From: Astropecten irregularis
Lineage: Eukaryota; Echinodermata; Asteroidea; Paxillosida; Astropectinidae
Reading direction: 5' to 3'
DNA: 64,000 nt
Assembly (NCBI GenBank): GCA_963971285.1
Contig: OZ020256.1
Span: 498,501-562,500 of the forward strand
The translations under genes and the position numbers were made by a program. Of the stretch, positions 1-64,000 are shown piece after piece. Below the pieces are notes generated by a model. It did not search any database. It had not been told where the DNA came from and was given only the letters and a program-made list of their open reading frames with translations. Position 1 is the stretch's first letter; each line of letters opens with the position of its first letter.

Positions 1-1050
1 TCCCAAATGTTGGAAAATAATTACCCAACAATATTGACGAACATAGCCAAATGTTGGGTAGAATGGGAACGTGTTCCCAACTTTGAGGGAAAGTAGGATT
101 GGCACCACAACATTGGCAAACCAGGACCTCTTTTCCACATTATTTGGGCAATGAGTAATACATGAATCGGGAGATAGTGGTGCAAACTACTCAACAGTTT
201 AGAAAAGCAAGCAAAGATACCCATTTGTTCAGGAGAATGGGAACAAATGCCCAATCTTGGGACACAAGGAGCATGCTTATTCCCAATCACTGATGAGAAG
301 GGGCCCATATTACAAATGTCGTTATATTAATGAATTTGTTATCAAAATGTATCATCACATGCATAACGATTCTTGATATGGTGAAGCGAAGGATGATGGT
401 ATTCCATGGAAAACAATAGACCTGGTATGACTTATGCTAAACATTGGGCCTATGTCGATTATGGACTCGTCTTGCACATATTAAGAACTGCAACCACGGG
501 CTCGACGCACATGTCACACATTAGCAAACATGTCAATTAATGTATCATAAGTTATCTTTATAACAGTAACACCTATAGTTTTTGAGACATAATGCCACAA
601 AATTCTCACCTTCCAAACACGTCTATTACGGTGCTAAAGCCCCACCTCTCCAGCAAGCCTAGTAGTAAATCACTTCGTGATCCGCCATTTCATCTCTAAA
701 CGTTGCAGTAGTGTCCGTTAATATGACATTTTCCTCTAATGCGCGTGCGCACAATGTTTCAATTCCCAATAATTGGAAACTTTAAACCGATCCATTGGAA
801 TTATGCCCATCTGTTGAGATTATTATCCCAGTTTCTACCCAACACTTCGTGGTTGGATCAAGTAATGTAATAAAACATATTAATTTGGCAATGTTTATCC
901 AACTAATCTTACTAAAAAAGCTTCCAACGTTGGTCAACTCTTTAAATTGCCCAACTCCCAAATTTACTCAATCGTTGAACAAAAATTCACCAACAATTTG
1001 CAAATAAAGTTTACCCAGTATTACTTTGCCCAGCATTTTTTTACAGTGAT
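1..1050. mobile_element. Foldback-like DNA element, truncated by window edge
   Basis: The first ~300 bases and the last ~270 bases of this stretch are full of short, mutually complementary words (CCCAACA, TTGGG, CCAACGTTGG, TGGGAAC / GTTCCCA). The right side ends in an AT-rich ACAGTG-type terminus near 1045. That pattern is typical of foldback elements with long degenerate inverted repeats. The left terminus lies outside the window and no target duplication can be checked. No transposase reading frame is seen. The assignment is inference. Confidence 0.3.
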
Positions 1051-1892
1051 ATGCAAACAACATGTAGTTACCTATTTTGACCTGGCCCTAAAATGACGGC
1101 ACCCTATTTTTGAAGGGAAGTGGCAAAATAACGTTGAGCAATGAGCCTAGATAATGGTGGAAACATAATGAGATGCTGTAAAAGCGATAGTGAAGGAATT
1201 TATGGCCTTATCACTCACGATAAAACTTGATAAGAGTTTGATACCACAGAAAATGTATAGACACCTGCTGGCACTGAGGTACATGCTCCAAAACAGCAAA
1301 CAATGTACCTGGACAACTTCGAAAATGCAGAACATTGACGGGTCTTGAACTTGAAGAGCAAGGCCCTGAAAGTTTTGGACTTTTGCCTAGAAATTAAGCC
1401 ACGACTTGGCGCCTTCTTAATTCGACAGTTTTGTGCTTTGATTGCATTTCCTAAGCCTACAGTAACAAAAGACTAGATTTTGTGTTGCAATGTTTTATGC
1501 AGTTTTTACTAATGTACTTATACCTGATGAAATTGATGAACGGAACACTTGATTAACCAGGGGTACATGAGTTGACGTCAAATACCGTTATAATTGAATC
1601 AACACAAAAGAGGATTGTCCAAGTTAGGAAGGATTATCCTATTGTTGTTTTATGAGATCAGCGTGTCTGAGTGGTCCTCATCTTTACAATGCGGAAAAGA
1701 CAAAAAATAATAACAATGACATGACAGTCTGCTCACAAGTAATAATCCCACTTTATACACAGGTCTGTGTTTATTTGCCGTTGCCATGGGAAACGTTAAC
1801 TAGTCAAAAGAGCCTCGCAATCGCATGCGTGGTTGAAGAAACAAGACGAAAACGTCGGTGACCAATTTTTATTTGGATGATTATTTGTGCTA
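1051..1892. other. No gene seen; distal upstream region of KLF5
   Basis: Ordinary AT-rich sequence. The short open frames here have no recognisable domain and look like chance. Nothing else is supported. Confidence 0.4.
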
Positions 1893-2291
1893 TGACGTCT
1901 TTCATAGGCCCTTCCTTTGATTGGTTGGCTGTGTACATATTACTGAGGTCAATAAGTGTCAGTTGCTGTACGCCCACGTGCCGAGTACACAATACACACA
2001 CAGTGTATAGTACACAGTCAGGATGGGAAGTGAGCATACAGTATTTAGGTTGAGAATTGGCTAAGGAATATAAACACTGTTGAATCGTCAATGAGTGGCA
2101 GACGCTTGTTGAGTGGCCAGGGACGCAGTTCATTCAAATATTGGAGCGTTTTCATTAAGCTTGACCCTGTGCTTATAATATTCCTATTAATCTTGAGGCA
2201 AATAGGAGATTGCAGGTCCTTGCTATAACATTCCTGTCTCACCTATTAGGGAATCATCTGAATACTTATACGAAGCTTGAAGGTGTTTGGG
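1893..2291 (+). promoter_or_regulatory. KLF5: Candidate KLF5 promoter / 5' UTR region
   Basis: This stretch lies directly upstream of the KLF5 start codon and concentrates promoter-like words: a CRE-like TGACGTCT at 1893-1900, an inverted CCAAT box (ATTGG) at 1920-1924 and a palindromic E-box CACGTG at 1975-1980. Weak TATA-like words follow near 2067 and 2175. No transcription start can be fixed from sequence alone, and a further non-coding 5' exon cannot be excluded. Confidence 0.3.
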
Positions 2292-2435
2292 ATGGCTACG
2301 GCTGGTGTGGAGATGCTACAACCTCAAGATGATCCATCGTCTATGTTCGGTGGAGAAGGATTGCTCAATGAGTTCTTGGTTAAGATTGAACCGGACTTTT
2401 TGATGGCACCAAATCCAATAGACAACTGGCAAGAG
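2292..2435 (+). CDS. KLF5: KLF5 coding exon 1 (N-terminus)
   Basis: The exon encodes 48 residues from MATAGVEML to DNWQE and ends in phase 0 at a donor reading AAGAG|GTATGT. The ATG at 2292 is preferred: it has G at -3 and G at +4, and the open frame upstream has no other ATG (its earlier TTG at 2277 is not a plausible animal start). Residues 30-34, VKIEP, form a sumoylation-type motif (hydrophobic-K-x-E). The acidic, proline-containing composition fits a transactivation N-terminus. No signal peptide or membrane segment is present. Confidence 0.85.
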
Positions 2436-3753
2436 GTATGTATTGTATTACTATACATCTAATAGTATACTAGCTACTGTATACCTACTATCAATTGCAT
2501 GGAGGAATAAGGAGGGTGATTTTGCGTTTGTAAACCAATTGCATAAATAATCATCAAAATACCCACAAGGGAAACTGACTGAATTGAATTGCATAAATGT
2601 TAACATTGATCATGCATTGACTATAGTTAAATCTAATAATTTACTCTTCTTTGGCTACCATGTACTTTAAGTAGCACTGAGATAATGAAAGAAAAAGAGT
2701 TTCATTTACCTGGTTTTGAAAAGATGTTTAAATTTGTTGATTTTAGTGGGAATTAATTAAGAGAATATTTTGTCTCCCATTCACTTGTGACAGGTGCCAA
2801 AGCAACCATTATTATCATTATCAGAGGACAATTAATACAAGGACAAACTCTTAAGCAGTTTTAGGCACCTGTATCTGACCACAGATTTTTGCATAATTTA
2901 CCCATAATTTATGATAGATTTTCAAAAATGTCCAGCTTTCCTGTTGACTCCTAATTTTAAGTGTAAGACATCAATTAAAATAAAGTGTCAATTTGCTGGT
3001 TTTCACCAAATTAGGCAATTTTTAGTAAGTTACTAAGTTCTTTACTTGTATGGCGTAGTACTACATATAAACAGCCCAAAGATGGTTACACAATTTATGA
3101 AATTCGCAGATGCAATTCTTGTCATGTTATACAAGCTTCTAGTTCTAGTTTGGTTACCCTATGATTTATGATCAATGCAGTCTATTAAAAGCTACTATTA
3201 AAAAAGACCATTATTGGAGAGGTGTGCAGTCATGCTGAACAATCAAACACAAAGACTTGGCCTTTTAGTGAATATAACATAAAGAATAAAACCAAGGTAA
3301 ATATTAGTTTGGCTAGATACTTTTATAACTTCCTCATGAAACTGTGTTTTAAACCATGAACTAATGAAGTTTGGTTTCGGAATGCGATTGTTTGTATTTG
3401 GCTGAAACTTCTCGAGTGAACAATTTTGCAAGGTTATATTATTTTGTGTAAAAAAAGTTTTTCAGAGACCTTAGATTTCTGGTATCAGAAACTTTGGATG
3501 GAAACATTTTATTTGAAGGACTTGATTCTACCATGGAGCTATTAAACAAATAGCATGATTCTACTTGCCATTTTTGCTTAGGGCTTAGGGACGTGTTTCA
3601 ATGTCTTTTTGCTTGAAATAAACTGTCACTGATCATTTCAGCCGAGGTAATACAGGCATCCAATGAATGCTTGTAAGTTGAAAATTAGAACCCAGGCAAT
3701 CCATCTTGAATACTTGTATTAATTTCCTTCTATTTTTCTTGACATTATTACAG
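2436..3753 (+). other. KLF5 intron 1
   Basis: A 1.3-kb AT-rich intron, GTATGT...TTATTACAG, with a pyrimidine-rich tract before the acceptor. It contains one tiny SINE-tail insertion (2549-2586, listed separately). No other coding sequence is recognised. Confidence 0.8.
2549..2586 (-). mobile_element. 38-bp SINE 3'-tail insertion with 12-bp target duplication
   Basis: The 38 bases, including CCACAAGGGAAACTGACTGA, nearly repeat the left end of the SINE at 42322-42450. They are flanked by identical AATTGCATAAAT at 2537-2548 and 2587-2598. Both copies begin AATCATCAAA directly after the duplication, which defines the family's 3' end on the minus strand. It looks like a severely 5'-truncated retroposition. 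A related but diverged piece lies near 29665-29690. Confidence 0.65.
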
Positions 3754-4546
3754 GGAGAGCTTGACAAGTACCTTCCCAGACCAGAGACGGCTAGTCCAGG
3801 AACGATCCTTGCCAACAAGCTCAGGAGAGAAAGTGTGTCCTACATGGATGATCTCTTGGAGGACTGCGACTCCAGATTCTCTCTGAACATTAACGGCAAC
3901 TTCAACGTTGTTTTTCCCCAGACCCATCACTATCAGTGCGCTAAATCGGATATGTACACACAGGAGATGTCAGCTTGCAGGATGAATACTAATAACTGTG
4001 CCAATTCCTGCAGCTACACGGGACAGGACAGCTTTAATCATATGCCTCCTTCTCCAATGGAAGATCTGAATAATAATAATAACTATCCCACAACGATTAA
4101 CGGGGTTTCTATCAAGACCGAACCGCAGGACACTTACACAGCACAGTGCAGTATGCCCTGTAATATGCACATTAAATCTGAACCTATGACACATCATCAT
4201 CAGCATCACTATCCACAGTCAACTATGACATCTGATTGCATACCAACCTTTCCTACTGGCATCGATTTCCAGCCCATAGCAGGAACCCAGACCCAGTTCC
4301 ATAGTCATCAACCTTGTACAAACTCTGTGTTTGGGATGCCACCGACGCCACCTCATTCCCAGCCTGGTTCGCCGGCCGATTTACCCCTGGAGTTTGCTAA
4401 TTGTCATCCACTTCGACCCCCTCCCCCACCGTACACTGTCGCAGTCATGACCAGGCAAGACAAGAAACCAATGACGATGCCAAGATACAACCGAAAGAAC
4501 AACCCTGAACTTGAAAAGAGAAGAATCCACCATTGCAACTATCCAG
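3754..4546 (+). CDS. KLF5: KLF5 coding exon 2 (regulatory region to first finger cysteine)
   Basis: The exon runs from an acceptor TTATTACAG|GGAGAG to a donor CCAG|GTAAGT and encodes residues 49-313, ending in phase 1 inside a glycine codon. It carries the conserved GELDKYLP start, RRESVSYMDDL, and SLNINGNFNVVFP. Two further sumoylation-type motifs are visible, IKTEP (K169) and IKSEP (K189). A histidine/glutamine patch (THHHQHH), MPPTPPHSQPGSP (244-256) and a PPxY WW-binding motif (PPPPPY, 270-275) follow. Human KLF5 is known to be sumoylated at IKTE/IKQE sites and to bind the ubiquitin ligase WWP1 through a PY motif. Conservation of those functions here is inference. The exon ends in CNYPG, the start of finger 1. 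Confidence 0.92.
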
Positions 4547-4594
4547 GTAAGTTTCATCAATTAATGTCACTGATTGCAAAGACTTTGCAACTTA

Positions 4595-4822
4595 GGGCGC
4601 TTACGAAATGAAGGCTCAGGCTCCTTTTCAGGCTCCGTCTCCATTTTGTGAATCTATTTTAGAATAATGGAGGTATCAAAATAGAGGCTTTTGGCTGCGG
4701 TTCGAAAGTAGAAAAGGAAAACAGCTTCAGCCATAATGAAAAACCACAACCTATATTTTCAGCAGATGGATGTCAGAGATGGAGCCTTAGCCTGAGCCCG
4801 AGCCTCTGTTTCTTAAACGCTC
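4595..4822. mobile_element. GGCTCA-TIR MITE, copy A
   Basis: A 228-bp non-coding element. The left terminus reads GGGCGCTTACGAAATGAAGG followed by GGCTCAGGCTC. The right terminus is the complement, GAGCCTCTGTTTCTTAAACG. The interior has the family's shared word AAAAACCACAACCTATATTT. TAT follows the right end, and the left flank is TTA. It shares this layout with copies at 10775, 26615, 26991, 35880, 37277 and 47037. Confidence 0.7.
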
Positions 4823-7099
4823 TATATTCAAGTTGTGGTGTCTGCTAAACAATCCTATAACACCTAATACATTTACTAACTTCTTGTTAATCACTTTGAA
4901 GTAATATTGTTTTGTGGTAGACTCAGAGACTCAGTTTTTAAACGACTTCACAGAAATATGTAATTAAACTGTCAGTTATGGTGATGTTTGCCAATAAGTA
5001 TTTCAAGGGTCAATTTGCAAAAAGAAATCTCTTGTGGAGAGCATGTCCACTTGTACAAACAAAGTATTGGCCAACACCAGCATGGAGTGAGTCAGATGAA
5101 AAGTTCCAGCAACCCAGTGGAGTTGTGAGAAAGACCACTGACACGGTTGATCTGGAGAGCCCAGAGAGAACCGATTAACCTCAGGTCAGCATGGTGCTTA
5201 AGGGCCCGCCGGCTGACCTCATGGTCAATATGCAAGCAACAAGTGTTGGCCCTGTTTACCAGCTCAACTGTCACTGGTAAAGGAGCCTTGCTTAGAGTGA
5301 AGGAGGGGGGGGGGGGGTTGATATTTATGCCTGCAGGAAGGAGCTTGGGGTTCAACTTGAACTGAACGTGTTTTGTTAGCATAGTCAACTTTTGGACAAT
5401 TTCTGGAATGCTTATTAATGTTCTTACAAGTCCATGCTCATACTGTGCAGTTATGTTTCTTCTTCTACTTCTAGATTAATAATAGTCATTTTTTTGCCTC
5501 TCACTTTTTCTGTCACATAACTTATCAGTCTCCCTATTAAACTATTGCCTTGTAACTAGACTTTTTTCATCATGTTTTTCAGCTTTACCAGCTTTTCCTC
5601 TGCCCTTTTTCCATTTTTGAGATTCCAGGATACTTTTAATTTAAAGCAGCCCAAACAGCAATTGATGGAGCATAAAAATCAACCACGTATATCATTGGAT
5701 TCGTTTTTTGTAGAGCAGGAAAATGACTAAAAATGCAAAATAAAAAACGAAGTTTGAACAGGCTGGCTTGTTGATGCAGTCAGAGCAAGCATCTTTGGTG
5801 TTGTATAAAATGTTGGCGTGATTTCCTGATGTAGAAAAGATTGCAGTCTGTTTGCCAATTGAAGCAACGAACGGGCATTGTGATTAGTACAACCTAACTA
5901 GATCCCCTTACCCTGTGGTAGAGTTTCATGTATGATGTGAACGTGCCTGGAGCTTTATGCTTCACCAACTTCAAGGTTACCGTTCCATTGTACTCCAACA
6001 AAACCCAGGCTTACAAATAAAACCACATAATGAACAGAGTTTTTAATAGGACCACTTGCAGTTGAAGAAGTGTGATTTATGGTATGGCTGCTGGATTCCA
6101 AAATGGATGTCTGACGCGCGAGATGATCCGGACAAAAGAACTATTTGCGTGGGTGATCGCCAATGCACAATTGTAAAAGTGTGGAAGTAACCTTGTCTTT
6201 CACAGAAACAAAACAAAAAAGTACATTTCAGGTTAAAACTGAGTGGAAACGAAGCATTATTGGTTAAAGAATTCTTCAGAGAATTCAGGAAGCGAGCGCT
6301 ATTAATGATCAACCCAGGGGACTTGTATCAATTTCAACAGACAATGTGTCAGAATAAATGGCCATTTATCTTCAATTGGAAAAAGTCATAGACAATGTCC
6401 TTGAGAATGAAATTACAGGCATGTAACATATTTCAAACAACATCGATTTTATACTTCTTTGGCAATCAAAAGAGCATTTGGCAAAAATGGAAGTCTTTAT
6501 TTTTTTTAGATGAAAGAAATTTTGTACAGTTTCTGCTTGCTATTTTATGCTGATAATCAATTTTTGTTAAAGCTTTGTTTACTTTGTAAATTTCTAGGCA
6601 CATTTCTGTATTGGTTGAGGCATTTTGTAAAATTTTTGAAACAAACACATTTTAAAACAGAGAAAAAGATGATGTTTGCACGCTAGCAATCATCCAACAA
6701 TAATCCTACTGCAACAAGTACAGTGTAATGTCACATTAAGTTAGAACCTTTGGTCTCTTAATTGTCTTTAAGGTGAATCCTATGTCTCCGTGATTTTGAG
6801 GTCTAGTATTGGTCAGTGCATTTCACGATAACTGACCACTCTGCAAGTGTAGGGAAGAGTGCAAAGGACCACCATTCTGACCTGAAGTGACCCTCGGTAT
6901 ACTACCGGTACCTAGCCACCCTGCTGTGCCATTTCATCAGTCTGATCCTAGATCCTAAACACATAATCCAGACTACCTGGGCTTGATCCCCGTGGACTTT
7001 TCTAGCATGGCCAGTTTTGGCCAACGGTGCACATGTCCAGCTCCCTTTATTTGTCAATCACGCTACAAGAAATGTCCGTTAGCTTTCACATTTACATTG

Positions 7100-7180
7100 T
7101 GATAATTAGACGAAACGGGAATCGAACCTAGTACCTCCAAATCACAGACACTGAAGACCTATGAGTAAACCACAGGTCTT
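7100..7180 (-). mobile_element. tRNA-derived SINE head remnant
   Basis: On the minus strand a B-box GGTTCGATTCCC (7117-7128) lies at tRNA-like distance from an A-box-like TGGTTTACTCATAGG (7158-7172). The acceptor arms do not pair, so this is not a functional tRNA gene. It resembles the promoter half of a tRNA-derived SINE. Confidence 0.4.
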
Positions 7181-9145
7181 GGGCTCTAATCCAACTTCTC
7201 TGTTCACCCTTAAAATGGCTCCATTTATTTGGGCTGGCTGAATGCTTGTTGATGTTTATGATATAAAAGGTATTATTATTATTGTCTTCATGAGGTTGTT
7301 TTACAAGACCCCCCCCCAAAAAAAAAGAAAAGAAAAAAAAAGATGTTAAGTGAAAACTGACCAGGGTGGGATGGGATGGCTTCACCTGTTGTCAGACCTC
7401 TTGGTCATTGGTCAAATGATTTCTCTCACACCATCCTGAAAAGAGTAGGATACAAAAAGCAAAACACTGATAAACATTTGCAGTTTTTGCACACATTTAT
7501 CATTTATTGATTTATATTTGCCGAAGACCAGTCACCTTTGAGACAATTTTTTTGTGTTCAAGAGCCAGATAGATTTTTCAAAGGAAGGGGGGGGGGGGGG
7601 GGTATGGAGGGGATATTTGGAATGTGGTATGGGCTTTATTAGCAAGTGTATTTGCTCTATAAAATGCTTGCATTGTGTTGTGTCAATATCACTACAGGAA
7701 GCCGTGAAGTACCATTCCTTGTCAATGGTACAATTGCGAGGTATAGTCCTCCAAAATGTGGTCTGCACTGAGCCTACACATTTCATCTAGCATTCTGAAA
7801 TAATTTCTCAAAAATATACTGAAACTAACACATGTGTATAACCAAGTTGTCAAAAAGACAAAAAAGGGTTCAACTTCACAGCATGATTTTTGATGATTTA
7901 AAATAATATTATTAATAAACTTGTAATGAATTGGATATCAAAGTAATTACCGGTAATGCTTTTTTCAATATTTGAATGATTCATCGTGAAACAATGCTGG
8001 CCACTAAAAACAAATACTTTAAGCATTCTGAGCTGTTAAAGTGCGGTATATTCCTTAGCCCTAGATCCTTGAGTGCTTTCACTTTAAACTAGATTCCAGG
8101 AACTGATATGATTTTCCCAGTCAATCTGTACCCTGACACTCCAGCGCCCATTTTGAAGTCATTCACCCCACGTTTCCTAAATGACCTTTTTGTCTCAGTG
8201 AATCACTGGAAGCATATCTAGCCGATATGATCTAGGCCAATTGCCCTTCAACAAGGTAAAATAAGAAGGGATAAAAGGCAAACCACTTCCTCTCTATGAG
8301 TGTAAATGAAATGAACATGTCCTTTGATGGAGTCAGGGTTTAGCCATTGGCAAGGAAACACCATACACCTGTGTGTGAAGTCTTAGTAAGCTCAAGCCTC
8401 CAGGGCTGGTGTAATGCCCGATAAATCCACCTGATTATTATTGGTCAGAACTGTTTTTTCGGTCAATTGACTGGCGATGGCCTGCAGGTGCTTTGTGATA
8501 TTACAGATCATAATGGGATTTTGATATGATTTGTGGTCATACAATGCCCGGGAACTGTTTATGTTTCCTTACCATGTGAAATGGATGCGGGATAATAAAC
8601 ATTGGGAACTTCAATTCACATCTTAGGTTTCTTCTTAATGCTTCCATATTCGTGAAGCGCAATTAATATTAGTTCTTTAATTAATGTTACTGTATGTCTC
8701 ACCGATTATAATTTTGGAGTTGCTCGGTTACGACCATGTCACACAAGGCAATTTTTACAGGCAACTTGGTGGCAACCAAGTACACCATATTCACAAAGGA
8801 AAGTTTCGGAAGCACAACAGTCATTTTTCTGGATGTTTCTCACTACCCTCTAGATAATTCTATCAAAATTGAAATATGAACGCCATTTCTTCTTGGAGAT
8901 TGCCTGGAGCTGGTTGCCTGTACATTGCCTCATGTGACATGGGCATTAGACTCTATTGTTTCTCTTTCACGTAACTATTGATCGCAAATGTCTTTCCTAA
9001 TCAGGTTTGTCAAGATTTGCCCCACATCTGTCTGCCCGATAATGAAGAAGAATTTCCAAGTGAATATTGATAATAACATATGTCTGAATAAAATCAGATG
9101 TCAATAATAAGATTTTTTGTTCGTTCTTTTTTTTTCCTCTCATAG

Positions 9146-9414
9146 GATGCATCAAAGTATACACGAAATCCTCGCATCTTAAAGCTCATCAGAGGATACA
9201 TACAGGAGAGAAGCCATATCTGTGTACATGGACTGGCTGTCAATGGCGCTTTGCTCGATCTGATGAACTGACTCGTCACTCTCGCAAGCACACAGGCGCC
9301 AAGCCCTTCAAATGTAAGATATGTGAACGTTGTTTCTCGCGCTCAGACCATCTTTCCCTTCATATGAAGCGCCACCAAGAGAAGTGCAAGGACAAGGCTG
9401 CGATTAATAATTAG
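9146..9414 (+). CDS. KLF5: KLF5 coding exon 3 (C2H2 zinc fingers 1-3 and stop)
   Basis: The exon follows a polypyrimidine tract and CATAG acceptor, resumes in phase 1, and encodes residues 314-401 to a TAG stop. Finger 1 uses C309/C314/H327/H331. Finger 2 uses C339/C344/H357/H361. Finger 3 uses C369/C372/H385/H389. DNA-contact segments [16 protein letters not shown] and RSDHLSLH match the KLF consensus, so GC/CACCC-box recognition is expected. The tail after the last finger is [12 protein letters not shown], a few residues longer than the vertebrate KLF5 end. Fingers 1 and 2 sit in one exon, whereas the KLF12-like gene here (and vertebrate KLF5, as I recall) has an intron at HTG|EKP. Confidence 0.95.
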
Positions 9415-10790
9415 GCATTCACTGCAACATTTTTTCCTCGACTTTGATCAAAATCGTTCAAAAATCAGCCAACAAAGTTTAACAAAAAATCAAGCAAAGA
9501 AGTAAATGACCAGCAAAAAAAATGAGCTCTGATGCAAAGAAATGAACCAAATAAAAACTTAGATTAAAATACGGCCATTATGGATTAAAATGCTCAATAA
9601 TCAGTTTTCAAGTATTGAGGATGTGGTTGGTGTAAAAGTACTCATGAATTGGTATTAACACTACCTACTTTTTAACTCATTCTGTCAATTATGAGGATAA
9701 TTTCAGTACTTGTAAAACAAAAACATTGCCTTATATACTTCAAGATATTTGAAGAATTCTTCTTTTTTTGTTCAAACTGGAAAACAAACAAAAATGATTG
9801 GAAAAGGAAAGATTACTATTCTGAAAGGATAAGTTGATGTTTTTTTTACTCCTTTGCTTGACAGAAGGAAAACAGTGTACAAATTTAAGCAAACTATCAA
9901 AGCAATCCCTATATCTGATCAACCAAAGGACAACTGGATCTAAAACAATCATTTTGAATTGTGTACAATTTGAAGTGCATTTTGTCAAAAATGTAAATAC
10001 GATGTAAAACATAAAGTACTGTAACTTGTTTCTATGGCAACGACAATCAGAAAAAAATGAAGGTTTATCGATGTAGATGACTTATCTCTGGGCTTGTACA
10101 AAGTTCAACATGAAACATTCCAATTGTTGATGATTAAAGACATGACTAAAGAAATACAAAATTATGCAAATGGTGTTAATTTGTAATTAAGTCTTTATAA
10201 TGAAACAGGGAAGTGTTAAGATAAGAGATAGGATGTCATGTATTAACTTGTTCTAAAACACGAACTCCAATCATCGTTAAGTACCAAAACAAAGTCAATA
10301 CTTAATCAGTGATGACTTCCTGTGATAAGGTGATTATGACGGCATATTAAGTTCTAATCATTGAATAACACATCTACATGCAGCATGGCCGTTATTGTGG
10401 ACTTCAGTCCCATGCTGCTTGCCACTTGTCTATCAAAATTGATTGATGTGTTCTTGGTTCACTTGCTTGGTCAGAGTACACTAACCTTTCACCAATTAAA
10501 TGTAATGTATGCTAAACAATATTTGTTACTGTCATATATTATTACTATTATTTTGCCAATTTCATACACTATTATCAAACAAAATGTGCTTTGAACAAAA
10601 ATCTAATGTCAAACTAATGTGCTTTACTTGAATTGTATTTTGAATCTTCTCAAATGTTTTTTGAAACAGTTATCCTATGCACCTGCTGGTAAAATGTTCT
10701 GAACTTCATGACAATTGTTATTATTGTTTGTATAATGTCTAATGTTGGATTGCCTAAGGGGTTTCATTAATTATGGGGTTTACGAAACGA

Positions 10791-10862
<72 letters not shown>

Positions 10863-12560
10863 CGGCTCTGTCATCCACATGCTGAAAATATAGGTTTTTC
10901 ATTGAAGCTGAAGCTCTGTTTTCCTATTCAAACCAAAGAATCTACTTCCGAACCGCATTCAAAAGTATCTATTTTGATACCCATTATTTTAGAATAGATT
11001 CTTGAAATTGAGCCTGAGCCTCTATTTCGTAAACGCCCTACGTATCATTCGTCATTGCTGTGAATGGATCTGTGCAGTTCATGACTTGCAGTTTCTTTTT
11101 TCATTGAGAATTATGAAGCTGCCATCGTTCTACAACACGATATGCTAAAGTTTACTGACACTGGGCACTTGACTAAGCCTGTTACCATGGAAACACCATT
11201 GACTCATTTAATGCAGTACTGCTGTGCAATTCTATAAATATTTACGATGACCTCTGCTCTAAATTACCAGAGTAGTAACAAAAGAAAACAAACAAGTACA
11301 TCTTGGATTCCAACTTGGATGAAGGTTATTTCCGATTCAGGATTCAAGATTTACACTTGTGCTTATTGTATCAGATATTTACAGGCATTATCAGATAATT
11401 AGGCCTGGTCAGTGTTTTTTTCCATTTTGTAGAGTAATTTATCTAATCTGTATCTGTACTATGACAAGTGATATCATTGATATCATGTATTGATTAACTT
11501 AATTTATAATTGATTAATTAACTAGTCTTTCTTGTATCTGTATATTCCGTTTTCTTACTTTGACTTTATATATTAAACTGACAAGGGTAAAGTCTTTCTA
11601 AACTGCTGAATGCCACATTCTACATGGATCAACTTTTCCCATCTCTTTCAAACTGCTTTAATTTTTCATTTCAGCCTTGGTAAAATTTTTAATATATTTT
11701 GTGACGAAAAATTAGAATTGATAACTTCAAACTGTTACACGTATACACCACTTCTGACCATTTCTTTAAACCCAAAATAAATAAATAAATGATATTTACA
11801 ATTTGAGAGTAATTTACATATATGTAAAAGGGCAATTTACAACATTTTGGATTTTTGGAACACTTGACAAAACTTTTTTTCAATATTTGGTTGGAGTACA
11901 AAAAAGACGAATTCATTGGAATGGAATATGTGCCTGCTGTGTTAGAATAGCATGATCTACCCAACAACTTTAGGACTTACAGATTACACTGACTATATTG
12001 ATATAGATCAAGATCTACATTGTTTGCCAACTTATTTCTCTTGAAGTTAATGTTTATACTAATACATGTACTTTATAATGAGTAAATCTGGCTAAAACGT
12101 GAAGACTTAATCATAGTTCCTGTGGACTACAATGCAATGCAAAATATGGTATTATGAAATGGCAACAAATGTAATTTCATATTTTAATTTGCAGGGTAAT
12201 TGACAGGGATTATGAAGGTTTCTTTAATCTGTAGCCATATCTATAACAAATATTATTCTATATTAGTTTGCATGTTTATCATGACTATACATTGACTGTG
12301 TACATTCTGTACATTGTAATGCACTGTGTATAAGTTTACCTTTTTCTAACGACTTGTCTCCTTGTGTTTCTAATGGGACGTGTAAATTGTAAAATATTAA
12401 TTTAATGTAAATATTTATATTTTCTTCATCATTTTTGCATATTTTTTATGTACAAAACACACTTTACTTGTTCACTTTTTATATACAAAAAGGACCCTAT
12501 AATTTTCTACTGACGATGAGAAACCCACCAAATTTTGTACAATAAATTGGAGAAACTTTC
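9415..12560 (+). other. Probable KLF5 3' UTR and downstream AT-rich region
   Basis: The sequence after the stop is strongly AT-rich, with AATAAA words at 9550-9555 and 12541-12546. It has Pumilio-type TGTAAATA words at 9992-9999 and 12406-12413 and AU-rich stretches near 11775. Such features are common in long, unstable transcription-factor mRNAs. Where the transcript ends cannot be decided here. A MITE (10775-11038) lies inside. Confidence 0.35.
10775..11038. mobile_element. GGCTCA-TIR MITE, copy B, with expanded hexamer
   Basis: Same family as copy A, 264 bp. The left inverted repeat has grown into an array of about a dozen GGCTCA hexamers (about 10791-10864), while the right end keeps only GAGCCTGAGCCTC. 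Flanks are TAT on the left and TAC on the right. A predicted peptide of alternating Arg-Leu is an artefact of the hexamer. Confidence 0.75.
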
Positions 12561-15500
12561 AAAAGTTCTGCTGATGGAAACTAGTTTTGTTGATTGCGTA
12601 GTTGTCGGGGTTTTCAATCCACAATCCCAATGTCCCAGACAATGGCCGATTCCAACTTATAAATACATTTTGAGGTTCTCATACGGCTACAGGTACATGT
12701 AGATGAGAATGGTTGTGATAAACTCCGACTTTGGAAACAAAATGGCGCCTCATGTTGGGCAGGTGTGAATGTTGGATCTAACTTTGGGACCAGGCATATG
12801 TTGCAATTCTCTCTATAGCTCTGGTTATGCTGTGAGGCAAAGTGGGGACCAGTGATGAATTAGTAACTGACATTCCGTCTTGTATACGAAAGATGCATGA
12901 GGCAAGATGGATCTCTAGCCAGGAAACTGTTGCTCTGCAGAAAAATGCCATGCTTGATAAAAACTGGTTCCCATCTCAAATGTCTTGCTGTTTTCATGTA
13001 GAGTTAATGGTAATACATGAACGTACATTGTAGAATTCTATTTCATTACAAGCAAGGTCATCGTGTTGAGCAAATGGTACGTGCGTGCGTAGCCCTGTGA
13101 AACTGACCCCTGGCTCCCTGTATCCAGCCACAGTTTAACATGAGGATAAGACTACTGACAACCAGCCAAGTTGAGCCAACCATGACATGCATAATTATAG
13201 GCGGGTTCTAGATAGTGAATGTGATTATGGAGGTATTTCTACCTCCATTATGTGATTGAGTAGGCATAATCAGTAGCTAGACGTACAGGACTCATTTTAT
13301 AAAAGAGGACAGATGTTGGAAGGAAGAAAGAAAAAATCTAAGGCTTGTTTGACTCGGACCCTTAACCACTTTATGATCTTAGTTAAGTCTTCATGAATTT
13401 GCCCAAACATCATAATCTAGAATATAACTTCTGAGACACTACCAATGAGTTACATTTACATCAACATCTCTATGCCTCTTCTGGTTCATAGTTCAAACCA
13501 TGAACATGCCTGCACATACATCATGAATAAAGATAAAACCCAGGGCTTCTATTTAATCTGAACATTTTGAAAGTTGCAAGGCCATCCAACCCAGAAGCTG
13601 TGCATAAACTGGGAAAATGATAATGGTGTTTGCTGTGAGTCTAGTTGCCGGGATATCAACTCATAAATAGTTTAGGACTTCTTTTTTTTAGAGTTCTTAC
13701 AATCAAAGAAGCCCAGTATAATTAACCTGTACTAACGTCATAGATAACCAGGCAATATGGAAGGTTGACTTACACAGCTGGTAAAATAAAACAGTAGTAA
13801 GCCTACTCCAGTTTTATATTTAACTAAAAACTTTCAAAATCAATGGTTGACCAGGGTTAGAATTTTTTATGAGACTCAAGAGTGCTCAACATTTGACAAA
13901 AGTTACAAGCTCACTTCTGCTGCAGATGTAATTAATATAAATGAGAAAGGCCGGACCATTTGCAAGCAGATCTTACAAAATGGGTCTTAACGTCTACTTA
14001 ATGTTCACTTTTCCTTTTGTTCAATGAACGGGATGCTCATCTGTTTGTTTCTGTGCAGATATATCATCTACATGCATTACCATGGCAACACGGGGACATC
14101 ATCAAGATGAAAACAGACATTCCCAATGATTGTCATTGTAAAACAACTTTGTAATGGCCCTAAATATAATGCACGATAGGTTTGGCAACTACTGATTCAA
14201 TTTGTCCGTGTTTCCTCTTCAAAGTAGACCTATGGCTAGCTGCAATGAATGAACAAGCACCTGAGAAATCAGGTGGCAAATCTGCGAAAAAAAGGATCGT
14301 GCAGAACATTTTCTTTCCAGCTGACCTCAATTATTAGCAGACAATGGGTTCCCCCAAGCAAGGAATAGCTCATGATTGCTACTGCACACAGGCCGAACAA
14401 GAATTCCATAACTCTCCCAATCCTGCCGAACAACTCCACAAAGCCAACTGTATAGTGAGAGCTGGATTTGAATGTTGATTTAAATGTCTGGCATGCTGCT
14501 GAATATGGCGTTATACATACATTACACATTGTGTACAAGCAAGGGACCTGAAATGAATTCTTTATTTTTTCTCCGGGATTTTTCTCTGAAATCCATGTCT
14601 AGGGTGTCTGAAACTCACTCAAGGTCAGTTATTTCAAGACTTTACATGTTTGTTCAGTTTCCATGCGTCAATCAAAACTTTGCACTATACTCAACATTTA
14701 TGCAATGATGCCGCCAGACGAACATGCATGAACATGTTTTCCCACATAGAACCACAAGAACTTTCAGTATCAGAAGTGAAAAAAGAAAGAAAGAAAGAAA
14801 CGATTTAGGCCTACTCGTAAAGATTCATGAAAGAACACATTATAATGTAAAATTAAATCACATAATTCCTTTGCACACTGATGCAAGTTTGTGTTATCTT
14901 TCACATTCTTGACTTTCTATGGGTGAATAACATCATTTTCTGATGCATATTTTTCTCTAATTCAGTTCCCTCCTAGACCTTACAGTAATCTTTTGTGGAA
15001 TTGATACACTGGCCATGGACAGAGCACAAACAAGTTCAACATCTCCATTTCAGAGATGTTTTGGTGCTTTGCCTCAAGTTTATTTTGTCAATTCAATTTT
15101 GGCAGCTCGGCTCCTAACCACACTTCCGCATCTTATCCAAACAAAGCTGAAATCTGGTCCCCCCAGTTCAAATTCTGCCAACACACAAAGGGAACTTTAA
15201 TACTTAGACCAGGCAAACATATTCAGGAGAGCAGCCTCGATACTGAATTCCGATTGGACAAGGGTCGGTGGCCATCTTGGTTGTCAAGAGGAACACAACT
15301 GGTGACCTGAATCGAGGGAGACAAAACATCAATCAGTGCCAGGTGCCAGCCAAGGGCCAACTTGACCCAGAAACAGGGAATGGAAGTAAATCCCCATACA
15401 GTCAGTGAAAGGGAGTCCAGGACTGATATGAAGGTATGCAGCTAGCTCGGTCCTGATCAGGTATATTTTTGTAGATCAATCAAAGAGACTAGAAGCAATA

Positions 15501-16223
15501 CATCATTCCAACACTTCAAAGAACACAAAGTTGAGCCTTTAGGTTGTATTTCAAAGAGGCATACACAAAATTGACAAAAATCCTGTTCATACTAAATATA
15601 CATGGTCAAATAACACGGGCATATAAAAAGAAGAGCTAAATAATTGAGACTTGTCTCACTGGGTGGTCAGATGATAACTGGGATCTTCTTTTAACCCCCA
15701 AAATTGGCCCCAAATCAATCTTGAAAGCTTGAACTTTTCCAACGAAATGGACTTTCAGTTTCAGTGATTTACCAAAAGTACATACAGGGTGAACTGCCAA
15801 TAATCCTGCGCCCCCCAGATGCAAGAATGCATGGTGGTACATTAGACCATGGTTCATGATATGAAGCCAAGTTGTGAGTGAGTGAGTGTTGGAATTCTCT
15901 AAAGGCTTGGAGAGCAATGTTTCTGGTCCTGATCCAAAAAAAGAGGTGTTTTTGTCTCCTTGCAGCATAAACTGATTCAAATGTGAGGTCTTGGCAGTTG
16001 ACTGTGTTATCAGAGATAAAGACTGTGTTTATTACAGGCTTGTGACCTAGGGAGTAATGTTGGTTTGTCAGGTATCTGATAGCAGGTCTTCTTGTTGTCA
16101 AGCTGACCCACTTTCACTGCTCAGGGTCAGTTTGTCCTGGCCAACAGCTTCTAATAAAATAGACTTGTCCCAGTCGTCTCTTGAACTTTTCCAGTGCCCA
16201 TAGGATACTAGGATGGGAAATTA
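12561..16223. other. Intergenic, no gene seen
   Basis: No recognisable protein or RNA gene. It contains a small (GAAA)n tract near 14779-14800, a GTGAGTGAGTGAG tract near 15875 and a short inverted repeat around ATGGAGGTA near 13222-13252. Remaining open frames look like chance. Confidence 0.45.
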
Positions 16224-16349
16224 TAATGGGAGACTTTGGAGAACCGGTCTTCGAGTCAACAGCGCACGCGCAAAACAAAGCGCGAATGCTCACAATTGCG
16301 TGCGCGTGTGCTGTTGACTTGAAGACCGGTTCTCCAAAGTCTCCCATTA
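16224..16349. mobile_element. Hairpin MITE (126 bp, near-perfect arms)
   Basis: Two arms of about 50 bp starting TAATGGGAGACTTTGGAGAA and its complement, with few mismatches, enclose a short GC-rich centre with GCGCACGCGC and GCGTGCGCGTG. No reading frame. It is a typical tiny non-autonomous DNA element, and the RNA would fold into a long hairpin. Confidence 0.65.
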
Positions 16350-19300
16350 CAACCACTTCACAACAAAATTCTTTTTTAAGTTTTCAAATCTAACCAGATA
16401 GTGTTGTTTTCTCTGCAAAACGGCAAATTTCCTAAGTCAAAATTGTACACTGCATCTGGTGCAAACAGGCTTAGGTCTGGGAAGTGGTAACCATGACTAC
16501 AACATGGACACAGTAGTTACCATGGATTCAAGGGATGGAAAACAGCAGGCGTCATCCTGTGTGACCACAGAACATTTGTACAGAAAAAGACTATCAAACC
16601 TGTTACGTATCTCTAGACAACTTACTTTGGTCTCTTACATCCTAATCCTTAAAGGTACTATCATACCTTGGTAGCATACTGAAACAGAAATCTTCACAGA
16701 TTTACCTAAAACTTATATGAGGGTATAAAGGTGGTGATGGTTGGAACATACCATGTACCGATTCAGATACATGTAAGAGAACGAGTAACAGACCAAATGA
16801 GATATGGATTGTAGTTGGCCCTGTTCCGAATTGTCATTCGATCACCTTGAAATAACTGTTAGTAGACAACAGCAGTTTACAGCACCAAACCCAAGAATTT
16901 GAACATTTGTACATTATTGCAAACGTCATCCAAAGAATGCTGTTGATGACAACTGTATATTTTTAGATACAAGATTTTGGTCCTGGATCAAGCGGACGTG
17001 ACGGCATCAATAGGCACAGCAAGGACTGAACCCATCTGACAAAATGGTGCCAAAGTCACAAGCCTTTGTAGAGATCAAGACTTGAGCTCTGCAGAGCATG
17101 GATGAGCGATGATGCTGAAAATGATCGAATGCCCAAATGGCACAATTCACATCAGAATATAATTATGTCGATCTTCAACAGAATCTGCAGGTGAATAGTG
17201 AGATGTGACTTTGGGTCCAATTTTACTAAATGAATTCTGTCACGCAATCTTTTAAAAAATTCATTTGGAACGTGTTGATGAACAACACATTCCGAGTCAA
17301 ATGAGTGGAACCAAGACTTCATATCATAGCTATTTGTATGACACACAATAGTCAGGTGCCAGGCTGTGTACCATTATGAGGAGGTCTACCGCTACATAAA
17401 AGTTTATAAAAAATTAATCTATTCACACCATTGCGTGTGAAAAGACGGGACTCATTTCGAGCAATCAAATGAATTTGACAATGGAAAATTTATCCCTGAA
17501 CTTCTTTATGAAAAAAAAATTATTAGTTATGAAATTCTGGAGCGACATGAGTGGGCTAAGCATGAATACTTCTATTATTCACTCATGGGCGGCATCCTTT
17601 GAATTCATGAGAGAGGTCGTTTCATTGTTCACCAAAGAGAAATGTTGATGTGGTTTTCTTCCCTCAAATACGCAGACAAAGTGCTTAATTTAACCCATTA
17701 ATGTTTTCAAATCAAGTGCAGACTTTGTGGTTTTGAAGTCTGTGATGTGGAATTTCTTACCAAATAATTTTTTGTCTGATGACTGGAGATTATTTAAGTG
17801 ACAAAAATCGTCTTTACAAGTAAAGAAAAAACTGCTGCAAACTGCTAATCAACCAAAATAATGACCTGAAATACGTAAATTAGGCCTACTACGGAGCTCG
17901 AGGGTCTGACATTTTGATCATAGCAGCATCTTCCTCAAAGAGAAAAAAGTCTTAGGCCTTCCTAAGTTCCTAAGTCAGAGCAAAAGAAATTCTCCTGAAA
18001 AATGAAGGACATGACATTGACCATGAGTGCCACAAATCACACCCAAGTTCGTGGAATGAATGATATGTAGGCCTACTTGCAGTTGCCAGTTTTACTTTTA
18101 ACAGTTGCCTCAGCGTTTTGATCAAGTACTGAATTTAACAATCAAATGATTTTTTTTCTGGGGGGGGGGGGGGGGGAGGGGATACAAAGTCACATTTGCT
18201 TTTTAACGATAGAGCCTATGGCGATAATGACTTTCTTTGACGTGCGATTCTGACGCAAAGCTTTTAATCAACGCTGAAAAATGAAGATCAATCTTTTCAG
18301 AAGTCCCTATTTGTGGCCGACCTGATCAATCACTGACAGAAGCCAGCAAGGCCCTGCTGTAATGTAGTTCAGTAGAGCATTGAGAATACGAGGGGGAGGG
18401 GGGGGGGACACATCAAATAGTTGAAAATGGGTCGTGCAGGAATAATCAAATACAGAAATACAGATTATTATCAGTGTAGACATCAATACTGCCGGCTGCT
18501 AGCGATAAACTCCTATATCAAGTTGAGCGCAGGCCTATTCAGGTTATGGCTAAGAATAACATCCAGATAACTATAGGGGCTACACAATGCAAACACGCGT
18601 GGGCAGCCGTTGCCAAGAACTGGCTAACATCACAGCCCCCAACATTTTAACAACAATTTGAATTTAGTCCTTCTTTTTTCTTATTTTTCCGTGGCCCAAT
18701 TTACACACGGATAAATCAATTTGATTTTGTGGGTTTTTGATTGTTTATCTGTTTTGCTGAATTAATATAAATCATGAAATCAAGGGTGTATTTTGAACCC
18801 CTTGGTGTCCGTCAACGGCTGGTACTAGATAAGAGAGAGAGGACTTGTTGGAAAGGGCAGGTATATATATCTCAAGTGGTCAAACAACAGGCTTTGAAGG
18901 TGACAATTATATAAAGTACAACAACAGACCCTCAAACATGATCTGTATTTGTGAAACTTGCTAGCAGTTATTGCCCAACAATGGCCAAGTTGCTCTACTT
19001 GACCATGAGACAAGCTGCACCATTTACTACTACGTACTACCAGCACTCAACTCCAAGGCAATGACCATTTTTATCTTATCATCACCCAAGCTGCAAGCAA
19101 TTACATCAAGCATTTCTTAGCTCACATCATCTCATACAACATATTCAGAATAAATTCATTTCTTAATCTTTAGAGGTATAATACATGATTGGTAAAGGTC
19201 ATAGAACACTCACACTTTGTCTGATCCAGCATGTGCATGAAATAACAAACCTGTGAAATTTTGAGCTCAATTGGACATCTGAGACACGAAAATGGAGAAA

Positions 19301-21008
19301 ACGTGACTCATTTTTTCTTTCAAAAAAGATCAAAAAAGTTTTTAGTCTTTGTTTGGCTAATTTCTCTATAAATACAGCATTTCAGGCATACTTTAACAGT
19401 AAGTTTCTACCAGCACCATCTTCAAACCCTGAAAGTATATCGTAAATCTGTGAACATTTCTGTTTGGGTATGTAACCAATCCTGTACTGTACCTTTAATA
19501 TGCAACTAATTTGTGTTAAATTGTGCTATTAAAGTCATTGTCTACTATCATATGCACATTAGGTCTGGGAGATGAAATAGCAGAGTTAGATATACCTCAG
19601 AATAAATATCTTCAAAATACTATCTCCTATTAAAATTAGATCTATAAAAGTATTTTTTTGCTACACGGCACACATTTGTATTTACTATTCTTTGAAGCAT
19701 GTAGTATTAGTCATTTTAATTTCAACCTTCGTTAGACTGTAAACGGCAATATCTATAGGGTCACCTTCACCTTCAATTGCTAGCCTCTATTTGGACCCAC
19801 TGGGCCATAAGGTTGTAAATGTGTAGTGTATTATTCTTGTACCGACAAAAAAATAAATAATTTTCTCGATATTAATTTCCAAATTATCTTTGTAAAATGC
19901 ACAAAAGACAGAAAACCACAAATGACAATTTCACATAGATATTGGCGCAAACCTGACTTCAGCGATATTACAGGCAGTGGACACTGTACCAAATGAAGTG
20001 AAACGTACCGGACAGATAACAATGGGTCATTGTATTCCTTTTGTTGTTGTAAGAGTGGGAACGATATGTTTCTTGGTTCTCACATGGATTCTCACAGGTG
20101 GGTGGTTTTCATGACCATGAATCCATTCAAATTGGACAGACTGACTTATCTAATTGACAATCATTTCTGAAAGAGTGGCCGGCATACCGGCAACAACGAT
20201 GCTAAATTTAGATTGCCGCAATTTAGCAATTTTTTCCCAGCGTTCAAGCCCTGCCAGTTCCCACGCCAACACCCAAACATTTGTGGTTTAAATCCCTAAA
20301 ATCTAAACATAACTCCAGGAGCTTAAAGACTCAGAACTTGTTGGTTGCTCCTTCTAAATACTCCACTAAGTAGTTAATGATATATTTTCCTTTGCAGAGA
20401 TGAAATTTTTAATTTTCTTTTGGGCCTGCTAAAAACGTCACAATTCTGCATTGTCCCATTCAAATACTGGCTCATTATTTAAATCATGGTAGAATGATGT
20501 TTGATGTTTCAACATAATTTGCATTTTTTTGTCGTAAAATTGATGGGTTTTGCTGATATTCTGGGTTATCAAATCACCATGCATTCTGCTGCTTTTCTGC
20601 AAACTAAAATCGCATATTTGATAGCCTAGAATTAATATTCAAATGAGGTTTTGTCTTTTAGTTTTATGTTCAGTCACTGCTTAATTATTAACAGTGAAAA
20701 TTAATCACTAGCTGACAAAACTAGTTCAGTATGGGGAACTTTTGACTTTCCGTTTGACTACACCCACAATGTTATTTACCCAATGCGATGATATTTATTT
20801 CATGAGCTCAAAACAAAAAGATTGAAACAAGACCTTTCCAGCTCATCAGAGCTGAAAAACCTGCCCTAAAACATTCACCCATAGCAAGGAACAATGTCTC
20901 CATTGTGATCCCAAATCCCAAGTCTGGAACATGAGAAAAACAAAAATAATGAGCCACAAATAAATACAAGCAATGATGAGTAACAACCCATCATGTGTAC
21001 ATATCTGC
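16350..21008. other. Intergenic, no gene seen
   Basis: AT-rich, no coding or RNA gene recognised. Contains a 17-base G run at 18160-18176, a second G-rich tract near 18390-18408 and a copy of the CTGAC-TTTGATC dispersed repeat at 17896-17945. Confidence 0.45.
17896..17945 (+). repeat. Dispersed CTGAC...TTTGATC...AGCAGGATC repeat, copy 1 (diverged)
   Basis: Reads as a diverged version of the sequence at 53808-53860 (GAGGG-CTGACgCATTTTGATC, then AGCAGGATC-like and CATCAAAG-like words). Other copies are at 50588-50628 and 63876-63927 in the opposite orientation. Confidence 0.4.
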
Positions 21009-21103
21009 CTGTTTTCACACACACCAAAAAGCATGACTATTTGCGTCACGATTTGGAGTGCGACCCAAATAGTCACGCTTTTTTTGTTTGTGTGTGAACG
21101 TGC
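21009..21103. mobile_element. Hairpin MITE with GTTTTCACACAC arms
   Basis: A left arm starting GTTTTCACACACACCAAAAA and a complementary right arm ending TTTGTGTGTGAAC pair over about 38 bp, including TGACTATTTG / CAAATAGTCA. No reading frame. Confidence 0.5.
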
Positions 21104-21155
21104 TATAATGTTTCCACTGAACAGTACATCAACTGAGACACCTGCAGCTGTCAAA

Positions 21156-21375
21156 AGGCCTGTTTTCACACATCGCCAACAAAACTCTCAACCATTGAGA
21201 AATTCTCTCATGGGTCTGGACCTCAGTCAAAAATCTCTCAAGGATTCACCAGGGACGTCGGTCACACTCAAGCATTGGTGTCCGTTCACACGATGAAACT
21301 TTTGTAAGATTTCGCAACCATGAGAGAATTTCTCAATGGTTGAGAGTTTTTTTTAGCGTCGTGTGAAAAGGCCCT
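21156..21375. mobile_element. Hairpin MITE with 58-bp inverted repeats
   Basis: Arms at 21156-21213 and 21318-21375 are complementary at most positions (AGGCCTGTTTTCACAC... against ...GTGTGAAAAGGCCCT). Their inner parts, ACTCTCAACCATTGAGAAAT, are almost identical. AAA flanks both ends. About 220 bp, non-coding. Confidence 0.65.
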
Positions 21376-21589
21376 AAATATGTCACATGCAGACTGACAT
21401 TATCCTGAAAGGCTCAAGTTATTTTTGAGAAACTTTGTGGCAAAACCACACATCAACTGCAAATTTGTCACTGTTATTTTCTTTTGCCAAGTAAAGACAT
21501 CTTCTAATCTTAAAATGGTAAAGCAATAACATTCATTACGAACAAAACCTGAATTGGATGTGTTAACTTACATGTACATTGTATGTGGT

Positions 21590-22060
21590 CTTGGAAATTG
21601 GGTCTCAAGTCTCTTGGTCTCAGTATTGGTCTTTAGGGTCTACTGGTCCTTGGTCTGGCTATCTGATCCCACATCTTGTTGTCAGTGTCAAACTTAAAGG
21701 GTAGGTTTAGTCTAATTGGAATACCTGGTCTTAATTAAGCCTCAGTCTAGGTTTACCTGAGGTCGATTTCACAAAGCTCTACGATCAATCATATCTTGAT
21801 TTATGAAGGATAGCCAATCATACATGTATCCTACAAATTCTATGCGGGGCTATTAAAAGAATACTATCATTATGTCCTACGATTGCAAAGTTATGATGTA
21901 TTTGGTGAAATAGACCCCTGGTCTCTTGAAATGTGTCTTGGTTTCAGTGTCTGACCACAAGAGCCGTTATATAAAAAGGTCTTGAGACTCTTGGAGGCTT
22001 GGAGCATGATGTCTCAGTCTCAGTCTACCTGGTCTCATGAGGTCTCAGATCAGTCAGGTT
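21590..22060. repeat. GGTCTC-rich degenerate repeat patch
   Basis: Words such as GGTCTC, AAGTCTC and CTCTTGG recur irregularly through the stretch, interrupted by the inverted-repeat remnant at 21761-21917. It may be a decayed relative of the GACTCGG-rich elements at 55739 and 57476, but that is only a resemblance. Confidence 0.3.
21761..21917. mobile_element. MITE remnant with CTACGAT inverted repeats, copy 1
   Basis: Starts GGTCGATTTCACAAAGCTCT then ACGATCAATC, and ends CCTACGATTG ... TTTGGTGAAATAGACCCC, the complementary order. It shares termini and layout with 25422-25555. Confidence 0.45.
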
Positions 22061-24354
22061 TGAACTCCAAACACTTCTACAGCACACGTGTAGGCTTGAC
22101 ATTCTTGCCAGCACGATGCTGACACGATGATGGAGCATCACCCAACTGCCAGTGTCTTTTGTTCCCTTTCATTGCCTATATACCCTCAGCCATCCCTCAT
22201 ACCCAGAGTAGGGGGTCACATTGGCCCCGATGACCCACCAAAAAGCACCAAGACACAAATACTGGCAAATCAGCAACCTATGCTTCATTGACATACATGA
22301 TGGAGGAGTACCATACTCCCATCCAAACTTATAGAAATAGAAATCAGACATCAAACGCTGTGCACATCAGTCACTGAATCTGATCATGTATACATTGTTG
22401 TATTATTGGAAAGAAATCTGAAATTACTTTGTGTATAGACCAACTCAGGGGAATTCAATGGGGGACCCTGTACATCTTTTTGACACCACTCAACTGTGAA
22501 AAAAAAATCAAATTGATTTTCCATGTTTGCAAAAGTCTAAATCAAAGCCTCGTTGCCTCCCAAGGGTTGTGTGACCAGATTGCAACTCTCTAAAGAAAGA
22601 GTGCCACAATGGACGTTTATAAAATGCAATGTAAACCCCACACATGGACAGTCGGTGTACAGTGTACGCTGCTTGAATATTTGGAAAGTGTCTACCTGTA
22701 GGTCGATACATTCCTGTATTTTAATCAAACTTAGGCATATTTAGGATTGATTGATAAAGATTGTAATTCACTTGAAATTCGATGGTCTATCATAAAGTTA
22801 ATTTGAGAAACATGTCAGAATTTTTGTGGAATTTTTCCCTTCGAAATGTTATCATATTTGACAAAACTGTGCTTAAACATCTAAAAAGTCACACCAGCAA
22901 AATCATAAAATTCATTAATAAAAACTTGATTCCCTTATTCATTGACCACCAATTTGGACAAAACTAGTATAGGTGAGTTTGATTGTATTTCCAAAACTGG
23001 AGGACTGAAACATACACCCTAGGCACTCTTTCCTTTAAAAAAACAAAATTTATGAATTTCAATGCTGAATATTAAATGATTTTTCAATGCTGTCAAAATC
23101 ATTCTGTATGGTTGAATGATAGGAGATACTAGCATTCAACCTGCAAAGTTTGACACCCATAAGGGTAGGCCTATAAGAACTGTTTTCTCTTTGCCGTTAG
23201 GGGTAGGAGAACGAACCAAGCTAGCTGGAGCCAGTAGTGACTGGCCAGGCAACCTGTTGCATAGAGATTACCAGTGAAGACAGATCGATGTAAAGACTAC
23301 ATCAGTATAGCTGAACCCTATAGGGAGTCTGAGTACTAGATCAGCCCTGTCACACAACATCTGCTTTAAAGATGTACCGTCCATATGCACTGGTTTGGTT
23401 ACAACCATTCAAGTTGGTCCAAAGATGGTCCAAATAGTACATTGACAAACCGATATATACCGTTAAGGGTCTAGTTACTCGAAAGCATTTAAATAAGATG
23501 TTATGAGAATCAGTCGACAGGAATGACTCCACTTGGACTCAGTCAAGTCACGTACGTTTGTCTTTAGAACAACTTGATGCCAGACTTGAATAACTTCAGA
23601 CTCAAGTTGGGTCAACTCCTAAACGCTAGGCATTAATTGTTGGGAACAGAAAGATCTAGAAACAGCATGGCTGGAAATAAGGTTTGGTGAGGGCAAACCC
23701 AATTTTCCATTGCAAGGGGCACTTCCATTGAAAAAGCATAATGTCTATTGAAACATTTGAAGGGGCACCAAAGCCAAGAGCCAGGGCAACGAAGGCCATG
23801 GCCTCTGTTTATTTCCAGGCTTGAAAGAGAAAAACCTCTTAGGATGCACCAAGTCCTCTTTTCCCGACCAAACTGCATGCAGCAATTGCCCGCACAATTT
23901 GACAAGGAGATGACTGCAACATTGGGCACAAGCAGAGTTATTTGCTTCATGTTTTCAGCCATGTTCACCCACAAGACTAAATATCCTTCTCAGCAACTAT
24001 GGCTGAAAATGAAGGCTTTGGCAATGAACCTATTTCATTCAAGTGTTCCATTTATTACCAAACATGCTTTCATCAGCCTTGGTTGAATCATCACTTACAC
24101 CTAATTGTTCACACCTTGGGAACAGCACACTATACATAAATTCTGTAACCAGGAAACTCTGAACTGAACACATTATCAAGGGAATGTTTGGGGGCGGATT
24201 CACCAACAGAGCATTATTAGAAATTGGACAATGAATTTCTTTTTTAAGAACTAACATTGTAGACATTATTGTGTGAGTCACCATGTCGATGTCACTCAGC
24301 AGTCTGGAACTGTTTGATCAAATTTTCATCAAATTGTACAACTGAACTGTTTAG

Positions 24355-24545
24355 AGTCTATGATGAATCTCATATCGTCAATAACTTGACTCCACTGGAC
24401 TTGATCAAGAAGACCTCACTCAACTCAACTTTATCAAGGAGTCAGACCACTCGACTCAAAGTGAAATGTCAAATTATTTGAACCTACTCATGACTCAAAC
24501 TTGATGAGACTCGACTTGGTTCAAGACTCGACCTTTTGCTTGACT
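24355..24545. repeat. GACTC-rich degenerate repeat patch
   Basis: Irregular recurrence of GACTC, ACTCAA and TTGACTCG. A smaller patch of the same kind lies near 23520-23620. No unit length can be defined and no function is implied. Confidence 0.3.
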
Positions 24546-25421
24546 CGTTACAAACCAAAAGTGCAGATCTCTAATGGCATAAATTATGTTTGTCTATGAA
24601 ATTGGTGCATTTGACTTGAGAAAACTGAGCCACAATATGTGAAAATTGAAGGGGAAGACAAAAGTAAGAACCATAATATGATATAAGTTGGGGTGCTGGG
24701 CTATATGACAACCTTTTGTCATTTGATTGAAAGGCATTTACTATGGGATCAACAGTCAACTTAAGGCACAATTAACGCCTTTGAGAAACTATCTGAAAAC
24801 AACTGCCATTTGAGCTTATACCTTTAAATTACTACTGACCATGGAGTAAGGAACAGACTTGTCAAGATAGTCAATTGGGCATGAGTAATGAATCGGTCCA
24901 ATGAGACTGAATTCAGTTTGTTGTGACAGATGGGAATAGCCCTGTGGCAAGACCAAACATCAGTGGCTACTTAAGGATGATGTTCAAGTTTGCTCTGGTT
25001 CAAATCACAGCATGGTGGCATGGCACCAGTCATCATACACCCTTCAAACTGGCACCCAGTCAGTCACATCCATCAAATACAGTTGCTGGGATCTATTACC
25101 ATGCAACCCTAAGTAAGAAGCACAGCCACATGCAGATGTAATTGGTGATACTTCAATGTCCACAAGTGCCATCATTCATCTGGCTTCGGCTGTGGCTGTG
25201 GCTGTGGCTTTATAAAAGGTATTGTTTGCTGTGTGAAATGCTTAAACTTGTCATCATGTCTTATTAGGAGTAGAAAAGCAACCTGTAACTACACAGTGTG
25301 TTTTTCAAGTAATTGCCGCGTATTCATAACTGAAAAGTTCAATTATGTTCCAGCATTTTTGTTTTTCAACTGCATTTTCTTTTTTTCTTTTTTTTTGGGG
25401 GGGTCTTAAAAACAATTGTGG

Positions 25422-25555
25422 GGAACACCACCTGAAGCCCTACGATCAATCGTAACACTAGTTACTAAGGCCCAACGTATCCTATGTAGGATTGCAATGC
25501 TTTGATAAGTCCTACGATTGATAGTAATAAGTTACGGTGAGTTTGGTGAAATCAA
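25422..25555. mobile_element. MITE with CCTACGAT inverted repeats, copy 2
   Basis: The left part CCCTACGATCAATCGTAAC and the right part GTCCTACGATTGATAGTAAT ... GGTGAAATCAAC form an imperfect hairpin. It is related to 21761-21917. About 134 bp, non-coding. Confidence 0.45.
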
Positions 25556-26614
25556 CATTTTGGCAAGGAAACCTTCCCCATTCCAGGAAAAGTCTAAGTA
25601 CCTTCATTCATGCATCCTTCAATAGGTTATCGGATTTTACTGGATGAATTCAAACATTTTGATCAATGGTCTATATTGACGTGTCTCACTGAGGCCCTCC
25701 TGCAAGGCACACACAATAGGAGGTGATGGAGCTTAGTATGTATGGTGCCTTATGATCTATTACCACACCAATAATCCAACGCCCACCAGAAATACATGAA
25801 TGACAGATTATGCTTAGAAATCCCCGTAGTAAGGTAGCTTGACGTCTTCCATGTCTATGAACAGATGTATGGGCATTTATATTATGAGTGATGGTCTGGT
25901 ATCCCCTAGTGACTACCATTCATATGGATCAATATTGATTCTGGAACCAGACTACTGATCCATGCCCCAGACACATTCACTCATGAGACTATATTCCATT
26001 CAGCAGATTATATCAATAGGTGCTACCGTTAGTCTCCCGTAAAATTATCTTAAAGCTGCAAATATCATTTTCTCGCAAAAAGATGGCCATGGTTTCCTTT
26101 CTAATTGTTATCTGGGTTCGGTTTCCCGCCATATGTAATCTTAAATACCTGAAATTACTACACTCCCTCACGGACTTAAGCCTCAAATAATAACCAAATA
26201 ATAGCCATGTTTTCTGCTATTCAATCCTTTGTTAACTTTTTGAATGAAATTTCCCAGAATGTTGGCTCAAAATGGCGGGGAACATTTCTACCTGCCTTCC
26301 GGCCTAATCTGATCAATCATTTCATGGTAATAAAACAACTTTGTGACATTCATCATTCCTTTTTCTGAATTTTTTTAATTCCTACCTTCCTTCCATCCAG
26401 AGGTTATCAAACAGGATAATTAGCACGGTAGCCCTAAAAAAAAATTAAAATATTTTCATGAAAGTAATTTGTGCAAGATTTCTTGCTACACCAAAATGAG
26501 GAGGAATAAGAATTAGGCCTAACTCCACAAGCCTCATCATATCACATCGTAGTAGACTTTTTTGTTGGGAAGGTGTGTCTCCCTCCCTGTCCCTATAATG
26601 TTCATGCAATGTGT
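25556..26614. other. Intergenic, no gene seen
   Basis: Ordinary AT-rich sequence without a recognisable gene or repeat. Confidence 0.4.
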
Positions 26615-26832
26615 GGGCAACGGAGGCTCAGGCTCCGTCTCAGGCTCCGGCTCCATTTCGTGAATCCCTTCTGAAATAACGGCTTTTGGCTGCAGTTCTG
26701 AAGTAGATTCTCTGGTTTTAAAGGGAAAACGGAGCTTCAGCTTCAATGAAAAACCACAACCTATATTTTCAGCATATGGATGTCGAAGCTGGAGCCTGAG
26801 CCTAAGCCTGAGCCTCTATTTCGTAAACTCCC
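26615..26832. mobile_element. GGCTCA-TIR MITE, copy C
   Basis: 218 bp; GGAGGCTCAGGCTCCGTCTC at the left and GAGCCTAAGCCTGAGCCTC then TATTTCGTAAACTCCC at the right, followed by TAT. It contains the family interior AAAAACCACAACCTATATTT. It lies only about 160 bp from copy D. Confidence 0.7.
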
Positions 26833-26990
26833 TATGATGATGTAGAAGTTGTCTTGTTGAAGACTGAACAGACTCAGCAAGCCTGAGCCCCATGAATGAT
26901 ATTCCAGCCACCAAAGCCACAGCCATTAATGGTACCACACACAAGAGAATCCAAAATGTCAGAGCCATAATAATCCCCGCACCCTTTTTA

Positions 26991-27267
26991 AGAATGTTTA
27001 CTAAACAGAGGCTCAGGCTCCGTCTCAGGCTCTGGCTCCATTTTCATGAATCAAATTCTAACATAATGGGTATCAAAATAGAGGGTTTTGGCCGCAGTTG
27101 GGAAGTAGATTCTCTGGTTTTAAGGGGAAAACAGAGCTTCAGCTTTAATGAAAAACCACAACCTATATTTTCAGAATATGTACATGTCAGAGCTGCATGG
27201 AGCCATGAGCCATGTGCCTGAGCCTGAGCCTGAGCCTGAGCTTGCAGCTTCCGTTTCATAAACCCCC
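26991..27267. mobile_element. GGCTCA-TIR MITE, copy D
   Basis: 277 bp; left CAGAGGCTCAGGCTCCGTCT, right GAGCCTGAGCCTGAGCCTGA then TTTCATAAACCCCC, followed by TAT. Same orientation and interior as copy C. Here it is the right repeat that has gained extra GAGCCT hexamers. Confidence 0.7.
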
Positions 27268-27484
27268 TATGTGGGAATTCCGTAGCTCAGTACGTGTTTG
27301 CTGTGTAGCGTGACCTTGGGCCATGGACAACATACAATGACTACATCTTTCACCAACATGAATGGATCTCATCAACTGATCTGTAGAGCATAACCTAGAG
27401 GCATGTCCATGTGAATGTACCTAGGGTTCCATTCGATAAATAGCCATAATGCTGTACACTATGCAACCAGGATGCTGTCCTTAA

Positions 27485-27575
27485 AGGGCCAGTTTGTTTC
27501 AGAATCGCGATCAGTATGAGGCGCGCAAAGGCCGCTCCGGATCGCATTTAACTCGAGTGTATCCTGTCTGTGACA
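27485..27575. mobile_element. GGGCC-GTTTGTTTC MITE fragment
   Basis: Begins GGGCCAGTTTGTTTCAGAAT and continues with GGATCGCATTTAACTCGAGT, matching the left half of the element at 30829-30958 by layout. No matching right terminus was found, so it is probably truncated. Confidence 0.35.
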
Positions 27576-30500
27576 TGGTTTACAAGATTAAATACAGGCC
27601 AAATGTGTACAATACAGGTTTCAACTATCACTGGTGCACATCACTCAACCATAGCAAATGCCTGGTAGTATCTCAGTCGGTTCATTCCCTCCCCCATTCC
27701 ACCTTCCGTGTCTCCACCTCTTTTCTCATACTTTATGGCAGGATCCTCATGATGGAGCCACAAATGAAAAAATTAAACTGAAATTTGAAGTTGTCCAAGA
27801 CACTTTGAACTTCACAGTGAATATCCATTGCCCTCCAACTGACAGTCCTTTCTGTGAAAAGGAGTGTAGTCCCTAATGGATTGCAAATAAAACCCAATAC
27901 CCTTGTAGGTAGCAGCCATAATGCTCTACCAACTGGGTATCAGTGACTTGATTGGGCATCAGATGACCATCAATCCAAACAAGAATTGTTTCTACTCCAC
28001 AGGGGCACTGGTTACACACTGAATGGAGGAGATTGTTCTTGTCACGTAGACCAATTGAAAATGAATTAAGGTTATTGTAGGATTATTGTAAGAACAGCAC
28101 GTAGACCTGATCAGTGGGGCTTGAAGCAGGAGGGTGGGGCAAAACTCCTGAAAGTAAAGAGAGGCAATAAACCTCCACATCAGGATGTTGACTTTTGTTA
28201 GTGTGATGAGTGCCCTTTACGTTGGGGCTGCATGAGAAAATATTCACAACTAATCAGACACATTGATGATGATGTAACCTTTTGCAGTGGTCTGCGAATT
28301 ATCTTTCTACGTGCACAACTTTTAATTTGTACACATTTGACAGCTGGCAAGGTCGATCATCACAACATAAAAACAACCAAACTTGGGTCGATGACATTCA
28401 GCTTTCCATATCAGTTTGAACTTAGTTTCAGGTTACAAGTTAATACCTTGTAATGTACGAAATGTAGAAATTCAGAGTATCGGTACATAAAATAAAGAGA
28501 TCTCTTTCAGTGAGCAGAGAGTTTATCAGGAGGGTGGGGACTGGGGACACAAGATGTAGTCATCAATCCAAACGTAGAGCAGAGGAATAGAGCCTGAAAG
28601 TGAACTGAAGCTTACATGTAATATTAGGAGCAGAAATGCGTTAGAACTTGGCAAAAGGCATCAATGATAAATACAGTGTCCAGGAATAAATGCACGAACA
28701 TTAGGGAATAGGGACAGGAAGGTGAGACGCACCTCAACAAAACACTCTACTAGGAATTTAGGAAGACATCACAAGGAATGAAGAGGTCAAGAGATAAAGA
28801 CACCTGATCACAGACTGTTATAGCTATATAGAGTAATCTATGGTTATACTAAATAGTGCCTGATATCACCTGTGATGTTCAAAGCAAAAATGATGGTCAA
28901 GAAGTGTCACCCAACCATGGTCTGACAATTTAGTCTTGATACCGGGGTTCTATTCCTAAGAAGTTTTTTTCATGAAATAAAGCCCAGGTCCTGTCCTTAA
29001 CTGGTTGAAAAACTCACTTTGCAATTATGCCTACATCAACTTGAAAAGAATCTATAAATTAAAAATCATCAGCAGCTAAAAATTCACCTCACACTAACCA
29101 CAGGACATGAACATTCAGGTGCTCATGTAGTAAAAAAAAAATACTTTGAGTATAAAAAGTACACTTTGTGTGTATTCAGAAGTTTCAACAAATATGGAAT
29201 AACATTTTTTTCCCACAGCATTACACATAAAGTTTCTGCTTTGTGATTCTTTTATTAGGTATTATACCTTTCCCAGGTGACTAATAAGAATGAAGTTTTT
29301 TTTGTTAGTACAGTGAAGGTCAAAGTTCAATTGTACGGAATGTGGAGAACTAGGAGATGAGTGGGTGTAGAAGTACCAAGTCTTGTCAGCTTAAATTTTC
29401 TTTATGTGCTAAATCCCCGGTACAAAAAAGAAATGTATTTTCCAAACCAACGAACCCGAACAACAGGTGTATATATACAGGTGTATATATTATTGTCATG
29501 CAGTACGGCCTGGTTCATGGATAACTAACAATGAGTAACATCAATTCATCTTTTCTTCAACAGGAAATATAGTAATCTGCCCATTTGGTATACATGTATC
29601 CATGGAGGAAGAAATAGAAGTATCCAAATGCTGATTTGTTAAAACACATTCCTGTTGTCATTGGCCACAAGGGAAACTGACTGAAACAGGATTTCAAATG
29701 GCATGCAATGTATTAAGAACTTTGTTAGCATATCCCAAACTGTTAACTAAGTTTGGAGGGAAAATAAGAGTTGACCAATCCACTGGCATCCAAATGGCTG
29801 GACCAGTTGACCCATCACCAACCTCCTCTGTATTTTGATAAAGAAGGCTGTGACAGGTCACACATGTGGTCATTTTAGAGGTCACTCTACCCAGATGGGC
29901 AAGAGGCTTGAGCCAAGACCCAGTCAGTAACAGCTCCAGGGACTGAGTCATGTTTGAATCACTCCCTTTGATTTCTAAGCGCTTCATTAACTCTACTTGG
30001 AAAGCTTAATTGACCAAATCCCATTTAATAAGGACTGTAAATTGCATCTTATGCAATAGTGTCTTAATATTGGTTTTCAAGGAGGGTACAGTGGTCTTAT
30101 CAGGTGAGTTAGACTGGGTGGGTAATAACCACGGTAACAATAAGATTATAAAGGATGGTATGATGACTTACGACTGATGGGTTTAATGTCCCCAAACAGT
30201 AGAACTTCAGTCAAAGTGGTGATAATGGGGGAAGTTACCAATCTTTCAGAAATAATATCATTGAAAAATGAACAAAGACAAATTTACTAAAGCGGGATTC
30301 AAATACGTTTTGGTTTAATGTAAGTAATCTTTGGATGTTTATCGTGGCAGTGCTGGAATGAACCGGCATTATTTCCATACAAGCCAATTAACTTTCAATC
30401 CTATTGGAGATTTGCGACTTTGATCAAAATAATGCAGTACATCAGAAAGCGACAGAGTGAAAAATTAATTGTTAAGCAAATGTTTCCCTTTAAATGAACC

Positions 30501-30828
30501 ACATTTTTGAAGTATTTTTATTCAAATAATGAACAGTTTAAGTAACAGTCCCTGGGTTCATTATCCCAATGTTAAAAGGAGATACATGTAGGATCGGTAG
30601 GAGCTAGCTAAATTTCCTCTGGAAGTCACAGTCCTTTGGCAGATGTAAAAGAGTCCTGGTAACTTGGTAAAAAAGCAACAAGAATACCTTTTGGCCATTT
30701 ATTTACAAATTACCAGTGTGTATCGGTAATTAATGGCTGCTAAGCTGAAAAACCAAGTTTCCAAAGTTGTAGCCGCCCACTCAATTCAGGCCTATGATTC
30801 ACGCAAGAGTCATGACCATGAAGGTTAA
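27576..30828. other. Intergenic, no gene seen
   Basis: No gene recognised. A piece of the SINE tail word CCACAAGGGAAACTGACTGA is at about 29665-29690. Confidence 0.45.
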
Positions 30829-30958
30829 GGGCCTGTTTGTTTCACGCAAAGGATCATGAATCCTACGGATCCGGATCCCATTTAAGCGTACCCTGCATAA
30901 GAGGTGGATCCGAAAAATGGGATCCAGATCAGTGGATTCGTCCGAAACAAACAGGCCC
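30829..30958. mobile_element. GGGCCTGTTTGTTTCA hairpin MITE, copy 1
   Basis: 130 bp with termini GGGCCTGTTTGTTTCACGCA and CGAAACAAACAGGCCC, and several GGATCC words arranged as an imperfect palindrome between them. Same family as 52395-52514. A long minus-strand open frame across it (30799-31329) has no protein-like features. Confidence 0.65.
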
Positions 30959-31545
30959 CAAATATTAGATGAATTAGCTACACTGTGTTTCCCAGCACAC
31001 ATGACCGAGTGTGAGAATGAAAACAAAGATAAGATTTGTGGAGTAAAGTGGAGGGGGGGGGGTTCTCTGAGAAAAAAAAACAACTTGAAACAATATTTAC
31101 AGGATCTAGGCCACTTTTCCAAAACAACTGTACAGTAATTAAGGAAAATAAATACACCCACAGGATTAAACAAAAAGTGCGTAGTTGCTGCATGAACTAG
31201 TTTAAAATGAACCCTGCAACAAATCGCTTGATAAACACTTTGCTGACTCCCAAACTTTTTCATTTGTTTGTAAACAGCAGCCTGTTGTATGGTTATACAA
31301 CAAAAAAGACTGGCAAAGGTAGTGCTCAAGCGTGGATTTTAATGACGTATAGCCTTGTACAATAGTAGTAATACTGGTGTTTGTAAACAGCACGATTCTA
31401 GAGATCATGGCCATCTATTATTAGTACAGCATATATCCCTTACCATGGAGGTAAAACACTCTATTAGGCAATATTATGATGAAGAGTGTACAAGCCTAGA
31501 GATGCTACCCTATATAAACTATAAACCCAATCATATCTTAGTAGA

Positions 31546-31665
31546 GAGAAGCAGATAACTGCAAAGTATCTTGCTCAAAGACACAAGCAGGTTCCATGAC
31601 TGGGTTCGAACCCGCAACCTGAAGTATCTTGAGATTGCAGCACTTTCAAGACCACTTAGCATATT
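31546..31665 (-). mobile_element. tRNA-derived SINE remnant
   Basis: On the minus strand there is an A-box-like GCTAAGTGGT (31651-31660) and a B-box GGTTCGAACCC (31603-31613). Downstream comes a body beginning TTGTGTCTTTGAGCAAGATA, a phrase I associate with tRNA-Ser/Leu-related SINEs of marine invertebrates. Spacing fits a tRNA with a long variable arm, but the cloverleaf is not intact. Confidence 0.55.
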
Positions 31666-34600
31666 CAGTTCACTGTACAATATTTATTTACACTGTCAAA
31701 GATTTATATAAATGTCGGACCACTCATCTAGCCCATGGTCCCCAAATAAGGAGAAATCTCATACACAAGTTTATGTTTCATAGAAGCAAATGAACCCTGT
31801 ACACAATTCCAGGTAGGCAACAAGGGTGTTGTATAAATATTCCGCCCTAAAAAGAAATACAGTATTTTGGTATGAAATCTGGTTGCAACTGTCAAATGCA
31901 GGGACAAAATGGAGTGCACTTGAGATAATAATGTGGTTTTGGCAGATTTACAAATTTATCTAGGCCCCAGAGGATTTCAGCACCTTAATGGCAATGTCAG
32001 CTCAAACCTCAAAATGGTTAGTCCATCAACAAGAAAATACAATCTGACATGACTCCAAAAACAAGACCAGTTCCCAGAACCAGAGGCCAAAACTGACCAG
32101 AAAACACCTCAATCTTGTAGTAGGGACAGCTCACTTTCAGTTGTTGACAAGGTGTGTGTATACTGCCTGGCGTCATCATCCCATACACATCCCATCCCAT
32201 ACAGAAAGGTGTAAGTTACCTCCACTCTGATTGGTTCAAAGTTTTGTGTTTGTTTTTTTGCTGAAGGGGCAGTTTATACACAATGACTTTCTTTTCTGGC
32301 CTATATTGATAAAATAATATATTGATTCTTGAGTTGGGCCTTCATGGTGTTGGCAAGGCAATTTACTGAACATGTACTTGGAATATCAGTCAAATTGAGG
32401 TGTCAAGATTCACACTAATAATCTATTAATTTAAATTAATGTCAGAGAGTTCCAATAATTTACCAAATATTGTTCTCTTTAAATTCTCATAATTCTACGG
32501 TTATCATTGCACTACAAATTGTTTAGATGTAAACAACTTTAGCCTAATGTGGGCATTCAGTCCATGGGTATTTTGGTTTTGCAGGAAGGAAAAATGGAGA
32601 AATAAACTGAACCATTTTATTGGTTTGCATAAAACTAATGAATATCTTGTCATTCAATAGCCATTTAATAGTGGGTACTTTGGTGAAAACATTGTTTTGG
32701 GGCCAGATTTCATAAGACAGAGAGGACTGAGTAAGCAAACCAGTTGTTTGGTGCCAGTTGAACTGACCACAGGTCATTTGTGGTCTATATTCTCACCCTC
32801 CTAGCTCTTCCACAGCACCTGTTTCCAGATCTACAAGTAAATAAACCTCAACAAGTGTTTATATTTTCACCCACTCTAAATCTCTGGACTTCAAAGGAAG
32901 GGAAGGATGGCTCCGATGTTCAGGCCTCCCTCTGGGTGATGAGGAGAGGGGCCGGCGTCTTTCTAAAAGAGTTCAGTCCCCTGACAAGTGTACCGAGGGT
33001 GTTAAACTGAAGCACTAGTGATGTCACAGAACAGCATATGCATGGTCAAAGGTGCTGATGTATTAGCTGTTATGTACCAAAAACAACACAAGATGATATT
33101 CCCCCCAAAAGGCGACTCTTCATGTTTTTCTTCATCGTGAATGAATCATTTCAGTCAATCAGTTGGTTGAAGTGGTAATTTATAAGCACGGTCACATTGC
33201 ACAGACAATGTTGACTGCTTACAACATTCAATTCAATCCCAGTATTTCCCACGATTTGGAGCTCCATCAAACAAGTCCCTCCCATCATTCTAAGCCTCTA
33301 AGACCACGCTCATATCATGTCTATATATTTACAGCCTCTGTATATTCTCCGTTTGATAAACACCAAACCTCAATGATCATAGGTTTTATCTTCAGGCCTT
33401 TTGGTGTCTTGCCAACTTTGTCTGTTTTGCACCAAAATACAAAAACAAGCTTCAGGGTTTTTTAAACCTTGCCATGCTGCTGTGTCTTCATGTTTTCAAA
33501 TAATCAAGGAGTAAAATGCAGAAAAATCAGGATCAACTGTTTGGGCCTGAGTTAAGATATTTTCTCCAGTCAGCGCAAACCCACAGGCTGATAACATTTA
33601 AAATTAAAGGTAATGTATTCTTCAGAACTATCAGAGTAAATGCCATGGCACTTTGTTGAGACGACCAGTTCAATTTATTACCAAAATGACCAGTGAGTCA
33701 AACTTTATTCTCAGTGGTCGAGGTGCATAATTTCTTTCTATTACTTTTTTTTTATTTCATGCATAAAAACCTTTTATGATCCGGCTAGGCTGTCCTACAT
33801 TGGTTGGCTTGGGGTTGAAATTGTTCAAGTGTGAAAAGGGTTGAAATCTTAGGGTTCGATCCGGTTCCAACTTGGAGATTTTGGATAGTGTGAAAAGCCC
33901 TTCTAGTTCTAAGCCAAGATATAAACTCTCCGAAGCTGAAGCTGAAGGAATTATTTTCTTTCAAGAATTCATCTGACAAATGGAAGTGCAGGAGCCCTGG
34001 ATGATGGTGGGGTGGGAACCGGTTGTATGGCCCTGGGCAAATTAGGGGTTGGTTTCCCACCAGATGATCCTTGGAAACCAGCGGGGAATCCAGACAGAGT
34101 TTGGTTTTTATCAACAAAACTTGCCGGGGCAACGTTGAGTCATCATAGCATCCCACTGACATCTCAGGTTAATCTTGCAATTAGTATTTGTACTACATGT
34201 ATACACAGCATTATTGAGTGTGTTTGTCAAGTTTAAGTCCCAACCGGCCATTTTGTTGAAAAATGTACGACTATTAGACACGCAGAACATCACAAATGCG
34301 CTCATGTTCAAAATGCCATTCTCTTTTTTTTTCAAAATGTTCACCACACCTTCAAAAAAACGCAGATTTACTCTTAAAATCTGGCTTTATAATAGTACTC
34401 AGTAGACCCATATAAAAATACCATTTTCTATGATTCAGTGGCATGAATTGTTTTTTTCCAAACACAGTGAACTTCAATAACCTCCTAAACATGTCCCTAT
34501 CCACTATCCACTACATTGCTTCATATCAAGCACTGTCACACATTTATGAACAGGTCTTTAATGGACATGATGACAGGTTGAGTGACTTACAACCACCACA

Positions 34601-35879
34601 GAATCCCAATATAACCACTCAGCTACACCACCTCATCACCTAGGTTTAGTACAGTATCATATTAGGCATTAGTCACACACAATTATGGCCATGTTATACC
34701 ACTGGTGCCAAGAGTGTATAAAAGTCATATTGGGTTCTAATCCCAATGGAGTAATATTATTTTGGTTACAAATACAGAGCTAGCTCTGCTCTTACAAACT
34801 ATTATTCATCTTCCCAGGAGCTTTGGTATAAGACAGGTATAAAACTGCTGGAGTGATTTGTACCAAGTTGTTACAAGTTTGGACAGGATTTTAGTCAATG
34901 CTTCAAATTTTCTATTTATAGTACCAGGACAAAAATTTCAGACTACTTTGTTTTACTGAAATATTCAGTCAAGTATAAAGTTTTACTAGGGAATGTGAAG
35001 TTCTATCATGGTCAGACTTGTAGTGTCCCAATTTCACTGGTGGGTCATGATTCTGTGTCAATTTAACGTGCTCTGGAAACTGACCTTCACATTCTATTCA
35101 AATGAAATAATCATGATATCATTTGGCCCATTGTTGAGATACCGGTTAACAACACCAACAAAGGCCATTTCAATGATGTAATTTCTCAAAAAGTAATGGA
35201 CCAAATTACATACATTTTCGGTTCTGGGGGTTTCTCATGGAGTCCAACCACCATACCAAATTTCATTGAAATCTGTGCTGGTCAGGTTCCATATGAAGCA
35301 TATGGGTTGACACAGAATGACCCTGGTGCTCCTTATAGTCAAAACTGTTGAAACCAGAAGAAAATATTTAGTCTATACATTTTTTATGCATATTTAAGGG
35401 TACTGACCAAATAGTCAGCAATTAAAACGTTTTTTTGTCTGTTATCATCGTACCAAAATGTGAAAGATTTTTGAAAAAAGTAACAAGTTTTCTAATACAT
35501 GTTTAGAATAGTAGTGATATGACTACATATAAATGGATAGATTAATAATTGGCTGTACAAAGTTCACATCTCCCCAGGGTTCAATAATATTACTCAGCTA
35601 TGCATAGTATGTACCATTGATACATAGACCTCAACAACCTTCACTTGTATGCAACAATTTCCTGTGGTGAGTTTCTTTATACAAGCTGGAGACCACAAGA
35701 ATCTCTCTCCTTCCTGAATATACCTAGTCATTGAGCAGGATCATGAAGGACTTGGCTCAGGAGGCCACCTACTATGCTGGGCTCAAGACATATCTCAGAC
35801 CATGCTCACTGCTCAGAGAAGGCCAAGGAAACTCAACCTAGTTGTGAGCAGTTCTGGGGACTTCTGCCTTCCTATATAG
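31666..35879. other. Intergenic, no gene seen
   Basis: No recognisable gene, RNA or well-bounded repeat. The longest open frames (for example minus strand 33785-34162) lack any family signature. Confidence 0.45.
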
Positions 35880-36130
35880 CCCTTTAGGAAACGATGGATT
35901 GGGCTAGGGCTTGGGCTTAGGCTCCGTCATCTAAAAGCTGAAAATACAGGTTGTGATTTTTCCCCAAGGTTGAAGTTTCGTTTTCTTGTTCAAAACTGAG
36001 TGTCTGCTTCAAAATTGTACCCAAAATCTCTGTGTTTTTTTATAGCTGTTACTTTAAAATGGATGTAAGAAATGGAGCCGGAGCCTGAGCCTGAGTGGGA
36101 TTCTTATGACAGAAACAAATAGCGCCCTCG
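35880..36130. mobile_element. GGCTCA-TIR MITE, copy E (diverged)
   Basis: About 250 bp. The left end reads CCTTTAGGAAACGATGG with degenerate GGGCTTAGGCTCC. The right end has GGAGCCGGAGCCTGAGCCTG and closes in AGCGCCCTCG followed by TAT. It is the most diverged of the seven copies. Confidence 0.55.
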
Positions 36131-37276
36131 TATGTTTGATACATAGAATACTAATGTTGACTCTCCACATTTAATGCAAATTTCCTTCACGCTGAGTTGA
36201 ATCAATCCTTATGCACTGGATGCAAATGATGTCAATTTGACCAAAATGACCCAAAGATTTGCCATGTACTGAAAAATAACACCATGCAGGAAGTGTAAAG
36301 TCCAATGAACACCTGTAAAGTGGTTCAACACACTCCTATCAGCATTTCAAAGAGATTGTGGACAGAATACAAGGGTGCTGTTTGAAGTTGTGACCCCCCC
36401 CCCACCCCCAAGAAAAAAAAAAAAAAATTTAACAAAAAAATTAACAAAATTTAAACAAAATTTAAAAACCAGCACAAACAAGGGGATGGGGTAAAAGTAT
36501 AAAAATGGCATACACAGTGGGAAACTGTTATTTTGAAGTGGTAAAAATGGCTGAAACAACAGGAGGGCAATTGACTTTAAAAAAATCTTTCAAACATACA
36601 AAAGGAGGGTTTGTCTGTGGTGGGAAAAAATGGATTAAAAAAAGTGCTGTTTGAAGTTGATAAAAATGCTTGAAATTGCACACAGAAAATCCACTTCAAC
36701 ATGTTCAAGATCAAACAGATAAATCTCCTATGAATAGAAGATTACTGTTTGACACAATTGTGTCAGCTGTACTTTAAAAACGACAATTTTTACCAAATTT
36801 TATGCATTCAATGACCATATAAAACAAAACACTTCATCACAGCAACATTGATTTGTTTGTAATAATTCCTTTGTCCAATATATGATTATTATATATCCGT
36901 CAAGTGATTGCACTATATTATGGAGACAAAGGAAGCAAAAAGTGCAAACTATGTAGAATTTGCATCAGTTCCCAGGCTAAACAAGCGCAACTGCCGCAAA
37001 TCCATCAAACGCATCAGACAGCAACTCCTGGGACACATTTTCTTTTCTTTTTTAATTTCTGCCCCCGAAAACTGCCATGCATTTGCATTAATCATGCTAA
37101 CATATCCTACCATGTCATCCCACCCAATAATCTGCCGACAGAATGAGTTATTGGAACACCCTGGCAAGCTATGTTTGTAATCATAATTCCACCTTTCTGC
37201 CCTCTAAAGGTCTACATAAATCTGTCAATGGCTGTAGGGATACCTTTAGTCTCTAGTCTAGTTTAAAGGAACACCT
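36131..37276. other. Intergenic, no gene seen
   Basis: Contains a C-rich/A-rich junction near 36390-36430 (a run of C followed by a run of A). Nothing else recognised. Confidence 0.4.
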
Positions 37277-37503
37277 GGGTCGTTTTTATACCTCGGCTCA
37301 GGCTCAGGCTCCGGCTTCATCTCTGTCAACCATATTATACTGGAAATATAGGTTGTGGTTTTTTCATTGCAGCTGAAGCTCTGTTTTCTTTTTTGAATCC
37401 TACCAGAGACTTCCAAACTGCAGCCAAAAGCCTCTATTTTGATACCAGTGAGCCGGAGCCGGAGCCGCAGCCTGAGCCCGAAGCCGAGCTTTGAAAAAGG
37501 CCC
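37277..37503. mobile_element. GGCTCA-TIR MITE, copy F
   Basis: About 227 bp; left GGGTCGTTTTTATACCTC then GGCTCAGGCTCAGGCTCC, right GAGCCGGAGCCGGAGCCG ... GAGCTTTGAAAAAGGCCC. The interior has ATATAGGTTGTGGTTTTTTC, the complement of the family core, so it is inverted relative to copies C and D. Confidence 0.6.
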
Positions 37504-40500
37504 CTTGCCCATGTACAGTTGTACACACCAGAGGAAGGGAAGTTATCCTAATCTGCAAATGATTTAATGTCTACTGTGATGGAACATCATGTGATACTTT
37601 CACCCCAATCCAACACCAATGCCAATTTGGATTGCTAATCTTTGCACAAATCAAGCTATAAGTGAATAAAATCTTAAAAATAACTCAAATTGTTGACTAC
37701 CCTTGGTAATTATCTGTCATTAAATGGAAAATTTACACAGTTTTCTCTGTGCTGTACAGACATTCCAAGTTCTTGGTTCTCACAAGCCAAGAGAATGTCA
37801 TTTGCCACCAGCGATTTACAGTTTTGTTCAGGTTTTTCCCCTCATTTATTACCACTGCCTGCCTTTAAGTTAGGCTGCCCAGGTGTTCAGACCCACTCTC
37901 GCTGAAATGGAAGAGATCGACCAATTGCAGAGAAGGAATGCTGCCCTCTTGTGTTGATCAGTTGCCAGTCTGTGGTAAGATTGGATTACCTTTCGCTCTG
38001 ACAAGTCCATCTCATTGATATGATGAGTGTCACGCACTTTGGTTTGAAGACTACCTGTCCTAGTTTTGAACACTTAGGAAAGTGCAGATGTCTCAAGGGA
38101 GGGGGAGGGGTCAGAAACCAGCTACTGTCATAATAACAGTGCTGTAATATTGCTATTGAAGCTGACCTAAATCCATAATATGTACACATACTGTACATAT
38201 ATTGTACATACACACAGAAAACTGGCTTAGCCTAGCAAGCATTTGTCCAAATTACCCAATATGTGATGCAAAGGAAGCTATGCCTAAATGTCCAAACATT
38301 GTGAATAGCATTTATTAGGGCACTCTTAGTAACAATAGTTAAATTATAATTTACAGGTTGCAATCATTTAAGGGCTTCACGATAATAGGTGGTAGAGAAC
38401 TGGTACAGCATATTCCACTGAGAGGTTACAGCCAGGACTCAATTCTTTACAAAATCAAACAATTGAGAAACACCTCAATGGAAAGGTTCACAAGTTTACC
38501 AGCTCAAAGTTAAATAGTACATGAGGATAAATGACCCCATGATTTAACAGCGTTTGAAGCATACTTAAACTGTAGGTCTGACTTTTGTCCAGTATTACTC
38601 CCAGGTAGAAATTACGAGGCCTTCACAAAATAGGTCAAGCCCTCTGCTTACAAACCACAATGTAAGAAGGTAAATGCTTGATCAAATATGGGTCATATAC
38701 ACACAGGTTTGTTGCTTTGATTTTGTAAACATTCTGTCAGGAAATCTGTTCAGTATGTGGTCACACTTAAGTATCTAGTTTAGTCTTTTATGGATGGTTG
38801 AGCTGGGCCATATGTATACAGCATTTTTATATGTTATTGATCTGGAGGAAGATATCAAACAATTTTAGGGGACGACTTTCCTTTGCTTGGGTCATGGTTT
38901 GGTTTGTGACAGAATGCATCCAGCTCATTAAACTGTCATACAACAATCAGGGAGATATTTCTGGGTTAGGAAATCTGGGTCAGTTTTCCCATGGGGGTGC
39001 ATTTTTACAAGATAATGATAGATGAGTGTGATAACTGTACGGGATGGTTAAAGGGGTGATGTTAAGCCAGAGCAAAAAATAATAAAAAGTTTAAGGGCCT
39101 ATATTCAAACTGTTTGTGACTCGAATCACTCGATCTTCATAACTTGCCCAAATTATCACTGAGTTACAACAATCAGCTGAGAGCCAGTTGATTTGCTATA
39201 TACACTACATGGCATTTTGGTTGGTAACTTTGTAGGTTTTTTTTTTTCAAAAGCAAAATGGTTCATTGCTAAGCAATGCTTTATAAAAACAGTGGCCTGA
39301 CATGGAACTAACAACGGGGGCGCTGTTGCATGTTCCCACTGGGATCAGACCTACTCTTAATGCCATTGGATGAAAATACTATTAGAACAGACAACTGACA
39401 CTCAAACCACTTGAGATCGTTACCATCACTGAAATGTACGAAGATAAAAAGTTCATTACAAGGATCCGTGACAATTGGCTTAGGGGACGATATTGGCAGT
39501 CCGTCTGGGATGACAACCAGCAATGCTCTGCTCCTTAAAGAGGCAAGCATCCTGTCTTGCCCACTTAATGACCTGATCACCTTTCTGTCACATTTGCCAA
39601 TCTTTCTGTAAGCTGGATGCAGAATGCAGTGTAAATGGGAGATGAGAGGTCCTTGCTCTCACTGGTGGAACATACACGCGGAACAACACACAACATGCAC
39701 GTGGCATGCTTGGAGTACTGCCTCGCGCACGCTCATGCCAAAATAATAAAAAGTGCACTTCCTGTCTGCTGCCACCAAGTACACCTAGAGACGGCACATC
39801 ACCGACTCAGATTTATTGGGGCATGATTTTTGTTCTTGTATAAACACACAACTTGAAAGACATAACAGCCTGATTTATCCATCTTGTAGGTCAATACAAC
39901 CACAAACATCAAACTGCCTCTAGACTGCTTCCCCATAGGTTATACACACTCACCTTGCTGCTGTAAATTTGAGCCAAGATCGAGGCCATGATGGGCTTTG
40001 TACTTTCAGAGGACACCTGCGCCATCGGATGCAGAGGAAGAAGTCTGCCTGCCACACAACATGGAGAAAGAACAAGGAGAAGATGAGACTGAGTGACAGT
40101 GTGTTTGTCATGTGGAGGGAGGAGGGATGTGTCTTGAGATAAAGGCACCTGTGGTGGAGACAGGCTTGTTATGAGATGCATTTTGACATGTCTGGATGAT
40201 AATGGACCAAGCCCTGATATTTCTATCCCTGAGATAAACTAACAATCCACAACGTGGATGGAACAAAGTGATACACGATGCACCTGTGCCTTACTTGGGA
40301 TGTGTGGCAAACTCAGGTTAAGGTGTGCCTAACCCTAACCCCCAATCCCACCCTCCAATAATAATCACAGAGGACAAACAAAAAGAATTCCATGAACCTG
40401 AAGCAACAATGCAAAGAAAAGACATGACTATCACCTGCAGATGGAAAAACCAGTAAAAAATCTTGGCAAGTTTGAAGACTGACAAATGGACTCATTTGAC

Positions 40501-42306
40501 ACCAGTTTGTACCCAGGATATCAATGACTCTTTGCCAAAACCTTTTAGTTAAGCTCGAGTTATTGCATCTCATCTATCCACCAACCATCTCGTCTTCATT
40601 CCAGTTCAAGACTATATAAGACCATGTCAGCTGTCCATCTGTACATGTCCATTTACTGGAGAAACACAAGGCATGGATGCAACTTTCAAGTTCCATGACC
40701 TAAATTCCTAGACTCAGTCTTCCAAGGGGATCGAGAATCAATTTATTAATCTACTCTGAATATTTGGTCATTTTGACATCTAAAACAAGTCATTTCAGGG
40801 GTGGCAACCCTAACCCACCCCTCCCCCAAAAAGCCAAACTTTATGAAAGTAATAAAATCCTACAATTTTTCCTACAAATAAATCACATTCTCAGCAGGGA
40901 CTAGCACAGATTTTATTGCAAGTAATTAACCCTGCATTAGTTGATACCATCTACATATACCCCTAGTGATATACGAGTCCAGTGACGGGATCTCATAAAA
41001 AAAAGGGGGCCTCCAATTTACAGCTTTGTAGCACTCGTGCCCTAAATTCAAGTTCCTGTAAAGGGTCAGGCCCTGTGGAAGTATATCCTAATAAATTACT
41101 GCTGTCAGACTGACACAGTTTAGGGAGGGAAGTTGGGACATTAAGGGGCGGAGCTGATGGGAGGAGATTTACCAGATGAGGGAGGCCCAGGCTGGTGGAT
41201 ACTAATTGATTGTCTGGATGTAGAGGAAGTCCGACCATAGAGGAAATAAACCATTTCAATCCATCATCAAAACTGCATCCAACTTTTTGCCCCCTCTTTG
41301 GCTGCTCTCCCTTTGAAATAACTACAAATTCCACCCGGCCTCACCTCTGAAATTGTGAAAAAATTCTTATCCCTACATCAATTAAGATTGAGAACTCTAC
41401 CACTTTAATGCTCACTTAGAGGTGAAAGTTTTCCAAAACGATGTGATGAATTTGATTTTTGTAGCAAAACACCAGAAAGTAGTGTCTATTATTCAAAAAT
41501 GTGTGCATAAGAGTAGGCAGGTGCAAGGCATGATGATTCTAATGAGTTTGTTGACATGTCTACAATGTTTTGAATGCTTCTATGACTATTCAGTCCCACT
41601 GGTCACAAACCGTAAACCTGACTTGTAAAGTCCATCAAAGGTGTGACTTTAAAGAACAAAGAATGAGACATTTTAGCATCTTAACAGAACTCATATCCCT
41701 GCCCAATTTATTTTCTAGAAAAAATTTACACAGAATGTATAAGAAATGTGATATGATACAAGATTAGGCAAATCAAAATGTTTCAAATAGCACAGATTCC
41801 TCAATGAAAAATCAGGTCAACATCTAAAAACTAAGAGGAAAATGTCCAGCACGTGGCTACTTTTATGAATAATTGTCCCAGAACTATACAAAATCTAGGC
41901 CTAACAGAATCATAAAGACTTTGATAGAACTAGGTCCAGAGCAGAGATAAAGTGCAGTAGCATGTATGAAGGAGCAGACACCTTCTGTACATTGTCACTC
42001 ATCACTGTGCCTCTCGAGATGCAGCATTGATATGTAATGCTACTGAACCTCTTACCTTCAAATACAAACAGTGTAGGCTGCTGACAGGTTGATACACTAC
42101 ATGTCATCTGCATGGATGAAATATCAGGTAGCTTGGGTGGGATGTTGGAGGTGTACTATTCCTGTAGTTCTGTCCTACATGGTCCTGGTCATGTCCCATG
42201 TTTGATGTGGGATATAAGGTTCAAGTAGACTGCACAAACTGGGCCAACACTGGTCTGGGCTTTTGTTTTGGCACTGAGATTGACCTAGTAATTCAAAGAC
42301 AAAATG
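37504..42306. other. Intergenic, no gene seen
   Basis: No recognisable gene or well-bounded mobile element. Chance open frames only. Confidence 0.45.
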
Positions 42307-42321
42307 AATGAGTATTAAAGT

Positions 42322-42450
42322 AATCATCAAATAACCACAAGGGAAACTGACTGAATTGACTGGAGTGGGATTCGAACCGGCAACCTCCTGGTTTTCAGGA
42401 GGTCGCCGGTTCGAATCCCGCTCCAGTCAATCTTTCTTTGTTCACTTTTC
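42322..42450 (-). mobile_element. tRNA-derived SINE with inverted tRNA half and 15-bp target duplication
   Basis: The insertion is flanked by perfect AATGAGTATTAAAGT at 42307-42321 and 42451-42465. It starts AATCATCAAATAACCACAAGG, the same 3' end as the 38-bp insertion at 2549. It then has a 35-bp inverted repeat (42355-42389 and 42397-42431, two mismatches) in which each arm contains a pol III B-box-type GGTTCGAATCC word. The interrupting loop is seven bases. A tRNA-like head copied back on itself during reverse transcription would give this structure. Confidence 0.75.
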
Positions 42451-42465
42451 AATGAGTATTAAAGT

Positions 42466-43039
42466 GTATAGTTTACAATTTTTTTCAAGAAAAGTGGGAA
42501 AGTGTTAACAGGAGGGCAGCTATAAAGATAATGTCAAGAAAACAGTCTTTTGTTTCATGTCCTCTTGAATTGCAGTAATAGGATCTCATCGATTGCACCG
42601 TAAATTTTTTACACATTTCAGTAAAACTTTGGATATAAAAGAGACGGTGCATATATCCCAAGATGGATGGATTTTGTTTCCATGGAAATGACATGCTGGA
42701 ATAACACTACATGATGAATGATGTTCTTTGTATGCTGAACATTGTCCACTTGATCTCAATAAGATCCAGGTGTTCGTGGTATGATAAGGTCCATGCATCA
42801 TCCCGTGTGTGCCATGGCGTACATCTTAGTTCACTGTATACACACTGTCAGTCAGGCATTATAGAATGCACCAAGGAATCCTCAGACAAATGAACTAAAG
42901 CTTCAAAGTGTGGCAACATTGCCATCATTCATTACTAGTGTTAATAAAACACACAATACACCTGTGCGGAAAATTTTTTGAGAGTCAGCATACTGTACAG
43001 GCAGTACAGGAATTTAGCAACATGAGAATTTAGCAATTA
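42466..43039. other. Intergenic, no gene seen
   Basis: Nothing recognised before the tandem duplication that begins at about 43040. Confidence 0.4.
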
Positions 43040-44631
43040 CAGGGCTCAGTGTGACTGTCCTTTCATAAAGAAAATCCTGAAAACATTGCCAAAAATGCTG
43101 AAAATCACACATTTTCCATACTTTTGTATGAACAAAGTGAGGACAAAAAACCTGAAATCGTGATTTTTCCTGAAAAATTGCATCCCTGATAATTTAAAGG
43201 AAAATGATATGGCAATGTGTACGTTGGTAGAACATCAACCAAGTTTTACAATATCCATCCTTATAACTAAGGAATAAGAGCAGAAATCTTGTCTGAAATG
43301 ATGCACAATAAATAAACCATGCACAATAAACCACGAACAGAAGGAGGTCATTAGTGAATAAACACACGTGTGAAAAGCTAAGTAAAGAAATGTAGGCCTA
43401 CAGTCCTACCATGGTCCTACACTCACACGTCCATGATGACTTTCAAGAAAAACTTATTACTTAACATTAATTTGTTCCTACTTAATTTGAACAGAACAGG
43501 TGCCCTTTTGAGTCACAAATATCTATTCTACAAGATTCTAACTTTCTAATCGTTGCAACAAATTCACAAACATCAGAATAAAAGTACTAATACGGCATAA
43601 ATTTACCTTTTAAAACTGCCGCCTGACATGTGGGCAAGTTGGAGAAGGCGTGAGAAAGTTTACCTTGTATACCGCCCTCTATCGCCTGCACACGTGAAGT
43701 GTAAACAAAATTATTATGTCGATAGAGGGGGCTATGTCACATTAACGGTCCCATGGCCTCTGCACTAGAGAAACTTTAGTTTGGGTTTTTTGTGTATAAA
43801 AAACAGCTGCAAAAAAATTGCAGGGCTCAGTGTGAATGTACTTTCATAAAGAAAATCCTCAAATATTGCTAAAGATACTGAAAATCACACATTTCCAATA
43901 CATTTGTACGAACAAAGCGAGAACAAAAAACCTGAAATAAGGATTTTTAATGAAAAATCACATCCCTGAAATTTAAAGGAAAGAGATATGGCAATGCCAA
44001 TGTGTACGTTGGTAGAAAATCAACCTTAAATACTTATCCATCCTTATCACTAAGGAATTAGAGCAGAAATCTTCTCTGCCTTGAAATGATGCAGAATAAA
44101 TAAACCATGCACAATAAACCATGAAGGAGGATCAAGTCCTCCATGAATTGAATAAACACACGTGTGAAAAGCTAAAGTAACGTAGGCCTACAGTCCTACC
44201 ATGGAGGAAGGGGTCCTGATCCTACCTACACTGAGCATGATGACTTAGTTTTATTTCAAGAAAAACTTAACATTAATTTGTTCCTTCTTAATTGTTCCTT
44301 CTTAATAGGTGGCCTTTTGAGTCACAAATATCTATTAATTATTATACAAGATTCTAACTCTCTTATCGTTGCAACAAATTCACAAACATCAGAAGGAAAG
44401 TAAAACGGCATAAATTTACCTTTTAAATCTGCCGCCTGACATGTGGGCAAGTTGGAGAAGGCGTGAGAAAGTTTACTTTGTATACCGCCCTCTTTCGTCT
44501 GCACACGTGAAGTGTAAACAAAATTATTATGTCGATAGAGGGGGCTATGTCGCATTAACGGTCCATGGCCTCTGCACATCAGAAACTTTGGTTTGGGTTT
44601 TTTGAAGATAAAAAAACAGCTAAAAAAATTG
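43040..44631. repeat. Tandem duplication, two ~0.78-0.81 kb units
   Basis: Unit 1 runs from 43040 to 43820 and unit 2 from 43821 to about 44631, with a start-to-start offset of 781 bp. Corresponding words occur in the same order in both: AGGGCTCAGTGTGA, AAAATCACACATTT, TGTGTACGTTGGTAG, CACACGTGTGAAAAGCTA, GTAGGCCTACAGTCCTACCATG, GCCTGACATGTGGGCAAGTT and TTATGTCGATAGAGGGGGCTA. Small indels and scattered substitutions separate them, so it is not a recent exact copy. No coding frame is shared. Confidence 0.85.
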
Positions 44632-45205
44632 AGAAAAAAAATACCACTGACACAAACGACAAACTTTGAAAACATTCATACTTTTTTTTAGCTGATTACA
44701 TTTTTAGTCATTTTTTTATTCAACAAAGTTTAAAACACAAGTTTACCATAGTTACAAACCCCATTATCGTCCACCCTAGCCACTGAGTATTGCATCACGC
44801 AATTTGCATGAATTTACATAATTTACATAAACCGAGCGCATATAATCAATGCTTGAGTGGTCCAATGAGAATCCAGCCCCACAAAAACAAATATAGAGCA
44901 CCAATAAAAAAATCAATCCAACTTTCTACTCTATTATAATAAAATATTATTCACGCAAATAGAAAATAGCATTTTTTAAAACATTCTCTTTTTCCTTAGT
45001 ACCCAAAATGATGGGTAAAAAAGAAAATCATCAATTTTACAAGTAATATTTCTCACATATAAAACACTGAATGATAAAAAAGTTTCTATTCAAAACAATG
45101 TTACCACGGTTACCATGTCAGCTGACGCATAATGGGCAAATTCACTGATATCGGGTTGCATAACATCTTTCATGACTTGTAATCACACATTAAACTTGTG
45201 CAATC

Positions 45206-45354
45206 AATAGGGCTCAGATGTTCGGACAAACAAGTCATACGTCATATACCCAACTTACACATAAACATGGCACAATTTGTCCGAACATCCGGGTAACTAT
45301 AGCTGTCGATATAAATGGTGTATTCTATAAATAGCTCGAGCGTGGAGCCCTATT
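45206..45354. mobile_element. Small MITE with AATAGGGCTC termini
   Basis: Ends are AATAGGGCTC and GAGCCCTATT (with one base inserted), and an inner pair GATGTTCGGACAAA / TTTGTCCGAACATC strengthens the fold. About 149 bp, non-coding. Confidence 0.5.
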
Positions 45355-46209
45355 ACACAGACCTAAGATAGGATGAGTGCAATCATTATATAAGAATGCT
45401 AAACTGAATGCCTTGCTCCAATCCAGACTTGAGAAGGAGACTACTAACCAAAACCCATGACCCAAATTGACCCCACAGCCTAGACAGATGAAAACTAATC
45501 TACCAAATGAACAAGACTGTGGCAGTCATTCATTACATAAAGGTGCCGTCATCTCATCATACAGATATCTAGGAGAGTGAAATGTCCCAGTGCTAAGTAA
45601 ACACTGGGTCAGTACTGCAGCAATACAAATGAACAATCTCAGTTTTTCTGTGACTGAGACCTTGCACAAATTATCTGGCTTTGGCTTGGAGGTACTGGCA
45701 TCTGTGGTAGTTGCTGCAACCACTTTCCATAGGCTCAAGTGTAGTTACAAGCCAGAGCCAGATAATAAGGTCATCCAGGTACAAGAATACTAAATCAAAT
45801 TGCATTATGTTTAAATGTCCCCCTTGCAAAACACACACACTAAAAGCACGCATACCCACACAGACATAATAGAATCATTTGAAATCATTACAAATATAAA
45901 CACAAATTGATTCTTAAGACACATAAATACATCCAGGATTACACATCCTGTGTACTTTCAATCACTCAGCTTAATTCTCATCAGCGCTTCCTATCCATTA
46001 CAAGTCTTCTGACAGCAAATTGCTATAAATAAACACAATTCTACACAACACAAATGAAACTACTGTTCTCCATGGCAACCGTGTACGATTCCTATCTACA
46101 AATCCACTAAAACCCAACTCAGAGTGCTTGATTCCTTCAAGATTTAGAAAATGAGAAATGATTTGAGTTGTAAAAGCTAATTTGAATAACAATTTTGTTT
46201 TGAAGTATT

Positions 46210-46295
46210 TTGAGTTAATGAGTGTCAATTTGAGTAATGAGTGTCAATTTGAGTAATGAGTGTTGATTTGAGTAATGAGTAGTGAGTGGTGATTG
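46210..46295. repeat. 20-bp minisatellite, about four units
   Basis: Unit TGAGTAATGAGTGTCAATTT repeated head to tail about four times, with the last unit degenerate (AGTAATGAGTAGTGAGTGG). Confidence 0.75.
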
Positions 46296-47036
46296 CTGGT
46301 GCAAAGAAGACAGAATAGCAAAGATATTAACTATTTTGGCCTGCCAACATTTTGTTTTGATGAAACCATGTCTAACACGAGATATAATTAGATACTGTAC
46401 GGATCCAGACCTGAGCTCATTGCTGGAGATTGGAACCAAACCTTTCTCTGGATTGTGTTGGGTTTTAGTGGACTGTGAAAGCAACTTCACTCGCCATAAA
46501 CCTAAGACATTTGAAAGAATTACAGCCATACAACTATAAACTAATAATAATTCTTAACAACATAAACAAAAATATTGTCAATACAAATGAGCAATGTCTC
46601 TGCGTTTGGATCACAAACATTGAAAAAGACTGCAAAAAACTGCTCGTAACAAAAAGTTTTCAAACAGACACCATTTTACAAAAACTCATCTTTACATTAA
46701 TTTGTTTAAACATAAACGTGCTACTGAGTACATGAGGTATATTTTCGTATAAATATCTGCATTTCCATTCCTGGAACACTCCATCAAAATCACTTTGAAC
46801 CTACACCTTCACCTTTTGGCAGTGATACGCTGGTTGTCTGTTTCAACTAGTTACAGTTAATGATAACTAGTAACTAGGTTGATTAAACCAGTTCAATGTA
46901 TAAAAACTTTTCAAAGCAGACTATGTTAGACACTACATTTTAATGCACTCTACTGGTGGTTCAACAATTCAAGAACACTTGAGATACGTTGTTTGAGAGT
47001 CACTTCCCTTTGCCACCTTCAAACACCTGACCCTAT

Positions 47037-47271
47037 GGGCCTTTTCCAAACCTCGGCTCCGGCTCCGGCTTCGGCTCCATTTCGCGACTCCATTTTTGAA
47101 TAACAGGTATCAAAATAGAGGCTTTTGGTTACGGTTTGGAACTAGATACTCTATTTTGAACAAGAAAACAGGGATTCAGCTCCGATGAAAAGCCACAACC
47201 TACATTTCCAGCATATGGATGACAGCGCCGAAGCCGGAGCCTGAGCCGGAGCCGAGGTTTGGAAAAGGGCC
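47037..47271. mobile_element. GGCTCA-TIR MITE, copy G, with TAT target duplication
   Basis: 235 bp; left GGGCCTTTTCCAAACCTCGG, right complementary CCGAGGTTTGGAAAAGGGCC. TAT lies at 47034-47036 and again at 47272-47274. This best-preserved copy supports a 3-bp T-W-A-like duplication, as made by PIF/Harbinger-type transposases (the superfamily link is inference). Confidence 0.8.
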
Positions 47272-47329
47272 TATGTCTCCCTGCCATTTCTCACTTTACA
47301 TATTTGTTCAGTTTTTCTTGTCTCTATAG

Positions 47330-47583
47330 ACCGATCTGACGGCACGATATACTCTCCGCCATAACTGCAGTGTCCCCGCCTGCCTTTTGTTCGGCAACAC
47401 AAGAATTTACGCTCAGCCGCACTGTATAATTGCAGGGTGTAAGTCCCATGATTAGGGGACGTACACCATGCAGTATAGAGTGCAGTGGACGTTAATTCTT
47501 TTGTTGCCGGACAAAATACGAGCGGGGACACTGCAGTAATGGCGGGTGTTTCCTACATCCATGGTCGCGCCGTCGGATCGGTG
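47330..47583. mobile_element. Long hairpin MITE with ~110-bp imperfect arms
   Basis: Termini ACCGATCTGACGGC and GCCGTCGGATCGGT; inner pairs include ACTGCAGTGTCCCCGC / GCGGGGACACTGCAGT and GCAACACAAGAATTTACG / TTAATTCTTTTGTTGC. About 254 bp, non-coding, only 58 bp from the MITE at 47037-47271. Confidence 0.65.
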
Positions 47584-49198
47584 TTTAACTTTTCCATCTC
47601 AATCTCTTACATTCCTCCTTCATCTTGCTAATGCTAAAATTAATAAACAACAAAAACAAACAAACAAACGAGATTGCTAATATTGATTCACAGCCATTTA
47701 GGATCCCAACATTAAAATTATTTCTTCCAAGTTCCAAGTAAAGAGGGGTGAGTTGTTTTGTTGACATTTGATAAACATCTAGCACATGCTACATGAATTG
47801 GGCATAATATAATCAACACTGCATCGACCGGATGCTAGACTTGCAACTTACGGACACAGTTCATCATGCAAATTGCTATCTGGGCATAAGTTAAACCTCT
47901 TAACCAGATACGTCTAACCAACATTTTCTTTGAAGCACAGAAAAGGATATTTGGCCTATTAGTTATGACAAAATGTCGGTTACATCATTATTGACTTAAA
48001 TTATTTGATTATTCAACAGAGATTAATTTCATACGTTAAGAACATCAGTATAAGGTATTGGAGATGGATCGCTAATGTAAAAAGCTTGCCAAATGCTTAC
48101 CAACCCTTACTTTGTAAATAACAATAACAATAATCAATAAATACCAATAAAAAACAACAACATAAATAAACAACAATAGAATAGCTTCAGTGACCTTTCC
48201 CTATCAGGTCATTTCAAGGAACTGAAATGATACGTGGCAGGTTCACATTAAAAAATTTGCACAATATTATTACTAGCCCAATCATAATACAATTCATTAT
48301 TGGTACACAACTTAAGCATTATTAATCGGTATATTTACAAAAAAAATATATATTTACAGGATATTATTATTCAATCTTGTTAAATTTTTATACAGACACC
48401 GCATTGCAAATCTTTTGGGAAGTAAAGTTGGAGGGAACTAAAGACTATAAGGAGCCAAGCTCACTAACAGTGCAATGAGCAACCAGTATAATGGACGACT
48501 CCAATGATTGGTCAATGCCCACAGTTTGATTGACAGGTCAGAAGGGACCATTGTTACCCACAGACAATGGTCAAGAACATTAATGTGGGTGTAAAGTTTC
48601 ATTCAATGAGAATGCTCAGAATCTGGTGATTGCAACAGTTGAACTTAAGAATCATGATATTCAAATCCAGACAAATCCGTAAAAAAACAACCCAAAATAG
48701 TAATACCTCCCTAGCAAATATTGAGATTAACGTTGTGAACAATGGTGCAGGACAAACAAGGAGACTAAAGTGATTCAAGTGCGGGAAAACTCTTTGTGTC
48801 AATGATTAATTATACTTGAGCACAGTTCATACTTCAGGCAAATTGCCAAGTAAAGCAAACATTTGCTGCAAATATCCAGTAGTAACATCAATGTTGCCTG
48901 GCATGGGGTGCTAGGATGACAAATGAAGTGGGCAGATTTAGACAAGATTGAGAAATATACAAGTGAGCATGTTTCATTGGGATCTAGGGTTGTTGACTTG
49001 TTAATATGATGGTATTAGTGTATTTGAGTATGTGGATCTAAACCTAAAGGCACAGTCTTGCTGGTTTATCAATGGCTGTATCGTTGTCCTCATCTGTGCT
49101 AGAGTACAGGAAGGAAACATTGAACTACAGAATAGACTGGAGTCGTTGGGACTAATACCGGTTTGTCAGCAACCAACCATTAAAGTTCCAGCTGGACC
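47584..49198. other. No gene seen; may include KLF12-like 3' flank
   Basis: AT-rich with A-rich stretches near 48100-48180 and 48330-48360. No coding frame or bounded repeat recognised. Confidence 0.4.
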
Positions 49199-49354
49199 CG
49201 GTGTGGCAGTCTCAGCTGTCTCCAGGTCTCAGCTGTCCCTCTTACCAAATACGGTAAAACACGGAAAGTCGTCCATTTATTAAAGTGGTGTGCTGATGTC
49301 CAGCTACGACAGGGGGACAGCTGAGACTGGGAGACAGCTGAGACCGTCACACCC
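49199..49354. mobile_element. Hairpin MITE rich in CAGCTG
   Basis: Left arm GGTGTGGCAGTCTCAGCTGT plus CTCCAGGTCTCAGCTGTCC; right arm GGACAGCTGAGACTGGGAGA plus CAGCTGAGACCGTCACACC. Four CAGCTG E-box words result. The loop contains TTTATT at 49276-49281, which is AATAAA on the minus strand and so a possible poly(A) signal for the KLF12-like transcript about 0.7 kb past its stop. Confidence 0.6.
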
Positions 49355-49499
49355 GATTGCTGAGTCTCAACTGAAACAAAGATTTCCAGGGGCATAGACG
49401 AGCTTGCTGATGAAAGGGTGCGTAACCATTATTCACATAGCATTGGTATGAAGTCTGCATAGTGAATACCTTCCGTGTGTTGCAGCTGGCTACGTGTGT

Positions 49500-49665
49500 A
49501 GCGCCCTCTTGTGTCCATGTTGTTCCTGTAGCGAGTGCAATTGGGTCGACGAAGTGTACATGAACAGCGCCCTCATGGTCCATGCTATTAGTGTCTCTAA
49601 GCTGTCCACACGAAGAGCGCCCTCTATTGTCAATGCTGTCTACATGAAGAGCGCCCTCTATTGTC
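49500..49665 (-). promoter_or_regulatory. Cluster of four CTCF-core-like motifs in degenerate tandem units
   Basis: The word AGCGCCCTC occurs at 49500, 49566, 49616 and 49650 (spacing 66, 50, 34 bp), each time followed by related sequence; the last two share AGCGCCCTCTATTGTCAAT. On the minus strand these read ...AGAGGGCGCT (one as TGAGGGCGCT), close to the known CTCF core. All four point the same way, 330-500 bp downstream of the KLF12-like stop codon. Binding is inference; the tandem units themselves are plain in the sequence. Confidence 0.45.
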
Positions 49666-49995
49666 AATTCCGTCTACATGGTTGAATGCCCTCCTGTTTC
49701 CGTGATGTTTCAATCTTCGATGTTGCCAAGGCTACCAGCATGGCGCGACATCAAAATGGTGGAAAGCTGCGACGAATCACGGGCAGCGTGTCCACCACGC
49801 TCAGCAGACAGACTGCTGAGACTTGTTCAAATAATGGTAACGAGGCAGAGAGATAACATAACGCATCTCTGCAATATTGTCTGTTGCCAATCCCGTACAA
49901 ACAGTATGTACACATATTTCCTGCATTCCTCGTAATAAGAAGGGAAAACAGGACTGGCAACTCCGACGCAGGGCCCCACTGGACAGTTTTCTTCC

Positions 49996-50325
<330 letters not shown>

Positions 50326-50587
50326 TCAAAATGTCTTTCTGCATATGTCACACAAAACACTTGGTTTTTATACATAAACTAACTGACATGCCATCAGTGA
50401 TGGTGGTTGGTGAATGGCCAGCCATCTGATGGTCACTCCTCCAATTTGCTTTCGTTTCAGTGACATTGTAAAATCCTTGATGAAATCAGAACCTTGGGTC
50501 ACAAAGCTTTTAAAGACATCTAACTTAATACAATGACCAATAAGACTTTCTTATAAAGGATCTTTATTGAAGGCAATAAAGCCGTCA

Positions 50588-50628
50588 ATAAAAATCCTGC
50601 TTGGATCAAAACCTGTCAGGCCCTCCTA
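50588..50628 (-). repeat. Dispersed CTGAC...TTTGATCCAAGCAGGAT repeat, copy 2
   Basis: On the minus strand GGAGGGCCTGACAGGTTTTG then ATCCAAGCAGGAT. It lies about 20 bp beyond the LINE poly(A) tract. Confidence 0.5.
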
Positions 50629-50647
50629 TAAACTTCAAGAATTTTAC

Positions 50648-51036
50648 TTTTTTTTTTTTTTTTTTTTTTTTTATGAAAAATCGCCAATCACAAGGCCCAA
50701 AACAGGCCACTCCAGGTGATGGCTAAAACGAGGAGAAAAGGGAACAAAGAAGAAATCATGGGGTAGAAAGATAACTATTGATGTTGCACTTAAATTGAGA
50801 CAAATTGTAAGTGGAAGGGAAGCAGGATGCAGGTAGTGAATTCCACAGCAAGGCAGTACGCGGGAAGAAACTGGATGAGTATCCCCGAGTATTTGACTTG
50901 GGGACCACCACAGTGTATGAATGTGACTGAACAGAGAAACGTGTGGTGCGACCAAAGGTACGGTTGGGTGGAACAACCAGTTCAGTTCATTATTTTGGCT
51001 GATGAGCTGTTTGCAGCAGTTTATTACTTGACTTTC
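50648..51036 (-). mobile_element. LINE (non-LTR retrotransposon) 3' end with poly(A)25
   Basis: On the minus strand a frame from about 51036 to the stop at 50756 encodes a sequence including VPPNRTFGRTTRF, then FFPRTALLWNSLPAS, then NLSQFKCNINSYLSTP. The R-T-x-x-x-W-N-S-L-P core followed by an F-K segment is the usual C-terminal signature after the reverse transcriptase of CR1/L2/Jockey-like LINEs. About 85 bases of 3' UTR follow, then 25 uninterrupted A's (50648-50672). The frame meets a stop upstream at 51037-51039, so only the last ~90 codons survive, a 5'-truncated insertion. Confidence 0.75.
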
Positions 51037-52221
51037 TCATAAAGTGCATTTTGTACCCAAATGCAAAAGAGGATGCTGATCTTAGAAGCAGGGACCTCAG
51101 TACAAGCCGATCCATTCATCCTACCTCCTGCCAACCAACCTGCCGTCCTTCCACGTGGCTATATTTAGTCACAATCTCGGGCTTAATTTGAAGTCCCTAC
51201 TAGGGAATTTGTCTAACAGCCTCATGGCTAGTTACTTCCTAAAGAGACCCAGTAGGATGTATATAATCAGATAGTCTCTACATGTTTTGAGCTAGGGTGT
51301 CTAGATACGGTCTCCTTTAATCAATATGTCATGCTTCACTTTCAGGTTAACCCGTAAATCAGGCTGCGTTATGGTAGAGGTTAGGATACACTAAGGTTAT
51401 GGTCTTCATTTTATTAGACTGTGTAAAATTATTCAGATTTTCTTTATGCACCTAGGTCATATGCACCAAAAGTTCCCAAGTGATCATACAAAAGCTGTAG
51501 GCTAAGATACAACCTTTTTGCATACATTGCTGTTGATGCAGAATGACATGGCATAGAGATACCTTTACACAAACACAAGCTCAAGTACCAACCTCGACCC
51601 AACCCAGTGGAATGAACCATGCGGATCGGTCTGCATTGGAGGTCAGGTTTAGGAGCCAGAGAGAGATACTGAACACAAGTCTTGCCATGAAACACTACGA
51701 CCCAACCCCATCCCCTACAAATATGACCAACTACTTGTTGAGCATTGGCATCAGTGTGGTCTGTCAATTTCTCAAGGGGCGAGGAGGAAGAAGGTGGGGG
51801 TGGGGGAGAGGGAACAAGGCAGGGCTTTTACTCAATGTCTAAGGAGGGCAGTTTGGACAAGCAATCAGAAATAGCCAGACAGACAGGTAGCCAGTTGAGA
51901 GCCAGAGGTGCTAAGTCGCTTCCCTCCGGCCCAAATGCCCACCAGGTGATGGCAAGTGCCAACCCTAACTGACCTTTCATATGGTTCTGTTACAGGGAGA
52001 CTTGATATGGGGGATACTGGTCAGGTCAAATCTGTTTTTCAGAATGTGTTGGGGTAGGAATACTGAGAAGTGACGGCTGTCTCTACTTTAGGGGGATTAT
52101 TGGCAAGTGTTTGTTGAATGCAACACCGTAAGAGAAATCAACATGTTTTGGGGTTGGGGGAAAGTGCAAGGTTCATTCTATCTTCCTCCTCTCAGAATCA
52201 CACATCCCAAGAGTGGAGACA

Positions 52222-52380
52222 CTTGCTGTAGACTGGGAACCCCTCACAGTGCTACTTGTAATACAAGGAGAGCACCTGTTTCAATTCAGTATGAGGGAAT
52301 GGTTACCCTGAAACACAGAGTCAGAAGTAGTAATTGCCTTGCTGTCGACTAGGTACCCCTCAAAGTGTGATTGGTAATTG
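52222..52380. repeat. Internal direct repeat, ~41 bp, offset ~116 bp
   Basis: CTTGCTGTAGACTGGGAACC at 52222 recurs as CTTGCTGTCGACTAGGTACC at 52338. Both continue with CCTCA-AGTG and end in GTAAT. Possibly the ends of a decayed element. Confidence 0.45.
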
Positions 52381-52394
52381 TAAAGAGACTATTA

Positions 52395-52514
52395 GGGTCT
52401 GTTTGTTTATAGCACGGGATCCCAGATCTGAGGATCCACATCCCAAGCAGGATACGCTAAAATGGGATCCGGATTAGCAAGATTCATGATCTTGTGCGTG
52501 AAACAAACAGGCCC
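52395..52514. mobile_element. GGGCCTGTTTGTTTCA hairpin MITE, copy 2
   Basis: 120 bp; left GGGTCTGTTTGTTTATAGCA, right GTGCGTGAAACAAACAGGCC. GGATCC-like words and AGGATACGCTAAAATGGGAT in the centre are the complement of the core of copy 1, so it is inverted relative to that copy. Confidence 0.65.
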
Positions 52515-52635
52515 TCAATTTTTATTCCAGATGAGGGACTGCTTTCTCCACTTCTTCTGTGTGAACAATGTAGCCCTAATCTTGGAGTCCCCATATAACT
52601 TAGTCCAGAGCAATCTAAACAGGGTAAATATTCAC

Positions 52636-52832
52636 CTGTGTGAGTTCTCATGTGAGCCTTGAGATGTGAGCTTTTGGTGTAGACTTTGTTGCAGCCCTGG
52701 AACGTGCAGCGATGCACCCGGCGCCGCTTGCCGTTGTCTAGTACAAGTTCTGTCACCGCCCTGGTACCCCGCAGGATGGTTTCCGAAGACGATGTCCTCC
52801 TAGCACTGCCAGCGTGCCATGGACCCATTTGT
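52636..52832 (-). CDS. KLF12: KLF12-like coding exon with zinc finger 1
   Basis: Acceptor TTTCTTCACAG, exon of 197 nt starting at the third base of a codon, donor ACACAG|GTGAAT in phase 1. It encodes [20 protein letters not shown], a short linker, then [16 protein letters not shown] and [17 protein letters not shown]. Finger 1 is C-x4-C-x12-H-x3-H. The basic KRRR just before it is a likely nuclear-localisation element. The serine/arginine-rich upstream part has no recognised motif. Confidence 0.95.
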
Positions 52833-54710
52833 CTGTGAAGAAACAACGAAGAGGACTTGTTAGTTTAGGGAATAGTGAGAAGAATGATACCAGAGAAGAT
52901 CCATCACTCTTGACATGAGGGCAAGTTCATGAAGTTGCGAAGAACCAAAAATATTGGATTCTATGCACTAAGTACGTGAGGAATTCAGTCATATTTATGA
53001 GAAAAAATTGCATGGAAAGTTGACTTGATATCATCAAGTAGTAACATGGCCTAAAGACACCTGAGGCTGCACATTTGGCAGCAAGACAATTCTAGGTCGG
53101 ATAAACCTTGTAAAAAAACAGGGATTAAGTTCTACCTAATATACTTCCATCATAATCATCTTTTCCTAGAAGTGCATTTCTGTTTGTGTAGTAACAAAGT
53201 TCATACAGCAGGTTGTTTTGGTTCATGTAGTACAGTGTAGACTGCTTCCTTGGATCCTGCTCCATGTTGAATCCCCAAACCACAGTCCTTACCCCCCTCC
53301 TTACCCCCTCTCCTTGAGTAGATTACTACCAGATGCCTCCCAGTAGGCCTCATCACGATACTTCAATTACTCACAGCTTCATCCAAAATACGATATGACA
53401 TCACCCTCCTGAGTGCACTTTTCTGGTTAGTTTAGACAGATTATCTTTTCGTCGGAGCCTTATTTATTATTTTTTTTTTTCTTTCAGGAGAGGTGAGGGA
53501 GTCCAAATTAAAACCAGTTGGACGCTAAAAGGTAGCACTTGGATGCAACAACAACCCAAAAATCAGAGGCAGGCAGAGTGTGAGTCACTCTCTGGAGTAA
53601 GTGGAGGGAGGCAGGATTGGTTTGGAGTCTTAGGGGTAGGCCGGGGCATGATTTGATGATTATGTGCCCAGCAAAAGCCTGGACAAAACTATGGCACCAG
53701 CTACGTATTTTATGGAGCTCTAGGGAGAATTAGAGTCAGGTCTTATGCTATGATGGCAAAAGATCCCGTCTCTGGCAATGCTAGTACTTCTAAGGTTTGC
53801 TTGGAGTTAGGAGGGCCTGACGCATTTTGATCCTGGCAGGATCTTCATCAAAGGCTTCATTAAGCTAAATCTTTAAAAAGTTAAACCCATTTATGGCTGT
53901 AAAAGAGTCTGACCCGTTGACTCTAGGATTTTAATATAGCGTGGACCCGTGATAAAACCCCCAATGTGTGTTGAGCGGGGTCTTGAAGCGAAGTTTGTCT
54001 TGAGTATAAAGTGTGAAAGTAGTGCGTGATGGTCCCAAGTTCACATTTGGAAGAGTTGACACAGAGTGGACCATTGTAAATATAGACATGTGTCAAAATA
54101 TTGCAGTGTGAAAAGGCCTTGAGCAAGTCCTCTTTTCCTTGATAGAAGGAAGGCTCAAGCTGCAGCATGCATACATGGGCTTGATGCCCGGACATTTACC
54201 ATGACTTCCTCAAATAAGAAATGTCCAGAACGGGCTTGCTTTTGTCGTTCCTGACAGTTGAGGTCACAGCGATAAATCTACCCCACTGTCACATTCCATT
54301 ATGCACTTCCTGACAGCTGATGTCTTAATATAAAAAATATTTCCAAACCGATCGTCATTTTACTGCATGTAGTGTTTTGACAATGTTCCAAAAGCAGCCC
54401 CATTGAGAAAACCCACACAATATTTCTGCGGTTGGTTCCGTTTCAGTCGTGATTCTTATCACAAAGTGTTCCCAGACGCACTCAAAGCAGTGAAAACTCA
54501 AATTACCACCGGGGTCCAGCAGCCTTCAAGTTCTTCTCATAATCTCTCCGACAAATTTTGCTGTCAGGAAGGGAAAATCTGAGCTGTGAATTGACACCAT
54601 GAAGAGAGATCAATTACGGCAGTGAAAAAGATCTCCAGGGAGTAGTCATTCCCCTAATTCTATTCTCCTACACATCCCGCTTAGAGGGTGAGTAACCAGC
54701 AAGAACTTAC
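52833..54710 (-). other. KLF12-like intron
   Basis: A 1.9-kb intron, donor GCAGCAGA|GTAAGT, phase 2. It contains dispersed-repeat copy 3 (53808-53860). The 54240-54660 part is free of repeats and carries candidate factor sites (see findings). No further exon is recognised. Confidence 0.8.
53808..53860 (+). repeat. Dispersed CTGAC...TTTGATCCTGGCAGGATC repeat, copy 3
   Basis: GGAGGGCCTGACGCATTTTG, ATCCTGGCAGGATCTTCATC and AAAGGCTTCATTAAGC; the best-preserved + strand copy. Confidence 0.55.
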
Positions 54711-54876
54711 TCTGCTGCCTGAGCAACTTTTATCAGTGCCCCCGCCCCACTTTTGGTGATGCTTTCCAGGGTGACAGTGGGCCTGTCGTCCTCTTCTCTG
54801 CCTGGTCTACGTTGGACGGGAGAGGATGATGCTACAATGGTGTTGGCTCTCTTCTTGGCATCGACAGGGCCATCAT
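54711..54876 (-). CDS. KLF12: KLF12-like coding exon with conserved pre-finger block
   Basis: Acceptor CTTGTTCACAG, 166 nt, phase 1 in and phase 2 out. It encodes DGPVDAKKRANTIVASSSPV, QRRPGREEDD and RPTVTLESITKSGAGALIKV then AQAAE. The acidic stretch followed by P-x-V-T-L-x-S closely parallels the DDDDLPNVTLDSV block upstream of the fingers in KLF12, as I recall it. That supports the subfamily call independently of the fingers. A bipartite basic pair (KKR, QRR) may aid nuclear import. Confidence 0.9.
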
Positions 54877-56151
54877 CTGTGAACAAGAAGCACAAACTCT
54901 GGTCACTTACCAACTGAATGGGGCCATCATGTTGGCAACCCTTGCGACAGCGTTTCACTCTAACCAAACTAACACTCTGCAGTCTATCACCACAATGTTA
55001 TTGCCAGCACAACTCTAGCCTTTATCAATTTTACTTGTTGATAGTTCTTGCGTCAGCGAACAATGAAACGAACTCACTGAATAATTTCAAACAAACCATT
55101 TCCAAAAACTCTATTACATGATTGAAAAACATCATCCAGTCCCTGTACAATCTATCGGTAGTTACTGCTTCAATACAAAGTCCCCACTTGATTGAAGTTC
55201 AGAATGACGTTTTGTTCAATTATTCTAGAATGTAATTTCAGTTATATATTCATCTCAATCAATTCAAGAAAGAAACCTTAAAGGGTAAGTTTTATTTGTT
55301 TGTTTGTTTTCATCAAATTTCATTCGCACAGCACTAATCTTAATATAACTCCCATAAAGTGCACTGACTAGTGGGAAGTGCATCAAAGCCACTCTGCTTA
55401 TCTTGAGTCTAAGTTTATTATTCCTTGAAGGCGAGGCTGTATCATGACGATGCAAGCTCAGTGAGGAACTGCAGCTGCGAACAAAATGTTGTCAATAAAA
55501 TACTGCCACCTCGGATCTAGAATGTCCAGGATCACATCACTAGCAATACCTGCCTGGAAGGCCTTCCCCTAGCCTTCCCTGTGAATAACTAGTAATCAGC
55601 TATCAGTAATGAATGTTTGGCATGGTAGACCTGATCGGTCTGTCAAAGTCCAACAAGACCATGAGATGCATCTTGGTAAGCTTTGGAGGTTGAGAGGGTT
55701 TACAACAACTCGCAAACTTGAAACATGTTCAAGAATGTTACTCGTCCGGTCTTTGACTCGAGACCGGACTCAAGACCGTTTTTGCCGGACTTGGTCTCGG
55801 AGGTTCATGATTTGGACTTGGTCTAGGACTCGGACTCTGTGACTCGATGACTCGGGCCGAGTCCGGCTCGAGACCAGCAAATTTCACCAGTTTTGAGTGT
55901 ATGCCAACTTTATTTCTTAATGCAAAGCTTTTTGCAATGTCAAAAACAGATTCTCGGTCAGTCTCGATCTCGTGTGGAGTCGGACTCGGTCTGGGATGTG
56001 TTGACTCAGTCTTGATCTCGAACTCAGATGGACTGGACTCGGACTCGGTCTTGGACTGACCGGACTCAGACACAGCACTGCCAATAGGTAACAATGTCAT
56101 GGTGAAAGAAAAGTGTCCTCAAAGAAGTCAGGGATTTTAGGAGGAGCTTAC
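54877..56151 (-). other. KLF12-like intron
   Basis: A 1.3-kb intron, donor ACATGG|GTAAGC, phase 1. The 55739-56080 part is a GACTCGG-rich element. Otherwise ordinary AT-rich sequence. Confidence 0.8.
55739..56080. mobile_element. GACTCGG-rich element, right end CACAGCACTG
   Basis: Both outer parts are arrays of GACTCGG/GGTCTCG/GAGACCGG words in opposing orientation around a more ordinary centre. The right end GGACTCAGACACAGCACTG matches the right terminus of the small element at 57476-57595. A matching CAGTGCT left end and a target duplication were not found, so the copy may be truncated. Confidence 0.5.
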
Positions 56152-56275
56152 CCATGTCTGATGCATCGGATGATCGCTTGCTACTTCCATGACCTCTTGT
56201 TCCGTTCATCGAGAGGTCCACAGGTTCTGTCTGGTATTCCTCCTCTGGATGTATAGATGCTGATGATAAATAAGG
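56152..56275 (-). CDS. KLF12: KLF12-like coding exon with CtBP-binding PVDLS motif
   Basis: Acceptor ATTTCCTCAG, 124 nt, phase 0 in and phase 1 out. It encodes PYLSSASIHPEEEYQTEPVD, LSMNGTRGHGSSKRSSDASD and M. EPVDLSMN (PVDLS codons at 56210-56224) is the classical PxDLS docking site for the CtBP corepressor. In the family it sits in KLF3, KLF8 and KLF12, always N-terminal to the fingers as here. YQTEPVDLS even resembles TQTEPVDLS of KLF12. The serine/basic run after it is unassigned. Confidence 0.9.
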
Positions 56276-56477
56276 CTGAGGAAATAAATAAAAAGAACAG
56301 GTGGAACAAGGTTAGAGAGACTGTAGCGGTTTGGTAGAGTTCTCATCAGAGATAGAGACTGTTTAGTCATTTGTTTGGTAAGATTGACAAGTTCACTCCG
56401 ACAACTAATCTAGACATCTCCATTGTAGGAATGCCTTGTCAGTTCTGTTGTAACTTTCTTAAGAGGATGAAAAAAAG

Positions 56478-56582
56478 AGGTTGAAAGTGAGGTTGGAAGT
56501 GAGCCTGCTGAGGTTGAAAGTGAGGCTGAAAAGGGGCTCCAAAGTGAGGCTGACAAGGGAGTTGAAAGTGAGGCTCCAAGTC
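56478..56582. repeat. Degenerate GAGG(T/C)TGAAAGT tandem tract
   Basis: Words GAAAGTGAGGTTG, GAAGTGAGCCTG, GAAAGTGAGGCTG and AAAGTGAGGCT recur about seven times at uneven spacing. Minisatellite-like low complexity. Confidence 0.55.
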
Positions 56583-57475
56583 GTGCTCAAAGGAAGATTT
56601 GCAGTCCAGCTTGTTACAGATGTTAGAGGCACCACACACAGCTCTTATTATACATTACAGGATTGCTTTGCCTGTTTTGCTATCAATGACTTGTTCAAGA
56701 TCAATGGTGGCAGGGTGTATTCTCACATTCTAGGAGAATGCTTAGGCAACAAGGCTCATCCAGTAAGGTACAAGTATTGCTGCTTTGTTCTAGAAACTAA
56801 TGCACTAAGAGCTTACATTACATCCACTTAGGTTTGCACCGACACTCAACAAAATTCAGATAAAATGCAAAACCCTGGATCACAAGTTCAGCCTAAGCAG
56901 GTTGGAAGCTTGCCTGTTCCTCAGACCCCACACCTCATACGGACCCAGCATAAGACGGCAGCGACTGAGAACACAACACGGATACACACTGCGCATATCC
57001 TGTGCTGAAAGGGGCGTGTGACGCACACCCAAGTGAATATATCCTGTGAGAGGAATTGACTCTGTGTTTGTCACCAGATCTATAAATGTTCCACCTCACC
57101 ATTTTTTCTCCAGTTTCCCTGTGAGACAGGTCCCGGGCCCCGATCAGGGACAGAGGCACGTGGGATAGGAAGCCCAAATTACCTTGGAAGGGGGCGAAAG
57201 ACAGGGAGAAGGGAGGGGGGAGTCTTAGACCTAAGACCTCTGGGACTATGTTTTTTTCATGTTCATATCGATATCTAGATGTTTAACATTCAATAATGTA
57301 ATCAACATTTCAAAGATATACCGTGTACTGACACCATGGAATGACAGATTCAGGTTTTGGTGTCAGTGCTCAAGTACATGTAGATGCTGTCCATTGGCAT
57401 GACATCATAAGAGATAGTATGCAGTGTATAGCCGTGGAATATTGTGTGTAGTGATTTATCCATTGTGGTTTCAGT

Positions 57476-57595
57476 CAGTGCTCTGAGACTGTCTTGGACT
57501 CGAGACCGGACTAAAGACTGTTTTTGTCGGACTCAGAGGTTCATGACTCGGACTCGGTCTCGGATTGGGACTGACCGAACTCGGGCACAGCACTG
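57476..57595. mobile_element. Probable hAT-type MITE with perfect 8-bp target duplication
   Basis: 120 bp, termini CAGTGCTCTG and CACAGCACTG. GTTTCAGT lies immediately on both sides (57468-57475 and 57596-57603). An 8-bp duplication with CAGTG-type termini is typical of hAT transposition. The interior is GACTCGG/GGTCTCGG-rich, shared with 55739-56080. Confidence 0.75.
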
Positions 57596-59129
57596 GTTTC
57601 AGTTCAGTTGACTCCAAAGTGTTGGGAATTGGGAGTGTAGAGAAGAGCCGTAACCACACTGCGCAGTGACTGTCAATTAGTACAGCAATCAATCAATCAA
57701 TCAGTGGGAGCATGCGATGCGGCAGCAGGTTGCCGCATCTACATTTGTACCTTTGAGCAGTACTCCTTCAGTCTTCTGATGGCCATCCCCCAGGCAGCCA
57801 CGCGACCCATCCCCATCTCGGCAAAATAAAGATCCATCTCACGCAACCACGTGTCATGCGGATGCCCAACCCGGCGAGTCCTACCAGTAGGTTCTCTCAT
57901 AGAGAGTACTTAGCTTCCAATCTGAATGTAATTTAGTTTTTCCACCTTAAGACTTAAACAAATCTACAAGCTTGCTCTTTAAGATCCCTGGCCATGGGCA
58001 GGAACTACCTGTATTTGTCAGTTTGAATGTAAGAACATCGGTTGAACAGACACACATGCTTCCTGACTCTACCACTGCAAGGTCAAGTTTGACATCTGAA
58101 GTACATGTATCACACTCATGTAATGCTTGAACAACAGATGCCTGTCTGAGTTAGTTTAGTTCTGTTGGAACTAACGAGCACAATGAACAGGTGTATTGTG
58201 GTGTAGATGTCTGCAGGTGACATTATACGCACCTGTGTGTGATAGGTAACCTCAAGGCTTAATCACATCTTATGCCAAAGCCTGCTTCTACTGTGTAGAT
58301 AGGCTCTTATTGCTCAAGGTAATGATGAAAATGGAGTGACACAGCTGGCTTAATGTACTGTAATAAAATCTGCAGGCTTCTGAATGTCACAGCAAGGGCA
58401 AGGTTATGGTATGCGGGTCATTCCACTATGTCAGGGCAGTGTCCATGTACCATTGTAGCATCAGCAAACTTGTACCATTCTATCATGCTTACTCTGAGTA
58501 TGAAAACTTGATTGTTTACTTTTGTTTTGAAAACTTACTATTTAAACTTGAATCAACATGTCTGTGAATGAGGTAATATTTCAAAATGAAAATGATTTTA
58601 GTTGTAAAAACCAAAAATAAAACCAAGGAAAACATGCACTGAAGCACTAAGATACATAGTGATTAATGTATTGATCTATGTATTGAATTGTGTTTTCTTG
58701 TATATGGAAACACCACCTTTGATGAAAAAATAATCAACTGTATTACAAATACACATACAGTCTGATAGTTAGCTGATGTCGAAGTACGCGGACACCACGC
58801 ACATTTAGCTCTTAACCTATCAGTTTCTGAAACCATCCCAGATCATCAATTTCCAGGCAGCTCAGATTGTGACTGACGGACAACCCCATGTCCCATCACA
58901 TTTCCTTGACGGTCTATAAACAAACAGCTGGATTCATCCCCAGGAACTGTTTGAGGAACGCAGATGCAACTTAAAATGACAAACTTGCGGCTCAATCTCA
59001 ATTTGGGGGAAAGGAGGGGGGGGGGAGGGAGGGAGGTTTAAGCCAACTGATTATGATTGAATACTTAATGACATGAGGAACTTCTGCACATCTTAAAAGG
59101 TTGTACATGTTAGCATAGTTTGATTGAAT

Positions 59130-59360
59130 CAAGATGTTTGGCCCGACCTTGACAATGATGGCTAACACCATGCAGGCCGACCTGCACTCTCCAAAGGAAA
59201 AACAGATTTGGCTCTTTTGGAAGTTTACGGCGCTGAGAGTTCACCAGAGTTTCCTCTGGCGCGAGAGAGGTCTAATTAACAGCAGACCGATGCTCCCAGG
59301 AGATCAGACAGATAAGAGACAGAGATAAACAAATTAGTGCCCCCTTCACCAGGGAGGGCA
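59130..59360. promoter_or_regulatory. Candidate regulatory block with paired GATA words
   Basis: A repeat-free stretch of balanced composition with CAGATAAGAGACAGAGATAA (two GATA-type sites), TAATTAAC homeobox-type words and GGCGCTGAGAG. Only suggestive; no conservation data are available here. Confidence 0.2.
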
Positions 59361-60543
59361 AAGCAGGAGGGGGGGAAAAGGGCAAATTCATCTTGATTTC
59401 CTGCCACCGAAATGGTGGTTAATCCAGGCTCACCCCTTGCCAGTTTGGCAGTGGCGTCACTAGGCAGCTGCTACACCGCTGCTTGAGGAAGAGGGAGATT
59501 TGCAAGATTAAGAGGGCCTAGGGTCACGACAAGATACCAGGTGAGAGAGGGTAAGGAGGGGAGGGTAGAAGTTTCACAAACCAGACCACAGGTAGTGCTG
59601 ATATCTGACAAGTAACAACCGTCAAAACACAGAAAATGAACATCCTTAAGTCTAGCAAGGCTCATACACGTCAGTGATTTCATCCCACCAGCAAAAATAA
59701 CATGCACTGTCCAAAACTATCAAGACACCATACTTTCTACCGTCTGTGAACAGCAAGACAGCCAATGCAATGCCAAGAAATGATTTTTAGTTTATGAGGG
59801 CCAACTGTACTGATTCAAAATGTACTATCGTGTGCCATTTTTTCATTCTGGGCTATGATTTGAGAGCTAGCTCACCATTTTCTCCCTTTTTTTGGCATCC
59901 ATCACCAATACAAGTCTGAGGATTTCACTAAACGTGATAAAAATTCAAAACCAAAACACTGGTGCTGACTTTGTATAAGGTTCTAGGAAGTACATACATG
60001 TAGTAAGGTCACGTGATTCAGTGGGAAAAAAAACCCTCACCAGGACTAACAAGTTAACCACCTCTTCCTGGAGAAACACACTCATGAAACAGATGATTAT
60101 TGCCACAACTCTTACTCCAATTCTGAAGCTTACAAGCAGTTGATTCTTCGCTCGGCCGTACGATGGAAATGCTACATTACAGCATCCGCCTCAATCTGAA
60201 TGCAGCCACGCCCTGTTGTACAGGATTTGTATGTCGTCCCAATCAGACATGTAACAAGGTGCCGTTGGGCAGGTTGCAGCAGGTTACAGGAAATGTATCT
60301 TAAGGTGTGAATGATTTGTACCCCAACACTCGGGCTTCTGTATACCATATCCTTTTCCTGAGGCCCCTGGGGCAGTAGGTGTCAGAATCACAACAAGAAA
60401 CATCAGGCACAGCGGTATAAATTAGCACTTTTACACATTAGTTACGCAGACTACAAGCCAACCATGCGGCAGGCACATTTTGTCGTGTTTGTTATTGGAC
60501 TTTCAACCATGCTGCATTAAACAAGATCCAACGACAACATTAA

Positions 60544-60924
60544 AACCCTGTCCGCACTGGACTTTTTGGGGCAAAGTTACCGAGACGCTGCGTACTTTAC
60601 CCATTTTAAGTCAAGTACGGACGTCTCAGGAAGTCTTCCTTTCAGTTACTCTTCCTGACCAGCGCGGGTATTTCTACCAGCCAACTTCTGCCCAGGAAGA
60701 ATTTCCGAGACACTTTACCGGAGACGAAAAGTCCAGTGCGGACAATGCGAGTCCAGTGCCCTCATGGGCCTAGTATTGACAGCTCGGTAATTCTTCCACG
60801 CATACACGGTTAAGTTACCCGAGTGGAAAGTCCAAGTGCGGACACCGGCAATATTTGCCCATTTTTCATTTACCCATCGGCTCGGTGAAACCCCCGGAAA
60901 ATAAAGTCCAGTGCGGACAGGGCT
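60544..60924. mobile_element. Harbinger-like MITE with TAA target duplication
   Basis: 381 bp; left AACCCTGTCCGCACTGGACT, right AGTCCAGTGCGGACAGGGCT, flanked by TAA at 60541-60543 and 60925-60927. Two further internal copies of the terminal word occur in right-end orientation (AAAAGTCCAGTGCGGACAAT near 60729 and AAAGTCCAAGTGCGGACACC near 60827). No transposase frame. Confidence 0.75.
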
Positions 60925-63252
60925 TAAGCACCTTAACTGGTCCCCTCTAACTAGATGCTATACCCAACAAGATCCAACAGTATTTGGAGGAGAGGCTAGG
61001 GTCTAAATAGTCTTCTGATAAGCAAAAAAAATAAATTAGTTCAAGTTCGAGAATGAGCCATTTAGGTTTAAAGAAATGTACATGTATCGCTCATAATCTG
61101 CCTGTGATTGAGAGCTGACAGATTTAACTTTTGGAGACCTTCCGTCGTTAGTCAGAATCAAAGCTCAATCCATCTTCATTGAGTCTCCCAGATCTTGTCT
61201 ACATTAGGTCCGTATAATTCTTAATACCGTTTCTAATGAGTCCTGGCATTACAACTTCATCATTATTAACTGCAAACTGGGATAAAACTGTCAAAAATGC
61301 TCCCAAACTTCTCCCTCTTTTAAATTGCCTTATCCGCAGGGTAATAAAAATGGGGGTTCAATCCCTCCGATGACAAATATCGACATGGATGATGGGGGCA
61401 GGGTTTCATACCGCCTACCGCCTACTGCCTACCATCGCACGGCATAGCCAACATGTACAGCATATTTCAATCCAATATTAGTACGATTTGCTCTTTGGGG
61501 GGATGGGGATGGTAGTGAGTCTGATAGAGCAAAAGGGATTTAAACCTTTTCACGGGGGACGTCGAAACTCATGAAAAAAATTACAGTTAATGCGTGTATT
61601 CGCAGTTCACGGCCTGTTCAAAATGTGAGTAGAAGTCACATGGGCTGACACTTATGTATAATGCATATTAACAAGTCACATGACACATCAACCTGCTGTT
61701 CATTGGCTTAAACCTCCACAACAGGAGTTGTTCTTCGGCCACCTGAAATCTCCAGACCTGCGGGCGCTCTTCATGACATATTGCACTGATTTAGGGCTTG
61801 TGCATTTCCACAGTTTTATTGTTAGGCAGAAGCCTCCTCACTAGCCCAGTCAGGAAAGACTCCCACCCTTGTTCTGTCATGCCCCTCCCCTTTTCTACGG
61901 TAAACCAGTCAACCAGACTGTGCATCTTGTAGTGGCCGTTGACAGTCACTGACAGTGCTTACCACTCTAGCAGGGAGACCTCTTAAGACATGAGTTCTTG
62001 GGAATACAACGTCTAATCCTCCTCGTTCGTTCCTTGGAGGCTTGAAGCTCCTGACAAGTATGGGTCAATGAATTATGGCAAATGGGAAGGGAGGAAAGGA
62101 GGGAGGAAGGAGGAGTAGAGGATGTCCCACTTGGGACAATCTGTCTATCATCATCCCTGAGTAAATGATCATGTTTTATCTTCTTTACTTTCTACAAGGA
62201 AGTCTTCTCCTTATCCACAAGGGGCAATGATTATTGGTCTTATCAGCAGATGGGAAGAAACACAGCGCCATCCACAAAGCATTTGCTCTGCTCAAAGTAC
62301 ATGTTTTCAGGGGATTTTCATCGCAAGAAGGAGTAACTAGCTGCCACGCGTTCAATACACTTGCATTCTGGCTGCTGAGAAGGTACAAGTATCTTGAAAG
62401 AGAATGTGAGCCACAAGAGATGCCAAGGATGATATGGATGCAACCCAAGAGCAAACCACAGCGGGATGGTTTGTCTGGAACTTGAAAAGCCTGGGCTACA
62501 TTCTCCATTTGAAGGTTGAGGATCATCAGAAAATAATCAAGTTGAATAATGAATACATTTGCAGCAAGGCCAAAATATACCAAGGCAAACATAGAAAGGT
62601 AAAGGCTGTGGCCTTATTGAAAAATCCAACCCACAGAATAAGGAATTGATATCAATGTTTACATTGGAATCTAAAAACTGCTCCTGCACCCCTTTCAGAG
62701 TGTGAATAATACCACAGACACCTCATGGGGTAGTCACTTTTAAAATGGTATATTTCATATCATTAGGTACATTACCAATCTTAACCAACTCAAATCAAAA
62801 TCAAAATCAAAAGACAACTAATTCAGGCCTATATGGCTGTGTCCAATTCCAATGTTTTAGTATACGGCTAGGGCTTTTCTTTGTAGTTCACGAATGGGGA
62901 TATAATGAAGACGTAGCACAATAATGGGCTGGATTCAGACAGGACATGTGTGATGGATTGCTTTACAATCACATGACTGAACAGGCTGACCATTGACTTG
63001 ACTTGTAGCCGATTCAGCAACTCAACTCTCAGGCAGTCAAATCAGTTTGCACTGACATCTTATGCATGCAATTGATACCAATATATAAAGACTTCTGATA
63101 ACCAACCAGGGTGTTTCGGTACCAGAAATCAGACATGCACTAGCATCGGCTTTCACCATTTCCGATGGAAGACATCTTAAATAACAAAAAGAAGACAATA
63201 CATGCAATGAAGAGGTCCAAGCTACATGCCAGGGCCAAGTTCATGCATGTAC

Positions 63253-63339
63253 CTTGTGTTTTTCTCTGCTTACGCCTCTGTACACAATGACCCCATCCTG
63301 ACGACCAGAGGATATTGAGTTTACATCATCTTTGTATTG
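63253..63339 (-). CDS. KLF12: Candidate upstream coding exon of the KLF12-like gene
   Basis: On the minus strand an acceptor-like TTTATCCCGTTACAG is followed by 87 nt open in one frame and then AAG|GTACAT. The exon would be phase 0 at both ends, which fits exactly onto the phase-0 start of the PVDLS exon. It would encode QYKDDVNSISSGRQDGVIVY then RGVSREKHK. I recognise no family match, and the donor deviates from GTRAGT, so this may be chance. No ATG start is visible, so true first exons would lie beyond the window or be missed. Confidence 0.35.
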
Positions 63340-64000
63340 CTGTAACGGGATAAAGAGGCAATAGACACACACAAAGAGAGACTATGAGACTCGTCAGAGC
63401 TGGGAGTCTGCGTACTAAGACCTCAATCTAACTACTAAACCTGTCAAACATATTATAAACATTCCAGCAACTTGACCATTCCAGAACTTAAGAAAGACAG
63501 GAAAGAAAATTGGTCCTCCTTTAATTTACAACGTTAGCATGCAAGTTCAGTGTCCTTTTAGTCAGTGGCTCACACTGGCTGGACCATCTGGGAGCTTCAA
63601 GCTTTTGACAAAGTTCATCCAATTCTCTGGATAGTTGCCTGTCTATTACCGAAGTGCTTCCTTTTCTTGAAAGCCTTGAGGTGACTTGCGGCACGTCCTA
63701 ATAAAATTTACGCAACGCTGAGTGTGAACAGAGGGTGCGATGAGATCAAAACAAGATAGCATTGTGTAAATGCGTCAAGTGACCAGTGTCACTGCTGTGT
63801 CATGCTTATCAAAAGGGGGCAACGCTGCCCACAATTACAGACACGCTAAAAACAAAACGTCCAGCTTAACCGATCAGCCTTTGAAAAAGATCCTGCTTGG
63901 ATCGAAACGTGTTAGGCCCTCCAAGCCAAAAACAAAACGTCATATAATTACCGCAAGAGTGACAATTCACACTGCACAGGCCTTTCCATCAGCCTTTCCA
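63340..64000. other. No further exon seen; one dispersed-repeat copy
   Basis: Ordinary sequence apart from the dispersed repeat at 63876-63927. Presumably intron or 5' region of the KLF12-like gene. Confidence 0.4.
63876..63927 (-). repeat. Dispersed CTGAC/TTAACACGTTTCGATCC repeat, copy 4
   Basis: On the minus strand GGAGGGCCTAACACGTTTCG, ATCCAAGCAGGATCTTTTTC and AAAGGCT. The near-palindromic GATCC...GGATC core is shared by copies 2-4; in copy 1 it is degraded. Confidence 0.55.

Follow-up and report, generated by a model that had tools for sequence, protein, structure and literature searches.

Two KLF genes of Astropecten irregularis, standing tail to tail within the 64,000-nucleotide stretch of DNA analysed here (the window), very probably correspond by orthology to vertebrate KLF5 and to the ancestor of KLF3, KLF8 and KLF12, and have very probably been convergent neighbours at least since echinoderms and vertebrates last shared an ancestor. 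The same pair of neighbours is found in distant clades, with the same orientation here and in human, where we take the order of KLF5 and KLF12 to be tail to tail, and as neighbours given without strands in chicken. An origin before vertebrates, proposed in the earlier note, is supported, because the genes are convergent neighbours in a host outside the chordates, as in human, and KLF5 and KLF12 are adjacent in both human and chicken. In human, a non-genic region of 600 kb separates KLF5 from KLF12, according to a passage of PMC4853421, and the chicken genes lie on chromosome 1, 211,361 bp apart, in a table of PMC10177326, where strands are not given. The A. irregularis pair is a further case of ancient microsynteny; a search of the open-access literature found no description of a KLF5–KLF3/8/12 pair in any invertebrate, which does not prove its absence elsewhere.

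Structure of the two KLF genes

The model of the KLF5 gene on the + strand comprises three exons encoding 401 amino acids, with GT/AG splice sites and a reading frame open across the joins. Exon 1 (positions 2292–2435) begins with ATG, contains a KIEP motif and keeps an open frame up to its GT donor; exon 2 (3754–4546), delimited by splice sites, carries the blocks ELDKYL...RRESVSYMDDLL, PPTPPHSQPGSP and RYNRKNNPELEKRRI and ends within finger 1 at YPG|C in phase 1; exon 3 (9146–9414), recognised by its splice site and C2H2 matches, encodes fingers 1–3 and the stop. These three C2H2 fingers are of the KLF type and are identical to human KLF5 at 69 of 84 positions and to KLF6 and KLF7 at 68 of 84; KLF5 fingers 1–3 are also present in PDB entry 2ebt. 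Outside the fingers, the KLF5-type blocks E(L/M)(D/E)KYL, RR(D/E)S.S, PP.PP.S.PGSP and RYNR..NP(D/E)LEKRRI are present, and a 298-column alignment to human KLF5 had an E-value of 5e-15, the next best being KLF12 at 0.054 (non-finger E-values for both genes refer to a set of five proteins). The gene has no intron at THTG|EKPY; the loss of this intron was dropped as a mark of KLF5 identity, since KLF1/2/4 and KLF15 of this genome also lack it.

The gene on the - strand has canonical splice sites and consistent phases and was recovered over 219 amino acids, its 5' end being missing. Its PVDLS exon (56152–56275) encodes QTEPVDLSMN, and the PVDLS motif (56210–56224), a putative CtBP-binding site, fits the PXDLS motif given as a mark of KLF3/8/12 in a section of PMC3820594. 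The exon at 54711–54876, placed by its splice sites and by alignment to KLF12, contains the KLF12-like block DDRPTVTLESITKSGAGALIKVAQAAE; the finger 1 exon (52636–52832) ends at THTG|EKPY in phase 1, and the last exon (49996–50168) encodes fingers 2–3 and the stop. The non-finger blocks matched KLF12 best (8e-7 and 9e-4; next KLF3 and KLF8, 0.13), and both stand in the order of KLF12, the second (42 columns, 38% identity) lying beyond the CtBP motif. The span of 2292 to 63339 previously assigned to the pair held at its start, but not at its end: inspection of frames and comparison with human KLF12/8/3 N-termini (best E-value 0.42) recognised no start exon or KLF12/8/3-like N-terminus at 63339, in 56276–64000 or in 30 kb beyond the window.

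The fingers of this gene are nearest to KLF7 (71/83), with KLF3 and KLF12 at 70/83. In a PDB search with them, generic multi-finger proteins headed the ranking and the best KLF chain was KLF5, with no three-finger KLF3/8/12 chain among the 55 matches listed; this ranking was set aside as a guide to the KLF subclass. Five other KLF classes were each placed on another contig (KLF1/2/4 on C17, KLF6/7 on C16, KLF9/13 on C21, KLF10/11 on C22 and KLF15 on C1), which by elimination also points the - strand gene to KLF3/8/12, and no further KLF3/8/12 candidate ranked high among the 150 of 1070 genome candidates that were scored. Judged from its non-finger blocks and from elimination, and not from a finger tree, the gene is the putative KLF3/8/12 counterpart.

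The intergenic gap and its chromosomal surroundings

The two genes run towards each other, and their stop codons are 40,581 bp apart (9415–49995), a stretch in which six-frame scans of 18 translated pieces, of a kind that would miss genes of very short exons or only of domains absent from Pfam, gave no convincing Pfam match. The sole match was of low complexity (19.9 bits against a cut-off of 100), and the same kind of scan, run on the - strand of 49201–57302 as a positive control, found zinc fingers in two of three frames. Rfam at gathering thresholds and ARAGORN each yielded 0 matches. The layout described in the earlier note thus stands: KLF5 on the + strand is borne out by the gene model and the non-finger blocks, the PVDLS-bearing KLF3/8/12-class gene on the - strand by its motif, second KLF12-like block and elimination, and the tail-to-tail pair 40.6 kb apart by scans that recognised no gene between. 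The next genes around the pair include one for a cyclic-nucleotide-gated channel and one with a fucose pyrophosphorylase domain, the latter 12.8 kb upstream of KLF5.

Nine human chromosome-13 genes were sought in the A. irregularis genome and eight were found, six of them on C20, the 18.8-Mb contig of the window, against none of 11 paralogous controls (Fisher p 0.001), which places the pair within an old, conserved block of the chromosome. The companions on C20 are BRCA2, DIS3, TBC1D1/4, DACH, LMO7/LIMCH1 (a short match of 51/167 positions, E-value 3e-5) and UCHL1/3; they lie 0.41 to 17.5 Mb away, so an unbroken local order does not by itself account for the KLF genes being adjacent. BORA and MZT1, presumably the human neighbours of DIS3, are off this contig (on C30 and C19, respectively), and CLN5 was unmatched in the genome and in controls, hence uninformative as a linkage marker. 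BRCA2 is assumed to lie at human 13q13, and UCHL1/3 and LMO7 at 13q22 or 4p13; DIS3 and TBC1D1/4, which we take to stand on opposite sides of the human KLF5–KLF12 pair, are here separated by 50.5 kb and lie almost 1 Mb from the pair. Human chromosome 13 still shows the gene content of the block, whose local order is largely shuffled. The chance of two places on C20 falling within 50 kb is about 0.5%, orientation not yet counted.

Explanations for the persistence of the pair

The favoured explanation, which has about an even chance of being correct, is that an orthologous ancient pair was kept adjacent by a regulatory landscape of KLF5 in the gap. The gap would hold distal control elements of KLF5, and selection would act against any break that parted KLF5 from the distal limit of its landscape, where the KLF3/8/12 gene ends; KLF3/8/12 itself may be a target or a bystander of these elements. 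In human, the TAD that contains the amplified super-enhancers also contains KLF5, and not the KLF12 promoter or whole gene body, as summarised in a section of a review citing Hi-C data (PMC8750285). We infer that the gap most likely controls KLF5 in A. irregularis and that this most likely caused the persistence of the pair, one conserved pair being a small sample.

Perhaps, with appreciably lower probability, the pair persisted neutrally in an old block that rearranges slowly, where no break between KLF5 and KLF3/8/12 became fixed and no regulatory glue was needed. The retention of the whole block, from BRCA2 through UCHL1/3 and LMO7, would fit such persistence, as would a gap that approximately tracks genome size, from 600 kb in human and 211 kb in chicken (portions of PMC4853421 and PMC10177326) to 40.6 kb here; of the fifteen-fold smaller gap in the earlier description, about 6.5-fold is genome size, so the contrast is mostly that. 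With the companions shuffled 0.4–17.5 Mb away, however, the survival of one adjacency together with its orientation would be unlikely by itself, an unlikelihood tempered by the fact that the KLF pair was picked because it had been noticed.

Shared regulation, by which common enhancers in the gap would drive both genes so that neither can leave, had been suggested in the earlier note and is improbable. The convergent layout around a single empty gap agrees with it, and the down-regulation of KLF5, KLF12 and TBC1D4 in HPV16-integrated SiHa cells, with integration at LINC00393 (a passage of PMC8691139), agrees weakly; but the human super-enhancers that share a TAD with KLF5 and not with the KLF12 promoter or gene body, in the cited section of PMC8750285, point to KLF5 as the target.

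The identity of the - strand gene was also considered in a finger tree of 23 rows (15 human, 8 from the A. irregularis genome) and 84 columns, which was dropped as a judge of orthology because its columns are too weak in signal, with stars on 4 of 20 inner branches. The best tree joined the + strand gene to KLF6/7 (support 60/84; KLF5 clade p-AU 0.372). Seven clade statements were tried; the six that went to an AU test all survived it (p-AU 0.118 to 0.372), and the seventh was already in the best tree with support 60/84. The check by a KLF tree proposed earlier came out divided, the best tree leaving the - strand gene outside the human KLF3/8/12 clade, where branch order is weakly determined, and its forced placement inside not being rejected (p-AU 0.307). 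Placements in KLF1/2/4 (0.314) and KLF6/7 (0.262) were not rejected either, which would leave room for another KLF, e.g., a local inverted duplicate of KLF5 with a kept or regained CtBP motif, the likeness to human being partly coincidence; a single clade of KLF5 and KLF3/8/12 (p-AU 0.273 in the AU test) would likewise fit an ancient local duplication. Two non-finger blocks that match KLF12 and keep its order, including one beyond the CtBP motif, argue against such an identity, as do the other KLF classes being taken and the lack of a rival among the scored candidates, and it is highly improbable. The independent neighbouring of the two genes in the echinoderm lineage and in vertebrates is the least probable explanation, since, although fly CG12029 and CG9895, presumably on different chromosome arms, suggest that linkage was lost or absent there and ancestral adjacency in protostomes is unproven, two events would have to agree in partner, adjacency and orientation within a chromosome block shared anyway, with proximity alone at about 0.5% on C20. 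The fly has both KLF5 and KLF3/8/12 genes, and a clear homologue of KLF5 (CG12029) was not found in Daphnia (PMC2889900).

Comparison with known systems

The human KLF5–KLF12 stretch contains breast and pancreatic cancer risk variants and amplified KLF5 super-enhancers. A 40-kb echinoderm version would be small enough for element-by-element tests in embryos, which would tell KLF5 regulation from a mere lack of breaks as the reason why the arrangement is old. The favoured explanation may be carried further, though doubtfully: pair and gap could form a single regulatory unit, relocated only as a whole from the time of the deuterostome ancestor, or from before it; DIS3 and TBC1D1/4, the presumed human flankers, are almost 1 Mb off the pair here. 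On the same tentative joint reading, the 40-kb gap might answer, in compact form, to the human 13q22.1 desert and, if so, would mirror a desert with cancer risk variants and KLF5 super-enhancers.

The next genes differ, being PIBF1 in human, as we assume, and the fucose pyrophosphorylase-domain and cyclic-nucleotide-gated channel genes here; vertebrates have three copies, of which KLF12 is one, whereas one gene was found here. Human 13q22 resembles the A. irregularis locus in that nothing but a gene-free stretch lies between KLF5 and a gene of the KLF3/8/12 class (the passage of PMC4853421 cited above), but this stretch measures 600 kb in human and 40.6 kb here; the assumed tail-to-tail human order agrees with the KLF12 promoter lying outside the TAD of KLF5 (PMC8750285, same section). 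The chicken genes, in adjacent positions on chromosome 1 in the cited portion of PMC10177326, include the same vertebrate copy, KLF12, as in human. In its gene layout, the locus also resembles the genomic regulatory blocks and ancient bilaterian microsynteny described in passages of PMC5585340 and PMC8851819, sharing with them an old pair, a large empty gap and a transcription factor at the edge, and it differs from them in that its two partners each encode a transcription factor and belong to the same family.

Gene models and classes of the two KLF genes

The KLF5 gene on the forward strand consists of exons 2292–2435, 3754–4546 and 9146–9414, with canonical splice sites and a single open frame (401 aa). 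The reverse-strand gene of the KLF3/8/12 type, which faces it tail to tail, contains at least four exons (56152–56275, 54711–54876, 52636–52832 and 49996–50168), and 219 aa were recovered. Its 5′ coding sequence is missing, since exon 56152–56275 has an acceptor and no recognised start codon; a search of the remaining window and 30 kb past it found no 5′ coding exon, and nothing in the sequence backs the boundary at 63339 with which the earlier note closed the pair. A 34-bp tandem repeat (2.4 copies, 49601–49680) lies less than 400 bp downstream of the stop codon and possibly belongs to the 3′ UTR.

Outside the fingers, both genes were compared with five human proteins, and the E-values are valid for that set. 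The forward-strand gene best matched KLF5 (298 columns, 5e-15), followed by KLF12 (0.054); the reverse-strand gene matched KLF12 in two blocks, the EPVDLS region (9e-4) and the TVTLESITKSGAGAL region (8e-7), with KLF3 and KLF8 as runners-up at 0.13. An excerpt of PMC3820594 describes the PXDLS motif as common to KLF3, KLF8 and KLF12.

The fingers do not discriminate between KLF classes for either gene and decide nothing. In the best finger tree, KLF5 of the window groups with KLF6/7 (support 60/84), and the reverse-strand gene sits at an unresolved fork outside the human KLF3/8/12 clade. When it was constrained to join KLF3/8/12, KLF1/2/4, KLF6/7 or KLF15, the AU test gave p-values of 0.307, 0.314, 0.262 and 0.118, respectively, and rejected none of these placements. 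By finger identity, its nearest relative is KLF7 (71/83), slightly above KLF3 and KLF12 (70/83 each); this is countered by a much better KLF6/7 gene on contig C16 (55/58 to KLF7) and by four other KLF classes located elsewhere, namely KLF1/2/4 on C17 (77/84 to KLF2), KLF15 on C1 (69/84), KLF10/11 on C22 (51/58) and KLF9/13 on C21 (49/58), all found among the 150 of 1070 candidates scored, so that further KLF copies may exist. C16 also carries five SP-type finger loci at 14.08–18.23 Mb, two with long open frames, and its KLF6/7 gene is at 7.39 Mb.

The reverse-strand gene has a phase-1 intron between THTG and EKPY; an acceptor at this position is also present in the KLF6/7, KLF10/11 and KLF9/13 loci of this genome, and the KLF1/2/4 and KLF15 loci read through it. 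KLF5 (exon 9146–9414) has no intron there and has instead a phase-1 intron between YPG and C, as human KLF5 does.

A chromosome block on C20

The assembly comprises 475.7 Mb in 168 contigs, with 18.85 Mb in contig OZ020256.1 (C20), of which the window covers positions 498501–562500. Nine genes of human chromosome 13 were sought as linkage markers, eight located at 13q21-22 and BRCA2 at 13q13. Eight were found, and CLN5 had no match in this genome. C20 carries BRCA2 (0.94 Mb), DIS3 (1.46 Mb; 65 bits to RRP44/DIS3 vs 31 to DIS3-like 1 in a PDB search), TBC1D1/4 (1.51 Mb), DACH (8.18 Mb), LMO7/LIMCH1 (8.87 Mb, a short match) and UCHL1/3 (18.0 Mb); BORA is on C30 and MZT1 on C19. The C-terminal exon of UCHL1/3 (C20:17996813–17999827) exists in two nearby versions, probably a tandem duplication.

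Six of the eight markers thus lie on C20, compared with none of 11 paralogous control loci from the same searches (DIS3L, DIS3L2, SKI, SKOR-like, BAP1, UCHL5 and five other KLF classes; Fisher p 0.001); this count excludes generic zinc-finger genes as well as SP-type loci, which were on C16 in every case examined, and the control names are putative assignments by sequence comparison, except where the PDB result for DIS3 bears on them. As C20 is 4% of the genome, the binomial probability of six out of eight is 1e-7 if genes are independent and evenly distributed. UCHL1, TBC1D1, LIMCH1 and KLF3, which lie together at human 4p13-14, are compatible with the same block predating the vertebrate genome duplications. 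Chicken KLF3 and KLF8 are given as collinear with KLF5 and KLF12 in a part of PMC10177326.

The six markers make a block, and linkage of KLF5 and KLF3/8/12 is therefore expected; their adjacency is not, because the six lie 0.41–17.5 Mb away, and the chance that two C20 positions fall within 50 kb of each other is ~0.5%. DIS3 and TBC1D1/4 flank the human pair, one on each side; on C20, they are 50.5 kb apart and the KLF pair is not between them. On the simplest account, the two KLF genes travelled together as one piece.

The fly genes CG12029 and CG9895 are on different chromosome arms. An excerpt of PMC2889900 equates them with KLF5 and KLF3/8/12, respectively, and reports no clear CG12029 homologue in Daphnia. 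Arthropods therefore give the pair no support.

Mitochondrial and COX1-like sequences

In mitochondrial COX1 on contig C168, the familiar motif TNHKDIGT is readable only with AAA as Asn and ATA as Ile, which fits the echinoderm code, common to flatworms too. Several tRNA genes directly precede COX1 and ND4L- and COX2-like frames follow, an order that is the sea star mitochondrial arrangement. The animal is accordingly taken as an echinoderm and probably a sea star. A COX1-family gene at C131:32162–33484 (552 aa) has no TGA, unlike the mitochondrial copy, and is possibly from a bacterial contig in the assembly; a partial COX1 with 7 TGA codons within a large contig (C25:9951047–9952018) resembles mitochondrial DNA transferred to the nucleus.

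The gap and the persistence of the pair

The facing stop codons are 40,581 bp apart (gap 9415–49995). Six-frame Pfam scans of the gap, by a method that recovered the zinc fingers of the reverse-strand gene, gave a sole low-complexity match (19.9 bits vs a cut-off of 100), which, for genes with Pfam domains, bears out the earlier claim of no gene between. A dispersed repeat, recognisable by runs of the hexamer GAGCCT/AGGCTC and a common flank, recurs in both orientations, within the gap (10790–11020, 26625–27240, 37258–37542 and 47066–47270), in KLF5 intron 2 (4600–4800) and outside the window (C20:476360–476755); it contains chance open frames rich in Pro-Glu or Leu-Arg. Upstream of KLF5, a fucose pyrophosphorylase-domain frame ends 12.8 kb before the ATG, with a cyclic-nucleotide-gated channel frame farther upstream; on the other side, no gene was recognised by eye among frames of at least 105 aa in the 30 kb outside the window.

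In human, a review that refers to Zhang et al. 2018 (PMC8750285) assigns the amplified super-enhancers to the TAD of KLF5, apart from the KLF12 promoter, and the desert is therefore best described as the landscape of KLF5; a passage of another review associates a risk variant in this desert with DIS3 expression (PMC10218095). By analogy, the echinoderm gap might also act as a KLF5 landscape. Slow neutral rearrangement, which fits the same facts with fewer assumptions, is a serious, though less likely, account of the persistence of the pair.

Relative to genome size, the gap amounts to 0.0085% here (40.6 kb), 0.019% in human and 0.020% in chicken. Genome size accounts for ~6.5-fold of the fifteen-fold difference in the earlier note. 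In absolute terms, the KLF5–KLF12 interval at human 13q22 is given as 600 kb and non-genic in an excerpt of PMC4853421, and a table of PMC10177326 gives 211,361 bp for chicken, whereas the distance here is 40.6 kb.
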